Shown here: piece after piece, positions 1-64,000 of the stretch
How positions within the stretch are numbered: position 1 is the stretch's first letter
Layout: each line of letters begins with the position of its first letter
NCBI GenBank assembly: GCA_963281255.1
Contig: OY725491.1
Coordinates: forward strand, 4,948,857 to 5,012,856
Source of the DNA: Aphrocallistes beatrix
Lineage: Eukaryota > Porifera > Hexactinellida > Sceptrulophora > Aphrocallistidae
DNA length: 64,000 nucleotides
Direction of reading: 5' to 3'
The notes under the pieces: generated by a model
Database searches by the model: none
Seen by the model: the letters and a program-made list of their open reading frames with translations, nothing else
Told to the model about the DNA's origin: nothing
Translations under genes and position numbers: made by a program

Positions 1-1689
1 ACTCATAGACTCCTTTAAGTAAGGACTGTAGCGCGTTCAATCTCGGGTCCTGGAACTTGAGTCTATTGTGTATTATTGATATCCCGTAATCCGCTCAAGT
101 TAGACATGGGAGATGTATTGTTGTATAGGAAGTCGTATTTTTAGAGTACATTGGTCATGATGGCCTACCTCAACTATGTGTGGAATGTGAGTTATGTGTT
201 TTTTCACACCTGTTTTTCACAGATTTAAGATACATTTTGGCAATTTTCTGGCCTGTTTTAAGCACATTTTAAAGCGTTATTAATGTATGATTTTCAAAAA
301 ATCAAAAAATCAATAATCAAAAAATAGCTTTTTAATGCAAATTACGGTTAGAAGAGAGTCCGCTTTAATTAAACAATGCTAGCTTATTTTTAGGCGTATA
401 GTATATCGAAAACATAAGTGGCATATCGAGTTTGAAATGAAAAGTCTCTCTATAATGCACACAAATTTAACAAGTACACTATATTTCTTTATTAAATTAG
501 ACCTAACATATGCATAATTGAGTGAGCAGAAGTAGGCTTTTTGCTATTTGTCTCTAAGATTCTAAATATAGCAGTGTACTTCAATTAATTTGCTAATTAA
601 TTATTATTTTACAATGAAGATCAACATTAATGAAGCAACCCTGTCGCATGAATACAGAAAATATTCACGATCGTACACAATTATTCAGAAAATGAGTGCA
701 ATTGTATTGCAATGTGAAGTAACAATAAATTCAGGCAAATTGAAGCAATACAAGGATTTACATAAATTCAGCAACAAATTCAGATGCAAATATGTTAAAA
801 AGCTCGATTAAATAGAAGCAATTAATTTATCAATATTCATTTCTCAATTTTTCTACTATAATGTAATCTGAATTATGGTCATTAGAGAACGATCACATTA
901 CCGTAATCTCTTAAATATTCATTTTTCACTAATTACCTAGAACCCTATTAATGCTAATGTTCCAAAAATTTTCGATGAAGATAAACCTTTCCAAAAATTT
1001 GTCCTTACAGCATTGTTGATGAACATGAAAGTATCGATTGAGTGGATTTTCAGGTTTACCAAATGTATGTTTTAGTGAACTATTATACTTGTATTCTACA
1101 TTGGTGTCTGTAGGATCTAAAGCAGCAGCTGGGATCAATTTGTTGGCGCATTGTTTCAACCTAAAAAATTAAATGAAACCACTTTTTCTTTTGATCCATC
1201 TTCAAATATGAAAGTTAAGTAGAAGGTACACCATATATGTAGGTATATTTACAAATGTTGGTTGATATAACAGGGACCTCAAATTCAAGTAACTATCTGG
1301 ATTCGTGACCTGAAATTAGCAATTGAGTATGTGGGACATTGGCTCTGTGAGGCAAGCTAACCAATTCAAAAAATTTGTCCATGCATAAAACCGGAGTCCA
1401 TTGAAGTTAATACAATATTGACAGAGTAATTGTCAAACATGCAAGATATATTATCACTAGCAATATTCCACCGAAAATGCTAAAACTTTGAAATCAATTC
1501 ATGGATTGATTCTAGAAAATCATTATACTACGGCACCCGTTCAATGAATAGTCCTTATGGATTTATAACGGAAAAGTTGTGCAATTCTGATTGAAATGTT
1601 AACATATTTGAATCTTATGATGTATTTGCTGAATTTTCATATATAAAATTTATGTCAATACTATATTTACTTGTGACTATATATTTTTG
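1..1689. other. Gene-free stretch, left edge
   Basis: AT-rich sequence. The open frames at 590-811 (+) and 929-1159 (-) resemble no family I know and are within chance expectation. Nothing else seen. Confidence 0.5.
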
Positions 1690-1830
1690 ATTATTCTTTC
1701 TGAACTTGGCCAAAACTTGCTTATTACTGATAACTTCCAGAATGAAGAACCATAATCCCATTAGACCATTGACAGTGATGAATATCCAGTCAAGAATTGT
1801 ATCCTAAACATGCTGAGAACTCCTTAGAAA
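1690..1830 (-). pseudogene. Lone TM6/TM7 fragment of a fourth adhesion-GPCR copy
   Basis: The minus strand reads LDWIFITVNGLMGLWFFILE and then NKQVLAKFRKNNQKY, which lines up with VQWSFIITNGLMGIFFFFVI and NAEVKKLLKKKKGEY of gene 1 TM7 and its juxtamembrane end. No other part of the gene is recognisable nearby. Confidence 0.7.
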
Positions 1831-1927
1831 AAATGTATTGCCGACAAAACCTGCCTGAATATGCCCACGAAACTTATTGATTCATTAATCCACTAGTAAT
1901 CATCAGGACTAGAGATAGTGTTATTAG

Positions 1928-2336
1928 TAGGGCTTACAATCCCGGGATCCAGATCCATTTCACATCCGGGATTCAATCCCAGGATTTGTTTTTTTAACCC
2001 CGATCCCGATTTCCAATCCCGGGATTATTTCTCAATTCCGGGATTCCGAGTTTAGCAGAAAATGTCTTTAATTAAGTAGTCAAAGCATGGGACTGGTTTG
2101 CTTGTATGAATGCAAACGTATTTGATTAGATTACTGCTAAGAAATTATAAGCATCCTTATAATTTCTTAGCAACTCTTATTTGGATTCAGTGTTCATTGA
2201 TAATCTTTGTGGTCATTGTTGTTATTATTTAACAAACAATGACTCAAAGATTACTATTTAAATCATGACTAATATATATAATTGTTTGATCCCGAAATCC
2301 CGGAATTACAAAATATGTCCGGGATTGTAACCCCTA
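1928..2336. mobile_element. hAT-type MITE (409 bp)
   Basis: Terminal inverted repeats TAGGGSTTACAATCCCGG (one mismatch) are flanked by a perfect 8-bp duplication GTTATTAG at 1920-1927 and 2337-2344. Further CCCGGGATT repeats lie just inside both ends. No coding potential. Confidence 0.88.
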
Positions 2337-2807
2337 GTTATTAGTTGAACAAAAATTTTTTGAATTTCTAAACTGAGTATTATGTAACCAAATATAGAGT
2401 TCATTACAATATGAGTGCAAAATATATTATGGCATAGCACCATCTGTATGGAAATTAATGGAATATTTCATTGTTTAGTCATATAAATTTGCCCTCGCAT
2501 TGTGTGCATGCAAACCCCAATACTAATAGTTGAATCCAAATTAGTAGAAAATGAAAACTTTAGAAAGCAGTAGGGTAGAACCTCTAATGGGTGAATATTT
2601 TATTTATATACAATGTAGGCTTAAAAGAGTTTATTTTTTTAATTTAGAAAACCTTGTAAATAGAGTTATAGAGGTAGTTATTATACTACTACGTATTAGT
2701 TTTAGTTGGAATACTACTAAGTGATATATTCATAAACGTACCTATATGTCTTCAGGTATAGTAACTGTAATCATCAATCAATTTTTCGAGCCTTAATCTT
2801 ATCGGTA

Positions 2808-3302
2808 AACCTATTATGTACAATATTACTGGAAGCTTATCAAATTACAAACATTGATTTACAACTTAAAAGAGAATTACAAATGTATTTTCAAGAAACG
2901 GTTCCGAAACGGGAAAATTTTAATCTTTTTGATTGGTGGAAGAAGAATAAACTTCGGTTCCCATTATTATCAATAGTTTCCATGAGACTATTGGTGATTC
3001 AGGCATCCTCATCAGAAAGCGAGAGACACTTTAATGCCTTTCATGCCCGGCATTTCGTAACATCTCAACGGATTGCAATGTTGCCAGAGACTATTGAAGC
3101 TGTGTCTGTTGTGTCAGAAGGTTATAAAAGCAACTTGATTTACTGATTGTGTTAGACTAAATACTTACATTTACTTGCTCCTAATGATGGAATCATAATC
3201 GATCAGAATGGGTCATGACCCATGGGTCAATGGGTCATGGGTCACTACTTCGATGGGTCACATGGGTCATGGGTCACTTTATGTGACCCATTTGCAACTC
3301 TG
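2808..3302 (+). mobile_element. hAT transposon 3' end with transposase C-terminus
   Basis: An open frame of about 110 codons ends in a hAT dimerisation domain: FDWWKKNKLRFPLLSIVSM, VIQASSSESERHFNAFHAR, RIAMLPETIEAV. After the stop, many GGGTCA/TGACCC repeats lead to an end reading GCAACTCTG (CAGAGTTGC inverted), a usual hAT terminus. The upstream part and left terminus are not found, so this is a 5'-truncated copy whose domain has no stops. Confidence 0.8.
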
Positions 3303-4174
3303 CTGTGCAGTATTTGCTGAGAGACAAATTATTCCAGCTTTGTTGTACCAAGCCAGGATTTCCTAATTAGCATTGCGCTAATTAGGACTTCCTACTCGGT
3401 GCAGAACAAAAGACTAGACAAAATATTGATAATTGCAAATTTTTATTTTATCAATTACCCTTTTCTTATTCGTTTTAGCAAATTGTACAGCTATTACATA
3501 ATATATATAGTCAATTAGTGTTCAATTGTAAATCTAGTTTCAATTAAATTGTTGCGCCTAGATCGATTAAATACATGTGGTGGTGAAATCATCAAATTAA
3601 AGATAAACGACAATGCGTGGATGTACATTGCTATTCTTCTTCAAATACAGCTGGAGCAGCTGCTATTAATTGTTAGCAAACACTTTCAACTTCTTTATTG
3701 AATTACAAGTGAGATACAATACGGTAGAGCATTTTATATTTGATTCTCCTTCACTCTTTTGATCAGAATATTAACAATTTTTCCCTCAGACTGAGGTTAA
3801 TTCCTTTGTATGGTATTTCTTCATAGTTTGGAGGTAGTATAGTGCTGGAGTTTAGAGATGGAAAACAAGTGTTTGCAAGACTTCGATCGGTAGACAAGTT
3901 ATTTCATCTACTATTTCGTTACTTTGTATGTTTCTTACATACACATTCCCTTCTATTTTTAATGGACTTTATCTAGTCACAGAAAATCCGCGCACCTAAA
4001 ATATGCATTAACATTGAAATTTACCTTAAAATTGCCCAGATCCCTTGCGGACTCTCCCATTTGTTTTTAAAAGTCACTCAACACAAAATATAACGAGTTG
4101 ATTTTTGTGCCCCAAAATATATATATACGCAGTAGATCTATATATCTTATATGTATACTATAGATAAGCTTATA

Positions 4175-4890
4175 CAGTAGAACCCCTCATAACGGTCGCC
4201 CCAGAATAGCGTCCACCTCGATATTCTAGACACTTTCTAAAGTCGGACTTCAAATAGCCATAACATTGATTTAGTTCAGAATTACGGCCACCCCGCTATT
4301 CCGAATCCCGTCATTTGTTTTAGAACAAATCCATATTTTTAACCTCGGAATTACAAACCAATTACCTTAAACAATAGGTAATCATTATCACACGTTTGAA
4401 AACGAAAACAATTTCTTGGCAATAAAATAATAATACATTGTACGAGTAATCTCTATAAATGTAAAGCATACTCTGTCAATAATTCATAAGATATTAATGG
4501 CATCAAGCAAACGCAATGAACTGGCTCTCAAAGTCGAGCTAATTCAAAATTCTTCGGGTAATCGCATCGGCAATTGGCAAAAAAAATTAATATCGGAAGA
4601 ACCCAGGTATCCTCCATACTTAATTGAAAAACAGAGCATTTGATCTTACTATGATGTCTTCTTTTGAAGACAAAGTTAACCCAAAGGCAATTTCCACACA
4701 TTTTTCAGGTAATTAAGAGCAATCCAAATTAACAGTAATTATGTAATAGTACGTATACTATAATTGGTATATTAAGGTTAATGTTGATGAAATATGGCTT
4801 CTTTCAAAAAAATTTCACAATTACGGCCACCCCGAAATTAAGGTCGCTTTCCTCAGTTCCAAGGGTGGCCGTAACTCCGGGGTTCCACTG
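4175..4890 (+). mobile_element. pogo/Tigger-like element (716 bp) with transposase N-terminal remnant
   Basis: Ends CAGTAGAACCCC and GGGGTTCCACTG lie between TA dinucleotides. From about 4498 the inside reads MASSKRNELALKVELIQNSS and, in another frame, IGRTQVSSILN, which is the CENP-B-type helix-turn-helix start of Tigger transposases. The remainder of the transposase is gone. Confidence 0.78.
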
Positions 4891-4990
4891 TATTTCAAAC
4901 GTGCTTTATTCACTTGCGCAGCAGGGTTACGAACAATAAGCTCGCCTACTGGAAAGTCTTTTCTGCCTTAGTGTCTTAGTAAGGTGCTTA

Positions 4991-5440
4991 CATAGCCTAC
5001 TGTATATAAGGCCTCACAGTAACTTGCGGATTTTGGACTAGGGATGCGGTAGAAGATGGTTAAACTAATACATGAGCTGCCTTAAATCATCAACCAAGCG
5101 CAATCGAGCTTAGAAATGTATTACCAGCATATATAAATATGGTATCAAAGTACCCATATCCGTTGTCAAAATTTAGACTAGTCACCATATAATTGCGCAA
5201 TAGGTTATATTTGGGGCAAATTTATTGATTTTCAGAGGCCGTTTAAGGGCATTTCTAAGTGTTTGTATTATAAAATTTTTAGCATTGAACTGAACTATGA
5301 ATGGGTTGATGCGAAAGATTTGGATTTTTTTCATGGAATGTTGCTACATTCCAGTATTGCAATGGAAATGTGTTTTGGTCAGTTGGCGTCATATCTTGGA
5401 AACCACAAGAGCTAGACATTAGAATGTAATATGTTCCTAC
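4991..5440 (+). mobile_element. Palindrome-family element, one arm only
   Basis: Begins CATAGCCTACTGTATATAAG and follows the left arm of the copy at 61771 to about the GAGCTAGACATT stretch. The opposite arm is absent, so this is a truncated member. Confidence 0.75.
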
Positions 5441-5679
5441 TTTGCGTTAGTTTCTCATTTAAGCGGGAAAAACAATACGTTAGTGAAAAATTACAAAATT
5501 TCAATTCGTTAAGATTCATTCGACAACATATTTTTTTCTTAAATTCTCCAGTTGTAGATTTTTAAGTACCATGAGAGCTACATATTGGAGATTTTGCTAC
5601 AGGTTCTGGTGGTAGATTCAGGGTATATAATAAACTATATTGTTCCTCAGAATTCTTAAAACTTACCTGTTAAAACTTA

Positions 5680-6545
5680 AGTTAAAACTTACCTCTGAAT
5701 ACTACCTGAGTAAAGAAGCCTAATCCCATAACCATTGACAATGATGAAATTGCATTTGAGAATAGCTTCTTGAATAATAATGTTGAGTAGGATAATTAAC
5801 CAAGGTAGTCCAAGCACAGGTGCCAATGTCAATCATGTGATTAATGGACTCATAACATTGCTTATCAGATATTGCTGTCATCAATGGAAGATCTAACTTG
5901 GATAATTCAATAATCGCAATCTTCAGGAATAAGACATTGATAGTATGCGTGATCATAATTGGTCCAATGAAGGGACAAATCACACCTTCTTCAACGTTAA
6001 TAAAATATTAACTGCTTTCATCGACGTAATAGTTTGTGTAATGGCTAATGTGATCACTGGAATGAAGATTGGAAATCGCCAACCAAATAGAATGAAAAAT
6101 CTTTTTGTTAAACATTATACCTAAATATAAGGAAAGTTCATCCAGGTCATTATCATCAAGCCAAAATGCATCACGAAATAAGCTGAAATGAAGAAGATGG
6201 TTGAAAGGTATAGTGGAGCTCAGAACAAAAATTGTAAAATTGCACATGCTTGTGACTGTCTTGTACAATATGTACACTCCTAAACAGAGAGTCAAGTAAA
6301 TACTGCTAAACAGGAGTAGTTAAGTAGAAATACAACTCCCTTGCATAGTATACTGTGTGATCATATGCATCTGTAGCTTGTATACCGAATACAAACAATC
6401 CAGTAACTAGCAACAAATATAGTTTGATTGGAACTCTTTTCGATTACAGTGAGGCCTTCACTAAAGCCATTTGTACCATTCAAGAATACGCATATACTGT
6501 ATGAAGATATGTCAAAATATATATTGAATGAGAATGCCACTAGAA
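5680..6545 (-). pseudogene. Decayed adhesion-GPCR copy: GPS and 7TM region
   Basis: The minus strand reads VAFSFNIYFDISS, CVFLNGTNGFSEGLTVIE (GPS start, compare CVFLNGTSW in gene 1), then LLVTGLFVFGIQ (TM2), LCKGVVFLLNYSCLAVFT (TM3), LFGWRFPIFIPVITLAI (TM4) and a TM7 scrap AISSLSMVMGLGFF. TM1 and the HLTSFAV segment are missing, several frame changes and stops interrupt it, and exon spacing is lost. It is a third family member, much older than the gene 1/gene 2 split to judge by divergence. Confidence 0.8.
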
Positions 6546-6621
6546 AATTCGTAGATGCACTAGTATTAATAGGTTAAACTTTTGCTTTTAGTCTCTATAA
6601 TAATTACAGAGTATAGAGCAG

Positions 6622-6665
6622 GGGTGTCAAACCTATGGCCCGCAAGGAGTCCGAGATGAGGAATC
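6622..6665 (+). mobile_element. Solo hAT-type terminus
   Basis: CAGGGGTGTCAAACCTATGG then CCCGC is a common hAT end sequence. No partner end was found, so only a fragment is claimed. Confidence 0.45.
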
Positions 6666-7129
6666 ATGAGCCAAGTTGGACTGATTTTTCTTGTTTTTCT
6701 ACCTGTGAATTTTGGCAATTTTATAGAGAGTATATTCCATTATTCCACCACAGCAGTACATTTCACAAATATTATATTTAACAAAAGCTCATTGCAACAA
6801 TATTCAAAATTTAAAAACATCATTTTATACCCTTATCTACGGTCAACTTTTCTAAATATGTTTAGACTTTCCCAAATAATTTCACAAACCAACATGATTT
6901 TTCCTCAAATAAATAGAATCATTTTAGAACATTACTTTTAGAAATATACATACATACTTGTTTGTTTTGTTAAGTATTTGATTGGTCGAATTTCAGGTTC
7001 TACTCCAGCAGCATTACAGCATTTTGTGTAGTTGTTATATTCTTGGAAATTGATTTGCACTGAAATTTCTTTTCAATGGCTATAGCATAAGACATAGTGT
7101 ATAGTTGATATACTGCAGAGGATAAAAAT

Positions 7130-7770
7130 TAGAGGCATAGCCAGGGTGCGACATGTAGGGCCAAGGCTGCACACTGAAAATTCCTGCTACATGACAGGCC
7201 CAATCGATTTTTTTGTCAAGGCCCCGTGGCATTGCCGCAGGTAAACATTTAGCAATACCCCGGGTCTATACTATTATTGGGGACTGATTACAATACAACA
7301 TGAATGTAATAAAATTATAAGTATAATAAAAAAGTGGAAGAAAATGTTTGAAAGAAGAAGCCTCACCTATTTAATTAAGTGTCCGGTTCCCGTATTTGAG
7401 ATAACCAATACATGTCACACGAATTGTAGTGTGCAGTACTTTAGATTAAATCTTATAATTGAGGGCATGCCTAATTTCCGGGACGGGACGGGTTAAGATG
7501 CCTAATTTCCGGGACGGGACGGGTTAAGATACCCAATTTCAGGGACGGGATGCAGTCCCGTCCCGGAAATTAGGCATGCCCTACGATTGAATATAAAGGA
7601 TATTTGCGGACTTGAGTCGATTAAAGAAGTATAATGACATACTATGTTATATACTCAAAGCCACAGGGCAATGCCGCAGCTGAAGGCGTAGGACGGCACG
7701 TGGCCGAGCTATGCAGGCCGCGATTGAAAATATTGTGCCGCACCCTAAAAAGATGCTAACTACGCCTCTA
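7130..7770. mobile_element. hAT-type non-autonomous element (641 bp) carrying a nested MITE
   Basis: Inverted ends TAGAGGCRTAG are flanked by an 8-bp duplication ATAAAAAT at 7122-7129 and 7771-7778. Both inner flanks carry AGGGTGCG and GC-rich GGCAATGCCGCAG motifs. A second, smaller MITE (7463-7581) sits inside. Confidence 0.83.
7463..7581. mobile_element. hAT-type MITE, GGGCATGCC family (copy 1, nested)
   Basis: Inverted ends GGGCATGCCTAATTTCCGGG; the left end carries an extra tandem copy of the terminal unit. The flanking duplication is imperfect. Sister copies at 21021 and 37790 have clean 8-bp duplications. Confidence 0.8.
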
Positions 7771-8757
7771 ATAAAAATATATGTATTTGATTGCGTTCGT
7801 TGTAATATGTCGCATTTGATTTTGAAGAGGTGCATCTGACACTTAAAGAGAATAAGTGGATTATATTTCGGGAAAGATTTGGACATTTGAGTATAATAGA
7901 TAAATGGAAAATATATATAACAATTATACTTGCATAGCAAAGAGAAAACCATCTAATTATAATTTAATAAATTGAATTCTCAATAACATGACTCAATACT
8001 GAAAATGAATATAATTGGTTGGATTAGACAACACGATGCTATTTTCAGCTCATGAGAACAGATCAAATGGTGAATCGATATAATTTTCCCTATGTTTGTG
8101 ATATCGTAAGAATATCTAGATATGACTGATCATAGTATCAAGTAATTCATCCTTGTTGTATTAAATATTAACTCCGGTTTTATAGCGGTTAGAGTTGCCT
8201 TACTCATTACTCATTCAAATGTAATTATTCAAGATTGGATTTATCACATAGTAAGCACATAACTAGAAAGTATAAAATATCTGTATATCCACAATATGTA
8301 TAATATAAATTGAACAATTTACAGTGAATGCACAGCATAAAGATGTTTATCCATCAATTCAGGAATGGTATTCTTAGTGATATAATTTACTTCAGGATTC
8401 TCTTCTTATTTATGCTAAATGGATTACCTACTTTATGGAACGTTTACTTCGTGAAGAGAATTTGGTATTTCTTACGTTTGTATCGCAGGTCAAAGGAAGA
8501 GGATAAATCTGAGGCATTCGATGACCCAAAAGAGAAAGCACTTCATTACAAAGTTGAATTAGTGAAATACATATTTTTATTGATCATCAATAACAATGAG
8601 ATGAGTATAGTTATAATAGATCAATTGGGATTATTGATGACATCTATAAAACAGAACAATACTGCACTTTACGATTGTACGAGTGGAACTACTGACATAT
8701 CCAACATTGCTTTCCATCTTATTAGTAATCCATGGGCAGCAGTCTTCATCGCCGTTG

Positions 8758-9044
8758 GACAAGTGGGGTTAGTTCGAATTAATGGGGTCACTGGATTACT
8801 GCAGGTTTATACTTCTGGATGGAGATATATGTGCGATGATTATTGGACAATGGATGACACGCATACAGTTTGTAGGCAATTAGGGTATAGGAGAGCCTCC
8901 AGTTATCTAACCAGTATAACAGTAACGATCAATCTACAATTAATAATGTCAGATGTTCTGGAAACAAACTGCACCTCAATGAATGTGATTATACTGATGA
9001 ATATTGTGCAAGAAATGAAAAAGTGAAGGTGTTATGCGATGCAA
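8758..9044 (+). pseudogene. Decayed SRCR exon, plus strand (remnant 1)
   Basis: GLVRINGVTGLLQVYTSG, WRYMCDDYWTMDDTHTVCRQ and LGYRRASSY give a clear SRCR start. After about 8920 homology continues in another frame (NVRCSGNKLHLNECDYTDEY, VLCDAT), so there is one frameshift. An open frame extends about 430 nt upstream of the domain but resembles nothing I know. Confidence 0.8.
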
Positions 9045-9135
9045 CTAAGTTACTCTATTAAATGAAATTCAGATGGAAAAAAATAAAATCTGTTCTAAGT
9101 TTCTATATCAAACATTTTAAGTTACTTTGATCCAG

Positions 9136-9445
9136 GTGGTTGTGAGTCATTGCTACCCAATATTGAGGGGAGGAACCAGATAGCATATTATTGCAACAAT
9201 AATGACTGGTACTACATATGTGCTGATGAGTCTACACTTTAAACAGCCGATGTTGTCTGTAAAGAGAATGCTAACACCACTGCAGGCTCTTATCAATCTA
9301 TTAATCGACTAACAGCGCCATTTAACTATGAAATCATCCGAAACGTTTTGTTTGCACCGGAAATGAGATGTCATTATGTGACTGCACAACAATTAATCAG
9401 GCCTGTTCGAGTGGAAACATTGTTCAAATCCGATGTAATTTCCAG
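9136..9445 (+). pseudogene. Decayed SRCR-like (variant) exon, plus strand (remnant 2)
   Basis: GGCESLLPNIEGRNQIAYY and WYYICADEST, then a stop where the family has an AEN-type triplet before ADVVCKEN. A later frameshift precedes the CTGNEMSLCDC stretch and closing IRCNF. The AG acceptor and GT donor are still visible. Confidence 0.8.
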
Positions 9446-9644
9446 GTATAATTTTTTACTGTACGTATTATGAACCTACTTAGTAGTACTTGTTAATTAT
9501 TTTTATCTTCTGGCAATTACTTGGAATTTATTAAACAATGAATCCAGTTATTTCAAGAGCATTATGCTAATATTAAGCTCTAATATAGCATGCATCTAAC
9601 GGATGTAGATTGTATACGTATAATTGTATTCAACTGTCATTTAG

Positions 9645-9836
9645 AAAATGGAGAATTACGCTTAAGTGATGGACACAGAGGTATCCTAGATTTCTATAAG
9701 AATGGATGGAAATTTGCCTGTAACCTAAATGGAGCAATTTGTTTAGGAAATGAGACAAGTATTCAAGATTGTGAATACAGAAAATACGCTTTTAATTGCT
9801 CTTTCATTTCCCATGTTAATATCACATGTGAATCAG
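9645..9836 (+). pseudogene. Shortened SRCR exon, plus strand (remnant 3)
   Basis: NGELRLSDGHRGILDFYKNG, WKFAC, then straight to ICLGNETSIQDCEYRKYAFN and ITCESG. The middle of the domain, including the VACRQLGY strand, is deleted. The exon is still open, phase 1-1, with a TTTAG acceptor and GTAA donor. With remnants 1 and 2 it repeats the canonical/variant/canonical order of gene 1 but inverted. Confidence 0.8.
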
Positions 9837-10356
9837 GTAATTTAATGACTAATCATTAACTATATGAAATGTCCTAGAAATTATATGTTTATAAGACATA
9901 CACCAAGGGGACAAAAGTGTTTGAAAACTACATCATTTTACATACGAATTGTACTAAAATGTGTCTATTCATGAAGAGGATTACTTCAAATATGTCGACA
10001 TTTCAAATGATTTGAATTCCTTAGAACGGCGATCAGTAAATACCTATGTCGAACGGGTGAAATATAAATTCTTAAACTAATGCTATTAAATGTCACAATA
10101 AGTTATTTAAGTAACAATTTAATAAGGCATCTCAAATATCAGCTAATAGTTTCTTAAATTTAAATACAATTAAATATACAAACAACACTTATTCAAAATG
10201 CTCCCAATCTGATGGATGTAAATTCTCCAATAAATATCTCCTACCACTCACCTTGTAGAAAAGTACATTTGCTACTTAGTGACCTAATTAGTATGTACGT
10301 GGAGTACGAAAATTCTGAACAAAGGAATCCTTCTCTGAGTCTTCTCTTCCAGAGTA

Positions 10357-10480
10357 CAGGCCCGGCGGAAGCAACTTTTTATTGGTCCGGCCATTGCGAA
10401 AGTTGGTCCGGCCAAAAGCAAATTTGCATATGAAAATAAGCCATAATGACATAAAATTGGTCCGGCTAAAGCCGGCCCTG
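10357..10480. mobile_element. Small MITE with CAGGSCCGGC ends (124 bp)
   Basis: Ends CAGGCCCGGC and GCCGGCCCTG, with TTGGTCCGGC repeated inside. GAGTA directly flanks both ends, a possible 5-bp target duplication. Superfamily uncertain. Confidence 0.55.
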
Positions 10481-10674
10481 GAGTATCCTATTATCTCTCC
10501 ATCAGAGGTTGTGTCATCCAATCATTGATATGATTTAATTCTTTTTTTATGATAAATTTGATCAAGATTCCAATGCAAATGAATAGATATGCTTCTAGAC
10601 CTGTACTAACTACGAGCATGAAATTACACTATACTTTACCAATGAAGAAAGGGAGATGAAATGTTGGAAATAAG

Positions 10675-11903
10675 CTAATGATTATCGAACTGAAGATATT
10701 GTGCTTGTATAGAATTAGCAGTGAAGATAAAAACGACCTCAAAAATAAGATCCAAAAAATTTAAACTATCCCGCCACCACTGAAAACGCATAAAAATAAC
10801 GATTGGCAAGTTTCTTTTTTCCCAAGTAGTCCTTTTGAGTAGAATAGATAAATGCTTCATCTCTTCTACCTTCAACATAGCATAAAAAGAGCGAGATGAA
10901 GAGATGTACGCACACAAATCAAAATGGAAAAAGGTGAATGAAGAAGTCTATATATCATAAATGTTTTAAGAAATAGAACAACATAAGTACAATCTCGTAG
11001 CCTATATATATGCTATACCTAAATACCCAATACAGTCAACTCCGCTTAATAGGGTCACTGTTTAATCGGGCCACTTTTGGCAGGACCGGAATAACTCACA
11101 CATAGAAGTTAATACAAAACATTTTCGGTTAACAGGGTTCTACGCATTATTGAGGCAAAATGTTCTCTGACCGATGTGACCCTATTAAGCGGAGTCGACT
11201 GTATTTATAAGGTAAGTTAAGGGAGGTTCTCCTCACAATGATCAGAAACAGAGCCTATAAGGAAAAGTAAACTTCCAATAATTAATTTCATGCTCTCCTG
11301 GATCATTACCACTCCATTCATCTTAACATTAAGCGACAAATTAGTTTGATTCCCAGCAACATTGCTGGAGTTTTCAGACAGTGTAAAGATAGAACTGATA
11401 ATCAAGCCCTAAAACCTGGATAATTCCCGAGAGAACACTCGATGATATTTCCAGCATCAAAGGAATAATAATGAAATTACGGACAATGGATTGTATTTCC
11501 AGATTTTTTAGTACTTTGTTCAAGTCGATGATGAATATTGAATAAAGAACATTCTTAATCCTCAACCGAATCGAATATTTTTGATAAGCAAAGTATCCCG
11601 ACGCCAAAAACATAATGTTAAGGTATGAGATAAAAAGTATCGGGCTGAGTTTATAAAAATAATTGCGTCCGTATTCCACGATTAAAAAATATTAGATAGT
11701 TTTATTTTCCAACTTATACTGTTGTTTGTATGGAAACATATAAATACTTTGATTGCATGTAGGATTCTCAGCGATTTCAACATCTTTCTAAGAAAAATGC
11801 ACATATCAGCTTTAGTTGTATTTTGAAATGTATATTTATTATGAAGTAAGCGGAAAGATTTTGAATGGTAACAATATCTCTCTTTAAATTGTTTTATCAC
11901 CAA
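10675..11903 (-). other. Run of hydrophobic open frames, unrecognised
   Basis: Downstream of gene 1, successive minus-strand frames (11903-11682, 11679-11374, 11405-11217, 10917-10675) are hydrophobic, e.g. LSPILFISYLNIMFLASGYF and LDLIFEVVFIF. They could be remains of a membrane-protein gene, or chance in AT-rich DNA. A small MITE lies between two of them. No family match; function not assigned. Confidence 0.2.
11033..11201. mobile_element. pogo/Tigger-like MITE (169 bp), CAGTCRACTCCGC family
   Basis: Near-perfect inverted repeats CAGTCRACTCCGCTTAATAG flanked by TA. A sister copy is at 44526-44713 and a short relative at 34716-34783. Confidence 0.85.
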
Positions 11904-12308
11904 AAATGTTATCAGAGGATTTTACAGGAAAAACTATCATTTGTTAGGTATAACTCTTGAAATATTAACAGCTATATTGAATTCAGAAATTGGGAATAAT
12001 GACTATACCATGGTCAACATACTCATATATGATATCACATGGAATATCATTGAAGAATCATGAAGTCACTGTATAGTTTTAAATGCTTAAAACTGGTTCT
12101 TGGTTTACACCAAGAAAAAGCCCCTAATGATAAGTTATTTTTAAAATACAAGGTTCAATAGCACTCAATAATCATACACACACTCATACACTGGGAATAT
12201 AAATTTGAAAATTAGAAACATATTCCCATTTTCTATACCAGATCAGTTTGAGCAATTATGTTAAAAGAAATTCATGAGTTAATATTAAGTTAGCGCCCTA
12301 GTTCAAAT
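11904..12308. other. 3' flank of gene 1
   Basis: This must contain the 3' UTR of gene 1. No clear AATAAA polyadenylation signal is seen within 400 nt of the stop on the minus strand. Nothing else recognised. Confidence 0.4.
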
Positions 12309-12520
12309 TCACATATAGACTTTCCCGTCTACCTCTGCGCTTTTGTCAGTAATCTTTCTGGCAGCATCACTCGGATGTTCAAAACCGCTGAAAGAACTCT
12401 CTTCAGGAATCTCACTTCCAAACGAATCCTTCTCAGCATCTTTAGGCGCCAGCATATCGTGGATGTTAGGTGATTGTATAGCTCCACCATCATCTTGAAC
12501 ATCAGAAGTACCCATTGGCT
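12309..12520 (-). CDS. Gene 1 exon 21: C-terminal tail and stop
   Basis: An acidic, disordered tail (GTSDVQDDGG, SPNIHDMLAPKDAEKDSFG, EESSFSGFEHPSDAA) ends VDGKVYM and TGA. It aligns with the gene 2 tail but lacks a block of about 44 residues with a proline-rich motif found there. Confidence 0.85.
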
Positions 12521-15500
12521 CTACAAGAATATACTTTTGTTACAAAATTTTTTAAATCTTCCGCAAATGTACGGCATATTCTGTTTATTACATAAATTTC
12601 TAATATCAGCAAAAACTTTCAATAGTGTTATTATTGAAAAGTATTTATGAAAGTGTTTTACGTGAATGCAAAAATTTGCATACTTTTGCAGATAAATTTT
12701 TTAAATGATTAGATTTTGCGAGCAACACAATATGGACACATCATAGAATGTATCGAACGGAAAGCAAATTTATTCATATATTTTTACTATATCCTTTGCA
12801 GCTACTTACCGAGTGGGAAATAATTTCCTTTCCTACTTGCTTCTCTCTGAGACGGAGATAATGTATCTGTTGTATCTCGTGACACAGAACTTTTGAACTT
12901 CTTACTCAACAAATCAGAAGATTTGTTTTCGGTACTTTCAGACATCAAAGAATATTCTCCTTTCTTCTTTTTCAACAATTTCTTAACTTCAGCATTTCGC
13001 ATGGTGATTACAAAGAAGAAAAAGATTCCCATTAGTCCATTGGTGATGATGAAACTCCATTGTACTATTGGGTCTACTATGAAAATGTTGAGTAGCAGGA
13101 TGATCCAAGGAATACCCAGTAATGGAGTCAAGATTAAAGTTGAGACAAGTGCAGTCTTGATCACTTGTTTCTCTTTCAGTTTTTCAGAATCAAAATTAGT
13201 AGTTGAAATCCGAATGACTGATATAACGAGTATAATCATGTTGGCAAGGATGATGGCTATAATTGGAGCGATAAAAGCCCAGATAATTCCATCTTCATAC
13301 GTCAAAAAGCAGTGTTGAGTTGTGTTCACGTAATTGCCATGTTTAATTGCGACTGTAATGATTGGAATAACGATAGGAAATGTCCAACCGAACACTATCA
13401 AGTATGGATATATCTTGTGCTGACTCATACCTAAAGGTTCAACTTTAAAATAAATTTCTACTTAAGCCTAGCTCATTATTATAAGCGTGAGTTTATTGCC
13501 ACCAATCGGTAGGTGTCAATAGCTACTTCATTATTATAATTAAATAGATATACTTTGATATATCTAGTTATAACAATTAATTAGCTCTACTAATATACAA
13601 AACATTTCCAACCAGAATCATTCCATTCTGGTACTCATAAACATACCATTCCACAAGCGCCTCATGCAGACACAAAGTGTTCACTAGCAGAGTAATTTAC
13701 CATGCGTAGTGCTGTTATAGATTTTGAACATTCATACTAGCATATTGAGATTACTTACCTGATGTCAGTTTGTAGATAATTAAGATTCCATTGCAGAGGG
13801 TCCACACAAACACAGAGAGCCAGAGATAATGGAGGAGAAATGCTATGATTTTGCACAAAATTTCGTTAAATTTCCCAGTCTCAATTCCAAATAGGAATAA
13901 TCCGAATGCTAATGTTAGCGACAGACAGTAGTTGAAATACACAATGTTTGCCTCTACCTTGAAGAACTTCTTACCACTAAGTATGAACAGGAATAGGGAT
14001 ACGATTAAGAAGATGAATGAGATCGATACAACTACATAACTGACGATAGATGCAATTCTATTATCAGGTCCTAAAGTTCTAGGAGTAACAAAGACTGCAA
14101 AACTTGTGAGATGGGATGATTCACAGTTTGTGAGATTGGCTGATCTTTGCTCTGTGGATAAACCGTCGATGACCCAACTTGTTCCATTCAGGAACACACA
14201 AGTACTTTCTGAAGGTTGGTTAGAATACACATCGAATGAGAATTTTGCCTAGAGATTACAAAGATCAGCAATGAATATATTCTAAAACGAACTTTATGAG
14301 TTTAGTAGTTTTGCGATCTAAACTTATTCACAAAACCAATTTATCTAAATCGTCGGAGTTTTGCACAGTTACTTGTTTTTGTTCCTCCCCACACACATTT
14401 CTTATATCAGTTGCTTTTTCTTTCTCAATTAGTATCAATCCAGTTCTACTACAAAATGTAAAATAACAATACACCAGGTAAAATCAGTTTTGGGAGGTAA
14501 TACAGTAATTTTAGGAATTTACCTGGAAAACTCCGATATTGTGTTCCAGAGTTTCAATTTTACTATGGGGAAACCCCTAATAGAATTAAAATTGAGAATT
14601 GGGATTTAGTGTGCCTTCTATACTATTATAAATCGGCCAAGACCTGCTTTATTTAAACAAGAAGATATGTATAAAATGGGAAGCACATTAAATGCAGATC
14701 TTTAGTGAAACGACACTTGTAAGTTTTTATTGTGTAATACTTTGTTGATTTTTTAACATAAACATCTTATAAAATCGAACTAACAGATAATTACCTATAT
14801 ATTTGTAAACCAATTGCCATGCATACGTGTGAATACTCCATTTTTCTGTCCATGACAAAATGACAACACGTTCATTGGTACTAATGAATTTATTTTGAAA
14901 TTCATAATATAAACTCACATTTTCTGTCAATTCAACTATCTCAGACTTTCCAGCTAGAGCGATAGTCAGAATGTCACTGCCTTGAGTAGGTTGACTGGAA
15001 TCCGATTCTTCAACCTCAATTCTTTTAACAATGGAGGTAGCAATCTTAAAATAAAAATTATTACAAAATGCAAATACATATACTTGTGTAGTATTAACAC
15101 ACGAGTTAGTGTACTCATGATTAATGCGATATTTATCGCAGTTTGAATTGTTTTAAAGAGGCTAGGGCCATTATAAACGGAGTCTATAAATCGTAACTCC
15201 AGAAAAGGCAGAACTCCTTAACCCGAGCACGTCCAGGAATGTTGAATTGAAAGTGAAAGTTAATTGAAAGTAAACTGAAAATGAAAGTGAAAGCTGGGTC
15301 ATTTCTATTTATACCTTTGACCCCAAGTAATCCTCGGGTTAAATCATCTGCGTCCAAAAGTATGCGTTCAAATTATTCTACATTTCAGATTATATGAATC
15401 CCAAAATGTGCGCAAAATTCGAGCCATACAGATGAATAATGCTCAGATTTAGTATCATCAATGAAATATTTTCCTGATAGTGGTTACTGACTTACCGCCA

Positions 15501-18500
15501 GACTTTTCCCATCAATCGATAGGATGACAGCAAGATTTGTTGAAAGTGTCATCATTACAGAATATTCCACATCATCATAATTCTTCACTGGAAGTTCGAT
15601 TTCAGTTTGTGTCCCTCCATCTTCACGGCTTTCTAGCTCAACGTTTTGTACCACAATCGTGATCAATTGAGACACAACCGTTTTGACAGAGTTAAGTTCA
15701 CTATTTGCTAACTCTTCACTCAGTCGCTGTGAAAACCTTTCCAGTGTGTTTAGTGTTATCGCCAAAGCTGAAGAAACAGTTGCAACTGCAGATTCCTCTC
15801 CCTGCAGATGAAAATTATAATTCACAATAGCAGAAGAATACTAACATCGCTTATGGTTTATGTATTTTATAAAGATATAATCAACAAAATTGGTAGGGAA
15901 TATAACCCATGCAAGCTTGATTATCAGTAAATAGTGCCTATACCACCCTCTAGCTACAAAGTACCTGTAACACAGTGGATTCTGATTCTTGTAAGACTGA
16001 ACTTCCGCTAACAATACTACTCAGTAAGTCCGTTATTTTCTCGGTTGTCTCGTTGCTGAATGTTCCATTAGTTTTTTCAACAATTGTTTGTGCAATCGTG
16101 GCTGCATTCTTAAATATTTTATTTTTTTCCTTATCATCAATTTCAGCATTATCATTTGACGCATCAATAACAACTTTAATCAAATCTGCAGTTTTCCCTG
16201 ATTTGTCATCAGAAATAAATTCAACCTCATCTAACTCATCCATAATACCGTCTAATGCACTTGTGATCTGTTCTTTTGTCAATTCAATCTTAAATGTTAC
16301 AGACACAACATCTCTTCCAGCTGAATTCTCTGCTACGCAATAGAAAACTCTGTTTGTGGATAGATCTGTGATGTTGATTTGGAGCATTGTTGAATCAATG
16401 AATTTTGTTGTGAGATCTCGTGACCAGTATATATCTGGTGTAGGGTCGCCAGTTGCAGTACATTCGATGCTTGGAATGTCTGTATCAATTCGATTTAATG
16501 TTTTAGTTATATTCATTCCGGGAGAAGTTATTTTTGGAGTTATTTCTGGGAGAAAAATAAAATTTAAGATACCTCAACTTTTATTTTAAAATCGTGAGGT
16601 TATCGACACCTAATCATGTTTATACTAGAAATACATTTTATTTTATAGTTTACCTATGGAAGAAGAGGTAGTTATAAAGTTAGATGTTGAGGTTGTTGTA
16701 GAGGCAGTGGGAACTGTTGTGGTTGAAGTAGTGAGAGTTGTTGTTGAAGGAGTTGATGAACTTGTGTTAGTGAGAATTGTTGTTGTTGTTGTTGAAGGAG
16801 TTGATGAACTTGTGTTAGTGAGAATTGTTGTTGTTGTTGTTGAAGGAGTTGATGAACTTGTGTTAGTGAGAATTGTTGTTGTTGTTGTTGAAGGAGTTGA
16901 TGAACTTGTGTTAGTGAGAATTGTTGTTGTTGTCGTTGAAGGAGTTGATGAACTTGTGTTAGTGAGAGTTGTTGTTGTGGCAGTGGAAGTTGTTGCTGTT
17001 GTGGTAGTGGGAGTTGTCATTGTTTCAACAGAACCACAAGTTATACTGACGTGCTCTCCACTACTACAGTCGTGTCTTAATGTGTGTGTGCACTCAAAAA
17101 TCGTTGATTCATTACCAATACAATCCACATTAACAAGTAGAAATGGATACAAAAGATTGTTTACTTCAACTCCGGTTTCATAACTAATCAAACTGTCTAA
17201 TCCCAGTTGTTTGCATACCACCTCACTCGCAATTCTGTTCCATCCATCATCACACACGTACCCCCACTGATTCAAATATATTTCTAGCACTCCCGAATCC
17301 TTGTTAGCCAATCGAATATGTCCATATGCTAAATATAATACGAGTATGTTTCATGATTTGCACCAAGAGCTATATCATAAAATTTAATGGATCTGGTAAT
17401 ACTATCACGAACAAACCTGGAGTATTGCATTGAAGTTGAACAACATTGTTAGATGGACATGATTCAATTGAAGAGGAACAATCACAAAGTGATGTCTCCA
17501 TTCCAGTGCATATGAATCTCCTCTCTAGTATCTGCAGTCCTGAAGTAAGGTCAGAGTTAGAGACATTTGAATAAGATAATGCTGTGGATCCTTCATTTTC
17601 TCGACACACGACATCTGCATTCTCTTGAGTAAATCCATCCATACACAAATGATACCATCCACCGGAATAATAGCGTACAATCTGAGGGAATGAAGCAGCA
17701 TTGGGGGCATAGGATTCACATCCATCTAAGTGATAATGAACGTTGAACCTTTAGGACTAATTTATACATTCAATGTATTCATTTTCATGCAAATTACAGC
17801 TCACATTCTATTAGAATTTCAGCCTTCTATCACCTAAAATGACTGAATTATAGTCGAAAAACTGATATATATATATACAGTGGATATCGGTTATAAGAAC
17901 ACCGGTTATAAGAACATATCGGTTATAAGAACCATTTATTTGGGAACGGATTCTTTTCTATTCATTCCTATTTAAACAGAACCGGTTATAAGAACATCTA
18001 ATATCGGTTATAAGAACATTCTATCAATAATTTCTAGAACTATTAGTAGTCAGGTTCTCATTTTTTCATTCATACACAACCAATTTTGTAATTTCTGACA
18101 TGTTCTTATAACCGACAATAGATGTTCTTATAAACGCTAAAAGGAACAAAATATGTTCTTATAACCGATAATAGATGTTCTTATAAACGATAAAAAGAAC
18201 GAAATATGTTCTTATAACCGAAATACTGTTATAAGAACATTTTTTTCAACTTCCGATGATGTTCTTATACCCGGTTTCCACTGTGTATTATAGTTTTAAT
18301 AGTAAAGATGAAATTGTTAGTTCATGAAAAATACTTGCTTACCAGGCTGACATGTTAAAGTTATTAAATAATGATTGTTGCAATGACTTGCTAGATGGTA
18401 TCTGCACTCTGATAGTTGGGTTTCATTACCAAAGCAGGCAAAATCGGTTACAAAATCATTACGGTTGTAGAAGTAGTCGGAATCATAAATAAATGTTGGA

Positions 18501-21500
18501 GAAAATGCATTTCTGTAACCAAGTTGTCTGCATGCCACGTCACTATCTCCAGTGTCCCATCTTCGAGAACAAATGTCTCTCCATTGGTTGTAATAGAACA
18601 AGGGTTTGTTTTGCAATGTCAAGCGTATTTGCCCTTGTTCTACAAAAATAAATTAATACAGATAACGTAAAATTGTTCTGAAGTTGTAAACTTAATAAGT
18701 CATCCATGAATATATCAAATATATGTATAAAATACTGCGAAATCATGATGATTTTAGCATATTTCGAAAATCTAAAGCTTTAGTGCAAATTTCAATAAAT
18801 CAGTTTGCTCTAGTGTCACAAAAATTGAGAATTACGACCGCCTGGAACCGGACACTTTTTCAAAACTGTGCACCAATAACCCATTCATTAGATTTGTTCT
18901 ACCAAAAGGACTATATAAAAAAATATTTTTAAAAGTGCTCAAAACGGGCCCAAATCTATAAATTCATATTAAATATATTGAGTAATGATATGATGAACAA
19001 TCTTCCAATGGACAAACGGATATAGTCTATATTTAACATCAGATCATTTTTTATAGACCAGGAATAAATCCTGATTTAGGGCTCAACCTAGAAATTTGGG
19101 ATGTATTAACTTTTTTGGTGGTTTTAAGTTCTTGGGGGTCTCCTTGACTAAAATTCAGTTTCTGCTACTTTTGCATATTTGGGTAATTTTTTTATACAAG
19201 CTCAACATTTGGGAGCGCCTGAATAATCCAGAAAATTACAGATTCAGGAAATCATACTAGATAATCATGTAGTGTGTTGATTTATGTTAATTTGAACTCG
19301 TGAAATATAAGGAGGCAAAACATAGGGTTACTCAATAGGGTCACTAGGAAGTTTGAGATTGGAATATTGCATATTCCTGCGTCGTCAAGGAAAATATTCT
19401 GCTCAAATATGACCATGTGATCCTTCAAATTTCGCTAAATTTAACGCTGAATACGAGTATCAACATTCAAACTAAATTGAGCATGTTTTGACTGGTCCAA
19501 CCAAGATTGGCAGGGATGGGCATTTACAGTATGTCCCAAACTATTGGCAATGAACTTTAACTTCGTGTAATATTAAACACAAGTGCCCATTGCTTGCTTG
19601 CGCTGGCGGACGCTTTGTGCCCGCCAGAGATGTCCTTCTGACGCCTTGGCTCATATTGATGAATTATAAAGTTGAAAACATTTCTAAATATGTCTGTCTT
19701 TTTGGTAAAATCGATATGTATATCACTCGAAAAATCACCAAATTTGTCAAATTTTCAATTTTAGATGCAGAATAGTGACGTCATAACAGAGTGATGAGTT
19801 ATCATTTTTGATAATAGTTGTATCATATATGAGATATATTAATATACACATTCTATTAAAATATCAGCCTTCTAGCACCTAAAGTGACTGAGTCATAAAA
19901 AACTGAAATTTCTGATAAGACAGGTGACAATAACGCCATAATTCCTTATTGAGTCGACATTTTCGTTTAAAGTCTAATGGAGCCTATAACCAAAAGGCTA
20001 TCACTTGCCAAAATCAGCTCTCTGCGTCTTCGTTGCAGATATATATATACTATAACGAATTGATCGAAGAAACTGTCAGACCCAGAAAGCTGATTTTTTG
20101 CATGTGAGAGTATTTTGGCTATGGTTCCAGTAAGTTCTGAGCTCAGACGAAAATATTGACTCATCATGGAATTATGACGTAATTGTAACCTTTTTTATAA
20201 TTAGAAATTTCAGTTTTGCGACTATAACTCGGCCATTTGGGCGATAGAAGGCTGAAATTTTAATTAATGTTTATATTAATATACCACACATATGATGCAA
20301 CTATAATAAAAAAATGATGACTCATCACTTTGTCATGACGGCATCATTACGAATCAAAAAGTTTTAAAAATTGACAAATTTGGTGGTTTTTCGTGCGATT
20401 TTGATTATAACTGTAAGACAGATGTATTTAGAGATGTTATCTCCCTTATAATTTATTAATGTGATCTCAGGCGCCCACAGGGCGCCTCTGGCGGACACAA
20501 AGTGTCCGCCAGCCGCGCAGTGCAAGCAATCGAATCGTGCTTGTTAGTATAATATTAGTAGTTACAAATTATCCTTCTTCTGTATCTTCCATAAAAATTC
20601 AAAATGAATTTCATAGTATTTTCCATTATTCTCTAGAACAAATGTAACGAATCTATAAAAAGAGCTCAGATAAGTAAGCTCTTTATTTTTTTGAAGCAGG
20701 CACAAGGACACATTATTCTTTAAATTTCATGGATGCTGTGGCGTGTTTGAATACACAAGAATTTTCTCCTAATTTGAGGAGCGTTCAACATTTTATATAT
20801 TAAAACACAATGAGTTTTTTGTTTGTGCAGAATTGATTGAAGAACTAGGAGGTGCTAGAAATGTGAAATTTGGCGCACAGGTAAAATCATGAGCCTATGA
20901 TTACTTTCGAAAGTTTTGAGCGAAATTTTCACATCTCGCTGAGATAGGTGATAGATTGTGCTGATCAATCAAAATCGATTATTTTATAATGCAAATACAT
21001 TATGATCAAACAGTAGTGATGGGCATGCCTAATTTTCGGGACGGGACGGGACCGTTCCGGAACATCTAGATACCTAATTTCCGAGACGTGACGGGATCCC
21101 GTCCCGGAAATTAGGTATCTTAACCCGTCCCGGAATTTTGGCATCTTAACTCGTCCGTCCCGGAAATTATGCATGCCCGTAGTGATTTATGCATGCAATC
21201 AGAAGACTATTTGTGATTGAAATTTATTGGTTCTTGTAAGAACCAATCAATTATCAGACTTTTATAATGCGATTCGCAAGATTCTATTTTATATAAATGA
21301 TTGAATAAGTTAATTATGATCAAATGATTGATCATAAGATATAACACACTTTAATTGCTGTTAACGACATGGACTGAAACTGGTTGATGTATAATAATTT
21401 TTAGTAATGTGGATTCAAATTGACTTTACTACATTCAGGTTTAGCTAAGTTACAACGAAGTAAATTCTATTTATCACGAACCTAAATTTTCTACTACAGT

Positions 21501-24500
21501 TCTGATTTCATTAAAGTAACTGCAGACAAATGGTAATTCAGCATACTTAGTAGAGAACAAGAAAGCGAATTATTGTGTCTCTAATATCCCCAAACGCCCA
21601 CTGGCGAACACACAGTGTCCGCAAGCCGCGCAGCCCAAGCAAGCGAAGTGCACTTCTTATGATATTAAACTACCTGGTGTTCCACATTGCACTTCCACAA
21701 CTGATCCATTCTGACATGACTGCTGAGAAGTAGTACAGTTGCAAATAGAAGACTCATTTCCAAAACAAAAATGCTGTAGAGGATAGATTTGTGTATTCAG
21801 TGGTAACTCAGACAAACTAACACTTCTAACTGTAATAGATTGAGTATAAGAAGTCTCCCTACAAACTACATCTGCATTCTCCGCAGTAAATCCATCTGCA
21901 CATAGATAGTAACGTTGTTGATTGACAAAATACTCTACTATTTGAAAACGTTCTGTAGCAAATGGAGCATGCACTTCGCAATCACCTACAATATATTAAG
22001 GAGCAATCAAGGCTGGGGTTTGTTAACCGATTTTAGGGCTCGGTTATTTGGTTTCCTCTAGGGCGGTTAACTGGTTAACCGATGGTAATATTAATTGGTT
22101 GAAATATGGATTTTTAGACAAATATTTAACCTGCTAGTGATTAATTTGATAATTTTCAGTTGTCTCGAAATATACTACGTATATGATTAAAAATATAAAT
22201 TATAATGTATTTTTTTGGAAGTAATATTCATGAACCTTTGTTGAAAAACAATGAAATTAGTGTAAATATTTAGAAAATAAAGCAGATCGGCTAGCTGATC
22301 TAAGATTTTAACCGTTAACCGAGATCGACGGTGGTTAGCTGGTTAGCCAGTTAACCGAATCTAGCCTTGAAGTAATTAATTATGGCTAAAAATTTAATTT
22401 TAATTTAATTTTAATACTGTTTTGTATTTGCTTAATAGAGATTATAGAGAAGGGACATGTCCGATGGAATTAAATGGAATTCAAAATCTGAGGATCTAAA
22501 TAAATTGCTTAATCTTTAGCAAATAAAATCATATGCTTTATCCAATCGGATTCTTACCTCCAGTACAGTACAAACTGAGATAGTCTGCATTATAGTAAAA
22601 AGAACCGGTGTAAGAGTAGCATGAGTTGTTAGTGAAACTACAATCAATAATGCTAGATTCGCTTCCAATACAGCTGACATGCACGTTATTTGGAAATGAT
22701 GTTGCATTTTTCCGAGTACTTGAAAAATAATAGTCGTAGGAATGATATCTGGTGAAACCAAGCTGTCTACAAGCTACCGTTGAATCTGTATCACTCCAAC
22801 TATCTGGACAAATATAACTCCAACCTCCATTATAGTATATCTCAAGTACATCGCGATAGAAACTGCTGTAGCGAAGGGTTCCTTGATCTAAAATTAAGGA
22901 TAAGTCAGCAAATAGTGATACGCAAGTATCTCTATATAAATTCAATAAATGTAGCACGTTTAGCACGTTTATTTTACAAAGTGGTAGATAGTTTATTGAC
23001 GCTTCCAATAATCTAAATTGTCAAACAAATAAAGCATTTCTCCCTTAAATAATGGCTCCCTCCTGAAGAAAAGCTTTTCGTGTGTATACTCTATATTATC
23101 ATTGCTTTTCTACTTTTTGTTGTTGCGGAATGCTAATCTTAAATTATAATGGCAGCTCAATGATGTGCAATCAATTATACACAGTAATCAATGGCTCGAC
23201 ATTTTTTATAAATGCAATGTCCTTCGCCATTCAATTATATTGAAAAACGCATGAGGTACACACAGAAAATAGTAATAGGTCTGGGTGGAGCAGGTCCGAC
23301 TGGAAAAGGTTCGAATAATTCCACTTTATCGAGTTGAGAAAGTCTCGCTTCAACTTTATAAAGATAGGATATGTGCAGACAGCACAATATGATTAACTTA
23401 TTATTGGGAAGCGGAATAAGGTCAAATAATCAATATAGATCTAGAAGAATAATGGTGTTTGTTTGGGGATACAGCATTAGTTCGAATTTCAAACCAGTCG
23501 TTAGTTCGAATTGGAATTTGGGCATATAGTCGTTAGTTCGAATCGAATTTGGGCATATAGTACTGTCATTGAGAGGCATTTGGAAGAGATATTTATAAGA
23601 ACTGAGGAAAAAGCAGCATTTTATTTAGATAATAGTAGAAAATTGAGGATGAAAAAGGCATTTCTGAAAGAAGAGGGTAGTTGAGTAGTACCATTATGGA
23701 GAGCTAATGATGATGAGTATATGTCCAAATTCGATTCGAACTAACGACTACATGCCTAAATTCTAATTTGAAATAACGACTACATGCCCAAATTATAATT
23801 CGAAATAACGAACACTTGCCCAAATTATAATTCGAACTAACGCCTACATAGTTAAATTCTATTCGAACTAATGCCTATATACAAATTCGAATTAATGCAT
23901 GCGCCCCGCTTGTTTTGTGAAATTAAGAAAGAGTGGGAGCCGATTGGAGGCATTTTTTGGTCTGTTAGGGACCAGAGGAGATTCTAATGGTATTTGGTGC
24001 GCAATATTTTCAAAAGTCGCCTATTTAAGCGATTTTTAAAGCATAATAATCAACGTGTCAGTCACATCTTTATCAGTATTACGTGCATGTTATTTGACTT
24101 TTTCCGGTTTTGAAAATTTGCACTTATTCTAGTCGGAAAGTGGAAAATTGGTCCGAGGGACCAATTTTCATCGGAATTTTGGAATTTTGGTATGCATCAC
24201 CTCTTCATTTGGAGAAATCGGGCTAAATGTGTTAGACAACGGAGTAACGGATTGGAAGCCCTGGTCTAGGTGCATGTAAAAACTGATCTACCGAATTAGG
24301 TTCATGGAAAATTCGTCCAATGCAGGACTAAAACTTTCAGGATAGGGCCAACTTTCGTGATAGGACATATTTCACCTGGGAAAAATCTGCAGTTGGAGTT
24401 ATTTTATTAATTATTTTATTGAGCTATTGAACTATATTGAAATATTTTGACGAAAAAGTTCGTTATTTATGAACTTCTGATTTCTATTATTAGAGTGAGG

Positions 24501-27500
24501 CCGCCGTATATTGTATTGTATAGACAAGGTGTGAAATTTCGCTTAAATCTTAATTTAATCGTAGTCATAGGTATCATTTGATATCTACATGCCAATATAT
24601 CTACGACTTTCCAATTCTTCAATCAATTCGGACAAACAATCAAATCTTAACCTTTTAATATATAAGCTACCTGGAGTTCCGCATTTAACCTCCACAGATG
24701 ATCCACTTGAGCACGATTGTAAAAAGGTAGGACATTTGCATAGAGAAGCTTCACTTCCTAAACAGGAATGTTGTAGTGGATAGATCTGTGTGTTTGGGGG
24801 AAGATTCAGCACACTAACAGCTCTGTGTTCAATGGACAGAGCATTTGTAGTGTCTCTACAAACTACATCTGCATTCTCAGCTGTGAATCCATCTGCACAT
24901 AGATAGTATCGCTGTTGATTAATGAAATATTCAACTATTTGATAACTTTGTGTTGCATATGGAGCAAAAACATCACAGTCACCTAAATATTTTGGATTTA
25001 AAGGATTTGAATAATCAATATGCAAATATGCATAAGACACTATTTCGAATGCTAATTTGTTTCGATATACTTTCACCAATGTACGTAGTTATTTCTAAGT
25101 TATCAACTTAATTAAATTCAAAGCAAATAAGAGATGATATAGATGACCTTGAAAGCTTTCTAAGTTCATAAAAATAATTGAAGCTACACACTTGCTAATC
25201 TTGTATTTCTCAACAAACCTCCTGTACAGTATAAGAGCACTTTTGGAGAAGTATACATGTAAAATATATTCAATGCTTGACATGAAGCGTTGCTGTAACT
25301 ACAGTCAATAAGGCTAGATTCTGTACCATCACAGATGACATTGTTAAAGTTGATAGGATACGATGTAGTTATATATGTCGCCGAAGTATAAGAGTATAAT
25401 ATATAGCTTGTATATCCTAACTGTCTACAAGCAACACTCGAATCTGCATTATCCCAATGATACTGACAAATATGACTCCATCCTCCATTAATGTATATTT
25501 CTAGCATATTGGGGTACTGGTTGCTGTAACGAAGTGTTCCTTGATCTGAGAAAACAATCAACCCGTTAATAGCATATTTAAATTAACTTTTTTAAAGAAT
25601 TTGGCCTATACCTGGTTGTGAACATCTAATTTCAGCAATATTACCCTCTGTACATTGCATCTGCATCATTGAACAATCACACAAACTTGATTCATTACCA
25701 TTACATGTAATGTTATAAGGATAAATCTCATAGCTAGTCTCTAGCTGAGAGTGGTGTATAGATGATATCGATTCTGCTCCATTCAAAAATCTGTTTTCTC
25801 GACAAATTACGTCAGCTTCTTTAGTTGATATTGAGTTAGAGCAAAGATAATACCAATTTTCATTCATATACATCTTAACTGGCTGTTCTGATGTATTTTC
25901 ACCAAAAATATATGATTGACAACCCTCTATTTAGAATAGATTAACATTATATTACAATAATATGTGTGAGTAAAATAAATTAAATGAAGAGCCTCGTAAA
26001 CTGTACCTGTTCTGCATGATATGTAACTCTCATAGCGGCACGTAGATGCTAAGTCATAGACGCACTCTAGAATGTTAGTTTCATTGCCCAAACATCGAGG
26101 ATTTGGGAAAATACTCGTTGTAGTAGAGCCAATATAAATAAAATTGAATACAACTGCATTTCGGTATCCCAAGTACCTGCACGCAAAGTCTGCCACTTCA
26201 TGAGATATATCTTCATAGTCGAAACTACAAACCCTCTTCCAACCGTTTAGATATACCTCCAAAATTCCAGATGTTCCTTTGCTCAGTTTTAAACTTCCAT
26301 TACCTAAATATATGTACAATATTTAAAGCAAAGTAGAGATCTCACTTGGGATACACCATATGTATATAGTACTACAGTTTTTCATTATTTTAAGATCTAA
26401 GTTCTTAATACTTTAATATTTTTATAAATTTTAACATACTTTGTTTTCTGCATTGAACATGAACAATACGATTTGAAGAACATTGTTGTGGAATCTTTTC
26501 ACATGCACAAATTGAGTTCTCATTTCCATCACATTGGAAGTAGAATGGATAGATAGGATAGTTAGATGGTTGGATTGGTAGAAATGTATAATTGCTAGCA
26601 TTGCTGTCGTGATTCTCTCTGCATATTATATCAGCTGTTTGTTGAGTAAAGTTATCTTGACACATGTAATACCATTGACCAATGTATATCTGGACAGCTT
26701 CAAGAGATTCAGGATTTCTCAACAATGATTCACAGCCATCTACAATGAACATACTAGATTAATGCAACATAGATTTGCCATATAATTGACCAAGGAAAAA
26801 TATCAAAATTCAGGACAGTTACTAAAGATTCTACAAAACCAATCCCAGGGAAAACAGGTATACTAACAAAGTATAATATATAGCGTAGAAGTTGTGTTAT
26901 TCTACATTTATTGAGATTTATCGCTGTACAAAAATTATTTTTCAAGTACTCCGAATTTATATTTAATATAAAATTTACAAATTGAATACCTTCTTCGCAA
27001 GTTACAATACTCCCCACGTAGCACCCTGTATGTTCCCTGTAAGAGCAATCCAACAAACTGGTTTCATTACCAAAACAATTAACATCGTTAACAGCATTTA
27101 CATTAGATAGGATATGGCCATAGTAGCTGTAATATATCTCGAAAAGTGGGAGATGAAAGGACTCAGCTCTTCTAAATCCAGCACTTCTGCAAATAATATC
27201 TGCTCCAAGCGAATTAAGTGGAAGATCACAGACAAGTTTCCATTCTCCACTATACACTGCTACAAGTAGTACATTTTCATAATATCTTCGGATGAAGCGT
27301 AAACTCCCCTTCTCTACACAAGACAAGCATCAATTAAGAAAATATTTCTTTATAAAATTAACAATATCATAGATATACAAAAGCGCATAGTAGGCTCCCA
27401 CTCGTGCAGATTTATAATGGGATATGTCCGGTTTGGGGATTAAAGGTGTAAAAGGCGTACTTATGTTGCTCAAATAAGCTAGTAACTTTATTTTTGAGAT

Positions 27501-30500
27501 ATTTGGGGGTGGTTTTATATTGGCTAATGACACATCTTGAAGACCTAAATTGATGATAAAAAACTATTGGGACCAGCCACTTGAAATTATTAATGGCTCA
27601 AACTGGCTTCACCAATATCTCCAAAAATGTGTTATTAGCTGATATAAAACCACCAAGAAATATCTCAAAAATAAGTTACTAGCTTATTTGAGCAACAGAA
27701 GTACGCCTTTTACATCTTCAAGCCCCAGACCGGACAGATCCCATTATAAATATGTAGGAGTGGGAGCCTATATTTCGCACTAGTGACTTTTATCAACATG
27801 ACTCTTGCGAATAACTCACTAGGTTCATGGCATAATATGTGAACAGCAGTGCTTGAATTGCATGTTGAAGTGTCTGATGGACAGGAACATAGAGAAGATT
27901 CATTTCCACTACACGCATAACTAATTGGTGATATAGGATGTACTTGTGTAAGATTTTCCAGCGAAACATGCCCGAATGAGATTGAACCAGGGAGTCCTGA
28001 GTTTCTACAAATCACATCTGCATCAGACTTAGTGAAGCTATCTGGACAAATGTAAAACCAGGATTTGTCTACATAGGTCTGAGCAAGTCGGTATGAGTTT
28101 GATGTTGAGTAGAATTGTAAAGAAGTAGCACATGTCTCTAGAAGAATATAATAATGGTGAAGATCATTGTTGAATAATTCTTATATATACATATGTAGAC
28201 TAAGTAAATATACACAAAATTCTATGATCATGCTAAATAAATAGCTGTCATATAGCAAATATTTATATTTTATCAGGGAGTTGTGCACTCTCTAGTTTTC
28301 TCCACCACCCACTGTGACGATGTTCCTGATGGTAGGGGTTAAGTTTTAACGGTTAATCTAGGGTATTTAAGAGCTTAGGTTTCAACTATAGAATTTGTAG
28401 GGTGCATTTCAAATTTTTCTGTATTATGTTGAAAAGCTAAATTAAGCTATATCTAATTTTTGATGGATACTTTAAGGTTCGAAACAGATCATCAGAATTA
28501 TGAATGGATCTAGTACAAGATATAACGTCACCCATAGAGAACAATTGATACTAATTTTGTATTTACGTTGATTGCTCGCGCTTAGTTAAATAAAACAATT
28601 GCTTGATCTAGTAATTCTTTGTTGATTTTGCTAGTATATTTCTTGCAATGATATAACAGCGGCATCATATTTCACTGTGAAAGCGAGGAGTCAAACTAAA
28701 TACTATTTTCCATTCGCCTTCTCCACTTCAAGAAAATTATTTACCTACTACAAAGGAAGTATTCAACAATTCACTCTTTGTTTCAAAAGATCATTATTTA
28801 ACAAGTTGCTTCCGACAGAATGTGATATTATAAATATTATAACTACTAATCTACAAAATATCTGGGAACGAGCAACGATTTCTACAATAGTTCGCCAATC
28901 AATTTTCAACAAAGTTAAGACATTTTTGAAAGAGACCAAAGGATTAAGTAGGATTGATAATGCAAAATATCTCTGTTTCAGAAACTCCAATCAAACTATG
29001 ACATAACAAGATTATCACTGTACTCTCAAGCCTGCAGGAATAACTTTTGACTGGGAATTTTACCTTGATCAACTTGATCTGCGTCAGCAAGCAATACTAA
29101 CACCGAATGAAGTATTACAGAAAAAACTTATCAGACATGAAAAGAGATACACTTGAGAGGAAAGAATCGATAAGAATCTCTCTGACAGAGAAATTAAACT
29201 GAAATTGACACACCAGAACATAGTGATGAAATTAATAGTGAAAAGAATGAAAATGATCCATCTTACACATATTCTGGAAAATTTGATCCTATTAATTCAA
29301 AGTAAAACAGATTTCACTATCCTACTTTGGCAGAGACATGTGTAAGATATCAGGAATCGTCTCGTGCAGCAGCTGCTATCTACAACGCTGGATTGTCAGA
29401 CCTAGGGATTCTTACCGATGAACATATCAAAATGGTTCCGAATAAAATTCAACTCGCATTGTACTGATGGATTAAGAAACTTTTTCTATATTTTACAACT
29501 TATGAACGAGCATTTGAATAATGAGGAAAAGAATGTACTAGGACCTGTCATAAGGAGAAATGGATTTTGCACACAGTAAAAAGTTCTTTTGGCAGAAATT
29601 GCCGATTCTGATAAAGATAATTTAGGAGAGCAGCATATACTATTTGTTGATGCGTTCAAATGTAAACTGAGGTAACCAGCATGTCCGAACCTTTTGTATT
29701 CCAAATATAAACTTTTCGATTAATCACTACATGATCGACTGGAATGACGTATATTCAATCTATGAACCTCTGTTAATAAATGATACCTCAATGAACTGCT
29801 GAAATCCTCGATTTATGATAAACCAACAACACTACCAGGCATTCCCTGTCATATCCAAGTAGTGGAAAGGATGATTAACCCGCCAAGATCTCTCATCAAA
29901 ATTCCTACGTCATAGTCCAAGTGGAGTCCAAATGGACCCCAGAGATTTTCAATGACATCATAGTCGCAGTGGGGTACAAATGGACCCCAGTGAATATGAC
30001 GTCCTAGTCGCAGTGGGGTACAAATGGACCCCAGTGAATATGACGTCCTAGTCGCAGTGGGGTACAAATGGATCCCAGTGAATATGACGTCCTAGTCGCA
30101 GTGGGGTACAATGGACCCCAGTAATATGACGCCCTAGTCGCAGTGGGGTACAAATGGACCCCAGCGAATATGACGTCCTAGTCGCAGTGGGTACAAATGG
30201 ACCCCAGCGAATATGACGTCCTAGTCGCAGTGGGGTACAAATGGACCCCAGTGAATATGACGTCCTAGTCGCAGTGGGGTACAAATGGACCCCAGTGAAT
30301 ATGACGTCCTAGTCGCAGTGGGGTACAAATGGACCCCAGTAAATATGACGTCCTAGTCGCAGTGGGGTACAAATGGACCCCAGTAATATGACGCCCTAGT
30401 CGCAGTGGGGTACAAATGGACCCCAGCGAATATGACGTCCTAGTCGCAGTGGGTACAAATGGACCCCAGTGAATATGACGTCCTAGTCGCAGTGAGGTAC

Positions 30501-33500
30501 AAATGGACCCCAGCGAATATGACGTCCTAGTCGCAGTGGGGTACAAATGGACCCCAGTGAATATGACGTCTTAGTCGCAGTGGGGTACAAATGGACCCCA
30601 GTAAATATGACGTCCTAGTCGCAGTGGGGTACAAATGGACCCCAGTAATATGACGCCCTAGTCGCAGTGGGGTACACATGGACCCCAGTAAATATAACGT
30701 CCTAGTCGCAGTGGGGTACAAAAGGACCCCAGTGAATATGACGTCCTAGTCGCAGTGGGGTACAAATGGACCCCAAAAATTGTATGTCGTGCTAGTCTTA
30801 GTGGGGTCTTTTTGGACCCCAATATTGCCTGGGGTCCACTTGGACCCCAGGGTGCCATTGGTGGGTTTTAATTAAACTAGTAACTGAAGTGGCTAAAACT
30901 TACTCAAGTTAAGATTGACACCATCAAACAATTCGATTAAAATTTAGCTCTCATGAAAAAATGCCTATACACTCCCTTAGCAAAGGTATTCGTACACCTC
31001 AATATTTCCGTCAAAATATATGTAGAACTAATCAATTTATGAAGTCAATAATATTTAATCTGTGACAAGTACACCAATTTTAACTTTGAATTCGTTTTCC
31101 TCACATTCAAAGTACTTACATTATAAGCTCTCGCCTCAATCACTCTTTTCAATCAAATATTCTTACATTTATACCCTGTGTCGCATATCATGAATTAATG
31201 CCGCTATAAATGATGGCATTTGTAGCGCAAGGCGTCACAGGGTAATAATACTTAGCTCTGAAGTGTAATAATTGAGTTGAAAAACTATAAAATGAGAAAA
31301 TCGAGTGTGTAGAACATTAATTTTGAGCTAAATTAAGTCTAACTACATTATCGATTAATTATAATTGGCACTACAAATAGATTAGATTCATACATAGCCC
31401 TCTGTATATAAGGCCTGCCATTTAAATTAGAAAAATTGACTAGGAATGGGGTCGAAGCTGGTTGAAATAATACATGGGGAGCGTCATTTGTTAGAATTTT
31501 GAAGTTGTCATTTGCAAGAATTACCTCAACTGTCACTTGTTAGAATTGTTTTCTAGGCTACTATCACTTGTTAGAATCGTTTTCTAGACTACTGTCACTT
31601 GTTGGAATAATCGAAAGCCGTTTCCAAATATTTACAAGCTGAAGTCATTTAAATTTCTATGTTTTTTCATATTAAATTTTAACAAGTGACAGTTGAGATA
31701 ATTCTAGCAAATGACAACTTCAAAATTCTAACAAATGTAATGTAAAATGCGAAAACATCTTTACTCAACAACCATTATAGATACGTAAATCTTAGTTCCT
31801 GGTTAACGAAGGCTAAAAGGGTTTTAACATATTAAAACGGCTGGAAACTGTATACGGTAATGCACCTCTAGGGAAAACCGCCATATGTGATTGAGTTGAA
31901 TGTTTTCGTTCCGGCCTAATAAGCCTTGAAGATGACAAACGGAGCGATCGTCCAATAACCTCGACCACTCAGCAAACATCAAACGAGTAGATAAAATGGT
32001 TCATGCAGATCGAAGAATCACTTTGGATCTTTTAGAGGAGTATACAAGGATATCAAGGCCTAGTATTGTTGAAACTTTACACGAAGTCTTTGGGTATAAT
32101 AAAATATGCTAGATTGGTGCCTAAAATGCTTAATAATGATCAGGAGCGTGTCCGCTTGGAAATAAGTGAGGATATGCTCCGATGGTACAACGCCGACAGA
32201 AGAAATTTCTCAACTGAATAATAACAATGGACGAAACTTGGATTTATTTGTATGATTCAGAGACAAACAATCAACAGTGACTACTTCATTATCATTTTAA
32301 TATAGAGAAATTACACCTTGCTATTAAAGAAAAACGGCGTGGAAAGACCAAGAAGGGGATTTTGCTCTACATGGATAATCCAATACCACATACACACAAG
32401 TCAATCGCGGTATTTTCGTGGTATTAGTATTTCATAGCCTAGTTCATGAAAATATTAATGAACTATGATGAATATTACCCCATCCACTATATTCACCTGA
32501 TCTGGCACCTAGCACTATTCTCTACACTGAAAAAGAATTTGAAAGGAAACCATTTTAGCTCTAGCTCTGCCATTGGAATTTGGAAGTACTGCTCATCAGG
32601 AGACCCGCGGCACCCCTCCAGAAGGGTATGAAAGTTCATATGAAGGTTGGATGGAGCGCGAAGAAAAGTGTTTAGCAGTTAAAAGAGATTATGTCGAAAA
32701 ATAATAAACAAAACGTTAAAACATTAAAGTCCAATTATAAATTTTCAGAGAAGACAGATACAAATGTCGAAATGAGACTGGAGACGATTGTGTAAGTTGG
32801 TATGGCCGATGGTGTCGCAGGCTGAACTAAGATCAAGAAAAACTAGAAGGAATATATCGTAATGGGTGTGATCTAAGAATAAATGCATTATTGACCACAG
32901 CCAAGATGCCCATTGTTTAGTTTGATAAAGTACTAGAATAGCGATCTAAGAATTTATATTAGGATATATACAAGTATGTGTGTTTAAATAATGCTACTGT
33001 ATCGGATACATATAAATAAAAGACTTACCAGTTTCACACCTCAAAGAAATTCTAGAAAAACAATAATGCGAGTCGTCACTAATGCAGTCAGAGAGTTTAG
33101 ATGTATTTCTTGGACAAAATCCTAAGATTACGAACTTAGGCCCACTATAATAATGATGACTAAGTTGGAAAGATTTCACTTTGCTGTATCCAAGCTCTCT
33201 ACAAGCAATGCCCATTGCGAGAGATAGAAAGTCCTCCAAATCTGAATTGTCAAAGTAATGGTAGTAATGTGCACTTGTACATATAAATATCCATTCAGAA
33301 TTAATGTAAGTTTGGAGGAATCTTCCATCATCACTTGCCAAACGAATTGTGCCTTCGCTAAAAACTAAAAAAAAGTCACAAAAGATGAAAGTGTGTAATA
33401 AATTATCATTAATCTATACTTAGGTCATATTTACTGACAATGTTAATGTTATTATACAAATACTCATGGTAGGGCGGTAACATAGTAACTCTCTCTGATT

Positions 33501-36500
33501 CAATATATTACTAGCACTATCCATAATTTAAAATTTTTATATCGATATATATATCTAAGATGTTGATCATTACTTCTTACTCAGCTTGCAATATTCTCAC
33601 AAATTTCAGTGATTTTTAACAACTGCTATTTAGAGCCAAAATTAAGAAACTCAAACACTGTGTGATATTATAAAAATCAAATTTGACTATACTTTCAAAT
33701 GACACTACATATAATCCGGCCCTTAAAACTATTCATATTTCAGAAAGAAACTATTTATATCCACTTATTTATTAACTAGGCGCAATTTTCTCAAATTCTC
33801 TTAATCAGAACCATCTATGGATATTGTTATTATGTATAAGTGTGTGTCCAATTTTGTAATTGCAGCATTTATATATCTCAGCAACTACAATCAGAAAAAA
33901 ATATTAAAATCCAAAGAAATTCCGAATAAAACCAAAATTTCAGTGGAGTTAGCCAAAAGCATCCTTGAAAACATATCAATAGTCCAAGAAAGTCCAAGTT
34001 TCGGAAGACAATTTTTTTGACCCCAAATTTCCCCATTTAGCGGGCCGTTGAAAGACCATAACTTTAAAACTATAACTATTAGAGCTTAGCTTAGTGGTTA
34101 AAAACTGAAAAAACAGCAATTTCCTATACCTTAATAATACTATCTTTAGAGCTAAAACCTTATATTATATTAACTCCACAAACTTGAAATAAGCCAACCT
34201 TTTTATATACTACAAGCGCGCTTCGCTTGCTTGTGCTGCGCGGCTTGCGGACACTATGTGTCCGCAGAGTCGCCCTGCGAGCGCCTGGAGTAACTCAATC
34301 TAACCTATTTTGGGATTTTTCTCTTTATATAAATATTGTAAACAAAGATTAACAAATAATTTCTCATATGGATCCGAAAATATAATATTCGAGATCTACA
34401 GCACTAAAAACCCCAAGTCAACCGTTGGAAGCTAGTCTCTAGCCTATTTTTGTAATTTGTTTACTTTATATATCTATCATAAACAAGAGTAAGCAATTTA
34501 ATTATCAAATTTACTCGAAAATATGATATTCGAAATCTATACCCCTGAAAAGCCCATATCAACCATTGAAAGCAAGTTTCTAGCATACCGCTCGACAAAT
34601 CTGGTAGTTTGGTGGCGATAACCACCAAAAGGAACGACAAACCACCAAATTCCTGAATATGGTGGCTAACTAAGCCACCAAATTTAATGAAGTGCTGGTC
34701 TATTTCTGTAGCGTATAGTTGACTCCGCTTAATCAGGACACATTGGTCCCGGATGTTTTGTCAAGATTAGGTGGAGTTGACTGTATTTAGAAATTTGTGA
34801 GAATGAAATTGATTAGCCACCAGAAAAAGTTAAATTAAACACATTATTCCCCTAGCTTATAACTAGAGTACTTCAGTAATGTCATTATATATTTTTTGAT
34901 GCGTATAATTCGAAGGAGGGATCAGTTTTAATCTAAATTTGCTCAGAACTGAAATACTTAGTATCTCCAAGTGAATCCCCAAATCACGTTTAAAGGCACT
35001 ACACTAAACCGATGTACATTTAAGCAAGAATATGTTCACACGAATTGACAAATTTTAAAAAATATGCTAGAGACTAGCTTCCAACGATTACCATGCAGTT
35101 TTAAGGGCATACATTCCGAATATCATATTTTTGGATCTATATAATAAATTATTTGCTGAATTTTGTTTAAAATAGGCTAAAGACAAGTTTCAATACACAA
35201 GTGCGCAAAACGCTCCCATATATCTTAGTTTTTAATACCTTGAATGCAGCTTACCTGTATTACAATCCAGATAAATATGTTTATTGTAATCACAATAAGT
35301 GACTGTATATGAATAATCACAGTTTATTAGGTTATTTTCGCTTCCTGTACAGTTAACATCATTGATCTTAAATTCTTCATTTGTTTGATTAGGATGAGGA
35401 TAATTTATTTGAAAAGTTTTTACTTTTCCAAATCCCAAATTTCTGCAAGCCACACTTGAATCTTTGTCACCCCAACCGTCACTACAAACATATCCCCAAG
35501 TTCCATTGTAGTATATCTCCAGTAGACCTTCGTATCCAAGACTTAACCTGAGATCTCCGTTACCTATTTTAAAATGGAAATAAATAATCCACAGTTCAAA
35601 TAACATAAATCTCTAATTGATACTCTAAAATATCACAACAATCAGAAAATATAAAGTAAAAATGAAAAAAGTAGCATAACTAAGGATAAGTAAGGTAGAG
35701 CCAGAGCCTAGCAAATCACCTATTTGTCTTGATAATTTTTTAATTCGTTTTTGCTCCTCCTTTCCTATCATCTTGAAATTTATTAATATTTCTTACGTTG
35801 ATTTACTGTGCTCTTTTAATTTGTTGGATTTTTGGTTGATTCATAGTCTACTCATACGGCCTCAGAGTAACTTGACTAGGAATGCGGTAGAAGATGGTTA
35901 AACTAATACATGAGCGTCCTTAAATCATTAACAAAGCACAATAGAGCTTAGGAATGTATGACCAGCATATATAAATATGGTGTCAAAGGGTATGGTGGAA
36001 ATAGTTCGAACCAAAACCGGAAATAGTTCGATTTTCCAAAAAAGGAAATAGTTCGGAAAAACCCCTTTGAAACCATATTTATATATGCTAGTAATACATT
36101 CCTAAGCTCTATTGTGCTTTGTTAATGATTTAAGCAGCTCATGTATTAGTTCAACCATCTTCAACCGCATTCCTAGTCACAAATCCGTAAGTTACTGTGA
36201 GGCCTTTTATACAGTAGGCTATGGTTGATCAAAATTGAAAATTCATCCGCAATCTAGTATTTACACATCTTAGTCATTATCATACACCTCTATCATCAGA
36301 TAATTTTCCTTGTAACTTTCTATCCCTAAACAAATATTATTTTGAACCCGGAAAATGTCGACTAATTTACAGACTAATTTACACTTGTATCAATTGAATG
36401 CGAAATGCAGACTGTATAGATTTAGGAAAGGTATTAATGCATTAACATGCATTTTAAGAGTAGATTAATTCATTCATAAATTAAACGTTTAAGTTTAATA

Positions 36501-38269
36501 TTTATCAATTATTATCAGTATTGACAAGCTCGCTTCGCTTGCTTGCGCTGCGCGGCTGGCGGACACTTTGTGTCCGCCGGAGGCTCCCTTCGGTCGCCTG
36601 GGGTCACATTGGTTAATTATAAGGGAGATAACATCTCTAAATACGTCTGTCCTGCTGTTATAATCTATATCGCACGAAAAATCACCAAATTTATCAATTT
36701 TTAAAATATTGATGAGTAATGATGACGTAATAACAAAGTGATGAGTCATCATTTTTTGATGATAGTTACATCATATGTGAGGTATGTTAGTATACATATT
36801 ATATTAAAATTTCAACCATCTATCTCCTATAATGGCTGAGTTATGCTCGAATAACTGTGTTGCTTAACTTTCAAAAATGTGACAATGACGTCATAATTCC
36901 ATGATGAGTCGACATTTTGCTCTGAGCTCAGAACTTACTGGAGCCATAGCCAAAATACTCCCACATGCCAAAAATTAGCTTTCTATGACCGGCAGTTTAT
37001 TCAATCAATTCGTTACAGATATATTTATATATATATATACACATACACAATAATCGAGTTTTAATAGTAAGGATTATCCATTTTAATGCTACGTCACGTT
37101 TCACACTGAAATAATTTACCTATGCCCAAGCTGTGCCTAATATGCTTCGATTGGTGGCTACGCCAATAAATGAAAATAGAGCCCGAACTCTACTCAAAAA
37201 TTGAGCTTGATTCCAACTCTGTGGCAGATTCACAAGGATTATCTGAATACATGTAAATAATCTTTACAGTATATTAAAACTTTTTTTATGCTTGTCCGAA
37301 TTGATTGAAGATTTAGCAAGTCGTAGAGATATGAAAAGGGCGTGTAGGTGTCAAATGATATGACTAGGATTAAGTTCTAAGGTCTAGGCAAAATTTTCAC
37401 ACCTCTGCAAAAAAATGAATAAAATTTTGGACACCTTTTCTATACATTATACATAACTTCACTCTCACAATAGAAATCATTGTACGACCCTACAATAAAT
37501 TGTCATTGTTATTGAACTTCAGGGAAGGCCTAACATAAAAATTATGGCCCAGCAATGGACCATTTTTCCATGGAATATTGGTCTGGGAGACCATTCTTTC
37601 AGGAAAAATTGGTTCGTGGACCATTTCTATTTCTGAAAAAATTGGTCTCTGGAATTAAATTCCATAGAATAATACTCCCCGCGACCAAATCTTTCGCGGA
37701 TCAATTTCCCAGTGACAGACACATAAAGTAAACAAATTTCAAGAATTCAATTTGAATTTGCCTTCAACCATTGATCTATTGTTAGGGATGGGCATGCCTA
37801 ATTTCCGGGACGAGACCGTCCCGGAAAATCTAAATACCTAATTTCCGGGACGGGACGGCATCCCGCCCGGAAATTTGGTATCTTAACCCGTCCCGTCCAG
37901 GAAATTAGGTGCCTAGATTTTCGGGATTATTCCGTCCCGGAAATTAGGCTGCCCTTAGGGATACAGATTCCAGATATAGTATTTTCGATTGTATTTTGAT
38001 AATTTATTTACAATAGATTTATAAAATATCTGAATTTGAAATGGGTTGGTGAAAATAATGAATATTGGCACCCACTGGGATTTCACGGTGCTACGTCAAA
38101 TGCGCAAAGCGCACTTATTGGTAGTATAATCTATCCCTTTAGAGATGTTGATTGAACGTATTTGATGAAAATATAATTTAATGTTAACTTGAAACTTACT
38201 CTGTGATTGAACCTCATTAGTCAACCATCCAAAGATCAGTAAAGTTATAAAGAATAATTTTTCAGACAT
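12309..38269 (-). CDS. Gene 1: adhesion GPCR with 14 SRCR-type domains, mucin stalk, Ig, GAIN/GPS and 7TM (complete, 21 exons)
   Basis: This is predicted to be a cell-surface adhesion G-protein-coupled receptor. The exons join through GT/AG sites to 7167 nt in one frame (2388 residues). Rough layout in residues: signal peptide 1-23, SRCR-type domains 24 to about 1485, Ser/Thr-rich stalk to 1610, Ig domain and start of GAIN 1611-1804, GAIN 1805-1948, GPS and TM1-3 1949-2112, TM4-7 2112-2270, cytoplasmic tail to 2388. Every ectodomain exon is phase 1-1, which lets domains be added or lost without a frame change. Known family biology: GAIN domains self-cleave at HL|T in the GPS and the freed N-terminus (here TSFAVFV) acts as a tethered agonist. 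The SRCR array is presumably the ligand-binding part; the ligand is unknown. Gene 2 lies 2.8 kb upstream in the same orientation. Exon ends were placed by eye without transcript support. Confidence 0.85.
12810..13430 (-). CDS. Gene 1 exon 20: TM4-TM7 and start of the cytoplasmic tail
   Basis: Adhesion-class landmarks are clear: IVFGWTFPIVIPII (TM4), the Cys of ECL2 in TTQHCFLTYEDG, WAFIAPIIAIILANMIIL (TM5), LILTPLLGIPWIILLLN (TM6) and FIITNGLMGIFFFFVITM (TM7). A basic KKLLKKKKGEYS stretch and a Ser-rich tail follow. By eye it differs from gene 2 at about 20 of 208 residues, most of them in the tail. Confidence 0.9.
13759..14248 (-). CDS. Gene 1 exon 19: GPS motif and TM1-TM3
   Basis: The exon starts AKFSFDVYSN, leads to STCVFLNGTSW and the cleavage block NCESSHLTSFAVFVTP. 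HL|T is the expected self-cleavage point, and TSFAVFV would be the tethered agonist. TM1 is the IASIVSYVVVSISF segment, TM2 the YFNYCLSLTLAFGLFLFGI segment, TM3 the ILCKIIAFLLHYLWLSVFVW segment. Only two of the usual four GPS cysteines are present and the usual first Trp is Leu. The donor is GTAAGT in phase 1. Confidence 0.88.
14919..15044 (-). CDS. Gene 1 exon 18: GAIN domain strand exon
   Basis: A 42-codon phase 0-0 exon (IATSIVKRIEVEES, then IVELTEN). It is supported by its match in position, phase and first residues (IAT.I) to the 45-codon exon of gene 2 at 43799-43933. It ends in a GTGAGT donor; the open frame that continues past it is intron. Confidence 0.65.
15496..15801 (-). CDS. Gene 1 exon 17: GAIN domain, middle part
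   Basis: Phase 0-0 exon: LAITLNTLERFSQRLSEELA, then VVSQLITIVVQNVELESRED and VMMTLSTNLAVILSIDGKSL. The helix-then-strand pattern and the position before the GPS fit the GAIN fold. A decayed inverted copy of part of this exon lies at 40152-40300. Confidence 0.75.
15965..16545 (-). CDS. Gene 1 exon 16: Ig-like domain and start of GAIN
   Basis: An I-set-like Ig domain opens the exon: IECTATGDPTPDIYWSRD (first Cys and Trp), then VFYCVAENSAGRDVVSV (second Cys). An acidic helical stretch follows (TSALDGIMDELDEVEFI through ATIAQTIVEKTNGTF) and looks like the helical N-part of a GAIN domain. It begins in phase 1 and ends in phase 0, marking the switch from shuffled ectodomain exons to the GPCR core. 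Confidence 0.82.
16654..17328 (-). CDS. Gene 1 exon 15: SRCR domain 14 plus Ser/Thr-rich mucin-like stalk
   Basis: This is the last SRCR domain (HIRLANKDSGVLEIYLNQ, WGYVCDDGWNRIASEVVCKQ, LGLDSL, CIGNESTIFECTHTLRHDC, ITCGS). The same exon then runs into about 125 residues of almost pure Thr/Ser/Pro/Asn. The stalk contains five near-perfect 16-residue units reading TTTTTILTNTSSSTPS (48 bp each). Such stretches usually carry O-glycans and hold the binding domains away from the membrane. A long antisense open frame here is only the repeat read backwards. Confidence 0.88.
16737..16976 (-). repeat. Coding 48-bp minisatellite in the gene 1 stalk
   Basis: Five direct 48-bp units follow each other with almost no change, including a GTT/AAC trinucleotide run. 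The period is a multiple of three, so copy-number changes keep the frame and would only lengthen or shorten the stalk by 16 residues. Confidence 0.9.
17417..17725 (-). CDS. Gene 1 exon 14: SRCR-like domain 13
   Basis: Variant class: DGCESYAPNAASFPQIVRYY, WYHLCMDGFTQENADVVCRE, CTGMETSLCDCSSSIESC and LQCNTPG. Phase 1-1, donor GTTTGT. Confidence 0.86.
17795..18308 (-). mobile_element. Helitron-like fragment interrupted by a Tigger-like MITE
   Basis: Its minus-strand 5' end is A|TCTTTACTATTAAAAC at 18308, and family sequence (ATTTCAGCCTTCTATCACC in plus reading) reappears left of 17877. The MITE at 17878-18283 is inserted in its TA run. The 3' hairpin end is missing. Confidence 0.7.
17878..18283. 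mobile_element. pogo/Tigger-like MITE rich in GGTTATAAGAAC repeats (406 bp)
   Basis: Inverted ends CAGTGG.. and ..CCACTG; the left side has a TA, the right flank is imperfect. Inside, the unit GGTTATAAGAAC (and its inverse) occurs many times on both halves. Confidence 0.8.
18343..18639 (-). CDS. Gene 1 exon 13: SRCR domain 12
   Basis: Canonical SRCR: QGQIRLTLQNKPLFYYNQ, WRDICSRRWDTGDSDVACRQ, LGYRNAF, CFGNETQLSECRYHLASHC and LTCQPG. The donor is GTAAGC. The 3-kb intron before it holds a head-to-head Helitron-like dimer. Confidence 0.87.
18650..19579. other. Intron sequence, gene 1 exon 12-13 interval, left part
   Basis: AT-rich intron with a weak similarity to the palindrome family around 18880-18960. 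Nothing else recognised. Confidence 0.4.
19580..20543. mobile_element. Head-to-head dimer of Helitron-like elements (964 bp)
   Basis: The left half is a minus-strand element and the right half a plus-strand element of the same family, joined at their 5' sides on a short TA run near 20040-20050. Both outer ends finish CTTG followed by T, with the family's GC-rich hairpin (GTGTCCGCC type) just inside. The two halves differ by many changes, so the fusion is not very recent. Confidence 0.8.
20544..21020. other. Intron sequence with a Helitron-family scrap
   Basis: Around 20815-20945 the sequence (AATTGATTGAAGAACT, GCGAAATTTTCACATCTC) resembles the inner part of the long Helitron-like subtype in plus orientation. 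Otherwise nothing recognised. Confidence 0.45.
21021..21178. mobile_element. hAT-type MITE, GGGCATGCC family (copy 2)
   Basis: 158 bp with inverted GGGCATGCCTAATTTTCGGG ends and a perfect 8-bp duplication GTAGTGAT at 21013-21020 and 21179-21186. Confidence 0.9.
21590..21656 (+). mobile_element. Helitron-like 3' end fragment beside the exon 12 donor
   Basis: Family hairpin (GTGTCCGCAAGCCGCGCAG, AAGCAAGCGAAGTGC) in plus orientation, ending CTTC|T instead of CTTG|T, about 17 nt from the donor of gene 1 exon 12. Confidence 0.65.
21674..21985 (-). CDS. Gene 1 exon 12: SRCR-like domain 11
   Basis: Variant class: GDCEVHAPFATERFQIVEYF, RYYLCADGFTAENADVVCRE, CFGNESSICNCTTSQQSC and VQCGTPG. It pairs with domain 9 as domain 10 pairs with domain 8, so an exon pair seems to have been duplicated. 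A Helitron-like 3' end lies about 17 nt into the downstream intron. Confidence 0.87.
22012..22369. mobile_element. hAT-like MITE rich in GGTTAAC repeats
   Basis: Inverted ends CAAGGCT..GGTTAAC and their complement (GTTAACCGAATCTAGCCTTG). Several GTTAACCG copies lie on both sides of an AT-rich core. No clean flanking duplication. Confidence 0.65.
22558..22887 (-). CDS. Gene 1 exon 11: SRCR domain 10
   Basis: Canonical SRCR: QGTLRYSSFYRDVLEIYYNG, WSYICPDSWSDTDSTVACRQ, LGFTRY, CIGSESSIIDCSFTNNSC and LYCTGG. Phase 1-1, donor GTAAGA. Confidence 0.87.
23440..23920. mobile_element. Foldback element with tandem sub-repeats
   Basis: The left arm has repeats of CGTTAGTTCGAAT..GAATTTGGGCATATA; the right arm has inverted ATTCGAACTAACG..ATGCCCAAATT repeats, about 36 bp each. 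Outer edges TGTTTGTTTGGGG and CCCCGCTTGTTTTG roughly pair. No coding potential. Confidence 0.7.
24505..24667 (-). mobile_element. Helitron-like 5' fragment abutting the exon 10 donor
   Basis: The minus strand reads CTTATATATTAAAAGG and then family sequence (TTGTCCGAATTGATTGAAGA, TGTAGATATCAAATGATACC). It begins with GC where the family has TC. Only three intron bases separate it from gene 1 exon 10. Confidence 0.65.
24671..24982 (-). CDS. Gene 1 exon 10: SRCR-like domain 9
   Basis: Variant class: GDCDVFAPYATQSYQIVEYF, RYYLCADGFTAENADVVCRD, CLGSEASLCKCPTFLQSC and VKCGTPG. It is close kin of domain 11. The donor GTAGC runs straight into a Helitron-like end three bases into the intron. Confidence 0.86.
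25219..25545 (-). CDS. Gene 1 exon 9: SRCR domain 8
   Basis: Canonical SRCR: QGTLRYSNQYPNMLEIYING, WSHICQYHWDNADSSVACRQ, LGYTSY, CDGTESSLIDCSYSNASC and LLYCTGG. It closely resembles domain 10, so the two probably arose by a fairly recent duplication. Confidence 0.87.
25612..25926 (-). CDS. Gene 1 exon 8: SRCR-like domain 7
   Basis: Variant class: an early Cys (EGCQSY), WYYLCSNSISTKEADVICREN, CNGNESSLCDCSMMQMQC and IRCSQPG. Phase 1-1, donor GTATAG. Confidence 0.85.
26007..26303 (-). CDS. Gene 1 exon 7: SRCR domain 6
   Basis: Canonical SRCR: NGSLKLSKGTSGILEVYLNG, WKRVC, DFACRYLGYRNAV, CLGNETNILECVYDLASTC and a final SCRTG. Phase 1-1, donor GTACAG. Confidence 0.87.
26440..26739 (-). CDS. Gene 1 exon 6: SRCR-like domain 5
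   Basis: Variant class: DGCESLLRNPESLEAVQIYI, WYYMCQDNFTQQTADIICREN, a CDGNENSICACEKIPQQC block and HVQCRKQ. Phase 1-1, donor GTATGT. Confidence 0.85.
26990..27313 (-). CDS. Gene 1 exon 5: SRCR domain 4
   Basis: Opens KGSLRFIRR, then GEWKLVCDLPLNSLGADIIC, RSAGFRRAESFH, the CFGNETSLLDCSYREHTGC block and a closing TCEEG. Phase 1-1, donor GTATTC. Confidence 0.83.
27380..27785. repeat. Intronic foldback (about 400 bp)
   Basis: The edges ATAGTAGGCTCCCACTCGTG and AGTGGGAGCCTATATTTCGC are inverted. Inside, TTATAATGGGA, GTAAAAGGCGTACTT and GCTCAAATAAGCTAGTAACTT are matched by their complements. Probably a non-autonomous transposon; family not assigned. Confidence 0.7.
27820..28137 (-). CDS. Gene 1 exon 4: SRCR-like (variant) domain 3
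   Basis: The first of the variant class that alternates with canonical SRCR domains. The Cys comes early (ETCATS), then WFYICPDSFTKSDADVICRN, a YACSGNESSLCSCPSDTSTC block and a last ILCHEP. The donor is GTGAGT. The usual Asp-Gly-x-Leu-Arg opening strand of canonical SRCR exons is absent. Confidence 0.8.
28670..29710 (+). mobile_element. Decayed element-derived coding remnant, family not assigned
   Basis: A long plus-strand stretch in a gene 1 intron with protein-like segments such as NLQNIWERATISTIVRQSI and ESSRAAAAIYNAGLSDLGIL. They recall a protein type repeated in some invertebrate genomes, but I cannot name it with confidence. It is broken in several places and looks old. Treated as a fossil. 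Confidence 0.4.
29909..30856. repeat. 44-bp minisatellite, about 19-20 units, with 262-bp higher-order period
   Basis: Unit core GTCGCAGTGGGGTACAAATG, GACCCCAGTGAATATGACGT. Each unit has a short inverted GGGGT/ACCCC pair. A variant reading CAGTAATATGACGCCCTAG recurs at 30119, 30381 and 30643, exactly 262 bp (six units) apart. Long open frames on the minus strand are only the repeat. Confidence 0.93.
30967..31010 (+). mobile_element. Possible solo Tc1-like terminus
   Basis: TA followed by CACTCCCTTAGCAAAGGTAT and TCGTACACC resembles Tc1-type terminal repeats. No partner end was found. Confidence 0.35.
31388..31745. repeat. Diverged palindrome-family start and a foldback with GTCACTTGTTAGAAT repeats
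   Basis: 31395-31480 resembles the CATAGCC..TGTATATAAGGCC start of the palindrome family. Then GTCATTTGTTAGAATTTTGA and GTCACTTGTTAGAAT tandem repeats face inverted copies (ATTCTAGCAAATGACAACTT) at 31680-31740. Confidence 0.55.
31890..32705 (+). mobile_element. Decayed mariner transposase
   Basis: Mariner landmarks in order: SLEDDKRSDRPITSTT, DRRITLDLLEEYTRIS, LVPKMLNNDQERVRLEISED, DETWIYLYDSET, KKRRGKTKKGILLYMDN, then HPLYSPDLAPS-like and LKKNLKGNHF, and a last VKRDYVEK. It crosses all three frames with several stops, so it is inactive. DETWIY carries the second catalytic Asp; LYMDN stands where LLHDN is usual. It lies in the intron between gene 1 exons 3 and 4. Confidence 0.82.
33029..33364 (-). 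CDS. Gene 1 exon 3: SRCR domain 2
   Basis: A divergent SRCR domain: EGTIRLASDDGRFLQTYIN, then IACRELGYSKV, a weak C..N.S.LSDC block and a final RCETG. There is extra sequence between the first strand and the ACRELG motif. I chose the upstream of two candidate AG acceptors because it keeps phase 1. Confidence 0.75.
33365..34212. other. Intron sequence, gene 1 exon 2-3 interval, left part
   Basis: AT-rich intron. The open frame at 33817-34020 (+) has no recognised similarity. Nothing else seen. Confidence 0.4.
34213..34585 (-). mobile_element. Helitron-like element, 3' end intact, 5' end lost
   Basis: 3' end (on minus) ..GCGAAGCGCGCTTG|T with the GTGTCCGCA hairpin, then inner family sequence (TTGGAAGCTAGTCTCTAGCC in plus reading). 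The TC..TATTAAAA 5' end is not present. Confidence 0.72.
34716..34783. mobile_element. Short pogo-like MITE relative (68 bp)
   Basis: AGTTGACTCCGCTTAAT and its complement GGTGGAGTTGACTG flank a short core, with TA at the right. An internally deleted relative of the 11033 and 44526 copies. Confidence 0.6.
35030..35195 (+). mobile_element. Helitron-like inner fragment, plus orientation
   Basis: GCTAGAGACTAGCTTCCAAC, then CATATTTTTGGATCTATA and AATAGGCTA repeat the inner part of the element at 34213 in the opposite orientation. Confidence 0.5.
35255..35563 (-). CDS. Gene 1 exon 2: SRCR domain 1
   Basis: A canonical SRCR domain on one phase 1-1 exon. Visible marks are NGDLRLSLGYEGLLEIYYNG, WGYVCSDGWGD, SVACRNLGFG, the NCTGSENNLINCDY block and a closing cysteine. 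Acceptor TAG and donor GTAAGC flank it. Confidence 0.88.
35842..36223. mobile_element. Palindrome-family element (382 bp, internally shortened)
   Basis: Ends CATAGTCTAC and GTAGGCTATG in inverted orientation, flanked by GTTGATT/GTTGATC (7 bp, one mismatch). The centre carries GGAAATAGTTCG repeats not seen in the long copies. Confidence 0.8.
36525..37073 (-). mobile_element. Helitron-like element (549 bp), both ends present
   Basis: On the minus strand it runs A|TCCTTACTATTAAAACTCG ... GCGAAGCGAGCTTG|T. It has a TA microsatellite near the 5' end and, near the 3' end, a perfect hairpin GGCGGACACAAAGTGTCCGCC (palindrome) followed by a GC-rich AAGCAAGCGAAGC tract. The insertion point is A/T with no target duplication, as Helitrons do. 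The usual CTRR end is CTTG here. Confidence 0.82.
37270..37430 (+). mobile_element. Helitron-like inner fragment
   Basis: CTTGTCCGAATTGATTGAAG, GTGTAGGTGTCAAATGATA and AAAATTTTCACACCTCTGC match the 5' part of the long subtype (54225 copy), here in plus orientation. Confidence 0.55.
37790..37954. mobile_element. hAT-type MITE, GGGCATGCC family (copy 3)
   Basis: 165 bp with inverted ends GGGCATGCCTAATTTCCGGG / CCGGAAATTAGGCTGCCC and a perfect 8-bp duplication TTAGGGAT at 37782-37789 and 37955-37962. Confidence 0.9.
38200..38269 (-). CDS. Gene 1 exon 1: start codon and signal peptide
   Basis: The exon starts MSEKLFFITLLIFGW and ends TNEVQSQ, a classic signal peptide with a Lys near the N-terminus, a hydrophobic core and a polar cleavage region. 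It ends in a GTAAGT donor in phase 1, which fits the phase-1 acceptor of the first SRCR exon (junction codon AGT, Ser). It is only 70 nt, below usual ORF cut-offs. The next exon is 2.6 kb away because several elements sit in the intron. Confidence 0.8.
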
Positions 38270-38328
38270 TTAAGAGAGTCATTAACGTTTGAGTTAGTCT
38301 AGGATATGTATAAAATTAGATGTAGTTG

Positions 38329-38337
38329 TATATATAT
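38329..38337 (-). promoter_or_regulatory. Possible TATA box of gene 1
   Basis: A TATATATA run lies about 60 nt upstream of the gene 1 start codon on the minus strand, at a fitting distance for a short 5' UTR. The DNA is AT-rich, so such a run can occur by chance. Confidence 0.3.
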
Positions 38338-38843
38338 CCTACATCTGCACATACCTATTGCAATTACGTACTCTTTCGACACGGTTGTTAACAGTAGTAG
38401 AACATGTTATTCAACATCTGTGTATTGTGTTACATATAAACCTATAGTGTACCCTTATCTGTAAACTGCTTATTGGACAAACTCATGAAGTTACTGTATT
38501 ACTAATGTATATAATAGAAAACCATATAATTTGAAATTGGTATATGTTAGCCTTTAAGCTAGTCAAACAGCTAGTCAATTGTCGGTAAGGCTAGTCAATT
38601 GTCGGTAACTATGTCACAAAGATTGCAGCAAACAATCTCTTATCATAACAAATTATATGAACATTATTCACCTTTATTTTAAACCAGAAATATTTCAGGT
38701 TAGATATACAAAAAATAATGACAAAATTCGGATTCTCTGAAGTTCCCCCACAACTTGTAGTTCACTCAGAATCAAGTATAGTAATTATATATCTTGACAC
38801 CATTTTTTAATTGTTAAGAATTTACGCTTCAGTTATATATGTA

Positions 38844-39870
38844 CATAGCCTACTGTATATAAGACCTCACAGTAACTTGCGGATTTGGGACTAGGGATGC
38901 GGTAGAAGATGTTTGAACTAATACATGAGCTGCCTTATATCATTAACAAAGCACAATAGAGCTTAGGAAAGTATTACCAGCATATACAAATATGGTGTCA
39001 AAGTACCCATATCCGTTTTTAAAATTTAGATTAATCATCATATTATTGCGCAACAGGTTATATTTGGGTCAAATTTAGTGATTAAGAGCACTTCTAAGTG
39101 TTTTTATTATACATTTCTTCGCCTAGAACTGAGATGTGAATGGGTTAATACGAAAAACTTTTTCATGGAATATTCCTACATTCCAGTATTGCTTTGGAAA
39201 CGTTTTTTGGTCAGTTGGGGATATATCTTGAAAACCGCGATAGCTAGACATTCAAATGTAATTCCATTTGATAGCAAATAGACTAGTTCTTATTAAGCGA
39301 TAATATAATTTCGACGTCTAAATACAATGGCTTACGAGATATTCAACAAATTACCAAATGTGACCAATATGATAAATTGTCTAATAACTCTTAAATTATT
39401 GAATTTAGACATAGAAACTGTATTATCGCTTAATGGGAAGTAGTCTATTTGCTATCAAATATAATTACATATGAATGTCTAGCTATTGTGGTTTTAAGAT
39501 ATAATCTCAACTGACCAAACATATTTCCATAGCAACACTGGAATGTAGGAACTTTCCATGAAAAAATTCAAAAATTTTCGTATTAATAACCCATTCGCAT
39601 CTCAGTTCTAGGCGAAAAAATGTATAATAAAAACACTTAGAAGTGCTCTTAAACGACCTTCAAAAATCACTAAAATCACTAAATTTGACCCAAATATAAC
39701 CTGTTGCACAATCATATAATGACTAATCTAAATTTTAACAACGGATATGGGTACTTTGACACCATATTTATATTTGCTGGTAATACATTCCTTAGTTCAA
39801 CCATCTTCTACCGCCTACCCTAGTCCCAAATCCGCAAGTTACTGTGAGGCCTTATATACAGTAGGCTATG
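38844..39870. mobile_element. Palindrome-family element (1027 bp)
   Basis: Starts CATAGCCTACTGTATATAAG and ends with its complement; the two arms of about 500 bp mirror each other. A perfect 7-bp duplication ATATGTA flanks it (38837-38843, 39871-39877). No open frame. Confidence 0.9.
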
Positions 39871-40151
39871 ATATGTATTATTTCATGATTTGACAATTTT
39901 CTTAGAAGAAGTACTTTCTCAATCATTTTGGATGGTAACATTTCCTTTTCTAATCGGCCCTTGGACCGGTCGTATAAAATCGAGTATCTATCCCAATAAT
40001 TATTTTTTTCGGAATATCTACGTATATAAGTACTGGTTGAAAGGGAATCTATTAAGCATTTCAACGAATGAATTGGGGTTACATTGTTACTAACACCTTT
40101 TAAGAATATTGACCCTAAAATATGCATATTGAATATCTCAAGTAAAATAAA

Positions 40152-40300
40152 CGACAGAGTGAAGAATTGGCAAATAGTGAAGTGAATTCTGTAAAACGAT
40201 TGTGTCTCAATTGATCACAACTGTGGTACAAAACGTTGAGTAATAAAGCAGGGAATAAGGAGAGACGAAAGCTGGGATCGCACTTCCAATGAAGATTTGG
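40152..40300 (+). pseudogene. Inverted fragment of a GAIN exon
   Basis: On the plus strand, EELANSEVNSVK and, one base over, KTIVSQLITTVVQNVE match gene 1 exon 17 (SEELANSELNSVK, TVVSQLITIVVQNVE) very closely at DNA level. Homology runs on to the CTTCCARTGAAG stretch. It has a one-base frame change and stops, lacks splice sites, and lies opposite to both genes in the spacer between them. Confidence 0.8.
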
Positions 40301-41028
40301 CAGTTTTTAGAGGTTAATTCATGTGGGAAAGTCAACGGCGGGGCTGTTTCTAGTCATTATGTACAGGTTACCTCTATATACAAGTATATAGTGAGAAAGC
40401 AGGTACCACTGTATATTTATGTGCTGAGGCATAGCCTATTTAATATAAGGCCTGACAGTAACTTAGAAAATAAGGACCAAGGATGAAAAACAAGATGGTA
40501 ATATTTATCGAACCATAATATTTAATATCGAAAATATTACAATAATTAATCACATTTATTATAAATATTATTTAAATGAATACTACTATTGATCACATAC
40601 GTACTATTATTCAGAACTTTTATATTACACATACTGCTAGTAGTCAATTTTGAATCACTCTGCTCCTTTAATTAATATTAGCTTCTATCTCATTCCATCA
40701 TACCACTCTTGTTCTGTCTTTGGATGCAAGAATAATTACAACCACAACATTCTATATACTAGTACATATATAGAATACTATGCTACAACGTTGATGATAG
40801 GGTTCCAGTTTTCAAAATGCCTGAAAGTTCAACTGACCTAAAATAGGCATGGATTTCTCACACACCTCAATGATGCAAGGTACGAAAGGTAGCAATAGTC
40901 ATAATATACGTAAGCATATACACTGGGGAAGTATTCAAAAAAAATAAAATATACACATTCTTGCATACTACATTAGTTAGAGCAAATAAGTCAGTAGAAA
41001 TGCTGTAGTGAGCACAAAGTTGGTGTTA

Positions 41029-41396
41029 CTAGTCCAAACTCTGGTAGACTTTCTTGTCTACCTCTACGCTTTTGCCAGTATTTTGTTTAGTGGCATCACT
41101 TGGATATTCAAAACCGCTAAAGGAACTCTCTTGGGCAATCTCGGCGGATTTAGGCGAATCCTTCTCACCCTCAGTATCTTTAGGTGCCAGCATATCGTGG
41201 ATATTAGGTTGGTCAGGTTTTACAGTGAGTGGAATGTCATAACGTGTTTCTTGTCCCGACTCATCCCTGGAACTCTTTGACTTTGGTTTTGGGAGATTCT
41301 TTGGTCTAGGAGGAGTGTTATATCTTGAAGATATTGATCCTGTTGGTGATTTGGCTTCCCCACCATCATCTTGAACCTCAGAAGTACCCATTCGCT
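41029..41396 (-). CDS. Gene 2 last exon: long C-terminal tail
   Basis: GTSEVQDDGGEAKSPTG, then a proline/basic block with NTPPRPKNLPKPKSK, then PNIHDMLAPKDTEGEKDS and ESSFSGFEYPSDATK, ending VYQSLD and TAG. The PPRPKNLPKPK stretch resembles SH3-binding ligands. This block of about 44 residues is absent from gene 1. Confidence 0.85.
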
Positions 41397-44300
41397 CTAC
41401 AAGAATATAATCTTTAAATTTCCAGTATTATCCAGTTTTTATGTCAGATATTAAGTGAATTTTGTTAGTAACTACAATCAGAAGTTTTATTTTCATTTTA
41501 TAAAACAATATTTTTTGGTATATGGATCAATCTGCTCTATCACATAGTTCACACGCATGAAATATGATATGTTTCTGCTGAATGCACTAAGCTTGTTATT
41601 CAAAATTGCAATGAGATATACCATTTGAATTTTCTTGTTAAACATTAGTGGATCCATTGAGGAGGGTTTAAGGAGTTATACTCTCCCTCTTTGCAAGAAT
41701 TAGTAACTCTTTTGCATTACTTCAAAAGTTCCCCAAACATTTCCATGCTACAGAAGTGATAAATGGAAATTATGTGGTTGTTGCAGTATGTCATCATAAG
41801 CAGACATACCCTTACAAAGTCCAACCATTCTAGCTCACTGGTAATGACAGGAACAGTTTGGTAATTGCTATTAGCTATCTGAGGTAAGTATATAACGTCT
41901 CTCATGCGGACAAGCAGTGTTCGCGATCCGTTCAACGAACCCCTTGATAAAATTCAATGAGTTTGACGACCATTTCAGGATTACTGTACAGCATTCATGT
42001 GACCAAAACCAAAATTATTGTGTATTCTTAACTCTAACTAAGTGATTTTCAATTTTCATTCAAGACAAAAATGAGAGGGTCTGGATGAAATACGGATTGA
42101 GATTAAGGTTTAGATCGAGATCTAAAAATGGACTCAGTTCTTACTCATGTTGACTTAGGATATTGAAGGTGTAGATTCAGAATATCGTATTTCAGAAACT
42201 GTTTGACGACTCCTCTACTTTGCTTGTTTTAATTATAATGTAAGGATAAAATAAACAAATTACCAAAATAAAAACAAACAAAAATTCCCTATTCACTATA
42301 TTATCTTATGTATATCTACATCTTAATGATAAGTATTAATTACAGCTACTTACCGAGTGCAAAATAGTTTCCTTTCTTGCTTGATTCTGTATGAGACGGA
42401 GATAATGTATCTGTTGTGTCTCGTGACACAGATCTTTTGAACTTTTTACTCAACATGCCAGACGATTTGTTTTCGGTGCTAACAGACACCTGAGAATATT
42501 CTCCTTTCTTCTTTTTCAGCAATTTCTTAACTTCAGCATTTCGCATGGTGATTGCAAAGAAGAAAAATATTCCCATTAGTCCATTGGTGATGATGAAACC
42601 CCATTGTACTATTGGGTCTACTATGAAAATGTTGAGTAGCAGGATGATCCAAGGAATACCCAGTAATGGAGTTAAGATTAAAGTTGAGACAAGTGCAGTC
42701 TTAATCACTTGTTTCTCTTTCAGTTTCTCAGAACCAAATTTGGTAGTTGAAATCCGAATGACTGATATAACGAGTATGACCATATTAACAAGGATGATGG
42801 CTATAATTGGAGCGATAAAGGCCCAGATAATTCCATCTTCATACGTCAAAAAGCAGTGTTGAGTTGTGTTCACGTATTTGTCATGTTTGATTGCAACTGT
42901 AATGATTGGAATAACGATAGGAAATGTCCAACCGAACACTATCAAGTATGGATATACCTTGTGCTGACTCATAATACCTAAAGAATTAATTTAATAATTG
43001 GGAGCTGGCTGAACCTTTGGATAATTAGATAAATCCAAAGATGTTTTCAATAATTTTTTAACTACTACGTATTATAAATATTTACTGTAATATATCAATC
43101 AATTTAACACAAAAGTTAACCGTAATTCCATGTATCTTTACCTAATGTCAGTTTGTAGATAATCAAGATCCCATTGCAGAGAGTCCACACAAACACAGAG
43201 AGCCAGAGATAATGGAGGAGAAATGCTATGATTTTGCACAGAATTTCATTGAATTTTCCAGTCTCAATTCCAAATAGGAATAATCCGAATGCCAATGTTA
43301 GTGACAGACAGTAGTTGAAATACACAATGTTTGCCTCTACCTTGAAGAACTTCTTACCACTAAGTATGAACAGGACTAGGGATACAATTAAGGAGATGAA
43401 TGAGATCGATACAACTGCATAACTGACAATAGATGCAATTCTATTATCAGGTCCTAAAGTTCTAGGCGTAACAAAGACTGCAAAACTTGTCAGGTGATCT
43501 GTGTAGCAATCTGTGACATTAATCATCTCATCTGTTCTTAAACCTTCATCCGACCAATAGGCATCATCAAGAAAGGAACACACTTGGAGATTAATTGGGT
43601 TATTTCTGGGTACAGGAAAAATTAGTTTCATCTAGAAAAATAATTTAGATATTTGGTTAATCATTTATTATTATTTATCACAGAAGAAATAATTGAATAC
43701 ACCCTTTAGTCGATTTAAGTTTATCAATGATTAATATGGTGTATTTTGCCTTGCCTGATATTGGCACTTCTGCATTAGAGCTGTATAGAAAAACTCACCG
43801 GTTTTGGAAGTTTTATCTTCTGTTCTGTCTTTGATGGAATCACCAGTGAAATAATATTACTAAATAACTTTGGGGAATTTGATTTCTTAGTTTCACTTCT
43901 TATTTCCATAGTGTTGATTATTGTAGTTGCTATCTACACAATAAATTCTTAAAGTATAATACTATATGATGGATTGATGTGATTGTGATTCAGCACGCAA
44001 ATGTAATCAAATTTATACAAAAACTGTGGTCATTCTGTCCACACAAACTCACTTTAAGAGTGCGATTATTTGATGAAAGTATTCCAAAGTTCTCAGGGGG
44101 GATTTGAATTCTCTCTTCTATTCCATTCTCAATTCCCTTTTCTTCTTCAGGAATTATAAGATTTGATGTTACAGAATCGATTTTAGGTAGATTTATATTC
44201 TGTGCAATCACTGTGATTGTTTTAGCTCTATAAATTAAACTGGTATTACTCTCCGAATCCTCCAAGTTTTGTGCAGCATTTGAAGCTATGCTTTCTACAG

Positions 44301-47300
44301 TGTTTAGAGTTGTGAGTAAGACTGGAGAAGCTGGAGCGACATTATTTTCCATCTTAACTTCAACCTATGATAGAATAACATTACTTATATCCATTTATAT
44401 ATGATGTCCATATCTGCAATCGGATACACTTTTCAAAACCTAACCTGAACCTGAATATCAATCGATACTTTAGATTCATACACATTCTCTTATTATATGG
44501 ACTATGCTATTATACCGTACATATACAGTCGACTCCGCTTAATAGGGCCACATCGGTCTGAGGACATTTTGCCCCGATTAAGCGGAGGACCCTATTAACC
44601 GAAAATATTTTGTATTAGCTTCTATGTGTGAGAGCTATTCCGGTCCTGCCAAAAGTGGCAAGATTAAACGGCTGACCCGATTAAACAGTGGCCCTATTAA
44701 GCGGAGTCGACTGTATATGTATTGCTACGTATTTTTTATTGTAGTCTCAACCTGTATCTGAATCTGAACCAACCCGAAAAACCCTGATCTAATTCCAAAT
44801 CTGGATTAATGTATAAACATACAGTATCACAGCATTTCATCTCTAGACCTAGCACTACAATATATTATACCAATGGATATTTTAATTCACTTAAAGGAAT
44901 GAAAAATAAAAGCTAGTTTTCTAATGGAGATCACTCTATAAGGACAAATAGACACATATACATGTCACGATTAAGCATAGTTCAATGTTTTTACGTAGTA
45001 GTACTGTACCTGAATTTCTTCCTCTTCAATATCGCTATCTTTGCTGATAATTGCTTCCGCTGTCTCCAATAAATTTATCACTGTAAAATTACTCACTGAT
45101 TTACTCGTAATTATATATTTGGTGACTAAATTTTCAAAATATTTTGCATTTTTCTCTAGTTCCTGCTGTATTTCAGTAGTATTCTCCGACGATGTATTAA
45201 CACCATTTGTGTTGGTAGTGATTATATCAGTAATATTGGTTGCTTCTTCATCAGTTACATCAATTAATCTATCAATGGTATCAAAAAGATTTATTCTAAT
45301 TAATATGTTGACAATCTTTATGTCCGAGCCTTCAGAATTCGTCGCATTACAAATGAACCTTAGTGGATTTATATTTTTTATTTTCCCTAAATCCCCAGGT
45401 TTTATTGACAATTCATTTCCGTTGACGAATTCCATACTCAGATCTCCACTCCATGTCACAGTTGGTTGAGGAAATCCTTCAGCAGTGCATTCTTGATTGA
45501 GATTAAAATTTGCACGCGTAGTTATGGTAGTAATCTTCTCATCAATATCTTTCACTGGAGAGGTGATTGTTGGAGATTTATTTTCTATTAAAAATATTTT
45601 AATTCATTACTAAATCATACACTGCTATTTATTATGTTAGTTTGTCTATGGACAATAGTCTAAGTATTTAGTCCTTAAACATTAAAATAAACATGATATT
45701 AGTGTGAATTACGCAGTATCTAATGTCGTTGACTTAAAATCAATATAAGATCATCCAAAAAGGTTAAATCGACCCTCTAACATTGAGTAATATAAAATCC
45801 ATGTAATAATTTTGAATCTCATAATATTATATTATAGGAGTGATAATCTGGGTCTAATCGGTACATATTCAAATAATATTATTTCTACTGTATTTTAACG
45901 AACCTCTTGGTGTATCAAACATAAGTTCTTCACTTGATGGACTTTCCTGCCCATTCGGTTTAGTAATTGCAGTGATTGTCACCGAATACTTTGTGCCTGG
46001 TTCTAAATCTTTAATTGTGAAGAAAGTATTCGACCGGATTGTCTCACATCTTTCAATATTGTCCTCCAATTTAATATAACAAAGTTTATAGCCCGATACA
46101 AGAAAACTGTAGTAATCCCATTCAATCTTCGCACTGTCCTTACTTTTGCTAGCAAGAATAGGTTTTTTCGGCGATGGCAGCACTATATGATATAAACAAA
46201 TGTAGAAATATGATTGGAAAGGAAATGAATTTATTATGAGTATAATTTTGTTGATTTGAAATAGTTTGAAATTATAAATTGATTTCTTATAAAAGAATAC
46301 AAACCTATTGCAAATGGAATTCTTTCACTTGCAGGACTTTCACCAATATCAGTAAATACTGTAATAGTCACAGAATAATTTGTGTCTAGTTCTAAATTTC
46401 GTAGAATAACGCTCGTTTCAGATGTTATGAAGGTAGATTTGCAATCAATTTCGTTCGGTCCAATCACACATAGTGAATAGTTCTTAGCAGGAAACATGTA
46501 TTCTTCCCATTTTATCTCGATACTGTCGGATCTATTTGTTTTAACAATAGTAGGTAGACTTGGTTGCGGAAGTGGAGCTAAAGGATTATATTCAAATTAA
46601 TCACATAAATAAAGGAGCTATAATTTATAATTATTGAATGAGGTAAACTATTACTACGTACGAATGAGTGAAATCACAATGCTAAACTTTAAACGTTAAT
46701 GACAGCAGTTCTATAGAAAGCAGTGATAATCTGCTTTGTTAACTAGCTTAACTATACATAGAATATTTAAAAAGTGCGATTGCTCATCATTCAAACACGA
46801 TCGTAATACTTTTTTGTCCAAAGTGTTTCAGATATACTGGAAAGACGGCCAGTGAGATAAATGTACGCCATTCTATCAGTTCTAATCAGATTAAGACCTA
46901 TTGCAATTTGATCCAATATAATTTCTAGGAGCGAGCAGACGGACAGACACTCCTATACTAGGAGCTGCACTAAGAATAATCAAAATGGGGATCACAATTC
47001 AAAATTGGGATCTTGATCGCGTTCATTTCACGATTGATAATGTTATAATTATGCACAATTTTTTTCTGCTATAATTGACTCGAAATTCGTGTTTTAAAAT
47101 ACCTATGCATACTGTATATCAGATATTACAGTATTTCAATTAATACAAAAATTAATATTTACAAGCCTGCTTCGCTTGCTTGCGCTGCGCGGCTTGAGGA
47201 CAATTCTTGTCCAGAGAGTCGCCCTATGGGCGTCCGGAGTTACTCAATCTAGCCTATTTTTAGAATTTGTTTACTTTATGTATCTAGGGTAAACAAAAGT

Positions 47301-50300
47301 AAACAAATAATCTATCATATCGATCTGAAAATGTAATATTCGAACTCAACACCCCTGAAAACCCCATGGCAACTGTTGGAAGCTAGACTCTAGCCTATTA
47401 TATAAAAAATCCTAGCGTTTTAATATATAAGATGTTCTGTCAATCTATTTAATATGTAAACTTTTAGCATGATTAGTATAGCTGATGAATATTCTGAAAT
47501 CAGGAATTAAATCATGAAATCAAACCTGTTGTAAAGGCAAGTCTGTTACTTGCCAAACTTTTACATGTCTCAATAATTGCTACAATCGTTACAGAATAAT
47601 TTGTTGCTGCTCGTAATCCTTCTATCAAGAATGTTGTGTCAGATGTCGTGAAATTCTTCTCACAATCAATTTCGTTCAATTTTGTAACACAGAGTGAATA
47701 GTTTGATACATTAGACATGTATTCTTCCCATTCTATCGTTACTTTGTCTGGATTTGGTCCATCAACAAGAGTAGGTTGACTTGGTTGTGGGAATGGTGCT
47801 AAAAGATATGATAAAATATGAACACAATACTTGTATAGCAAGTGAAAAATTGTTTGTTTTCTTCGAAAATTACTGAAGTCAATTGAACTGAGACAATTGC
47901 ATTATTTTGAAATTCAATAAAATATAAAGTGTTTCATCAATATGAAAGATTCTATCATAGCATACTGAGTATACAGGTAATTCTACAGTATATTTACTAT
48001 ATACTTAGTATGTTCAGAGAATTATTACATAGCAATATTTTAAGTTTCAGTTCATTAAAGTGAAGTGCCAAATGGTTAAATTGGAGACCTATGCAGTTCT
48101 GGATGTCTACCAATGGTTGGTCGTCCGTTATTTTGAACATTTAAATTACATATATTAAACTAGTTAACAAACCTTCAGTAAATCCACGTGTTTTATTTGT
48201 AGGGCTTCGCCTATATTCAGTATATGCAGCAATCGTTATGAAGTACTCGGTTTCTGGTTCTAAATCTTTTATCAAGAAATTCGTATTAGAGGTTTCGAAA
48301 CTAGTTTCGCAAATATCATCATTCACTTTCGAAACACAGAGTGAATAATATAAAACAGGAAATTTATATTCCTCCCATCTTATCTTCATACTGCATGCAT
48401 TTGCATCGATAATAAAAGGTTGAATTGGTGATGGAAGTGGTTCTAGAGAAATAGAGACTCGATATAATAAAGGTATTATTTGAATACATACACATAATTA
48501 TTGTCCTATATTGAAGGTGATATATCCTTAAAGTTAAATTAAACCAATTCATAGTTTGAGTGAAAAAATAGGGATGTTTCACAAGTTACCAATTACATAA
48601 AGTATAATCAAAAAATTGAAAATATTGAAAATGTGATTTTTAGTTCACGAATATTATTTTCACAAACCTGTTGTAAATCCACGTCTTTCACTTGTAGGAC
48701 TTGAACCATATTCAGTAATTGCAGTAATTGTTACAAAATATTCTGTTTCTGGTTCTAGATTTTGTATCAAGAAATTTAAATTGGATGTTGTGAAGGTATT
48801 TTCACAGTCAACTTCGTTTGATTTCCTAACACAGAGTGAGTAGTTTGAAACGGGAAACACATATTCCTCCCATCGTATCTCTATGCTATCTGCACTAGTG
48901 TTAACAAGACTAGGTGGATTGGCTCGTGGAAGTGATGCTAAAAATACATTATTTTTATATAAAGCAAATTGTATTAAAGTCACTTGGACAATTAAATCGC
49001 TATAATTGATACTGGTTTTATTTGATAATCAATTTTCAACGGTGGTTTATATCTCTCTATAAAATGCGTATTATTTATCAAGGTCATGAAACTCGTGAGA
49101 GGACAAATATAAATTTTAAAAGTGCATTCTTTTTGTACTCTCAGAATAAGAATATCAAGAATAAATATTCATTCAATTAGTTTTGCATAGCCTAGTACAT
49201 ATAAGGCCTCACAGTAACTTGCGGATTTTGGACTAGGGATGTGGTAGAAGATTGTTGAACTAATACATGAGATACCTTAAATCATTAACCACGTACAATA
49301 GAGCTTGGAATGTATTACCAGCATATATAAATATTGTATCAAAGTACCCACCTCCGTTGTTAAATTTAGGTTAGTCATCATATGATTGTGCAATAGGTTA
49401 TTTTTGTGACAAATTTGTCATTTTAGAGGCCGTTTAAAGGCACTCCTAAGTGTTTTTATTATAAAATATCTCCCATAGAACTGAGCTATGAATGAGCTAA
49501 TGCGAAACATTTGGATTTTTTTTAAAATGTTACTACATTCCAGTGTTGCTATGGAAACGTATTTTGGTCAGTTGGGGTCATATCTTGAAGACCGCAAGAG
49601 CTAGACATTCAAATTTAACTTCATTTAATAGCCAACAAGTGCGCTTCGCTTACTTGTGCTGCGCGGCTTGCGGACACTACGTGTCCGCAGATTCGTCCTG
49701 TTGGCGCGTGGAGTTACTCAATCTAACCTAATTTTGGAATTTTTTACTTTATATAAATATTGTAAACAAAAGTTAACGAATAATTTCTCATATGGATCCG
49801 AAAATATAGTATTCGAAGTCTACACCCTTGAAAACCCCGTGTCAACCGTTGGAAGCTAGTCTCTAGCCCATCTTTGTAATTTGTTTACTTTATGTAGAAC
49901 TTAATCGTAGTCATATCATTCGACACCTACATGCCAATTTTCACATCTCTATGAATTCCCAATTCTTCAATCAATTCGGACAAACACATTTTTTTAAAAA
50001 TCCTAGCATTTTAATATATAAGATAGACTACTTCATATTAAGCGATAGTATTATTTTGTCTAAATTCAATGGTTTATGAGTTATTAGACAATTCATCATA
50101 TTGGTCACATTTGGTAATTTGTCGAATTGATTTTAGAGAGAAAGTATATTAATACTAAATAGGGAGTAATCTATTGGCTATCAGATTGAATTAAATTTTA
50201 ATGTCTAGCTTTTGCGGTCTTCAAGATATGACCCCAACTGACCAAATACGTTTCCATAGCAACACTGGAATTTAGCAATATTCCATGAAAGAATCTATTA

Positions 50301-51270
50301 GTTCAACCATCTTCTACCACATCCCTAGTCCAAAATCAGTTACTGCGATGCCTTATATGTTGTAGGCTATGGTTTTTGAATTTTAGCTACATACATATCA
50401 CTTTAGGTCTGTTGATACAGATTTTGATAATATAATTGTTATCACGAATACAAATACTAACAAACCTGTCATAAAATTCTGTTTTTCACTTGGAAGACTT
50501 GAACCATACACAGTAACAGCAGAAATTGTGACAAAATATTCTGTTTCTGGTTTTAAATATTGTATCAAGAAACTCGTATTAGAGGTTGTGATGTTATCTT
50601 TACAACCCATATCGTTTGATTTCGTAACACAGAGTAAATAGTTTAAAACAGGAAACATGTATTCCTGCCATTCTACCTCGATACTGTCAGCGTATGTACT
50701 GACAAGAATGGGTTGACTGACAAGTGGAAGTGATTCTAGAGGAATATCCATAATTATATAGAATTAATTTTGTAGAATTCACCAATAGTTACTTTTAGGA
50801 GTATTCTACCCATGCAGAGTTACTTTTAGGAGTATTCTACCCATTTTATGAAATATAAATAAGAAAAATCAAACAATTCCTGCACTATCTCCTTACTATA
50901 GCTTCATAATACCTATCTCGTAGTCAGAAACACTAATTAGTATTCTAAGCTGATTATTTTATACAAGCGCTTGCTTGCGCTGCGCGGCTGGCGGAGGCGC
51001 CCTTTGGGCGCTTGTGGTTACCATTGATTAATTATATGGGAGATGACATCTTTAAATACGTCTGTCCCACTGTTATAATCGATATCGCACGAAAAATCAC
51101 CAAATTTGTCAATTTAAAAAATTTTGATGAGTAATGATGACGTCATAACAAAGTGATGAGTCATCATTTTGCTCTGAGCTCAGAACTTAGTGGAGCCATA
51201 GCCAAAAGACTTCCACATGCCAAAAATCTGCTTTCTGCGCCTGGCAGTTTCTTCAATCAATTCGTTACAG

Positions 51271-51351
<81 letters not shown>

Positions 51352-54300
51352 AGCGCGCTTCGCTTGCTTTCGCTGCGCGGCTGGCGGACACTTTGTGTCC
51401 GCCGGAGGCTCCCTTCGGTCGCCTGGGGTCACATTGGTTAATTGTAAGGGAGATGACATCTCTAAATACGTCTGTCCTACTGTTATAATCTATATCGCAC
51501 GAAAAATCACCAAATTTATCAATTTTAAAAATTTTTGATGAGTAATGATGACGTCATAACAAAGTGATGAATCATCATTTTTGATGATAGTAGCATCATA
51601 TGTGAGGTATGTTAGTATACAGATTCTATTAAAATTTCAGCCTTCTATCTCCTATAATGGCTGAGTTATGCCCGAATAACTGTGTTGCTTAACTTTTAAA
51701 AATGTGACAATGACGTCATAATTTCATGATGAGTCGACATTTTCGTCTGAGCTCAGAACTTACTGGAGCCATAGCCAAAAAACTCCTACATGCCAAAAAT
51801 CAGCTTTCTCTGCCCGGCAGTTTCTTCAATCAATTCGTTACAGATGTAGATATATATATATATATATACACATACTATATACACATTAATCGAGTTTTAA
51901 TAGTAAGGATATACGAACCTGTTGTAAATCCTACTCTTTCATTTGTAGGACTTGAACCGTATTCAGTAACTGCAGAAATTGTTACAAAATATTCTGTTTC
52001 TGGTTCTAAGTTTTGGATCAGAAAACTTGTATTAGAGGTTGTGAAGTTAATATTACAGCCAATTTCGTTTGATTTAGTGACACAGAGTGAATAGTTGAAA
52101 ACAGGAAACAAGTACTCCTGCCATTCTATTTCGATACTGACTGCATCTCTATCAACAAGGATAGGTTGAATTGGTGATGGAAGTGGTTCTAGAGAAATAG
52201 ATATTCAATTATATTAGTTGGCTAGGAATAATATTGCATACAAATAATTTGTGTCCTGTATTTTGCATGATATACCCTAAGTCAAATATTCCAATCCAGA
52301 TTTTGAGCGAAAAAGGATATTTCAAAAGCTATGTAAAGTGAAATCAACAGACTAAAAATTTTTAGAATATTTTCTTGCTTTTGCAAATATTATTTTACAA
52401 ACCTGTTATAAATCCACGCCTTTCACTTGCTGGGCTAGATCTATATCTAGTTACTGCTTTAACTATTACATAATACTCTGTTTCTGGTTCTAAATCTTGA
52501 ATCAAGAAGTTCGTATTCAAGGTTGTGAAATTGTTTTCGCAACCAATTCCATTCGATTTCACAACACAAAGTGAATAGTATAAGACAGGATACCTATACT
52601 CGTTCCATCTTATCTCTATACTGTTTGCACTTTTGTTAACGAAAATAGGAGGATTTGCTGGTGGGAGTGATTCTAGAAAACATATTTATAACCATGTAAA
52701 TGAAGTATAGTATTTTGTGAAATTATGCACCCATGAGATTACAGTCAGGTTCGCTTATTATGAACCCGCTTAATATGAACATTCGTTTATTGTGAGCAAA
52801 CTCTCTGGTCCCAATTCAACAGGTTCCATAGGATTTGTATTAGGTCAAGTTTGCTTAATATGAAGTATCTCTATTATGAATAGACTTTTTGGTCCCCAAG
52901 GTGTTCATAATAAGCAACCCTGACTGTACAAGTATATAGGATCTATGATCCAATTATAGTATAAAAATGTTATAATGCTACTATTTTCAAAAACCTGTTG
53001 TAAATCCACGTCTTTCGCTTGGAGGACTTAAACCATGTTCGGTAACTGCAGAAACTGTCACAAAATATTCTGTTTCTGATTCTAAGTCTTGTATCAAGAT
53101 GTTCGTATTCAAGGTTGTGAAATTGTTATCGCAACCAATTGCATTCGATTTTACAACACAAAGTGAATAGTATAAGACAGGATACATATACTCGTGCCAT
53201 CTTATCTCTATACTGTTTGCACTTCTGTTAAGGAAAATAGCTGGATTTGCTGATGGGAGTGATTCTAGAAGAAATATATATAACAATGTGAAGTATGAAA
53301 TTCTAGCGAAATTGTAAAATTGTGTATCCATGCGAGTATATAGGATCTCTGATCCAATATTAGTATAGGAGGCACGCTAAATATTACAATATCATTACTA
53401 TCTTTACAAACCTGTAATAAATCTTGATTTGTTACTTTTCAGACTTGGACCATGTTTAGTAACAGCAGAAATTGTGACAAAATATTCTGTTTCTGGTTTT
53501 AAATTTTGTATCAAGAAACTCGTATTAGAGGTTGTGAGGTTAAAATTACAACCAATTCCGTTAGATTTAGTGACACAGAGTGAATAGTGTAAAACAGGAA
53601 ACAAGTACTCCTGCCATTCTATTTCGATACTGACTGCATCTCTATCGACAAGGGTAGGTTGAATTGGTGATGGAAGTGATTCTAGAGAAATAGATATTCA
53701 GTAGGATGAAGGTAAGTATATCAATTGATTGGGAATAATACTGCATATACAAAATTACTGCTCTATATTGGAGGTGATGATATTCGAAATCTACACCCCT
53801 AAAAACCCCATGTCACACGTTGGAAGCTAGTCTCTAGCATTATTTTCAAAATTAATCAAATGGTGTGAAAATATGTATATAAAGGTGTGAAAATATGCAG
53901 ATAATCTTTTTTATTGCCAAATACTATAATACATTAAAGATATCAAACATAAGTTGTGGTTTTGAAATATTAATAACAGTAACGATCTATTGTAGTGTCG
54001 TACAATGGTTTCTATTGTGATAGTGTATTCTTTTATTTTGTATAGAAAAGGTGTAAAATTTTTTGCAGAGGTGTGAAAATTTCGCTTAGACTTTCGAAAT
54101 TAATCCTAGATTCATCATTTGACACCTACATGCCAATTTTCGTATCTCTACGACTTGCCAATTCTTCAATCATTTCGGACAAACAAACAAACAAACAAAA
54201 AATCCTAGCATTTTAATATATAAGATACCTACTTTAACCGTGTCAAAGGAACTAGCGAGAAGACAATTGAAATTTAAAAAGTACAATTCTTTCTTTACTT

Positions 54301-57300
54301 GCTATTGGAATAAGAATATTAAGAATTAATATTCGTTCAATTGGAAGTACAATCTTATTTTTAGCTACACACATATGCTTTAGATCTGTTAGTACAGATT
54401 TGGATAATCTAATTGTTATCACGAATACAAATACTAACAAACCTGTCATGAAATTCTGTTCTTCACTTGGAGGACTTGGACCATACACAGTAACTGCTAC
54501 AATTGTTACTAAATACTCTGTTTCTGGTTCTAAATCTTGCATCAAGAAACTCGTATTAGAAGTTGTGAAATTATTGTTACAGCCCATTTCATTCGATTTC
54601 GTAACACAGAGTAAATAGTTCAAAAGAGGAAACAAGTACTCCTGCCATTCTATTTCGATACTGACAGCATCTCTATCAACAAGGATAGGTTGAATTGGTG
54701 ATGGAAGTGGTTCTAGAGAAATATTCATAATTATACAGAAATAATTTGTAGAATTCTCCAATATTTGCAAAGTTACTTTTAAGAGTCTTCTACCTTTTTT
54801 ATGAATAATTAAAAAAGAAGACTCAAACAATTCATGCACTATTTCCTTACTATAGCTTTATAATACCTATTTCGGTAGCTAGAAATTAATTCTGATTTTA
54901 GGCTGATTATATAATGTAAATAGATATTTACGAACCTGTTGTAAATCCTGTTCGTTCACTTGCATTATTTAAACCATATTCAGTAACTGCAGAAATTGTT
55001 ACAAAATATTCTGTTCCTGGTTCTAAGTTTTGGATCAGAAAACTTGTATTAGAGGTTGTGAAGTTAATATTACAACCAATTTCGTTTGATTTAGTGACAC
55101 AGAGTGAATAGTTAAAAACAGGAAACAAGTATTCCTGCCATTCTATTTCGATACTGACTGCATCTCTATCAACAAGAGTAGGTTGCATTGGTGATGGAAG
55201 TGGTTCTAGAGAAATAGATATTCAATAAGATGGGGGTAAGTATATTCTTTGATGAGTAATATTGCATGCACATAATTATATACTTCAAAGTTAATATACC
55301 AATCAATAGTTTGAGCGAAAAAATTCGGGATATTTCAAAATATACCGATTATACAAAGTCTATTCGACAAATTAAAAATATTTAAGGTATTTTTTCAGTT
55401 CAAGAATATTATTTTCACAAACCTGTTGTAAATTCACGTCTTTCACTTGTAGGACTTGAACCATATTCAGTAATCGCAGTAATTGCTACAAAATATTCTG
55501 TGTCTGGTTCTAGATTTTGTATCAAGAAATATAAATTGGAAGTTGTGAAGTTATTTTCACAGTCAACTTCGTTTGATTTCCTAACACAGAGTGAGTAGTT
55601 TGAAACAGGAAACACATATTCTTCCCATCTTATCTCTATGCTGTCTGCACTAGTGTTAACAAGACTGGGTGGATTGGCTCGTGGCAGTGATGCTAAAAAT
55701 ACAATAATTTTATAAGAGGTAATCTGTTTTAGTGTCACTTGAACAATTAAATAGCTATAATTGATATATTTGTTTCATTTGATAATTAATTTAGCAAATT
55801 TGATGGTATATATCTCTTTACATATTACACCTACTTTATCAGTATCTTATAAACTAGTGGAAAAACAATTGAAATTTTTAGAAGTGCATCCTTTCTGCAC
55901 CTTGCTATAAAATAATATTATCAAGAATTAACATTCACTCAATTAGTATTTTATTCTATCTTTTGCTATGTACAAAGTATATATCGGCCCTTTAGGTCTG
56001 TTAGTACAGTTTTGGACATTTTATCGTCATCACGACTATAAATACGTACTCACAAACCTGTCATGAAATTCTGTTTTTCACTTGTAGGACTTGAACCATA
56101 CACAGTAACTGCAGAAATTGATACAAAATATTCTGTTTCTGGTTCTAGATTTTGAATCAGCAAACTCGTATTAGAAGTTGTGAAATTACGATTACAACCA
56201 ATTTCGTTAGATTTAGTGACACAGAGTAAATAGTGTGAAACAGGAAACAAGTACTCCTGCCATTCTATTTCGATACTGACTGCATCTCTATCAACAAGAG
56301 TAGGTTGAATTGGTGATGGAAGTGGTTCTAGAGAAATAGATAATCAATTGAGTTAAAGAAAATATATTATTTTTTGGGTAAATAATAAAAATACTTAAGA
56401 TTCTGTTTTTGTTAACAAATAGTATTTTACAAACCTGTTATAAATCCACGTTTTTCACTTGCTGGGCTAGATCCATATCCAGTTACTGCTTCAACTGTTA
56501 TAGAATATTCTGTTTCCGGTTCTAAATCTTGAATCAAGAAGTTTGTATTCAAGGTTGTGAAATTGTTATCGCAACCAATTCCATTCGATTTTACAACACA
56601 AAGTGAATAGTGTAAAACAGGAAACATAAACTCGTTCCATCTTATCTCTATACTGTTTGCACTTCTGTTAACGAAAACAGGAGGATTTGCTGGTGGGAGT
56701 GGTTCTAGAAAACATATTCATAACCATGTGAAGTACGAATTTTAGTGAAATTGTGACCAACGCGACTGTATATAAGATCTATGATCCAATATTCATTAGG
56801 AGGCACACAAAATATAATAATATACTATCCTCACAAACCTGTGATAAATCCTGATTTGTTACTTTTCGGACTTAGACCATGTTTAGTAACAGCAGAAACT
56901 GTTACAAAATATTCTGTTTCTGGTTCTAAATATTGTATCAAGAAACTTTTATTAGAAGTTGTGAAGTTAAAATTACAACCAATTTCGTTAGATTTAGTGA
57001 CACAGAGTAAATAGTGGAAAACAGGAAACAAGTACTCCTGCCATTCTATTTCGATACTGACTGCATCTCTATCGACAAGAACAGGTTGAATTGGTGATGG
57101 AAGTGATTCTAGAGAAATAGATATTCAGTAGGAGGAAGGTAAGTACTTGTATATTATTTGATGGGGAATAATACTGCATACACATGATTACCGCTCTATA
57201 TTGGGGTAGTAATATAACAATCCAGAGTTTGAGTGAAAAATTAGGGCTGTTTCAAAAGTTATGCAGAGTAAATTCGACAAACTGGAAATATTTGATTTTT

Positions 57301-60300
57301 TACTTCAAAAATATTAATTTCACGAACCTGTTGTAAATCCGCGTCTTTCACTTGGAGGGCTTGAACCATATTCAGTAATCGCAGTAATTGTAACAAAATA
57401 TTCTGTTTCTGGTTCTAGATTTTGTATCAAGAAATTTAAATTGTAGGTTATGAAGTTATTTTCACAGTTAACTTCGTTTGATTTCCTAACACAGAGTGAG
57501 TAGTTTGAAACAGGAAACACATATTCTTCCCATCTTATCTCTATGCTGTCTGCACTAGTGTTAACAAGACTGGGTGGATTGGCTCGTGGCAGTGATGCTA
57601 AAAATACATTAATTCTATAAAAAGTAATTTGTATTAAATCAACATGAACGATTAAATCGCTATAATTGATACTTATTTCATTTGATAATTAATTATACAA
57701 ATATGATGATGATATCTCTTTAGATATTGCACCTATACTTTATCAGTGTCATATAAATTAGTGATAAGAAAATTGAAAAGCAAATATTTTTGTCCTTTTG
57801 TATAGAATTAGAACATGAAAGGTCAGTGTATGAAACGCTTTAGGCCTGTTAATACATATTTTTGCGATCGGGATTTCAAATGTATTCGCAAACCTGTAAT
57901 AAAATTCTGTTTTTCACTTGTCGGACTTGTTCCATATTCAGTAACTGCTGCACTCGTCACAAAATATTCTGTTTCTGGTTCTAAGTTCGGAATCAAGAAG
58001 CTCGTGTTTGAGGTTATGAAATTATAATTACATCCAATTTCGTTTGATTTCGTAACACAGAGTGAATAATGTAAAACAGGAAAGATGTACTCTTGCCATC
58101 TTATCTTTATACTGACTGCGTTTCTGTTGACTAAAATAGGTGGACTTGCTGGTGGGAGTGGTGCTAAGGAAATATTTATTGATTAATTAATTGGTATACA
58201 TAGTAGTATTTAATAATCTCTTCAGAGGCTTTATGACATTGAGAAGGTCTCCAAACTGTTCGCGCCTTCTAACAGTTTTAAACATTTATTTTTTATCTTA
58301 TTTTAACTTTTATGTTAAATAACATTTTATAATATTGATGGATAAATAAACTTCACACCTGTTGTGAATTCCAAAGGTACACTGAAAGGACCCACTCCAA
58401 TCGAATTACTCGCTCTGATCTTTACACTATACGTAGTGTTAGGTTGCAATCCTGTCTTTCGAAATTGAAACGATATAGCTTGAGTTATGAAAGATGTGTT
58501 GCAGGATAAAGTAATGAAACTCTCGAAACAGATATCAAATTTAGTAATCAACCCGTTTCGTTTATCCAAGTCTGGTTGTTCCCATTCTAGTTCAACATAC
58601 AGTGGCTCAATAGAAGTCACTCGGATGTTTAGCGGAGGTCCACTCGGAGCTAAAAAATAATATATAAAAATAACCATTAATTAGTTAAGACTTTTGCAAA
58701 AAGAGCAGTATAATATTTTTTTAAATATTTTTATAAGAAGTCTTAACAAAATTGAAACCGAATATTGACATTTCGGCTAAACTCATTATTATTTGGTGAA
58801 TACACAGTTGATACTCGATGGCCAACCGAATATCAATATTGGTATTTGGTAAGACACAAGTACTGATATCAGGTTCGATTTTGAACCTTGGTTCTTACCT
58901 GTTTCATCTGTTCTGATAAATACTGATTCTCCTTGCGGCCCAAATCCTATCGAATTCTTAAGCAATATTCTGAAAGCGTAGATAGTATACGGTCTGAGAT
59001 TCCCAACTGAATAATAACGTGATCTGACATTTTGATCGATATAATTCAACTTAATTTGCTTGGTAGTATCAGAAGTATTTGTTGCAATACGGAGGTAATA
59101 GCTAAGATTCATGTTTTCTTCACTTATAGGATAATTATAGTCCCATCTGAGCAAGATTCTATATGGATCAGTTCTTACTCCCTTCAAATTTTCGACATTA
59201 AAGCGAGGAACTAAGTAAGAAAAGGAAGATAAATGTTAATATTATAATAAATCAATAAACTATGAGAGAGATTACCTTGTGGATTATTACATGACACCAA
59301 TAAGCTCTGTTGGCATCCAAATATGGACATGTAATCATACGTAAAAGCAACTTGGCATTGACCAATATTGTCAGTTACCGAATTACACGTTATTCCTGCA
59401 AATATATTGCTACTTTCAGTTCCACCAGTTATACCATTTGCTGTCTCAAATCCGAATAATCTGCAAATCTCACCATAATTAAGATTAGCAATTGAACAAA
59501 TCGGAGCCCAAATGTGTTGGGGACTTAGGATCTGAACTTTGTAGTAACCATCTACTTCAGAAGATGGTATCAAACGCATTTCGTCTAAAAAGGAAAAATT
59601 ATAATACATAAATTTGCTCTCAATCACATTAATGGCTAAACTTACTGAATGATGGTCTACAATATACTTTCAAAGGACTGAAAGGCTGTCTACATTCAGA
59701 CATTCGCTGAGGCTCTGATATTTCTAAACAGTTTCCTTCAGATAGAGTCGTTTCATTTCCATTACAATTGAATGTACTATTCCAATAATAATGATCTATG
59801 TTATTTGCATAGTTTATGTTATTCCATTTCCCACCATTTAAACCTAAATCATTACAAATTACACTGACATCTCCCTGTGTAAACTCTTGACTGTTTATAC
59901 AAGCAAGACCCCAGGAGTTAGAAGCATATATATCAACAATTCCATTTTCTGAGGAGCCATATCTTAGAGAAGGTGTTTCATCAGCTATAAAGAGATTAAT
60001 TATTCAAATTTGAAACATATAATCGGCCAGGCCTATATTCAAGTACATATAGTATGACAGTATCTCGATCTTTTTGCAACACAAAATATTCATTCGATTT
60101 AAAATTTGAGAATTGACATTGATACATCAAATTGTTTGTATGAAATAGCATAATGTCTCAATGGTGAGTTAGTACGATAATTTTTGTTCATATAGAATAT
60201 AATCAATGAGAAAACGTACTGTAATTGCACGCAGTCACAATACGTACTGTATTATAGCCGTAAATAACTAAGATGAACTTACAAGGTCGAGTACAAATGA

Positions 60301-63300
60301 GATATAATTCATAATCAGACTCGCATGTGGTCTCTTTCACTTCTTCAGTATAGCAAGATTGGAGATTCTCTTCATTACCAAAGCATCCATAATCATTTGT
60401 TAGGAATCTGTTCCCAGATTTTGGTATAAGAAAACCACGCTGAAACCGAGTGGATGCTCCAAAAGAATGACACAATGCGTCAAGAATATTGACACCAATA
60501 ACATCGTTAGAGATGCATAGTTTGTACCAATTATCATTAAAAAATATGTTAGGTACTCCTTGAAAATCGGAAGAAGATCGGGTGAAAATGACGTCATTCA
60601 GTTCTATAAACAACCAAATTTAATTACTAACCTAAGTTGTTTTAGTATTTCGTGGCTACATAAGTTCACTTACAAAACTGTCTTCCCAAAATTAGATTTT
60701 TACTTTTTAGTGATTTTGTATTGAGTTCACATTTTCGCAAGAAATAAAATTTGTCATGAGACAATGCATCTAATCTACACAGCTGGATTTTGCAATTCCA
60801 AGATTATGATTCTAGTAAATTTCAGTATTATAGACCGTACTTACTATAAGGTTCACAGTCTACCCATAAAGGATTTCTGCTACAAAAAGACTCTGTCCAA
60901 TTGAATCTGCATTCACTGATAGAATTTTCTTTGCCAGTGCAGTTTGGGTACATCATCCAAGAAAATGTTTTGCCTTTTCCAACATAGTATTCTATCCTAT
61001 TGATGTCACTACTGACAGATGGTCCAGAATAGAAATTATAGACTCCTTTATGACCAAGTTGTTTGCAGGCGACATGTGCAGTTAAGAAGTTTATATTCGA
61101 ATTTTCCTCTAAACAGATTCCCTTCCATTGTTCCAAATGATTAATGAAGACGAATCCATTGTGTTTGCTGGTTCCTGGGATCAAAGTTAGCTTTCCCTCT
61201 TCTACAAAAGTTGATATAAGAAAAACAGTTAGAATTATAATGTTAATTTTGTACTAAGAACTAACCAGCTCTGCATTTGACTTTAACAATAGAACTAGAA
61301 GGGCAAGTACTTGTACGTCTCTCCTTACTGCAAGCACATAATGATTCCTCATCTCCATTACATCTAAATAGGTAGGGAAATATTTCCTTATCTAAAACTC
61401 CACTCTTTATTTCTGATGAATATTGCTCCACTGTTGATTGAGTGTTTTCGCGGCATGTTACATTTGCATTTTCCAGAGTAAAACCCTCACTGCAGATATA
61501 GAACCAATTCGATTCTGAGTAGAATTCGACTACAGTTGAATTTGCATCTGCAAAAGGAGCGTAGGATTCACAGCCATCTGAGAAAATATGCAAATATTTT
61601 TAACTTATAACTCAAATTTCAAAATTACTTGTTGCTAAATATCCAGAAATATACATTTGGAAATTTCTTTTCTGTATATTTATGAGCAAATGATTACATA
61701 ATCTAGTTATGGATCAAAAATCAATTGCTATTATTTCCGATATTTCTATAACATATAAGGTAACCAGAGGCATAGCCTACTGTATATAAGGCCTCACAGT
61801 AACTTGCGGATTTGGGACTAGGGATGCGGAGGAAGACCGTTGAACTAATACATGAGTTGCCTTAAATCATTTACAAAGCACAATAGAGTTTAGTTATGTA
61901 TTATCAGCATATATAAATATGGTGTCAAAGTACCCATATCCGTTGTTAAAAATTTGATTAGCCACCATATGGTTGCGCAATAGGTTATATTTGTGACAAA
62001 TTTGGTGATTTTCAGAGGCCGTTTAGGGGCACTTCTAAGTGTTTTTACTGTAAAATTTTTCGCATAGAACTGAGATGTGAATGGGTTAATACGAAAAATT
62101 TGGAATTTTTTCATGGAATGTTGGTACATTCCAGTGTTGCTATGGAAACGTGTTTTGGTCAGTTGGCGTTATATCTTGAAAACTTCAATGGCTACACATT
62201 CGAATGTAATTCCATTTGATAGCGAATATACTACTTCCTATTAAGTGATAATATAATTTCGACGTCTAAATTCAATGGTTTACGAGATATTCGATAATGT
62301 ACCATATTGGTCACATTTGATAAATTTTCGAATATCTCGTAAACCATTGAATTTAGACGTCGAAATTATATTATCACTTAATAGGAAGTAGTATATTCGC
62401 TATCAAATGGAATTACATTTGAATGTGTAGCCATTGCAGTTTTCAAGATATAACGCCAACTGACCAAAACACGTTTCCATAGCAACACTGGAATGTACCA
62501 ACATTCCATGAAAAATTCCAAATTTTTCGTATTAACCCATTTACATCTCAGTTCTATGCGAAAAATTTTACAATAAAAACACTTAGAAGTGCCCCTAAAC
62601 GGCCTCTGAAAATCACCAAATTTGTCACAAATATAACCTATTGCGCAACCATATGGTGACTAATCAAATTTTTAACATTGGATATGGGTACTTTGACACC
62701 ATATTTATATATGCTGATAATACATTCCTAAGCTCTATTGTGCTTTGTAAATGATTTAAGGCAACTCATGTATTAGTTCAACGGTCTTCCTCCGCATCCC
62801 TAGTCTCAAATCCGCAAGTTACTGTGAGGCCTTATATACAGTAGGCTATGCCAGAGGATTTTAAATGAAATACTTCATTTACTCTGAAAAAAACTCGATG
62901 ACATTGTATAAAAAACTGAACAAAAAACTAGACTACGAGGGACTGTCCCCTCCGGCCTACTTTTAAAGATGTTGATCTGACCTCAGAAGTGAGGCCAAAT
63001 CCACCAATTAAATTGAAGCTGTCCTCGGCTAGAGGGGTATAATATAGTAATTCTTTTAGAAGGATTTAGTACGCATTGAATAATACTATATTGCGACAGT
63101 ACGAAGTATCAATTAAATTATGTGCTTTTAAGATTTATAGCTAGATGGTGGTGAGGCAGTGGGTCACTGGACCACTCTACTTTCATGGGAAAATATGAAA
63201 GCTCTACTCCTATGGCCCCATGTCCCACACACCCTGTAACGCCTGCAGCAAGCATCAATCTTAAATACTGAGTCAGTACATACCTTCTTTACAATGGATC

Positions 63301-64000
63301 TCGATGTGTTCATTTGCGTTGCAATCATGTCCATTGCGAGTATTACATTCCAATAAGCTTGATTCATTGCCAATGCATATAATATCGTCGATGTGAAACT
63401 CATTTGTTGCCTGCGCTACTCCATAAGAAAAGGACTCCGCACGCCGAAATCCCAATTTCCTACACGCCACATCTGTTGCTGCCAAACTCCAGAAATCGTC
63501 GCAGATATGACCCCATTTATTTTGATAGAATATCTCCAGTAGTCCATTGTTTGAATTATTTGGTAGCCGAAGATCCCCATCATCTAAATAGTCAATAAAG
63601 CGTACATAGGTTAAGAAACTAGTATCTACATAATTACTACATGATACGAGAATAAATTCAATATCTTAATTCTTGATCCATTTGAATCTAACCATAAATT
63701 TTAGTAATATTGAAACAATATAGGATCAATAATAGACCAGTAATTTACAGAGATAAAGTCAGGATGGATTTTAATACAGAAACCTACCATATTGACAGGT
63801 GATGTTAATGAGCTGTTGGCAAGATGCGGGAAGTGTGGTGTACGTACAGTTGAGAATGTTAGTTTCATAGCCTCTACAACGAACATTATCAATCTCAGTT
63901 CCAAACACGAAGCGAGGGATTAATAGAGTTTGTTTTCCAGATCCATATCCCAATATTTTGCAAATGACATCGGAATTAATGCCATTCCATCCAGTGCCGC
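41029..64000 (-). CDS. Gene 2 (5' end beyond window): adhesion GPCR with SRCR array, 20 fibronectin III domains, Ig, GAIN/GPS and 7TM
   Basis: A paralogue of gene 1 with a different ectodomain. Visible order: eight SRCR-type domains (the first cut by the window edge), 20 FN3 domains, one Ig domain, GAIN, GPS, seven helices and a cytoplasmic tail. The 33 exons total 10133 nt and stay in one frame (at least 3376 residues). All SRCR and FN3 exons are phase 1-1. As in gene 1, HLTSFAVFV marks the predicted self-cleavage and tethered agonist. FN3 tandems are typical of long adhesive stalks. Exon ends were placed by eye from GT/AG and phase. The signal peptide and further SRCR exons must lie past 64000. 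Confidence 0.85.
41397..42353. other. Gene 2 last intron
   Basis: AT-rich intron of about 950 nt between the 7TM exon and the tail exon. I see no element or coding match. Confidence 0.5.
42354..42977 (-). CDS. Gene 2 exon: TM4-TM7 and start of the cytoplasmic tail
   Basis: IVFGWTFPIVIPIITVAIKH, QHCFLTYEDG, LILTPLLGIPWIILLLN, FIITNGLMGIFFFFAITM and the KKLLKKKKGEYS juxtamembrane run. One codon longer than gene 1 at the start (an extra Ile). About 90% identical to gene 1 by eye. Confidence 0.9.
43142..43631 (-). CDS. Gene 2 exon: GPS motif and TM1-TM3
   Basis: MKLIFPVPRN, VCSFLDDAYW, TDCYTDHLTSFAVFVTP, then TM1-TM3 almost as in gene 1 (NIVYFNYCLSLTLAFGLFLF and LCKIIAFLLHYLWLSVFVWT). It has the same 490-nt length and phases as gene 1. 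The part before the HLT site is quite different, the part after it nearly identical. Confidence 0.88.
43799..43933 (-). CDS. Gene 2 exon: GAIN strand exon
   Basis: A 45-codon phase 0-0 exon: IATTIINTMEIRSET through QKIKLPKP, with donor GTGAGT. It is paired with gene 1 exon 18 by place, phase and the IAT.I start. Confidence 0.65.
44053..44364 (-). CDS. Gene 2 exon: GAIN domain, middle part
   Basis: Phase 0-0 exon of 104 codons: VLLTTLNTVESIASNAAQNL, then AKTITVIAQNINLPKIDS and ENFGILSSNNRTLK. It matches gene 1 exon 17 in position, phase, length and the TLNT.E.....A..L pattern, though few residues are shared. Confidence 0.75.
44526..44713. mobile_element. pogo/Tigger-like MITE (188 bp), CAGTCRACTCCGC family
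   Basis: Inverted repeats CAGTCGACTCCGCTTAATAG at both ends, TA flanks, and inner arms that also pair (ATAGGGCCAC, GGACCCTATTAACCGAAAA). Confidence 0.88.
45010..45584 (-). CDS. Gene 2 exon: Ig-like domain and start of GAIN
   Basis: Same design as gene 1 exon 16 (phase 1 to 0). Ig marks are NQECTAEGFPQPTVTWSGDL and LRFICNATNSEGSDIKIVNI. A helical acidic region with many Asn-x-Ser/Thr sites follows. Overall identity to gene 1 is low, in contrast to the 7TM exons. Confidence 0.82.
45904..46182 (-). CDS. Gene 2 exon: FN3 domain 20
   Basis: LPSPKKPILASKSKDSAKIE, WDYYSFLVSGYKLCYIK, DLEPGTKYSVTITAITKPNG and LMFDTPRG. It is the membrane-proximal FN3, directly before the Ig exon. Confidence 0.84.
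46305..46577 (-). CDS. Gene 2 exon: FN3 domain 19
   Basis: APLPQPSLPTIVKTNRSDSI, IKWEEYMFPAKNYSLCVIG, NLELDTNYSVTITVFTDIG, ending IPFAIG. Phase 1-1, 91 codons. Confidence 0.84.
46578..47161. other. Gene 2 intron, FN3 18-19 interval, left part
   Basis: AT-rich intron with no recognised element or coding match. Confidence 0.45.
47162..47432 (-). mobile_element. Helitron-like element (271 bp), both ends present
   Basis: On the minus strand A|TCTTATATATTAAAACGCTA ... GCGAAGCAGGCTTG|T. It shares the 3' hairpin region with the 36525 copy but has a different 5' part, the usual Helitron mosaic. Confidence 0.82.
47526..47798 (-). CDS. Gene 2 exon: FN3 domain 18
   Basis: APFPQPSQPTLVDGPNPDKV, TIEWEEYMSNVSNYSLCVTK, LRAATNYSVTIVAIIE, ending LAFTTG. 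The last three FN3 exons are more diverged and look older than the K/R/S/P repeats. Confidence 0.84.
48173..48442 (-). CDS. Gene 2 exon: FN3 domain 17 (type S, divergent)
   Basis: PLPSPIQPFIIDANACSMKI, RWEEYKFPVLYYSLCVSKVN, DLEPETEYFITIAAYTEYR, ending TRGFTEG. Phase 1-1. Confidence 0.84.
48668..48937 (-). CDS. Gene 2 exon: FN3 domain 16 (type R)
   Basis: ASLPRANPPSLVNTSADSIE, NYSLCVRKSNEVDCENTF, NLEPETEYFVTITAITEYG, ending RRGFTTG. Its neighbouring intron, on the 5' side, holds a palindromic element and a nested Helitron-like copy. Confidence 0.87.
49186..50371. mobile_element. Palindrome-family element split by a Helitron-like insert
   Basis: Ends CATAGCCTAG and GTAGGCTATG. The flanking 7 bp are AGTTTTG/GTTTTTG, similar but not equal. 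Near its centre a Helitron-like copy (49636-50023) is inserted; the right arm has lost part of its sequence. Confidence 0.83.
49636..50023 (-). mobile_element. Helitron-like element (388 bp) nested in a palindrome-family copy
   Basis: Minus strand A|TCTTATATATTAAAATGCTA ... GCGAAGCGCACTTG|T. Removing it rejoins AATAGCCAA with TAGACTACTTC, which matches the uninterrupted 38844 copy. This confirms both ends and insertion between A and T. Confidence 0.88.
50466..50735 (-). CDS. Gene 2 exon: FN3 domain 15 (type K)
   Basis: SLPLVSQPILVSTYADSIEV, EWQEYMFPVLNYLLCVTKSN, YLKPETEYFVTISAVTVYG and SEKQNFMTG. The opening has diverged but the K ending and intron are kept. Confidence 0.86.
50964..51349 (-). 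mobile_element. Helitron-like element, first of a tandem pair, 5' end missing
   Basis: 3' end ..GCAAGCGCTTG|T, then family sequence up to a TA microsatellite of about 75 bp, where the next copy begins. Its own TC..TATTAAAA 5' end is absent. Confidence 0.75.
51262..51347. repeat. TA dinucleotide microsatellite
   Basis: An almost pure TA run of about 80 bp at the joint of two Helitron-like copies; its place equals the TA run of other family members, so it is an expanded internal repeat. Confidence 0.9.
51350..51909 (-). mobile_element. Helitron-like element (560 bp), second of a tandem pair
   Basis: Minus strand A|TCCTTACTATTAAAACTCG ... GCGAAGCGCGCTTG|T with both hairpins. Very similar to the 36525 copy. 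Its 5' end lies nine bases downstream of the splice donor of FN3 exon 14. Confidence 0.83.
51919..52188 (-). CDS. Gene 2 exon: FN3 domain 14 (type S)
   Basis: PLPSPIQPILVDRDAVSIEI, EWQEYLFPVFNYSLCVTKSN, NLEPETEYFVTISAVTEYG, ending RVGFTTG. The donor is GTTCGT, and a Helitron-like 5' end starts nine bases after it. Confidence 0.87.
52403..52672 (-). CDS. Gene 2 exon: FN3 domain 13 (type P)
   Basis: Has no ATG-led open frame and is easy to miss. From the TAG acceptor it reads SLPPANPPIFVNKSANSIEI, RWNEYRYPVLYYSLCVVKSN, DLEPETEYYVIVKAVTRYR and RRGFITG, open for 90 codons in phase 1-1. Two P-type exons follow one another here. Confidence 0.84.
52742..52926. mobile_element. pogo-like MITE (185 bp), CAGTCAGG family
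   Basis: Inverted ends CAGTCAGGTTCGCTTATTAT (two or three mismatches) with TA on both sides. Inner TTAATATGAA repeats. In the intron between FN3 12 and 13. Confidence 0.83.
52995..53264 (-). CDS. Gene 2 exon: FN3 domain 12 (type P)
   Basis: SLPSANPAIFLNRSANSIEI, RWHEYMYPVLYYSLCVVKSN, DLESETEYFVTVSAVTEHG and RRGFTTG. Phase 1-1. Confidence 0.87.
53412..53681 (-). CDS. Gene 2 exon: FN3 domain 11 (type S)
   Basis: SLPSPIQPTLVDRDAVSIEI, FPVLHYSLCVTKSNGIGC, NLKPETEYFVTISAVTKHG, ending KSRFITG. Very like FN3 5. Confidence 0.87.
53779..54225 (-). mobile_element. Helitron-like element, 3' truncated
   Basis: 5' end A|TCTTATATATTAAAATGCTA, a (GTTT)n stretch and TTGTCCGAAATGATTGAAGA on the minus strand. 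Homology ends near 53779 without the hairpin 3' end. Confidence 0.72.
54443..54712 (-). CDS. Gene 2 exon: FN3 domain 10 (type K)
   Basis: PLPSPIQPILVDRDAVSIEI, FPLLNYLLCVTKSNEMGC, DLEPETEYLVTIVAVTVYG and EEQNFMTG. The downstream intron matches that of FN3 15 over at least 60 bp. Confidence 0.87.
54936..55205 (-). CDS. Gene 2 exon: FN3 domain 9 (type S)
   Basis: PLPSPMQPTLVDRDAVSIEI, EWQEYLFPVFNYSLCVTKSN, NLEPGTEYFVTISAVTEYG, ending RTGFTTG. Phase 1-1, donor GTTCGT. Confidence 0.87.
55423..55692 (-). CDS. Gene 2 exon: FN3 domain 8 (type R)
   Basis: ASLPRANPPSLVNTSADSIE, then NYSLCVRKSNEVDCENNF and NLEPDTEYFVAITAITEYG. Nearly the same as FN3 4 and 16, and the upstream intron is recognisably shared with both. 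Confidence 0.87.
56058..56327 (-). CDS. Gene 2 exon: FN3 domain 7 (type K)
   Basis: PLPSPIQPTLVDRDAVSIEI, EWQEYLFPVSHYLLCVTKSN, VTVYGSSPTSEKQNFMTG. It has an S-like opening with the K-type ending and intron, so it may be a hybrid formed by unequal exchange. Confidence 0.87.
56435..56704 (-). CDS. Gene 2 exon: FN3 domain 6 (type P)
   Basis: The opening PLPPANPPVFVNRSANSIEI defines subtype P. RWNEFMFPVLHYSLCVVKSN and DLEPETEYSITVEAVTGYG follow. Phase 1-1. Confidence 0.87.
56839..57108 (-). CDS. Gene 2 exon: FN3 domain 5 (type S)
   Basis: SLPSPIQPVLVDRDAVSIEI, EWQEYLFPVFHYLLCVTKSN, YLEPETEYFVTVSAVTKHG. Subtype S, with the SPIQP..VDRDAVS opening. 90 codons, phase 1-1. Confidence 0.87.
57328..57597 (-). 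CDS. Gene 2 exon: FN3 domain 4 (type R)
   Basis: ASLPRANPPSLVNTSADSIE, IRWEEYVFPVSNYSLCVRKS, NLEPETEYFVTITAITEYG. The RANPPSLVNT opening defines subtype R (also FN3 8 and 16), and the intron before it is also shared. Confidence 0.87.
57894..58163 (-). CDS. Gene 2 exon: FN3 domain 3 (type K)
   Basis: A 90-codon FN3 exon: SIKIRWQEYIFPVLHYSLCV, NLEPETEYFVTSAAVTEYG and SEKQNFITG. By its ending and downstream intron it belongs to the K subtype (also FN3 7, 10 and 15). Confidence 0.85.
58359..58649 (-). CDS. Gene 2 exon: FN3 domain 2
   Basis: APSGPPLNIRVTSIEPLYVE, LEWEQPDLDKRNGLI, FDICFES..LSC, LQPNTTYSVKIRASNSIGVG and PLEFTTG. A textbook FN3 start and end. It already has the extra Cys pair seen in all later repeats. 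Confidence 0.86.
58899..59210 (-). CDS. Gene 2 exon: FN3 domain 1
   Basis: An FN3 domain with RILLRWDYNYPISEENMN, LSYYLRI, LRPYTIYAFRILLKNSIGFG and a threonine-rich end. One of the two most ordinary FN3 domains of the array. Phase 1-1, donor GTAAGA. Confidence 0.82.
59276..59584 (-). CDS. Gene 2 exon: last SRCR-type domain before the FN3 array
   Basis: DEMRLIPSSEVDGYYKVQIL, WAPICSIANLNYGEICRLFG, then CNSVTDNIGQCQVAFTYDY and SCNNPQ. Divergent but with SRCR spacing. The donor is GTAATC in phase 1. Confidence 0.75.
59646..59984 (-). CDS. Gene 2 exon: divergent SRCR domain
   Basis: Easily missed. Read from a TAG acceptor it gives PSLRYGSSENGIVDIYASNS, WGLACINSQEFTQGDVSVIC, NDLGLNGG, CNGNETTLSEGNC and VYCRPSF, then GTAAGT. 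It is open through 113 codons in phase 1-1, in line with its neighbours. Confidence 0.8.
60283..60603 (-). CDS. Gene 2 exon: divergent SRCR-like domain
   Basis: NDVIFTRSSSDFQGVPNIFF, WYKLCISNDVIGVNILDALC, HSFGAS, CFGNEENLQSCYTEEVKETC and LICTRP. The LC..D.LCHSFGAS stretch stands where VACRQLGY is usual. The donor is GTAAGT. Confidence 0.78.
60845..61201 (-). CDS. Gene 2 exon: SRCR domain
   Basis: A longer canonical SRCR (119 codons): EGKLTLIPG, WKGICLEENSNINFLTAHVA, CKQLGHKGVY, CTGKENSISECRFNWTESFC and VDCEP. The donor is GTAAGT. Confidence 0.84.
61266..61577 (-). CDS. Gene 2 exon: SRCR-like (variant) domain
   Basis: The same variant class as in gene 1: DGCESYAPFADANSTVVEFY, WFYICSEGFTLENANVTCRE, CNGDEESLCACSKERRTSTC and VKCRAG. 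The donor is GTTAGT. Confidence 0.86.
61771..62850. mobile_element. Palindrome-family element (1080 bp, best preserved)
   Basis: Two arms of about 530 bp, nearly identical when inverted, around a short centre near 62310. Ends CATAGCCTACTGTATATAAG. Perfect 7-bp duplication CCAGAGG at 61764-61770 and 62851-62857. No open frame. Lies in a gene 2 intron. Confidence 0.92.
62858..63283. other. Gene 2 intron remainder
   Basis: About 430 nt between the palindromic element and an SRCR exon; no element or coding match recognised. Confidence 0.4.
63284..63583 (-). CDS. Gene 2 exon: SRCR domain
   Basis: Canonical SRCR: DGDLRLPNNSNNGLLEIFYQ, WGHICDDFWSLAATDVACRK, LGFRRAES, CIGNESSLLECNTRNGHDC and IHCKEG. 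Phase 1-1, donor GTATGT. Confidence 0.88.
63788..64000 (-). CDS. Gene 2 exon: SRCR domain, cut by window edge
   Basis: C-terminal two thirds of an SRCR domain: GWNGINSDVICKILGYGSG, CRGYETNILNCTYTTLPASC, ITCQYG. The donor is GTAGGT. The first part lies beyond the window. Confidence 0.85.

What the first reader, a model, noticed from the sequence alone, without database searches (positions are those of the whole stretch)
12309..64000. Tandem adhesion GPCRs with different giant ectodomains on one shared signalling module
Gene 1 (14 SRCR-type domains plus mucin stalk) and gene 2 (at least 8 SRCR-type plus 20 FN3 domains) end in the same Ig-GAIN-GPS-7TM-tail unit. SRCR proteins are known innate immune and aggregation receptors in animals, and sponges carry large SRCR sets. 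Direct fusion of such arrays to a self-cleaving 7TM receptor, in a cluster with inverted and decayed relatives, looks like a fast-evolving recognition locus. A role in self/non-self or microbe sensing is inference.
Basis: partly seen in the sequence, partly recalled or inferred. Interest (0 to 1): 0.85.

Follow-up and report, generated by a model that had tools for sequence, protein, structure and literature searches.

The report
Mosaic sponge adhesion receptors sharing one motor
Two giant cell-surface receptor genes of a sponge carry very different outer parts on nearly the same membrane-signalling half, and one of them looks like a natural splice of two receptor types joined where such receptors cut themselves, which shows how an animal can build new sensors by swapping outer ends.

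Summary
On the minus strand lie two open adhesion-GPCR genes. Gene 1 (window 38269-12309, about 2400 aa): signal peptide, 14 SRCR, mucin stalk, Ig, GAIN-GPS, 7TM-tail. Gene 2 (64698-41029, about 3427 aa, starting 698 bases beyond the window): 7 SRCR (6 by Pfam, 1 divergent; not 8 or more) and 20 FN3. All 41 SRCR/FN3 exons are symmetric phase-1 units. Only the half after the GPS cut is the same (97% aa in TM1-3, 90% in TM4-7); Ig-GAIN is about 30% alike. Gene 1 looks recombinant: just before the HL|TSFAV self-cleavage motif it matches one receptor lineage (82-89% DNA, four copies); from there, through introns, tail and 2.3 kb of 3' flank, it matches another (86-95% DNA in TM1-3, six copies), with synonymous divergence falling from 1.7-2.0 to 0.16-0.32 (g3 aside). 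Tree-topology tests alone are not significant. The genes sit in a 0.95-Mb cluster with 31 places holding the TM1-3 exon. Nearest named relatives, in the glass sponge Oopsacas minuta, carry FN3+cadherin or C-type-lectin ectodomains. SRCR adhesion GPCRs and chimeric ones (EMR2) are known: a new variant of a known kind. Sensing of microbes or self is inference.

The parts
38200..38269 (-). gene 1 signal-peptide exon (MSEKLFFITLLIFGWLTNEVQSQ)
   Evidence: only candidate found in 35.6-41.0 kb; homologue of the gene 2 exon
16654..35563 (-). gene 1: 14 SRCR exons (35563-35255, 33364-33029, 28137-27820, 27313-26990, 26739-26440, 26303-26007, 25926-25612, 25545-25219, 24982-24671, 22887-22558, 21985-21674, 18639-18343, 17725-17417, 17328-16654); domains 2-14 alternate between 6 and 8 cysteines
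16654..17024 (-). Thr/Ser-rich mucin-like stalk in the same exon as SRCR 14, five 48-base repeats
14919..16545 (-). gene 1 Ig plus GAIN (exons 16545-15965, 15840-15496, 15044-14919), lineage II type
13759..14248 (-). gene 1 GPS and TM1-3 exon; H codon of HL|TSFAV starts at 14113
10000..14113 (-). segment of gene 1 (GPS codon to 3' flank) colinear with copy C at C4:5714061-5718226; its upstream end lies at the cleavage motif
12309..13430 (-). gene 1 TM4-7 exon (13430-12810) and tail exon with stop (12520-12309)
59276..64000 (-). gene 2: 7 SRCR exons (64081-63788, 63583-63284, 61577-61266, 61201-60845, 60603-60283, 59984-59646, 59584-59276, the last divergent); the first exon and the signal-peptide exon (64698-64629) run or lie beyond the window
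45904..59210 (-). gene 2: 20 FN3 exons, all symmetric phase 1-1
43799..45584 (-). gene 2 Ig plus GAIN (exons 45584-45010, 44364-44053, 43933-43799), lineage I type
43142..43631 (-). gene 2 GPS and TM1-3 exon; H codon of HL|TSFAV starts at 43496
41029..42977 (-). gene 2 TM4-7 exon (42977-42354) and tail exon with stop (41396-41029)
1666..6537 (-). decayed receptor pieces (TM4-7 at 1666-1803 and 5719-6099; GPS piece 6406-6537)
8748..9850 (+). decayed SRCR pieces on the other strand

Best explanation
The stretch holds two open adhesion G-protein-coupled receptor genes of a glass-sponge-like animal, members of a clustered family built from exchangeable blocks: (i) a signal peptide and a distal array of one-exon, phase-1 SRCR or FN3 units, (ii) an Ig-GAIN block ending at the self-cleavage motif, and (iii) a conserved 7TM-tail half. 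Shown by sequence: gene 1 joins a lineage II Ig-GAIN-GPS block to a lineage I 7TM half, with the change-over at the HL|TSFAV cleavage motif; its SRCR array is largely colinear with that of another receptor (g3) which carries the lineage I Ig-GAIN, and its signal-peptide segment matches gene 2. Inferred: ectopic recombination (unequal crossover or long conversion tract) between clustered paralogues made it, and the motif tolerates a join because it is nearly invariant and the GAIN domain packs against a conserved tethered agonist. Inferred: the array binds a surface or ligand, GAIN cleaves itself at HL|T, and pull or shedding exposes TSFAVFVTP to switch the 7TM half. The 7TM core is under strong purifying selection and the outer half much less, as expected of many sensors feeding one pathway.
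For: Gene structure: 41 of 41 SRCR/FN3 exons have AG/GT borders, phase 1 and length divisible by 3 (borders, nine of them and the end of the mucin exon chosen by eye); both models are open to the stop. Families; solved relatives ADGRD1 and ADGRL3, with stretches reaching into GAIN in ADGRL3, ADGRG2 and ADGRG6. Recombination: gene 1 DNA identity to four lineage IIb copies is 82.2-88.9% before the H codon (135 nt) and 61.6-65.8% after it; to six lineage I copies 43.9-48.5% before and 86.3-95.0% after. In 12 of 12 parent pairs the best breakpoint lies between nt -2 and +20 of the H codon (9 inside the motif, 3, all with copy A, just before it), 0 of 20000 permutations each. With same-amino-acid codons only, 19 of 20 pairs give Fisher p<0.05 (pairs not independent, only 4-8 such sites before the codon). 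dS of gene 1 to g2, A-D: 0.16-0.32 in TM1-3 and 0.17-0.22 in TM4-7, against 1.7-2.0 in Ig-GAIN exon 1. Ig-GAIN exon 1 of gene 1 is 76% aa identical to two lineage II copies, about 30% to lineage I. Non-coding: similarity to copy C runs from the H codon over introns, tail and 3' flank to window 10000, with no match further upstream in the module.
Against: Topology tests do not settle it. AU tests did not reject lineage I without gene 1 (p 0.157, 0.175) or IIb without gene 1 (p 0.219), nor any of four other groupings, among them gene 1 with IIb in TM1-3 (p 0.27) and gene 1 with lineage I in the GPS half (p 0.349). The best-supported splits of the two segments are compatible with each other. So the case, and which gene is the recombinant, rest on identity, synonymous distance and non-coding homology. 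IIb copies were read only in the TM1-3 exon; their Ig-GAIN is known from identity values alone. The conserved motif can itself set an alignment edge: g0, with no special claim, shows the same edge against lineage I. g0 and four other copies (5846, 5854, 5862, 5875 kb) also pair a II-like GPS half with a nearer-to-I 7TM half, so older exchanges, or a replaced outer half in lineage I, are possible. Of the Oopsacas proteins P0015 pairs II with IIb-like TM1-3 (73-75 against 64-66%), but P0016's TM1-3 is about equally near to both (68 and 63 against 63-64%). Pfam's GAIN model did not match at E 0.01, gene 2's GPS scores 21.3 against a 22.5 cut-off, Ig is under cut-off. No transcripts, cleavage or binding data; one assembly.
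Confidence: 0.76

Rival explanations
1. No recombination: gene 1 is an ordinary paralogue whose 7TM half stayed alike by purifying selection while its outer half diverged.
For: The 7TM core is under strong constraint (mean dN/dS 0.08 in TM1-3), and seven AU tests are not significant.
Against: Synonymous sites and non-coding DNA show the same jump: dS 0.16-0.32 in TM1-3 against 1.7-2.0 in Ig-GAIN exon 1 for g2 and A-D, 3' flank and introns alignable on one side only, and the GPS-N half is 87-89% DNA-identical to three IIb receptors whose TM1-3 is only 62-64% identical.
Confidence: 0.06
2. The join in gene 1 is an assembly error between repeated paralogues.
For: The cluster is repetitive and only one assembly is held.
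Against: Neither half is identical to any copy compared (best 95% and 89% DNA), the frame stays open across the join, and the join coincides with a functional motif.
Confidence: 0.06
3. The SRCR or FN3 arrays belong to separate genes and not to the receptors.
For: No transcripts; introns up to about 4.9 kb; an SRCR array with no receptor found behind it exists nearby on the other strand.
Against: One signal-peptide candidate per gene, unbroken phase-1 chain into the Ig exon, mucin stalk in the last SRCR exon leading to it; Oopsacas proteins annotated by others fuse other arrays to a related half.
Confidence: 0.08
4. The receptors serve tissue adhesion, patterning or mechanosensing rather than recognition of microbes or of self.
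For: Many vertebrate adhesion GPCRs act in adhesion and contact guidance (review passages); FN3 arrays are general adhesion modules (general knowledge).
Against: About 31 clustered copies with exchanged and less constrained outer halves are more than a fixed developmental role seems to need; this is argument, not test.
Confidence: 0.4

Closest known systems
SRCR-bearing adhesion GPCRs Aq712029 and Aq715659 of Amphimedon queenslandica (Krishnan et al. 2014, PMC4302439; passages read)
   Same: SRCR repeats in front of a 7tm_2 adhesion GPCR in a sponge
   Different: No cluster of them, giant FN3 array, mucin stalk or recombinant at the cleavage site appears in the passages read
SRCR-containing adhesion GPCRs of amphioxus (PMC2246102; passages read)
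   Same: SRCR in an adhesion GPCR outer end; domain shuffling suggested there
   Different: Deuterostome; a recombinant at the cleavage site is not described in the passages read
EMR2/CD97/EMR3 (ADGRE) of mammals (Kwakkenbos 2006, cited as 'receptor chimera' with gene conversion in PMC2720389, passages read; the paper itself is not held)
   Same: Adhesion GPCR with outer part like one paralogue and 7TM part like another (this detail recalled, not read)
   Different: EGF domains, two or three genes, mammals; here SRCR/FN3 arrays, about 31 copies, and the change-over is at the GPS codon
Oopsacas minuta P0015 and P0016
   Same: Nearest named relatives of the GPS-7TM region (56 and 55% identity), GPS present
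   Different: Ectodomains are FN3 plus cadherin (3327 aa) and C-type lectin plus Ig (1596 aa), no SRCR match
ADGRD1 and ADGRL3 (solved structures)
   Same: GPS/7TM, and for ADGRL3 part of GAIN, align
   Different: Distant sequence; unrelated ectodomains (general knowledge)

Membership tests
Adhesion GPCR (class B2) | 7tm_2 domain | tested here: met
   108.0 and 118.8 bits against a cut-off of 20.6
Adhesion GPCR (class B2) | GPS motif with HL|T/S cleavage residues | tested here: met
   HLTSFAV in gene 1 and gene 2; Pfam GPS 27.2 bits (gene 1, over 22.5) and 21.3 (gene 2, just under)
Adhesion GPCR (class B2) | GAIN domain | tested here: inconclusive
   No Pfam GAIN match at E 0.01; a four-sequence profile aligns into GAIN with ADGRL3, ADGRG2 and ADGRG6 chains
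Adhesion GPCR (class B2) | self-cleavage and tethered-agonist signalling | not testable with these tools
   needs protein
SRCR superfamily | SRCR domain with 6 or 8 cysteines | tested here: met
   Gene 1: Pfam SRCR 522.8 bits, 13 stretches; gene 2: 6 of 7 over cut-off, 1 without a match; 6 or 8 Cys in 21 of 21
FN3 | Pfam fn3 over cut-off | tested here: met
   20 of 20 exons
EMR2-like chimeric adhesion GPCR | outer and 7TM halves with different closest paralogues | tested here: met
   AU topology tests not significant
EMR2-like chimeric adhesion GPCR | orthology to ADGRE | tested here: not met
   best solved relatives are ADGRD1 and ADGRL3, best proteins are sponge; no tree with ADGRE was built; works like it, not filed as a member
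Allorecognition or immune receptor locus | polymorphism among individuals and specificity of response | not testable with these tools
   one assembly, no expression

The most novel reading that the evidence does not exclude
The cluster is a receptor-diversifying locus: ectopic recombination at a nearly invariant self-cleavage codon, ahead of the Ig exon and between one-domain phase-1 exons keeps recombining recognition arrays, force-sensing GAIN blocks and 7TM signalling halves, giving an early animal a germline combinatorial sensor repertoire for microbes or self.
Probability: 0.3. Interest if true: 0.88.

Novelty: new variant of a known kind. Interest (0 to 1): 0.66.

Why it matters
How adhesion GPCRs came by so many different outer ends is an open question, usually answered in general terms by domain shuffling. 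Here one exchange is caught with its change-over point, and it lies at the bond where the receptor divides into two proteins, so the exchange unit in the DNA equals the fragment unit in the protein. If the cluster is polymorphic, it would also give glass sponges, which are syncytial, a candidate set of recognition receptors that can be tested.

Tried and rejected
An eighth SRCR in gene 2: searched without filters in 61.6-63.26 kb and 64-70 kb, nothing above noise. Gene conversion limited to the exons: rejected, since introns and 3' flank of gene 1 also match copy C. Positive selection as a proven claim: rejected; mean dN/dS is 0.63 and 0.58 in Ig-GAIN, and dN exceeds dS in 0 and 1 of 10 pairs; FN3 reciprocal-best pairs pooled give pN/pS 0.43 over 11 pairs. 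Seven AU tests on the placing of gene 1 were run; none is significant. SRCR-7TM in the ctenophore Mnemiopsis: considered, dropped; in the legend passage read GPS/7TM go with the C-type-lectin panel. A placozoan source (small genome, 33% GC) was my first thought and was dropped after the Oopsacas matches. Which membrane-proximal SRCR the IIb receptors carry, and the spread of the gene 2 FN3 type, remain unknown: those searches did not complete (below). No structure prediction was made: the spliced proteins are not read letter for letter from one frame.

A first exon join of both models had wrong borders at the Ig exons and showed stops; corrected by splice signals. One search lost four segments to a wrong program option and was redone. 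One search stopped on a missing motif in one copy (it has HF, not HL) and was redone. My own domain profiles were seeded with the window's exons, so the independent test of the domains is Pfam.

Full report
Setting. The window is C4:4948857-5012856 of a 100.5-Mb genome in 28 contigs. The closest named relatives of the GPS-7TM region are two proteins of the glass sponge Oopsacas minuta (56 and 55% identity, E 3.9e-105 and 1.2e-102), then one of the demosponge Dysidea avara (33%) (taxonomy of Oopsacas). I take the animal to be a glass sponge or near one; the species is not established. A glass-sponge genome paper (passages read) gives 80 and 61 Mb for two species and many single-exon genes, which fits. 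In it and in the Oopsacas genome paper (passages and one section read) the terms SRCR and scavenger had no occurrence in the main text.

Gene models. Profiles built from the window's own exons placed 14 SRCR exons, Ig, GAIN, GPS-TM1-3, TM4-7 and tail exons in gene 1, and 7 SRCR, 20 FN3 and the same module exons in gene 2. As an independent test Pfam gives, for gene 1, SRCR 522.8 bits in 13 stretches, 7tm_2 108.0 and GPS 27.2; for the gene 2 module, 7tm_2 118.8 and GPS 21.3, just under the cut-off of 22.5. In gene 2, 20 of 20 FN3 exons and 6 of 7 SRCR exons pass; the seventh SRCR-like exon has no match at E 0.1. Ig is the best match of both Ig exons but under cut-off. Splice-site scoring gave AG and GT borders, phase 1 on both sides and a length divisible by three in 41 of 41 SRCR/FN3 exons; nine borders and the end of the mucin exon I chose by eye among possible sites. 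After correction of the Ig exon ends both models are open to the stop. One signal-peptide candidate was found upstream of each gene; the two are homologous, with similarity over 340 bases including flank. A profile of four modules aligns with solved ADGRD1, ADGRL3, ADGRG2 and ADGRG6, in the last three reaching into GAIN.

The cluster. Searching the whole genome with the gene 2 TM1-3 exon gave 31 places on C4 between 4.94 and 5.89 Mb: 27 in one open piece, 3 broken, 1 a GPS-only fragment (my count). The TM4-7 exon gave 31 places there, one decayed (in the window) and one split (my count). Both strands are used, in blocks. About 106 of the roughly 150 SRCR rows listed lie in the same part of C4 (my count by subtraction; only 150 of 308 candidates were scored). 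Dispersed relatives lie on C1, C6, C15 and C19 among others. I read 200 kb around the window, 40 kb at 5.68-5.72 Mb, 7 kb at 5.39 Mb (copy D) and four TM1-3 exons, so most of the cluster is known from search rows only. Ectodomains seen on lineage I 7TM halves: 14 SRCR plus mucin (gene 1), 7 SRCR plus 20 FN3 (gene 2), 8 SRCR (g3), at least 2 SRCR plus 19 FN3 (A), a single FN3 found (B, C).

The recombinant. blastn of gene 1 against the six lineage I copies stopped, in six of six, within one base of the H codon of HLTSFAV; against g0 it ran 138 bases further up. g0 shows the same stop against lineage I, so a conserved motif alone can set such an edge; the following tests separate the two. Against four IIb copies gene 1 is 82.2-88.9% identical before that codon and 61.6-65.8% after it; against six lineage I copies 43.9-48.5% before and 86.3-95.0% after. 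Informative-site tests for 12 parent pairs put the breakpoint between nt -2 and +20 of the codon, 9 inside the motif and 3 (all with A) just before it, 0 of 20000 permutations each. With same-amino-acid codons only, 19 of 20 pairs have Fisher p<0.05, the exception p=0.073; the pairs are not independent and few such sites (4-8) lie before the codon. dS between gene 1 and g2, A, B, C, D is 1.7-2.0 in the first Ig-GAIN exon, 0.16-0.32 in TM1-3 and 0.17-0.22 in TM4-7; to g3 it is 1.9, 0.62 and 0.60. Those five among themselves average 0.17-0.22 in the two Ig-GAIN exons, TM1-3 and TM4-7, and 0.44 and 0.36 in the short GPS half and the tail. Non-coding similarity to copy C, 740 kb away, runs from the H codon through introns and tail to window 10000, broken by short inserts, at 77-86%.

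What speaks against it. The starred splits of the two segment trees do not contradict each other as unrooted splits, and seven AU tests on the placing of gene 1 are not significant (p 0.157-0.349), including tests that hold it with the wrong parent. The case rests on synonymous and non-coding distances and on the site test. Oopsacas P0015 pairs a lineage II GPS half with IIb-like TM1-3; P0016 has the lineage II GPS half but a TM1-3 about equally near to both; two unnamed proteins, P0001 and P0002, pair lineage I TM1-3 (77-82 against 62-65%) with a weakly I-like GPS half.

More mosaic structure. g3 carries an SRCR array colinear with that of gene 1 (g3 domains 1, 3, 4, 5, 6, 7, 8 match gene 1 domains 1, 2, 3, 4, 9 or 11, 13, 14, at 35-75% aa; g3 domain 2 has no good partner there), but has the lineage I Ig-GAIN (58% to gene 2, 31% to gene 1). 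The inverted array at 4931-4939 kb matches gene 1 SRCR 1-8 at 61-89% aa, with one extra domain and no receptor found behind it in the DNA read. In gene 1, domains 2-14 alternate 6-Cys and 8-Cys. FN3 domains 1, 2, 18 and 19 of gene 2 match those of copy A in register; 14 of the 15 between do not, as expected of duplication inside the array.

Selection. Among g2, A, B, C, D mean dN/dS is 0.63 and 0.58 in the first two Ig-GAIN exons, 0.29 in the GPS half before the cut, 0.08 in TM1-3, 0.28 in TM4-7, 0.31 in the tail (six pairs for the tail, ten otherwise). That is weak constraint in the outer half and strong constraint in the membrane core; it does not prove positive selection.

Mechanism. Shown by sequence: architecture, cleavage motif, change-over at that motif. 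From general knowledge of adhesion GPCRs, also stated in a passage read: cleavage at the GPS exposes a tethered agonist. Inferred: the invariant motif is a place where halves of different lineages can be joined without spoiling either the cut or the agonist, so recombinants there survive.

What is known. SRCR in adhesion GPCRs: amphioxus 2008 and Amphimedon 2014 (passages read). Chimeric adhesion GPCR with gene conversion: EMR2 (cited in passages read; original not held). My paper searches for SRCR with adhesion GPCR, glass sponge with GPCR, and adhesion GPCR with gene conversion listed no title or abstract start reporting a recombinant joined at the GPS; this is limited to open-access text and to these terms, and I opened only some of the papers. 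In the protein search 0 of 5 long relatives carried an SRCR domain by the precomputed list (E 1e-10, 1272 candidates).

Verdict.

Noticed in passing
window 29907-30775: 44-base minisatellite, 19.8 copies, in a gene 1 intron; it overlaps the local rise in GC (0.41).
   Followed up: partly
window 15218-15342 and C4:5704704-5704828: A 125-base piece in a gene 1 intron is 100% identical to one in copy B, 740 kb away: probably a recent mobile insertion.
   Followed up: no
window 4988-5430: About 440-base interspersed repeat with several copies (76-88% over the full length) in the gene 2 region; likely a non-autonomous mobile element.
   Followed up: no
C4:4931255-4939132: Nine SRCR exons on the plus strand, colinear with gene 1 domains 1-8, with no receptor module found behind them: a truncated inverted copy or an SRCR protein of its own.
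   Followed up: partly
C4:5413761-5457013: Dense plus-strand SRCR array with no TM1-3 or TM4-7 match listed after it until 5.67 Mb.
   Followed up: no
C4:5226310, 5268143, 5303072, 5368013: Four cluster copies with TM1-3 only 47-49% like gene 2, each with fn3 hits upstream: perhaps an older branch inside the cluster.
   Followed up: no
C19:2152523-2163412: Adhesion-GPCR-like 7TM and repeated FN3 domains in one open frame of 5186 codons elsewhere in the genome.
   Followed up: no
C12:0.76-0.78 Mb, C17:0.56-0.58 Mb, C18:0.12-0.13 Mb: Further SRCR arrays outside the cluster.
   Followed up: no
window 51271-51347: AT microsatellite of 38.5 units in a gene 2 intron.
   Followed up: no
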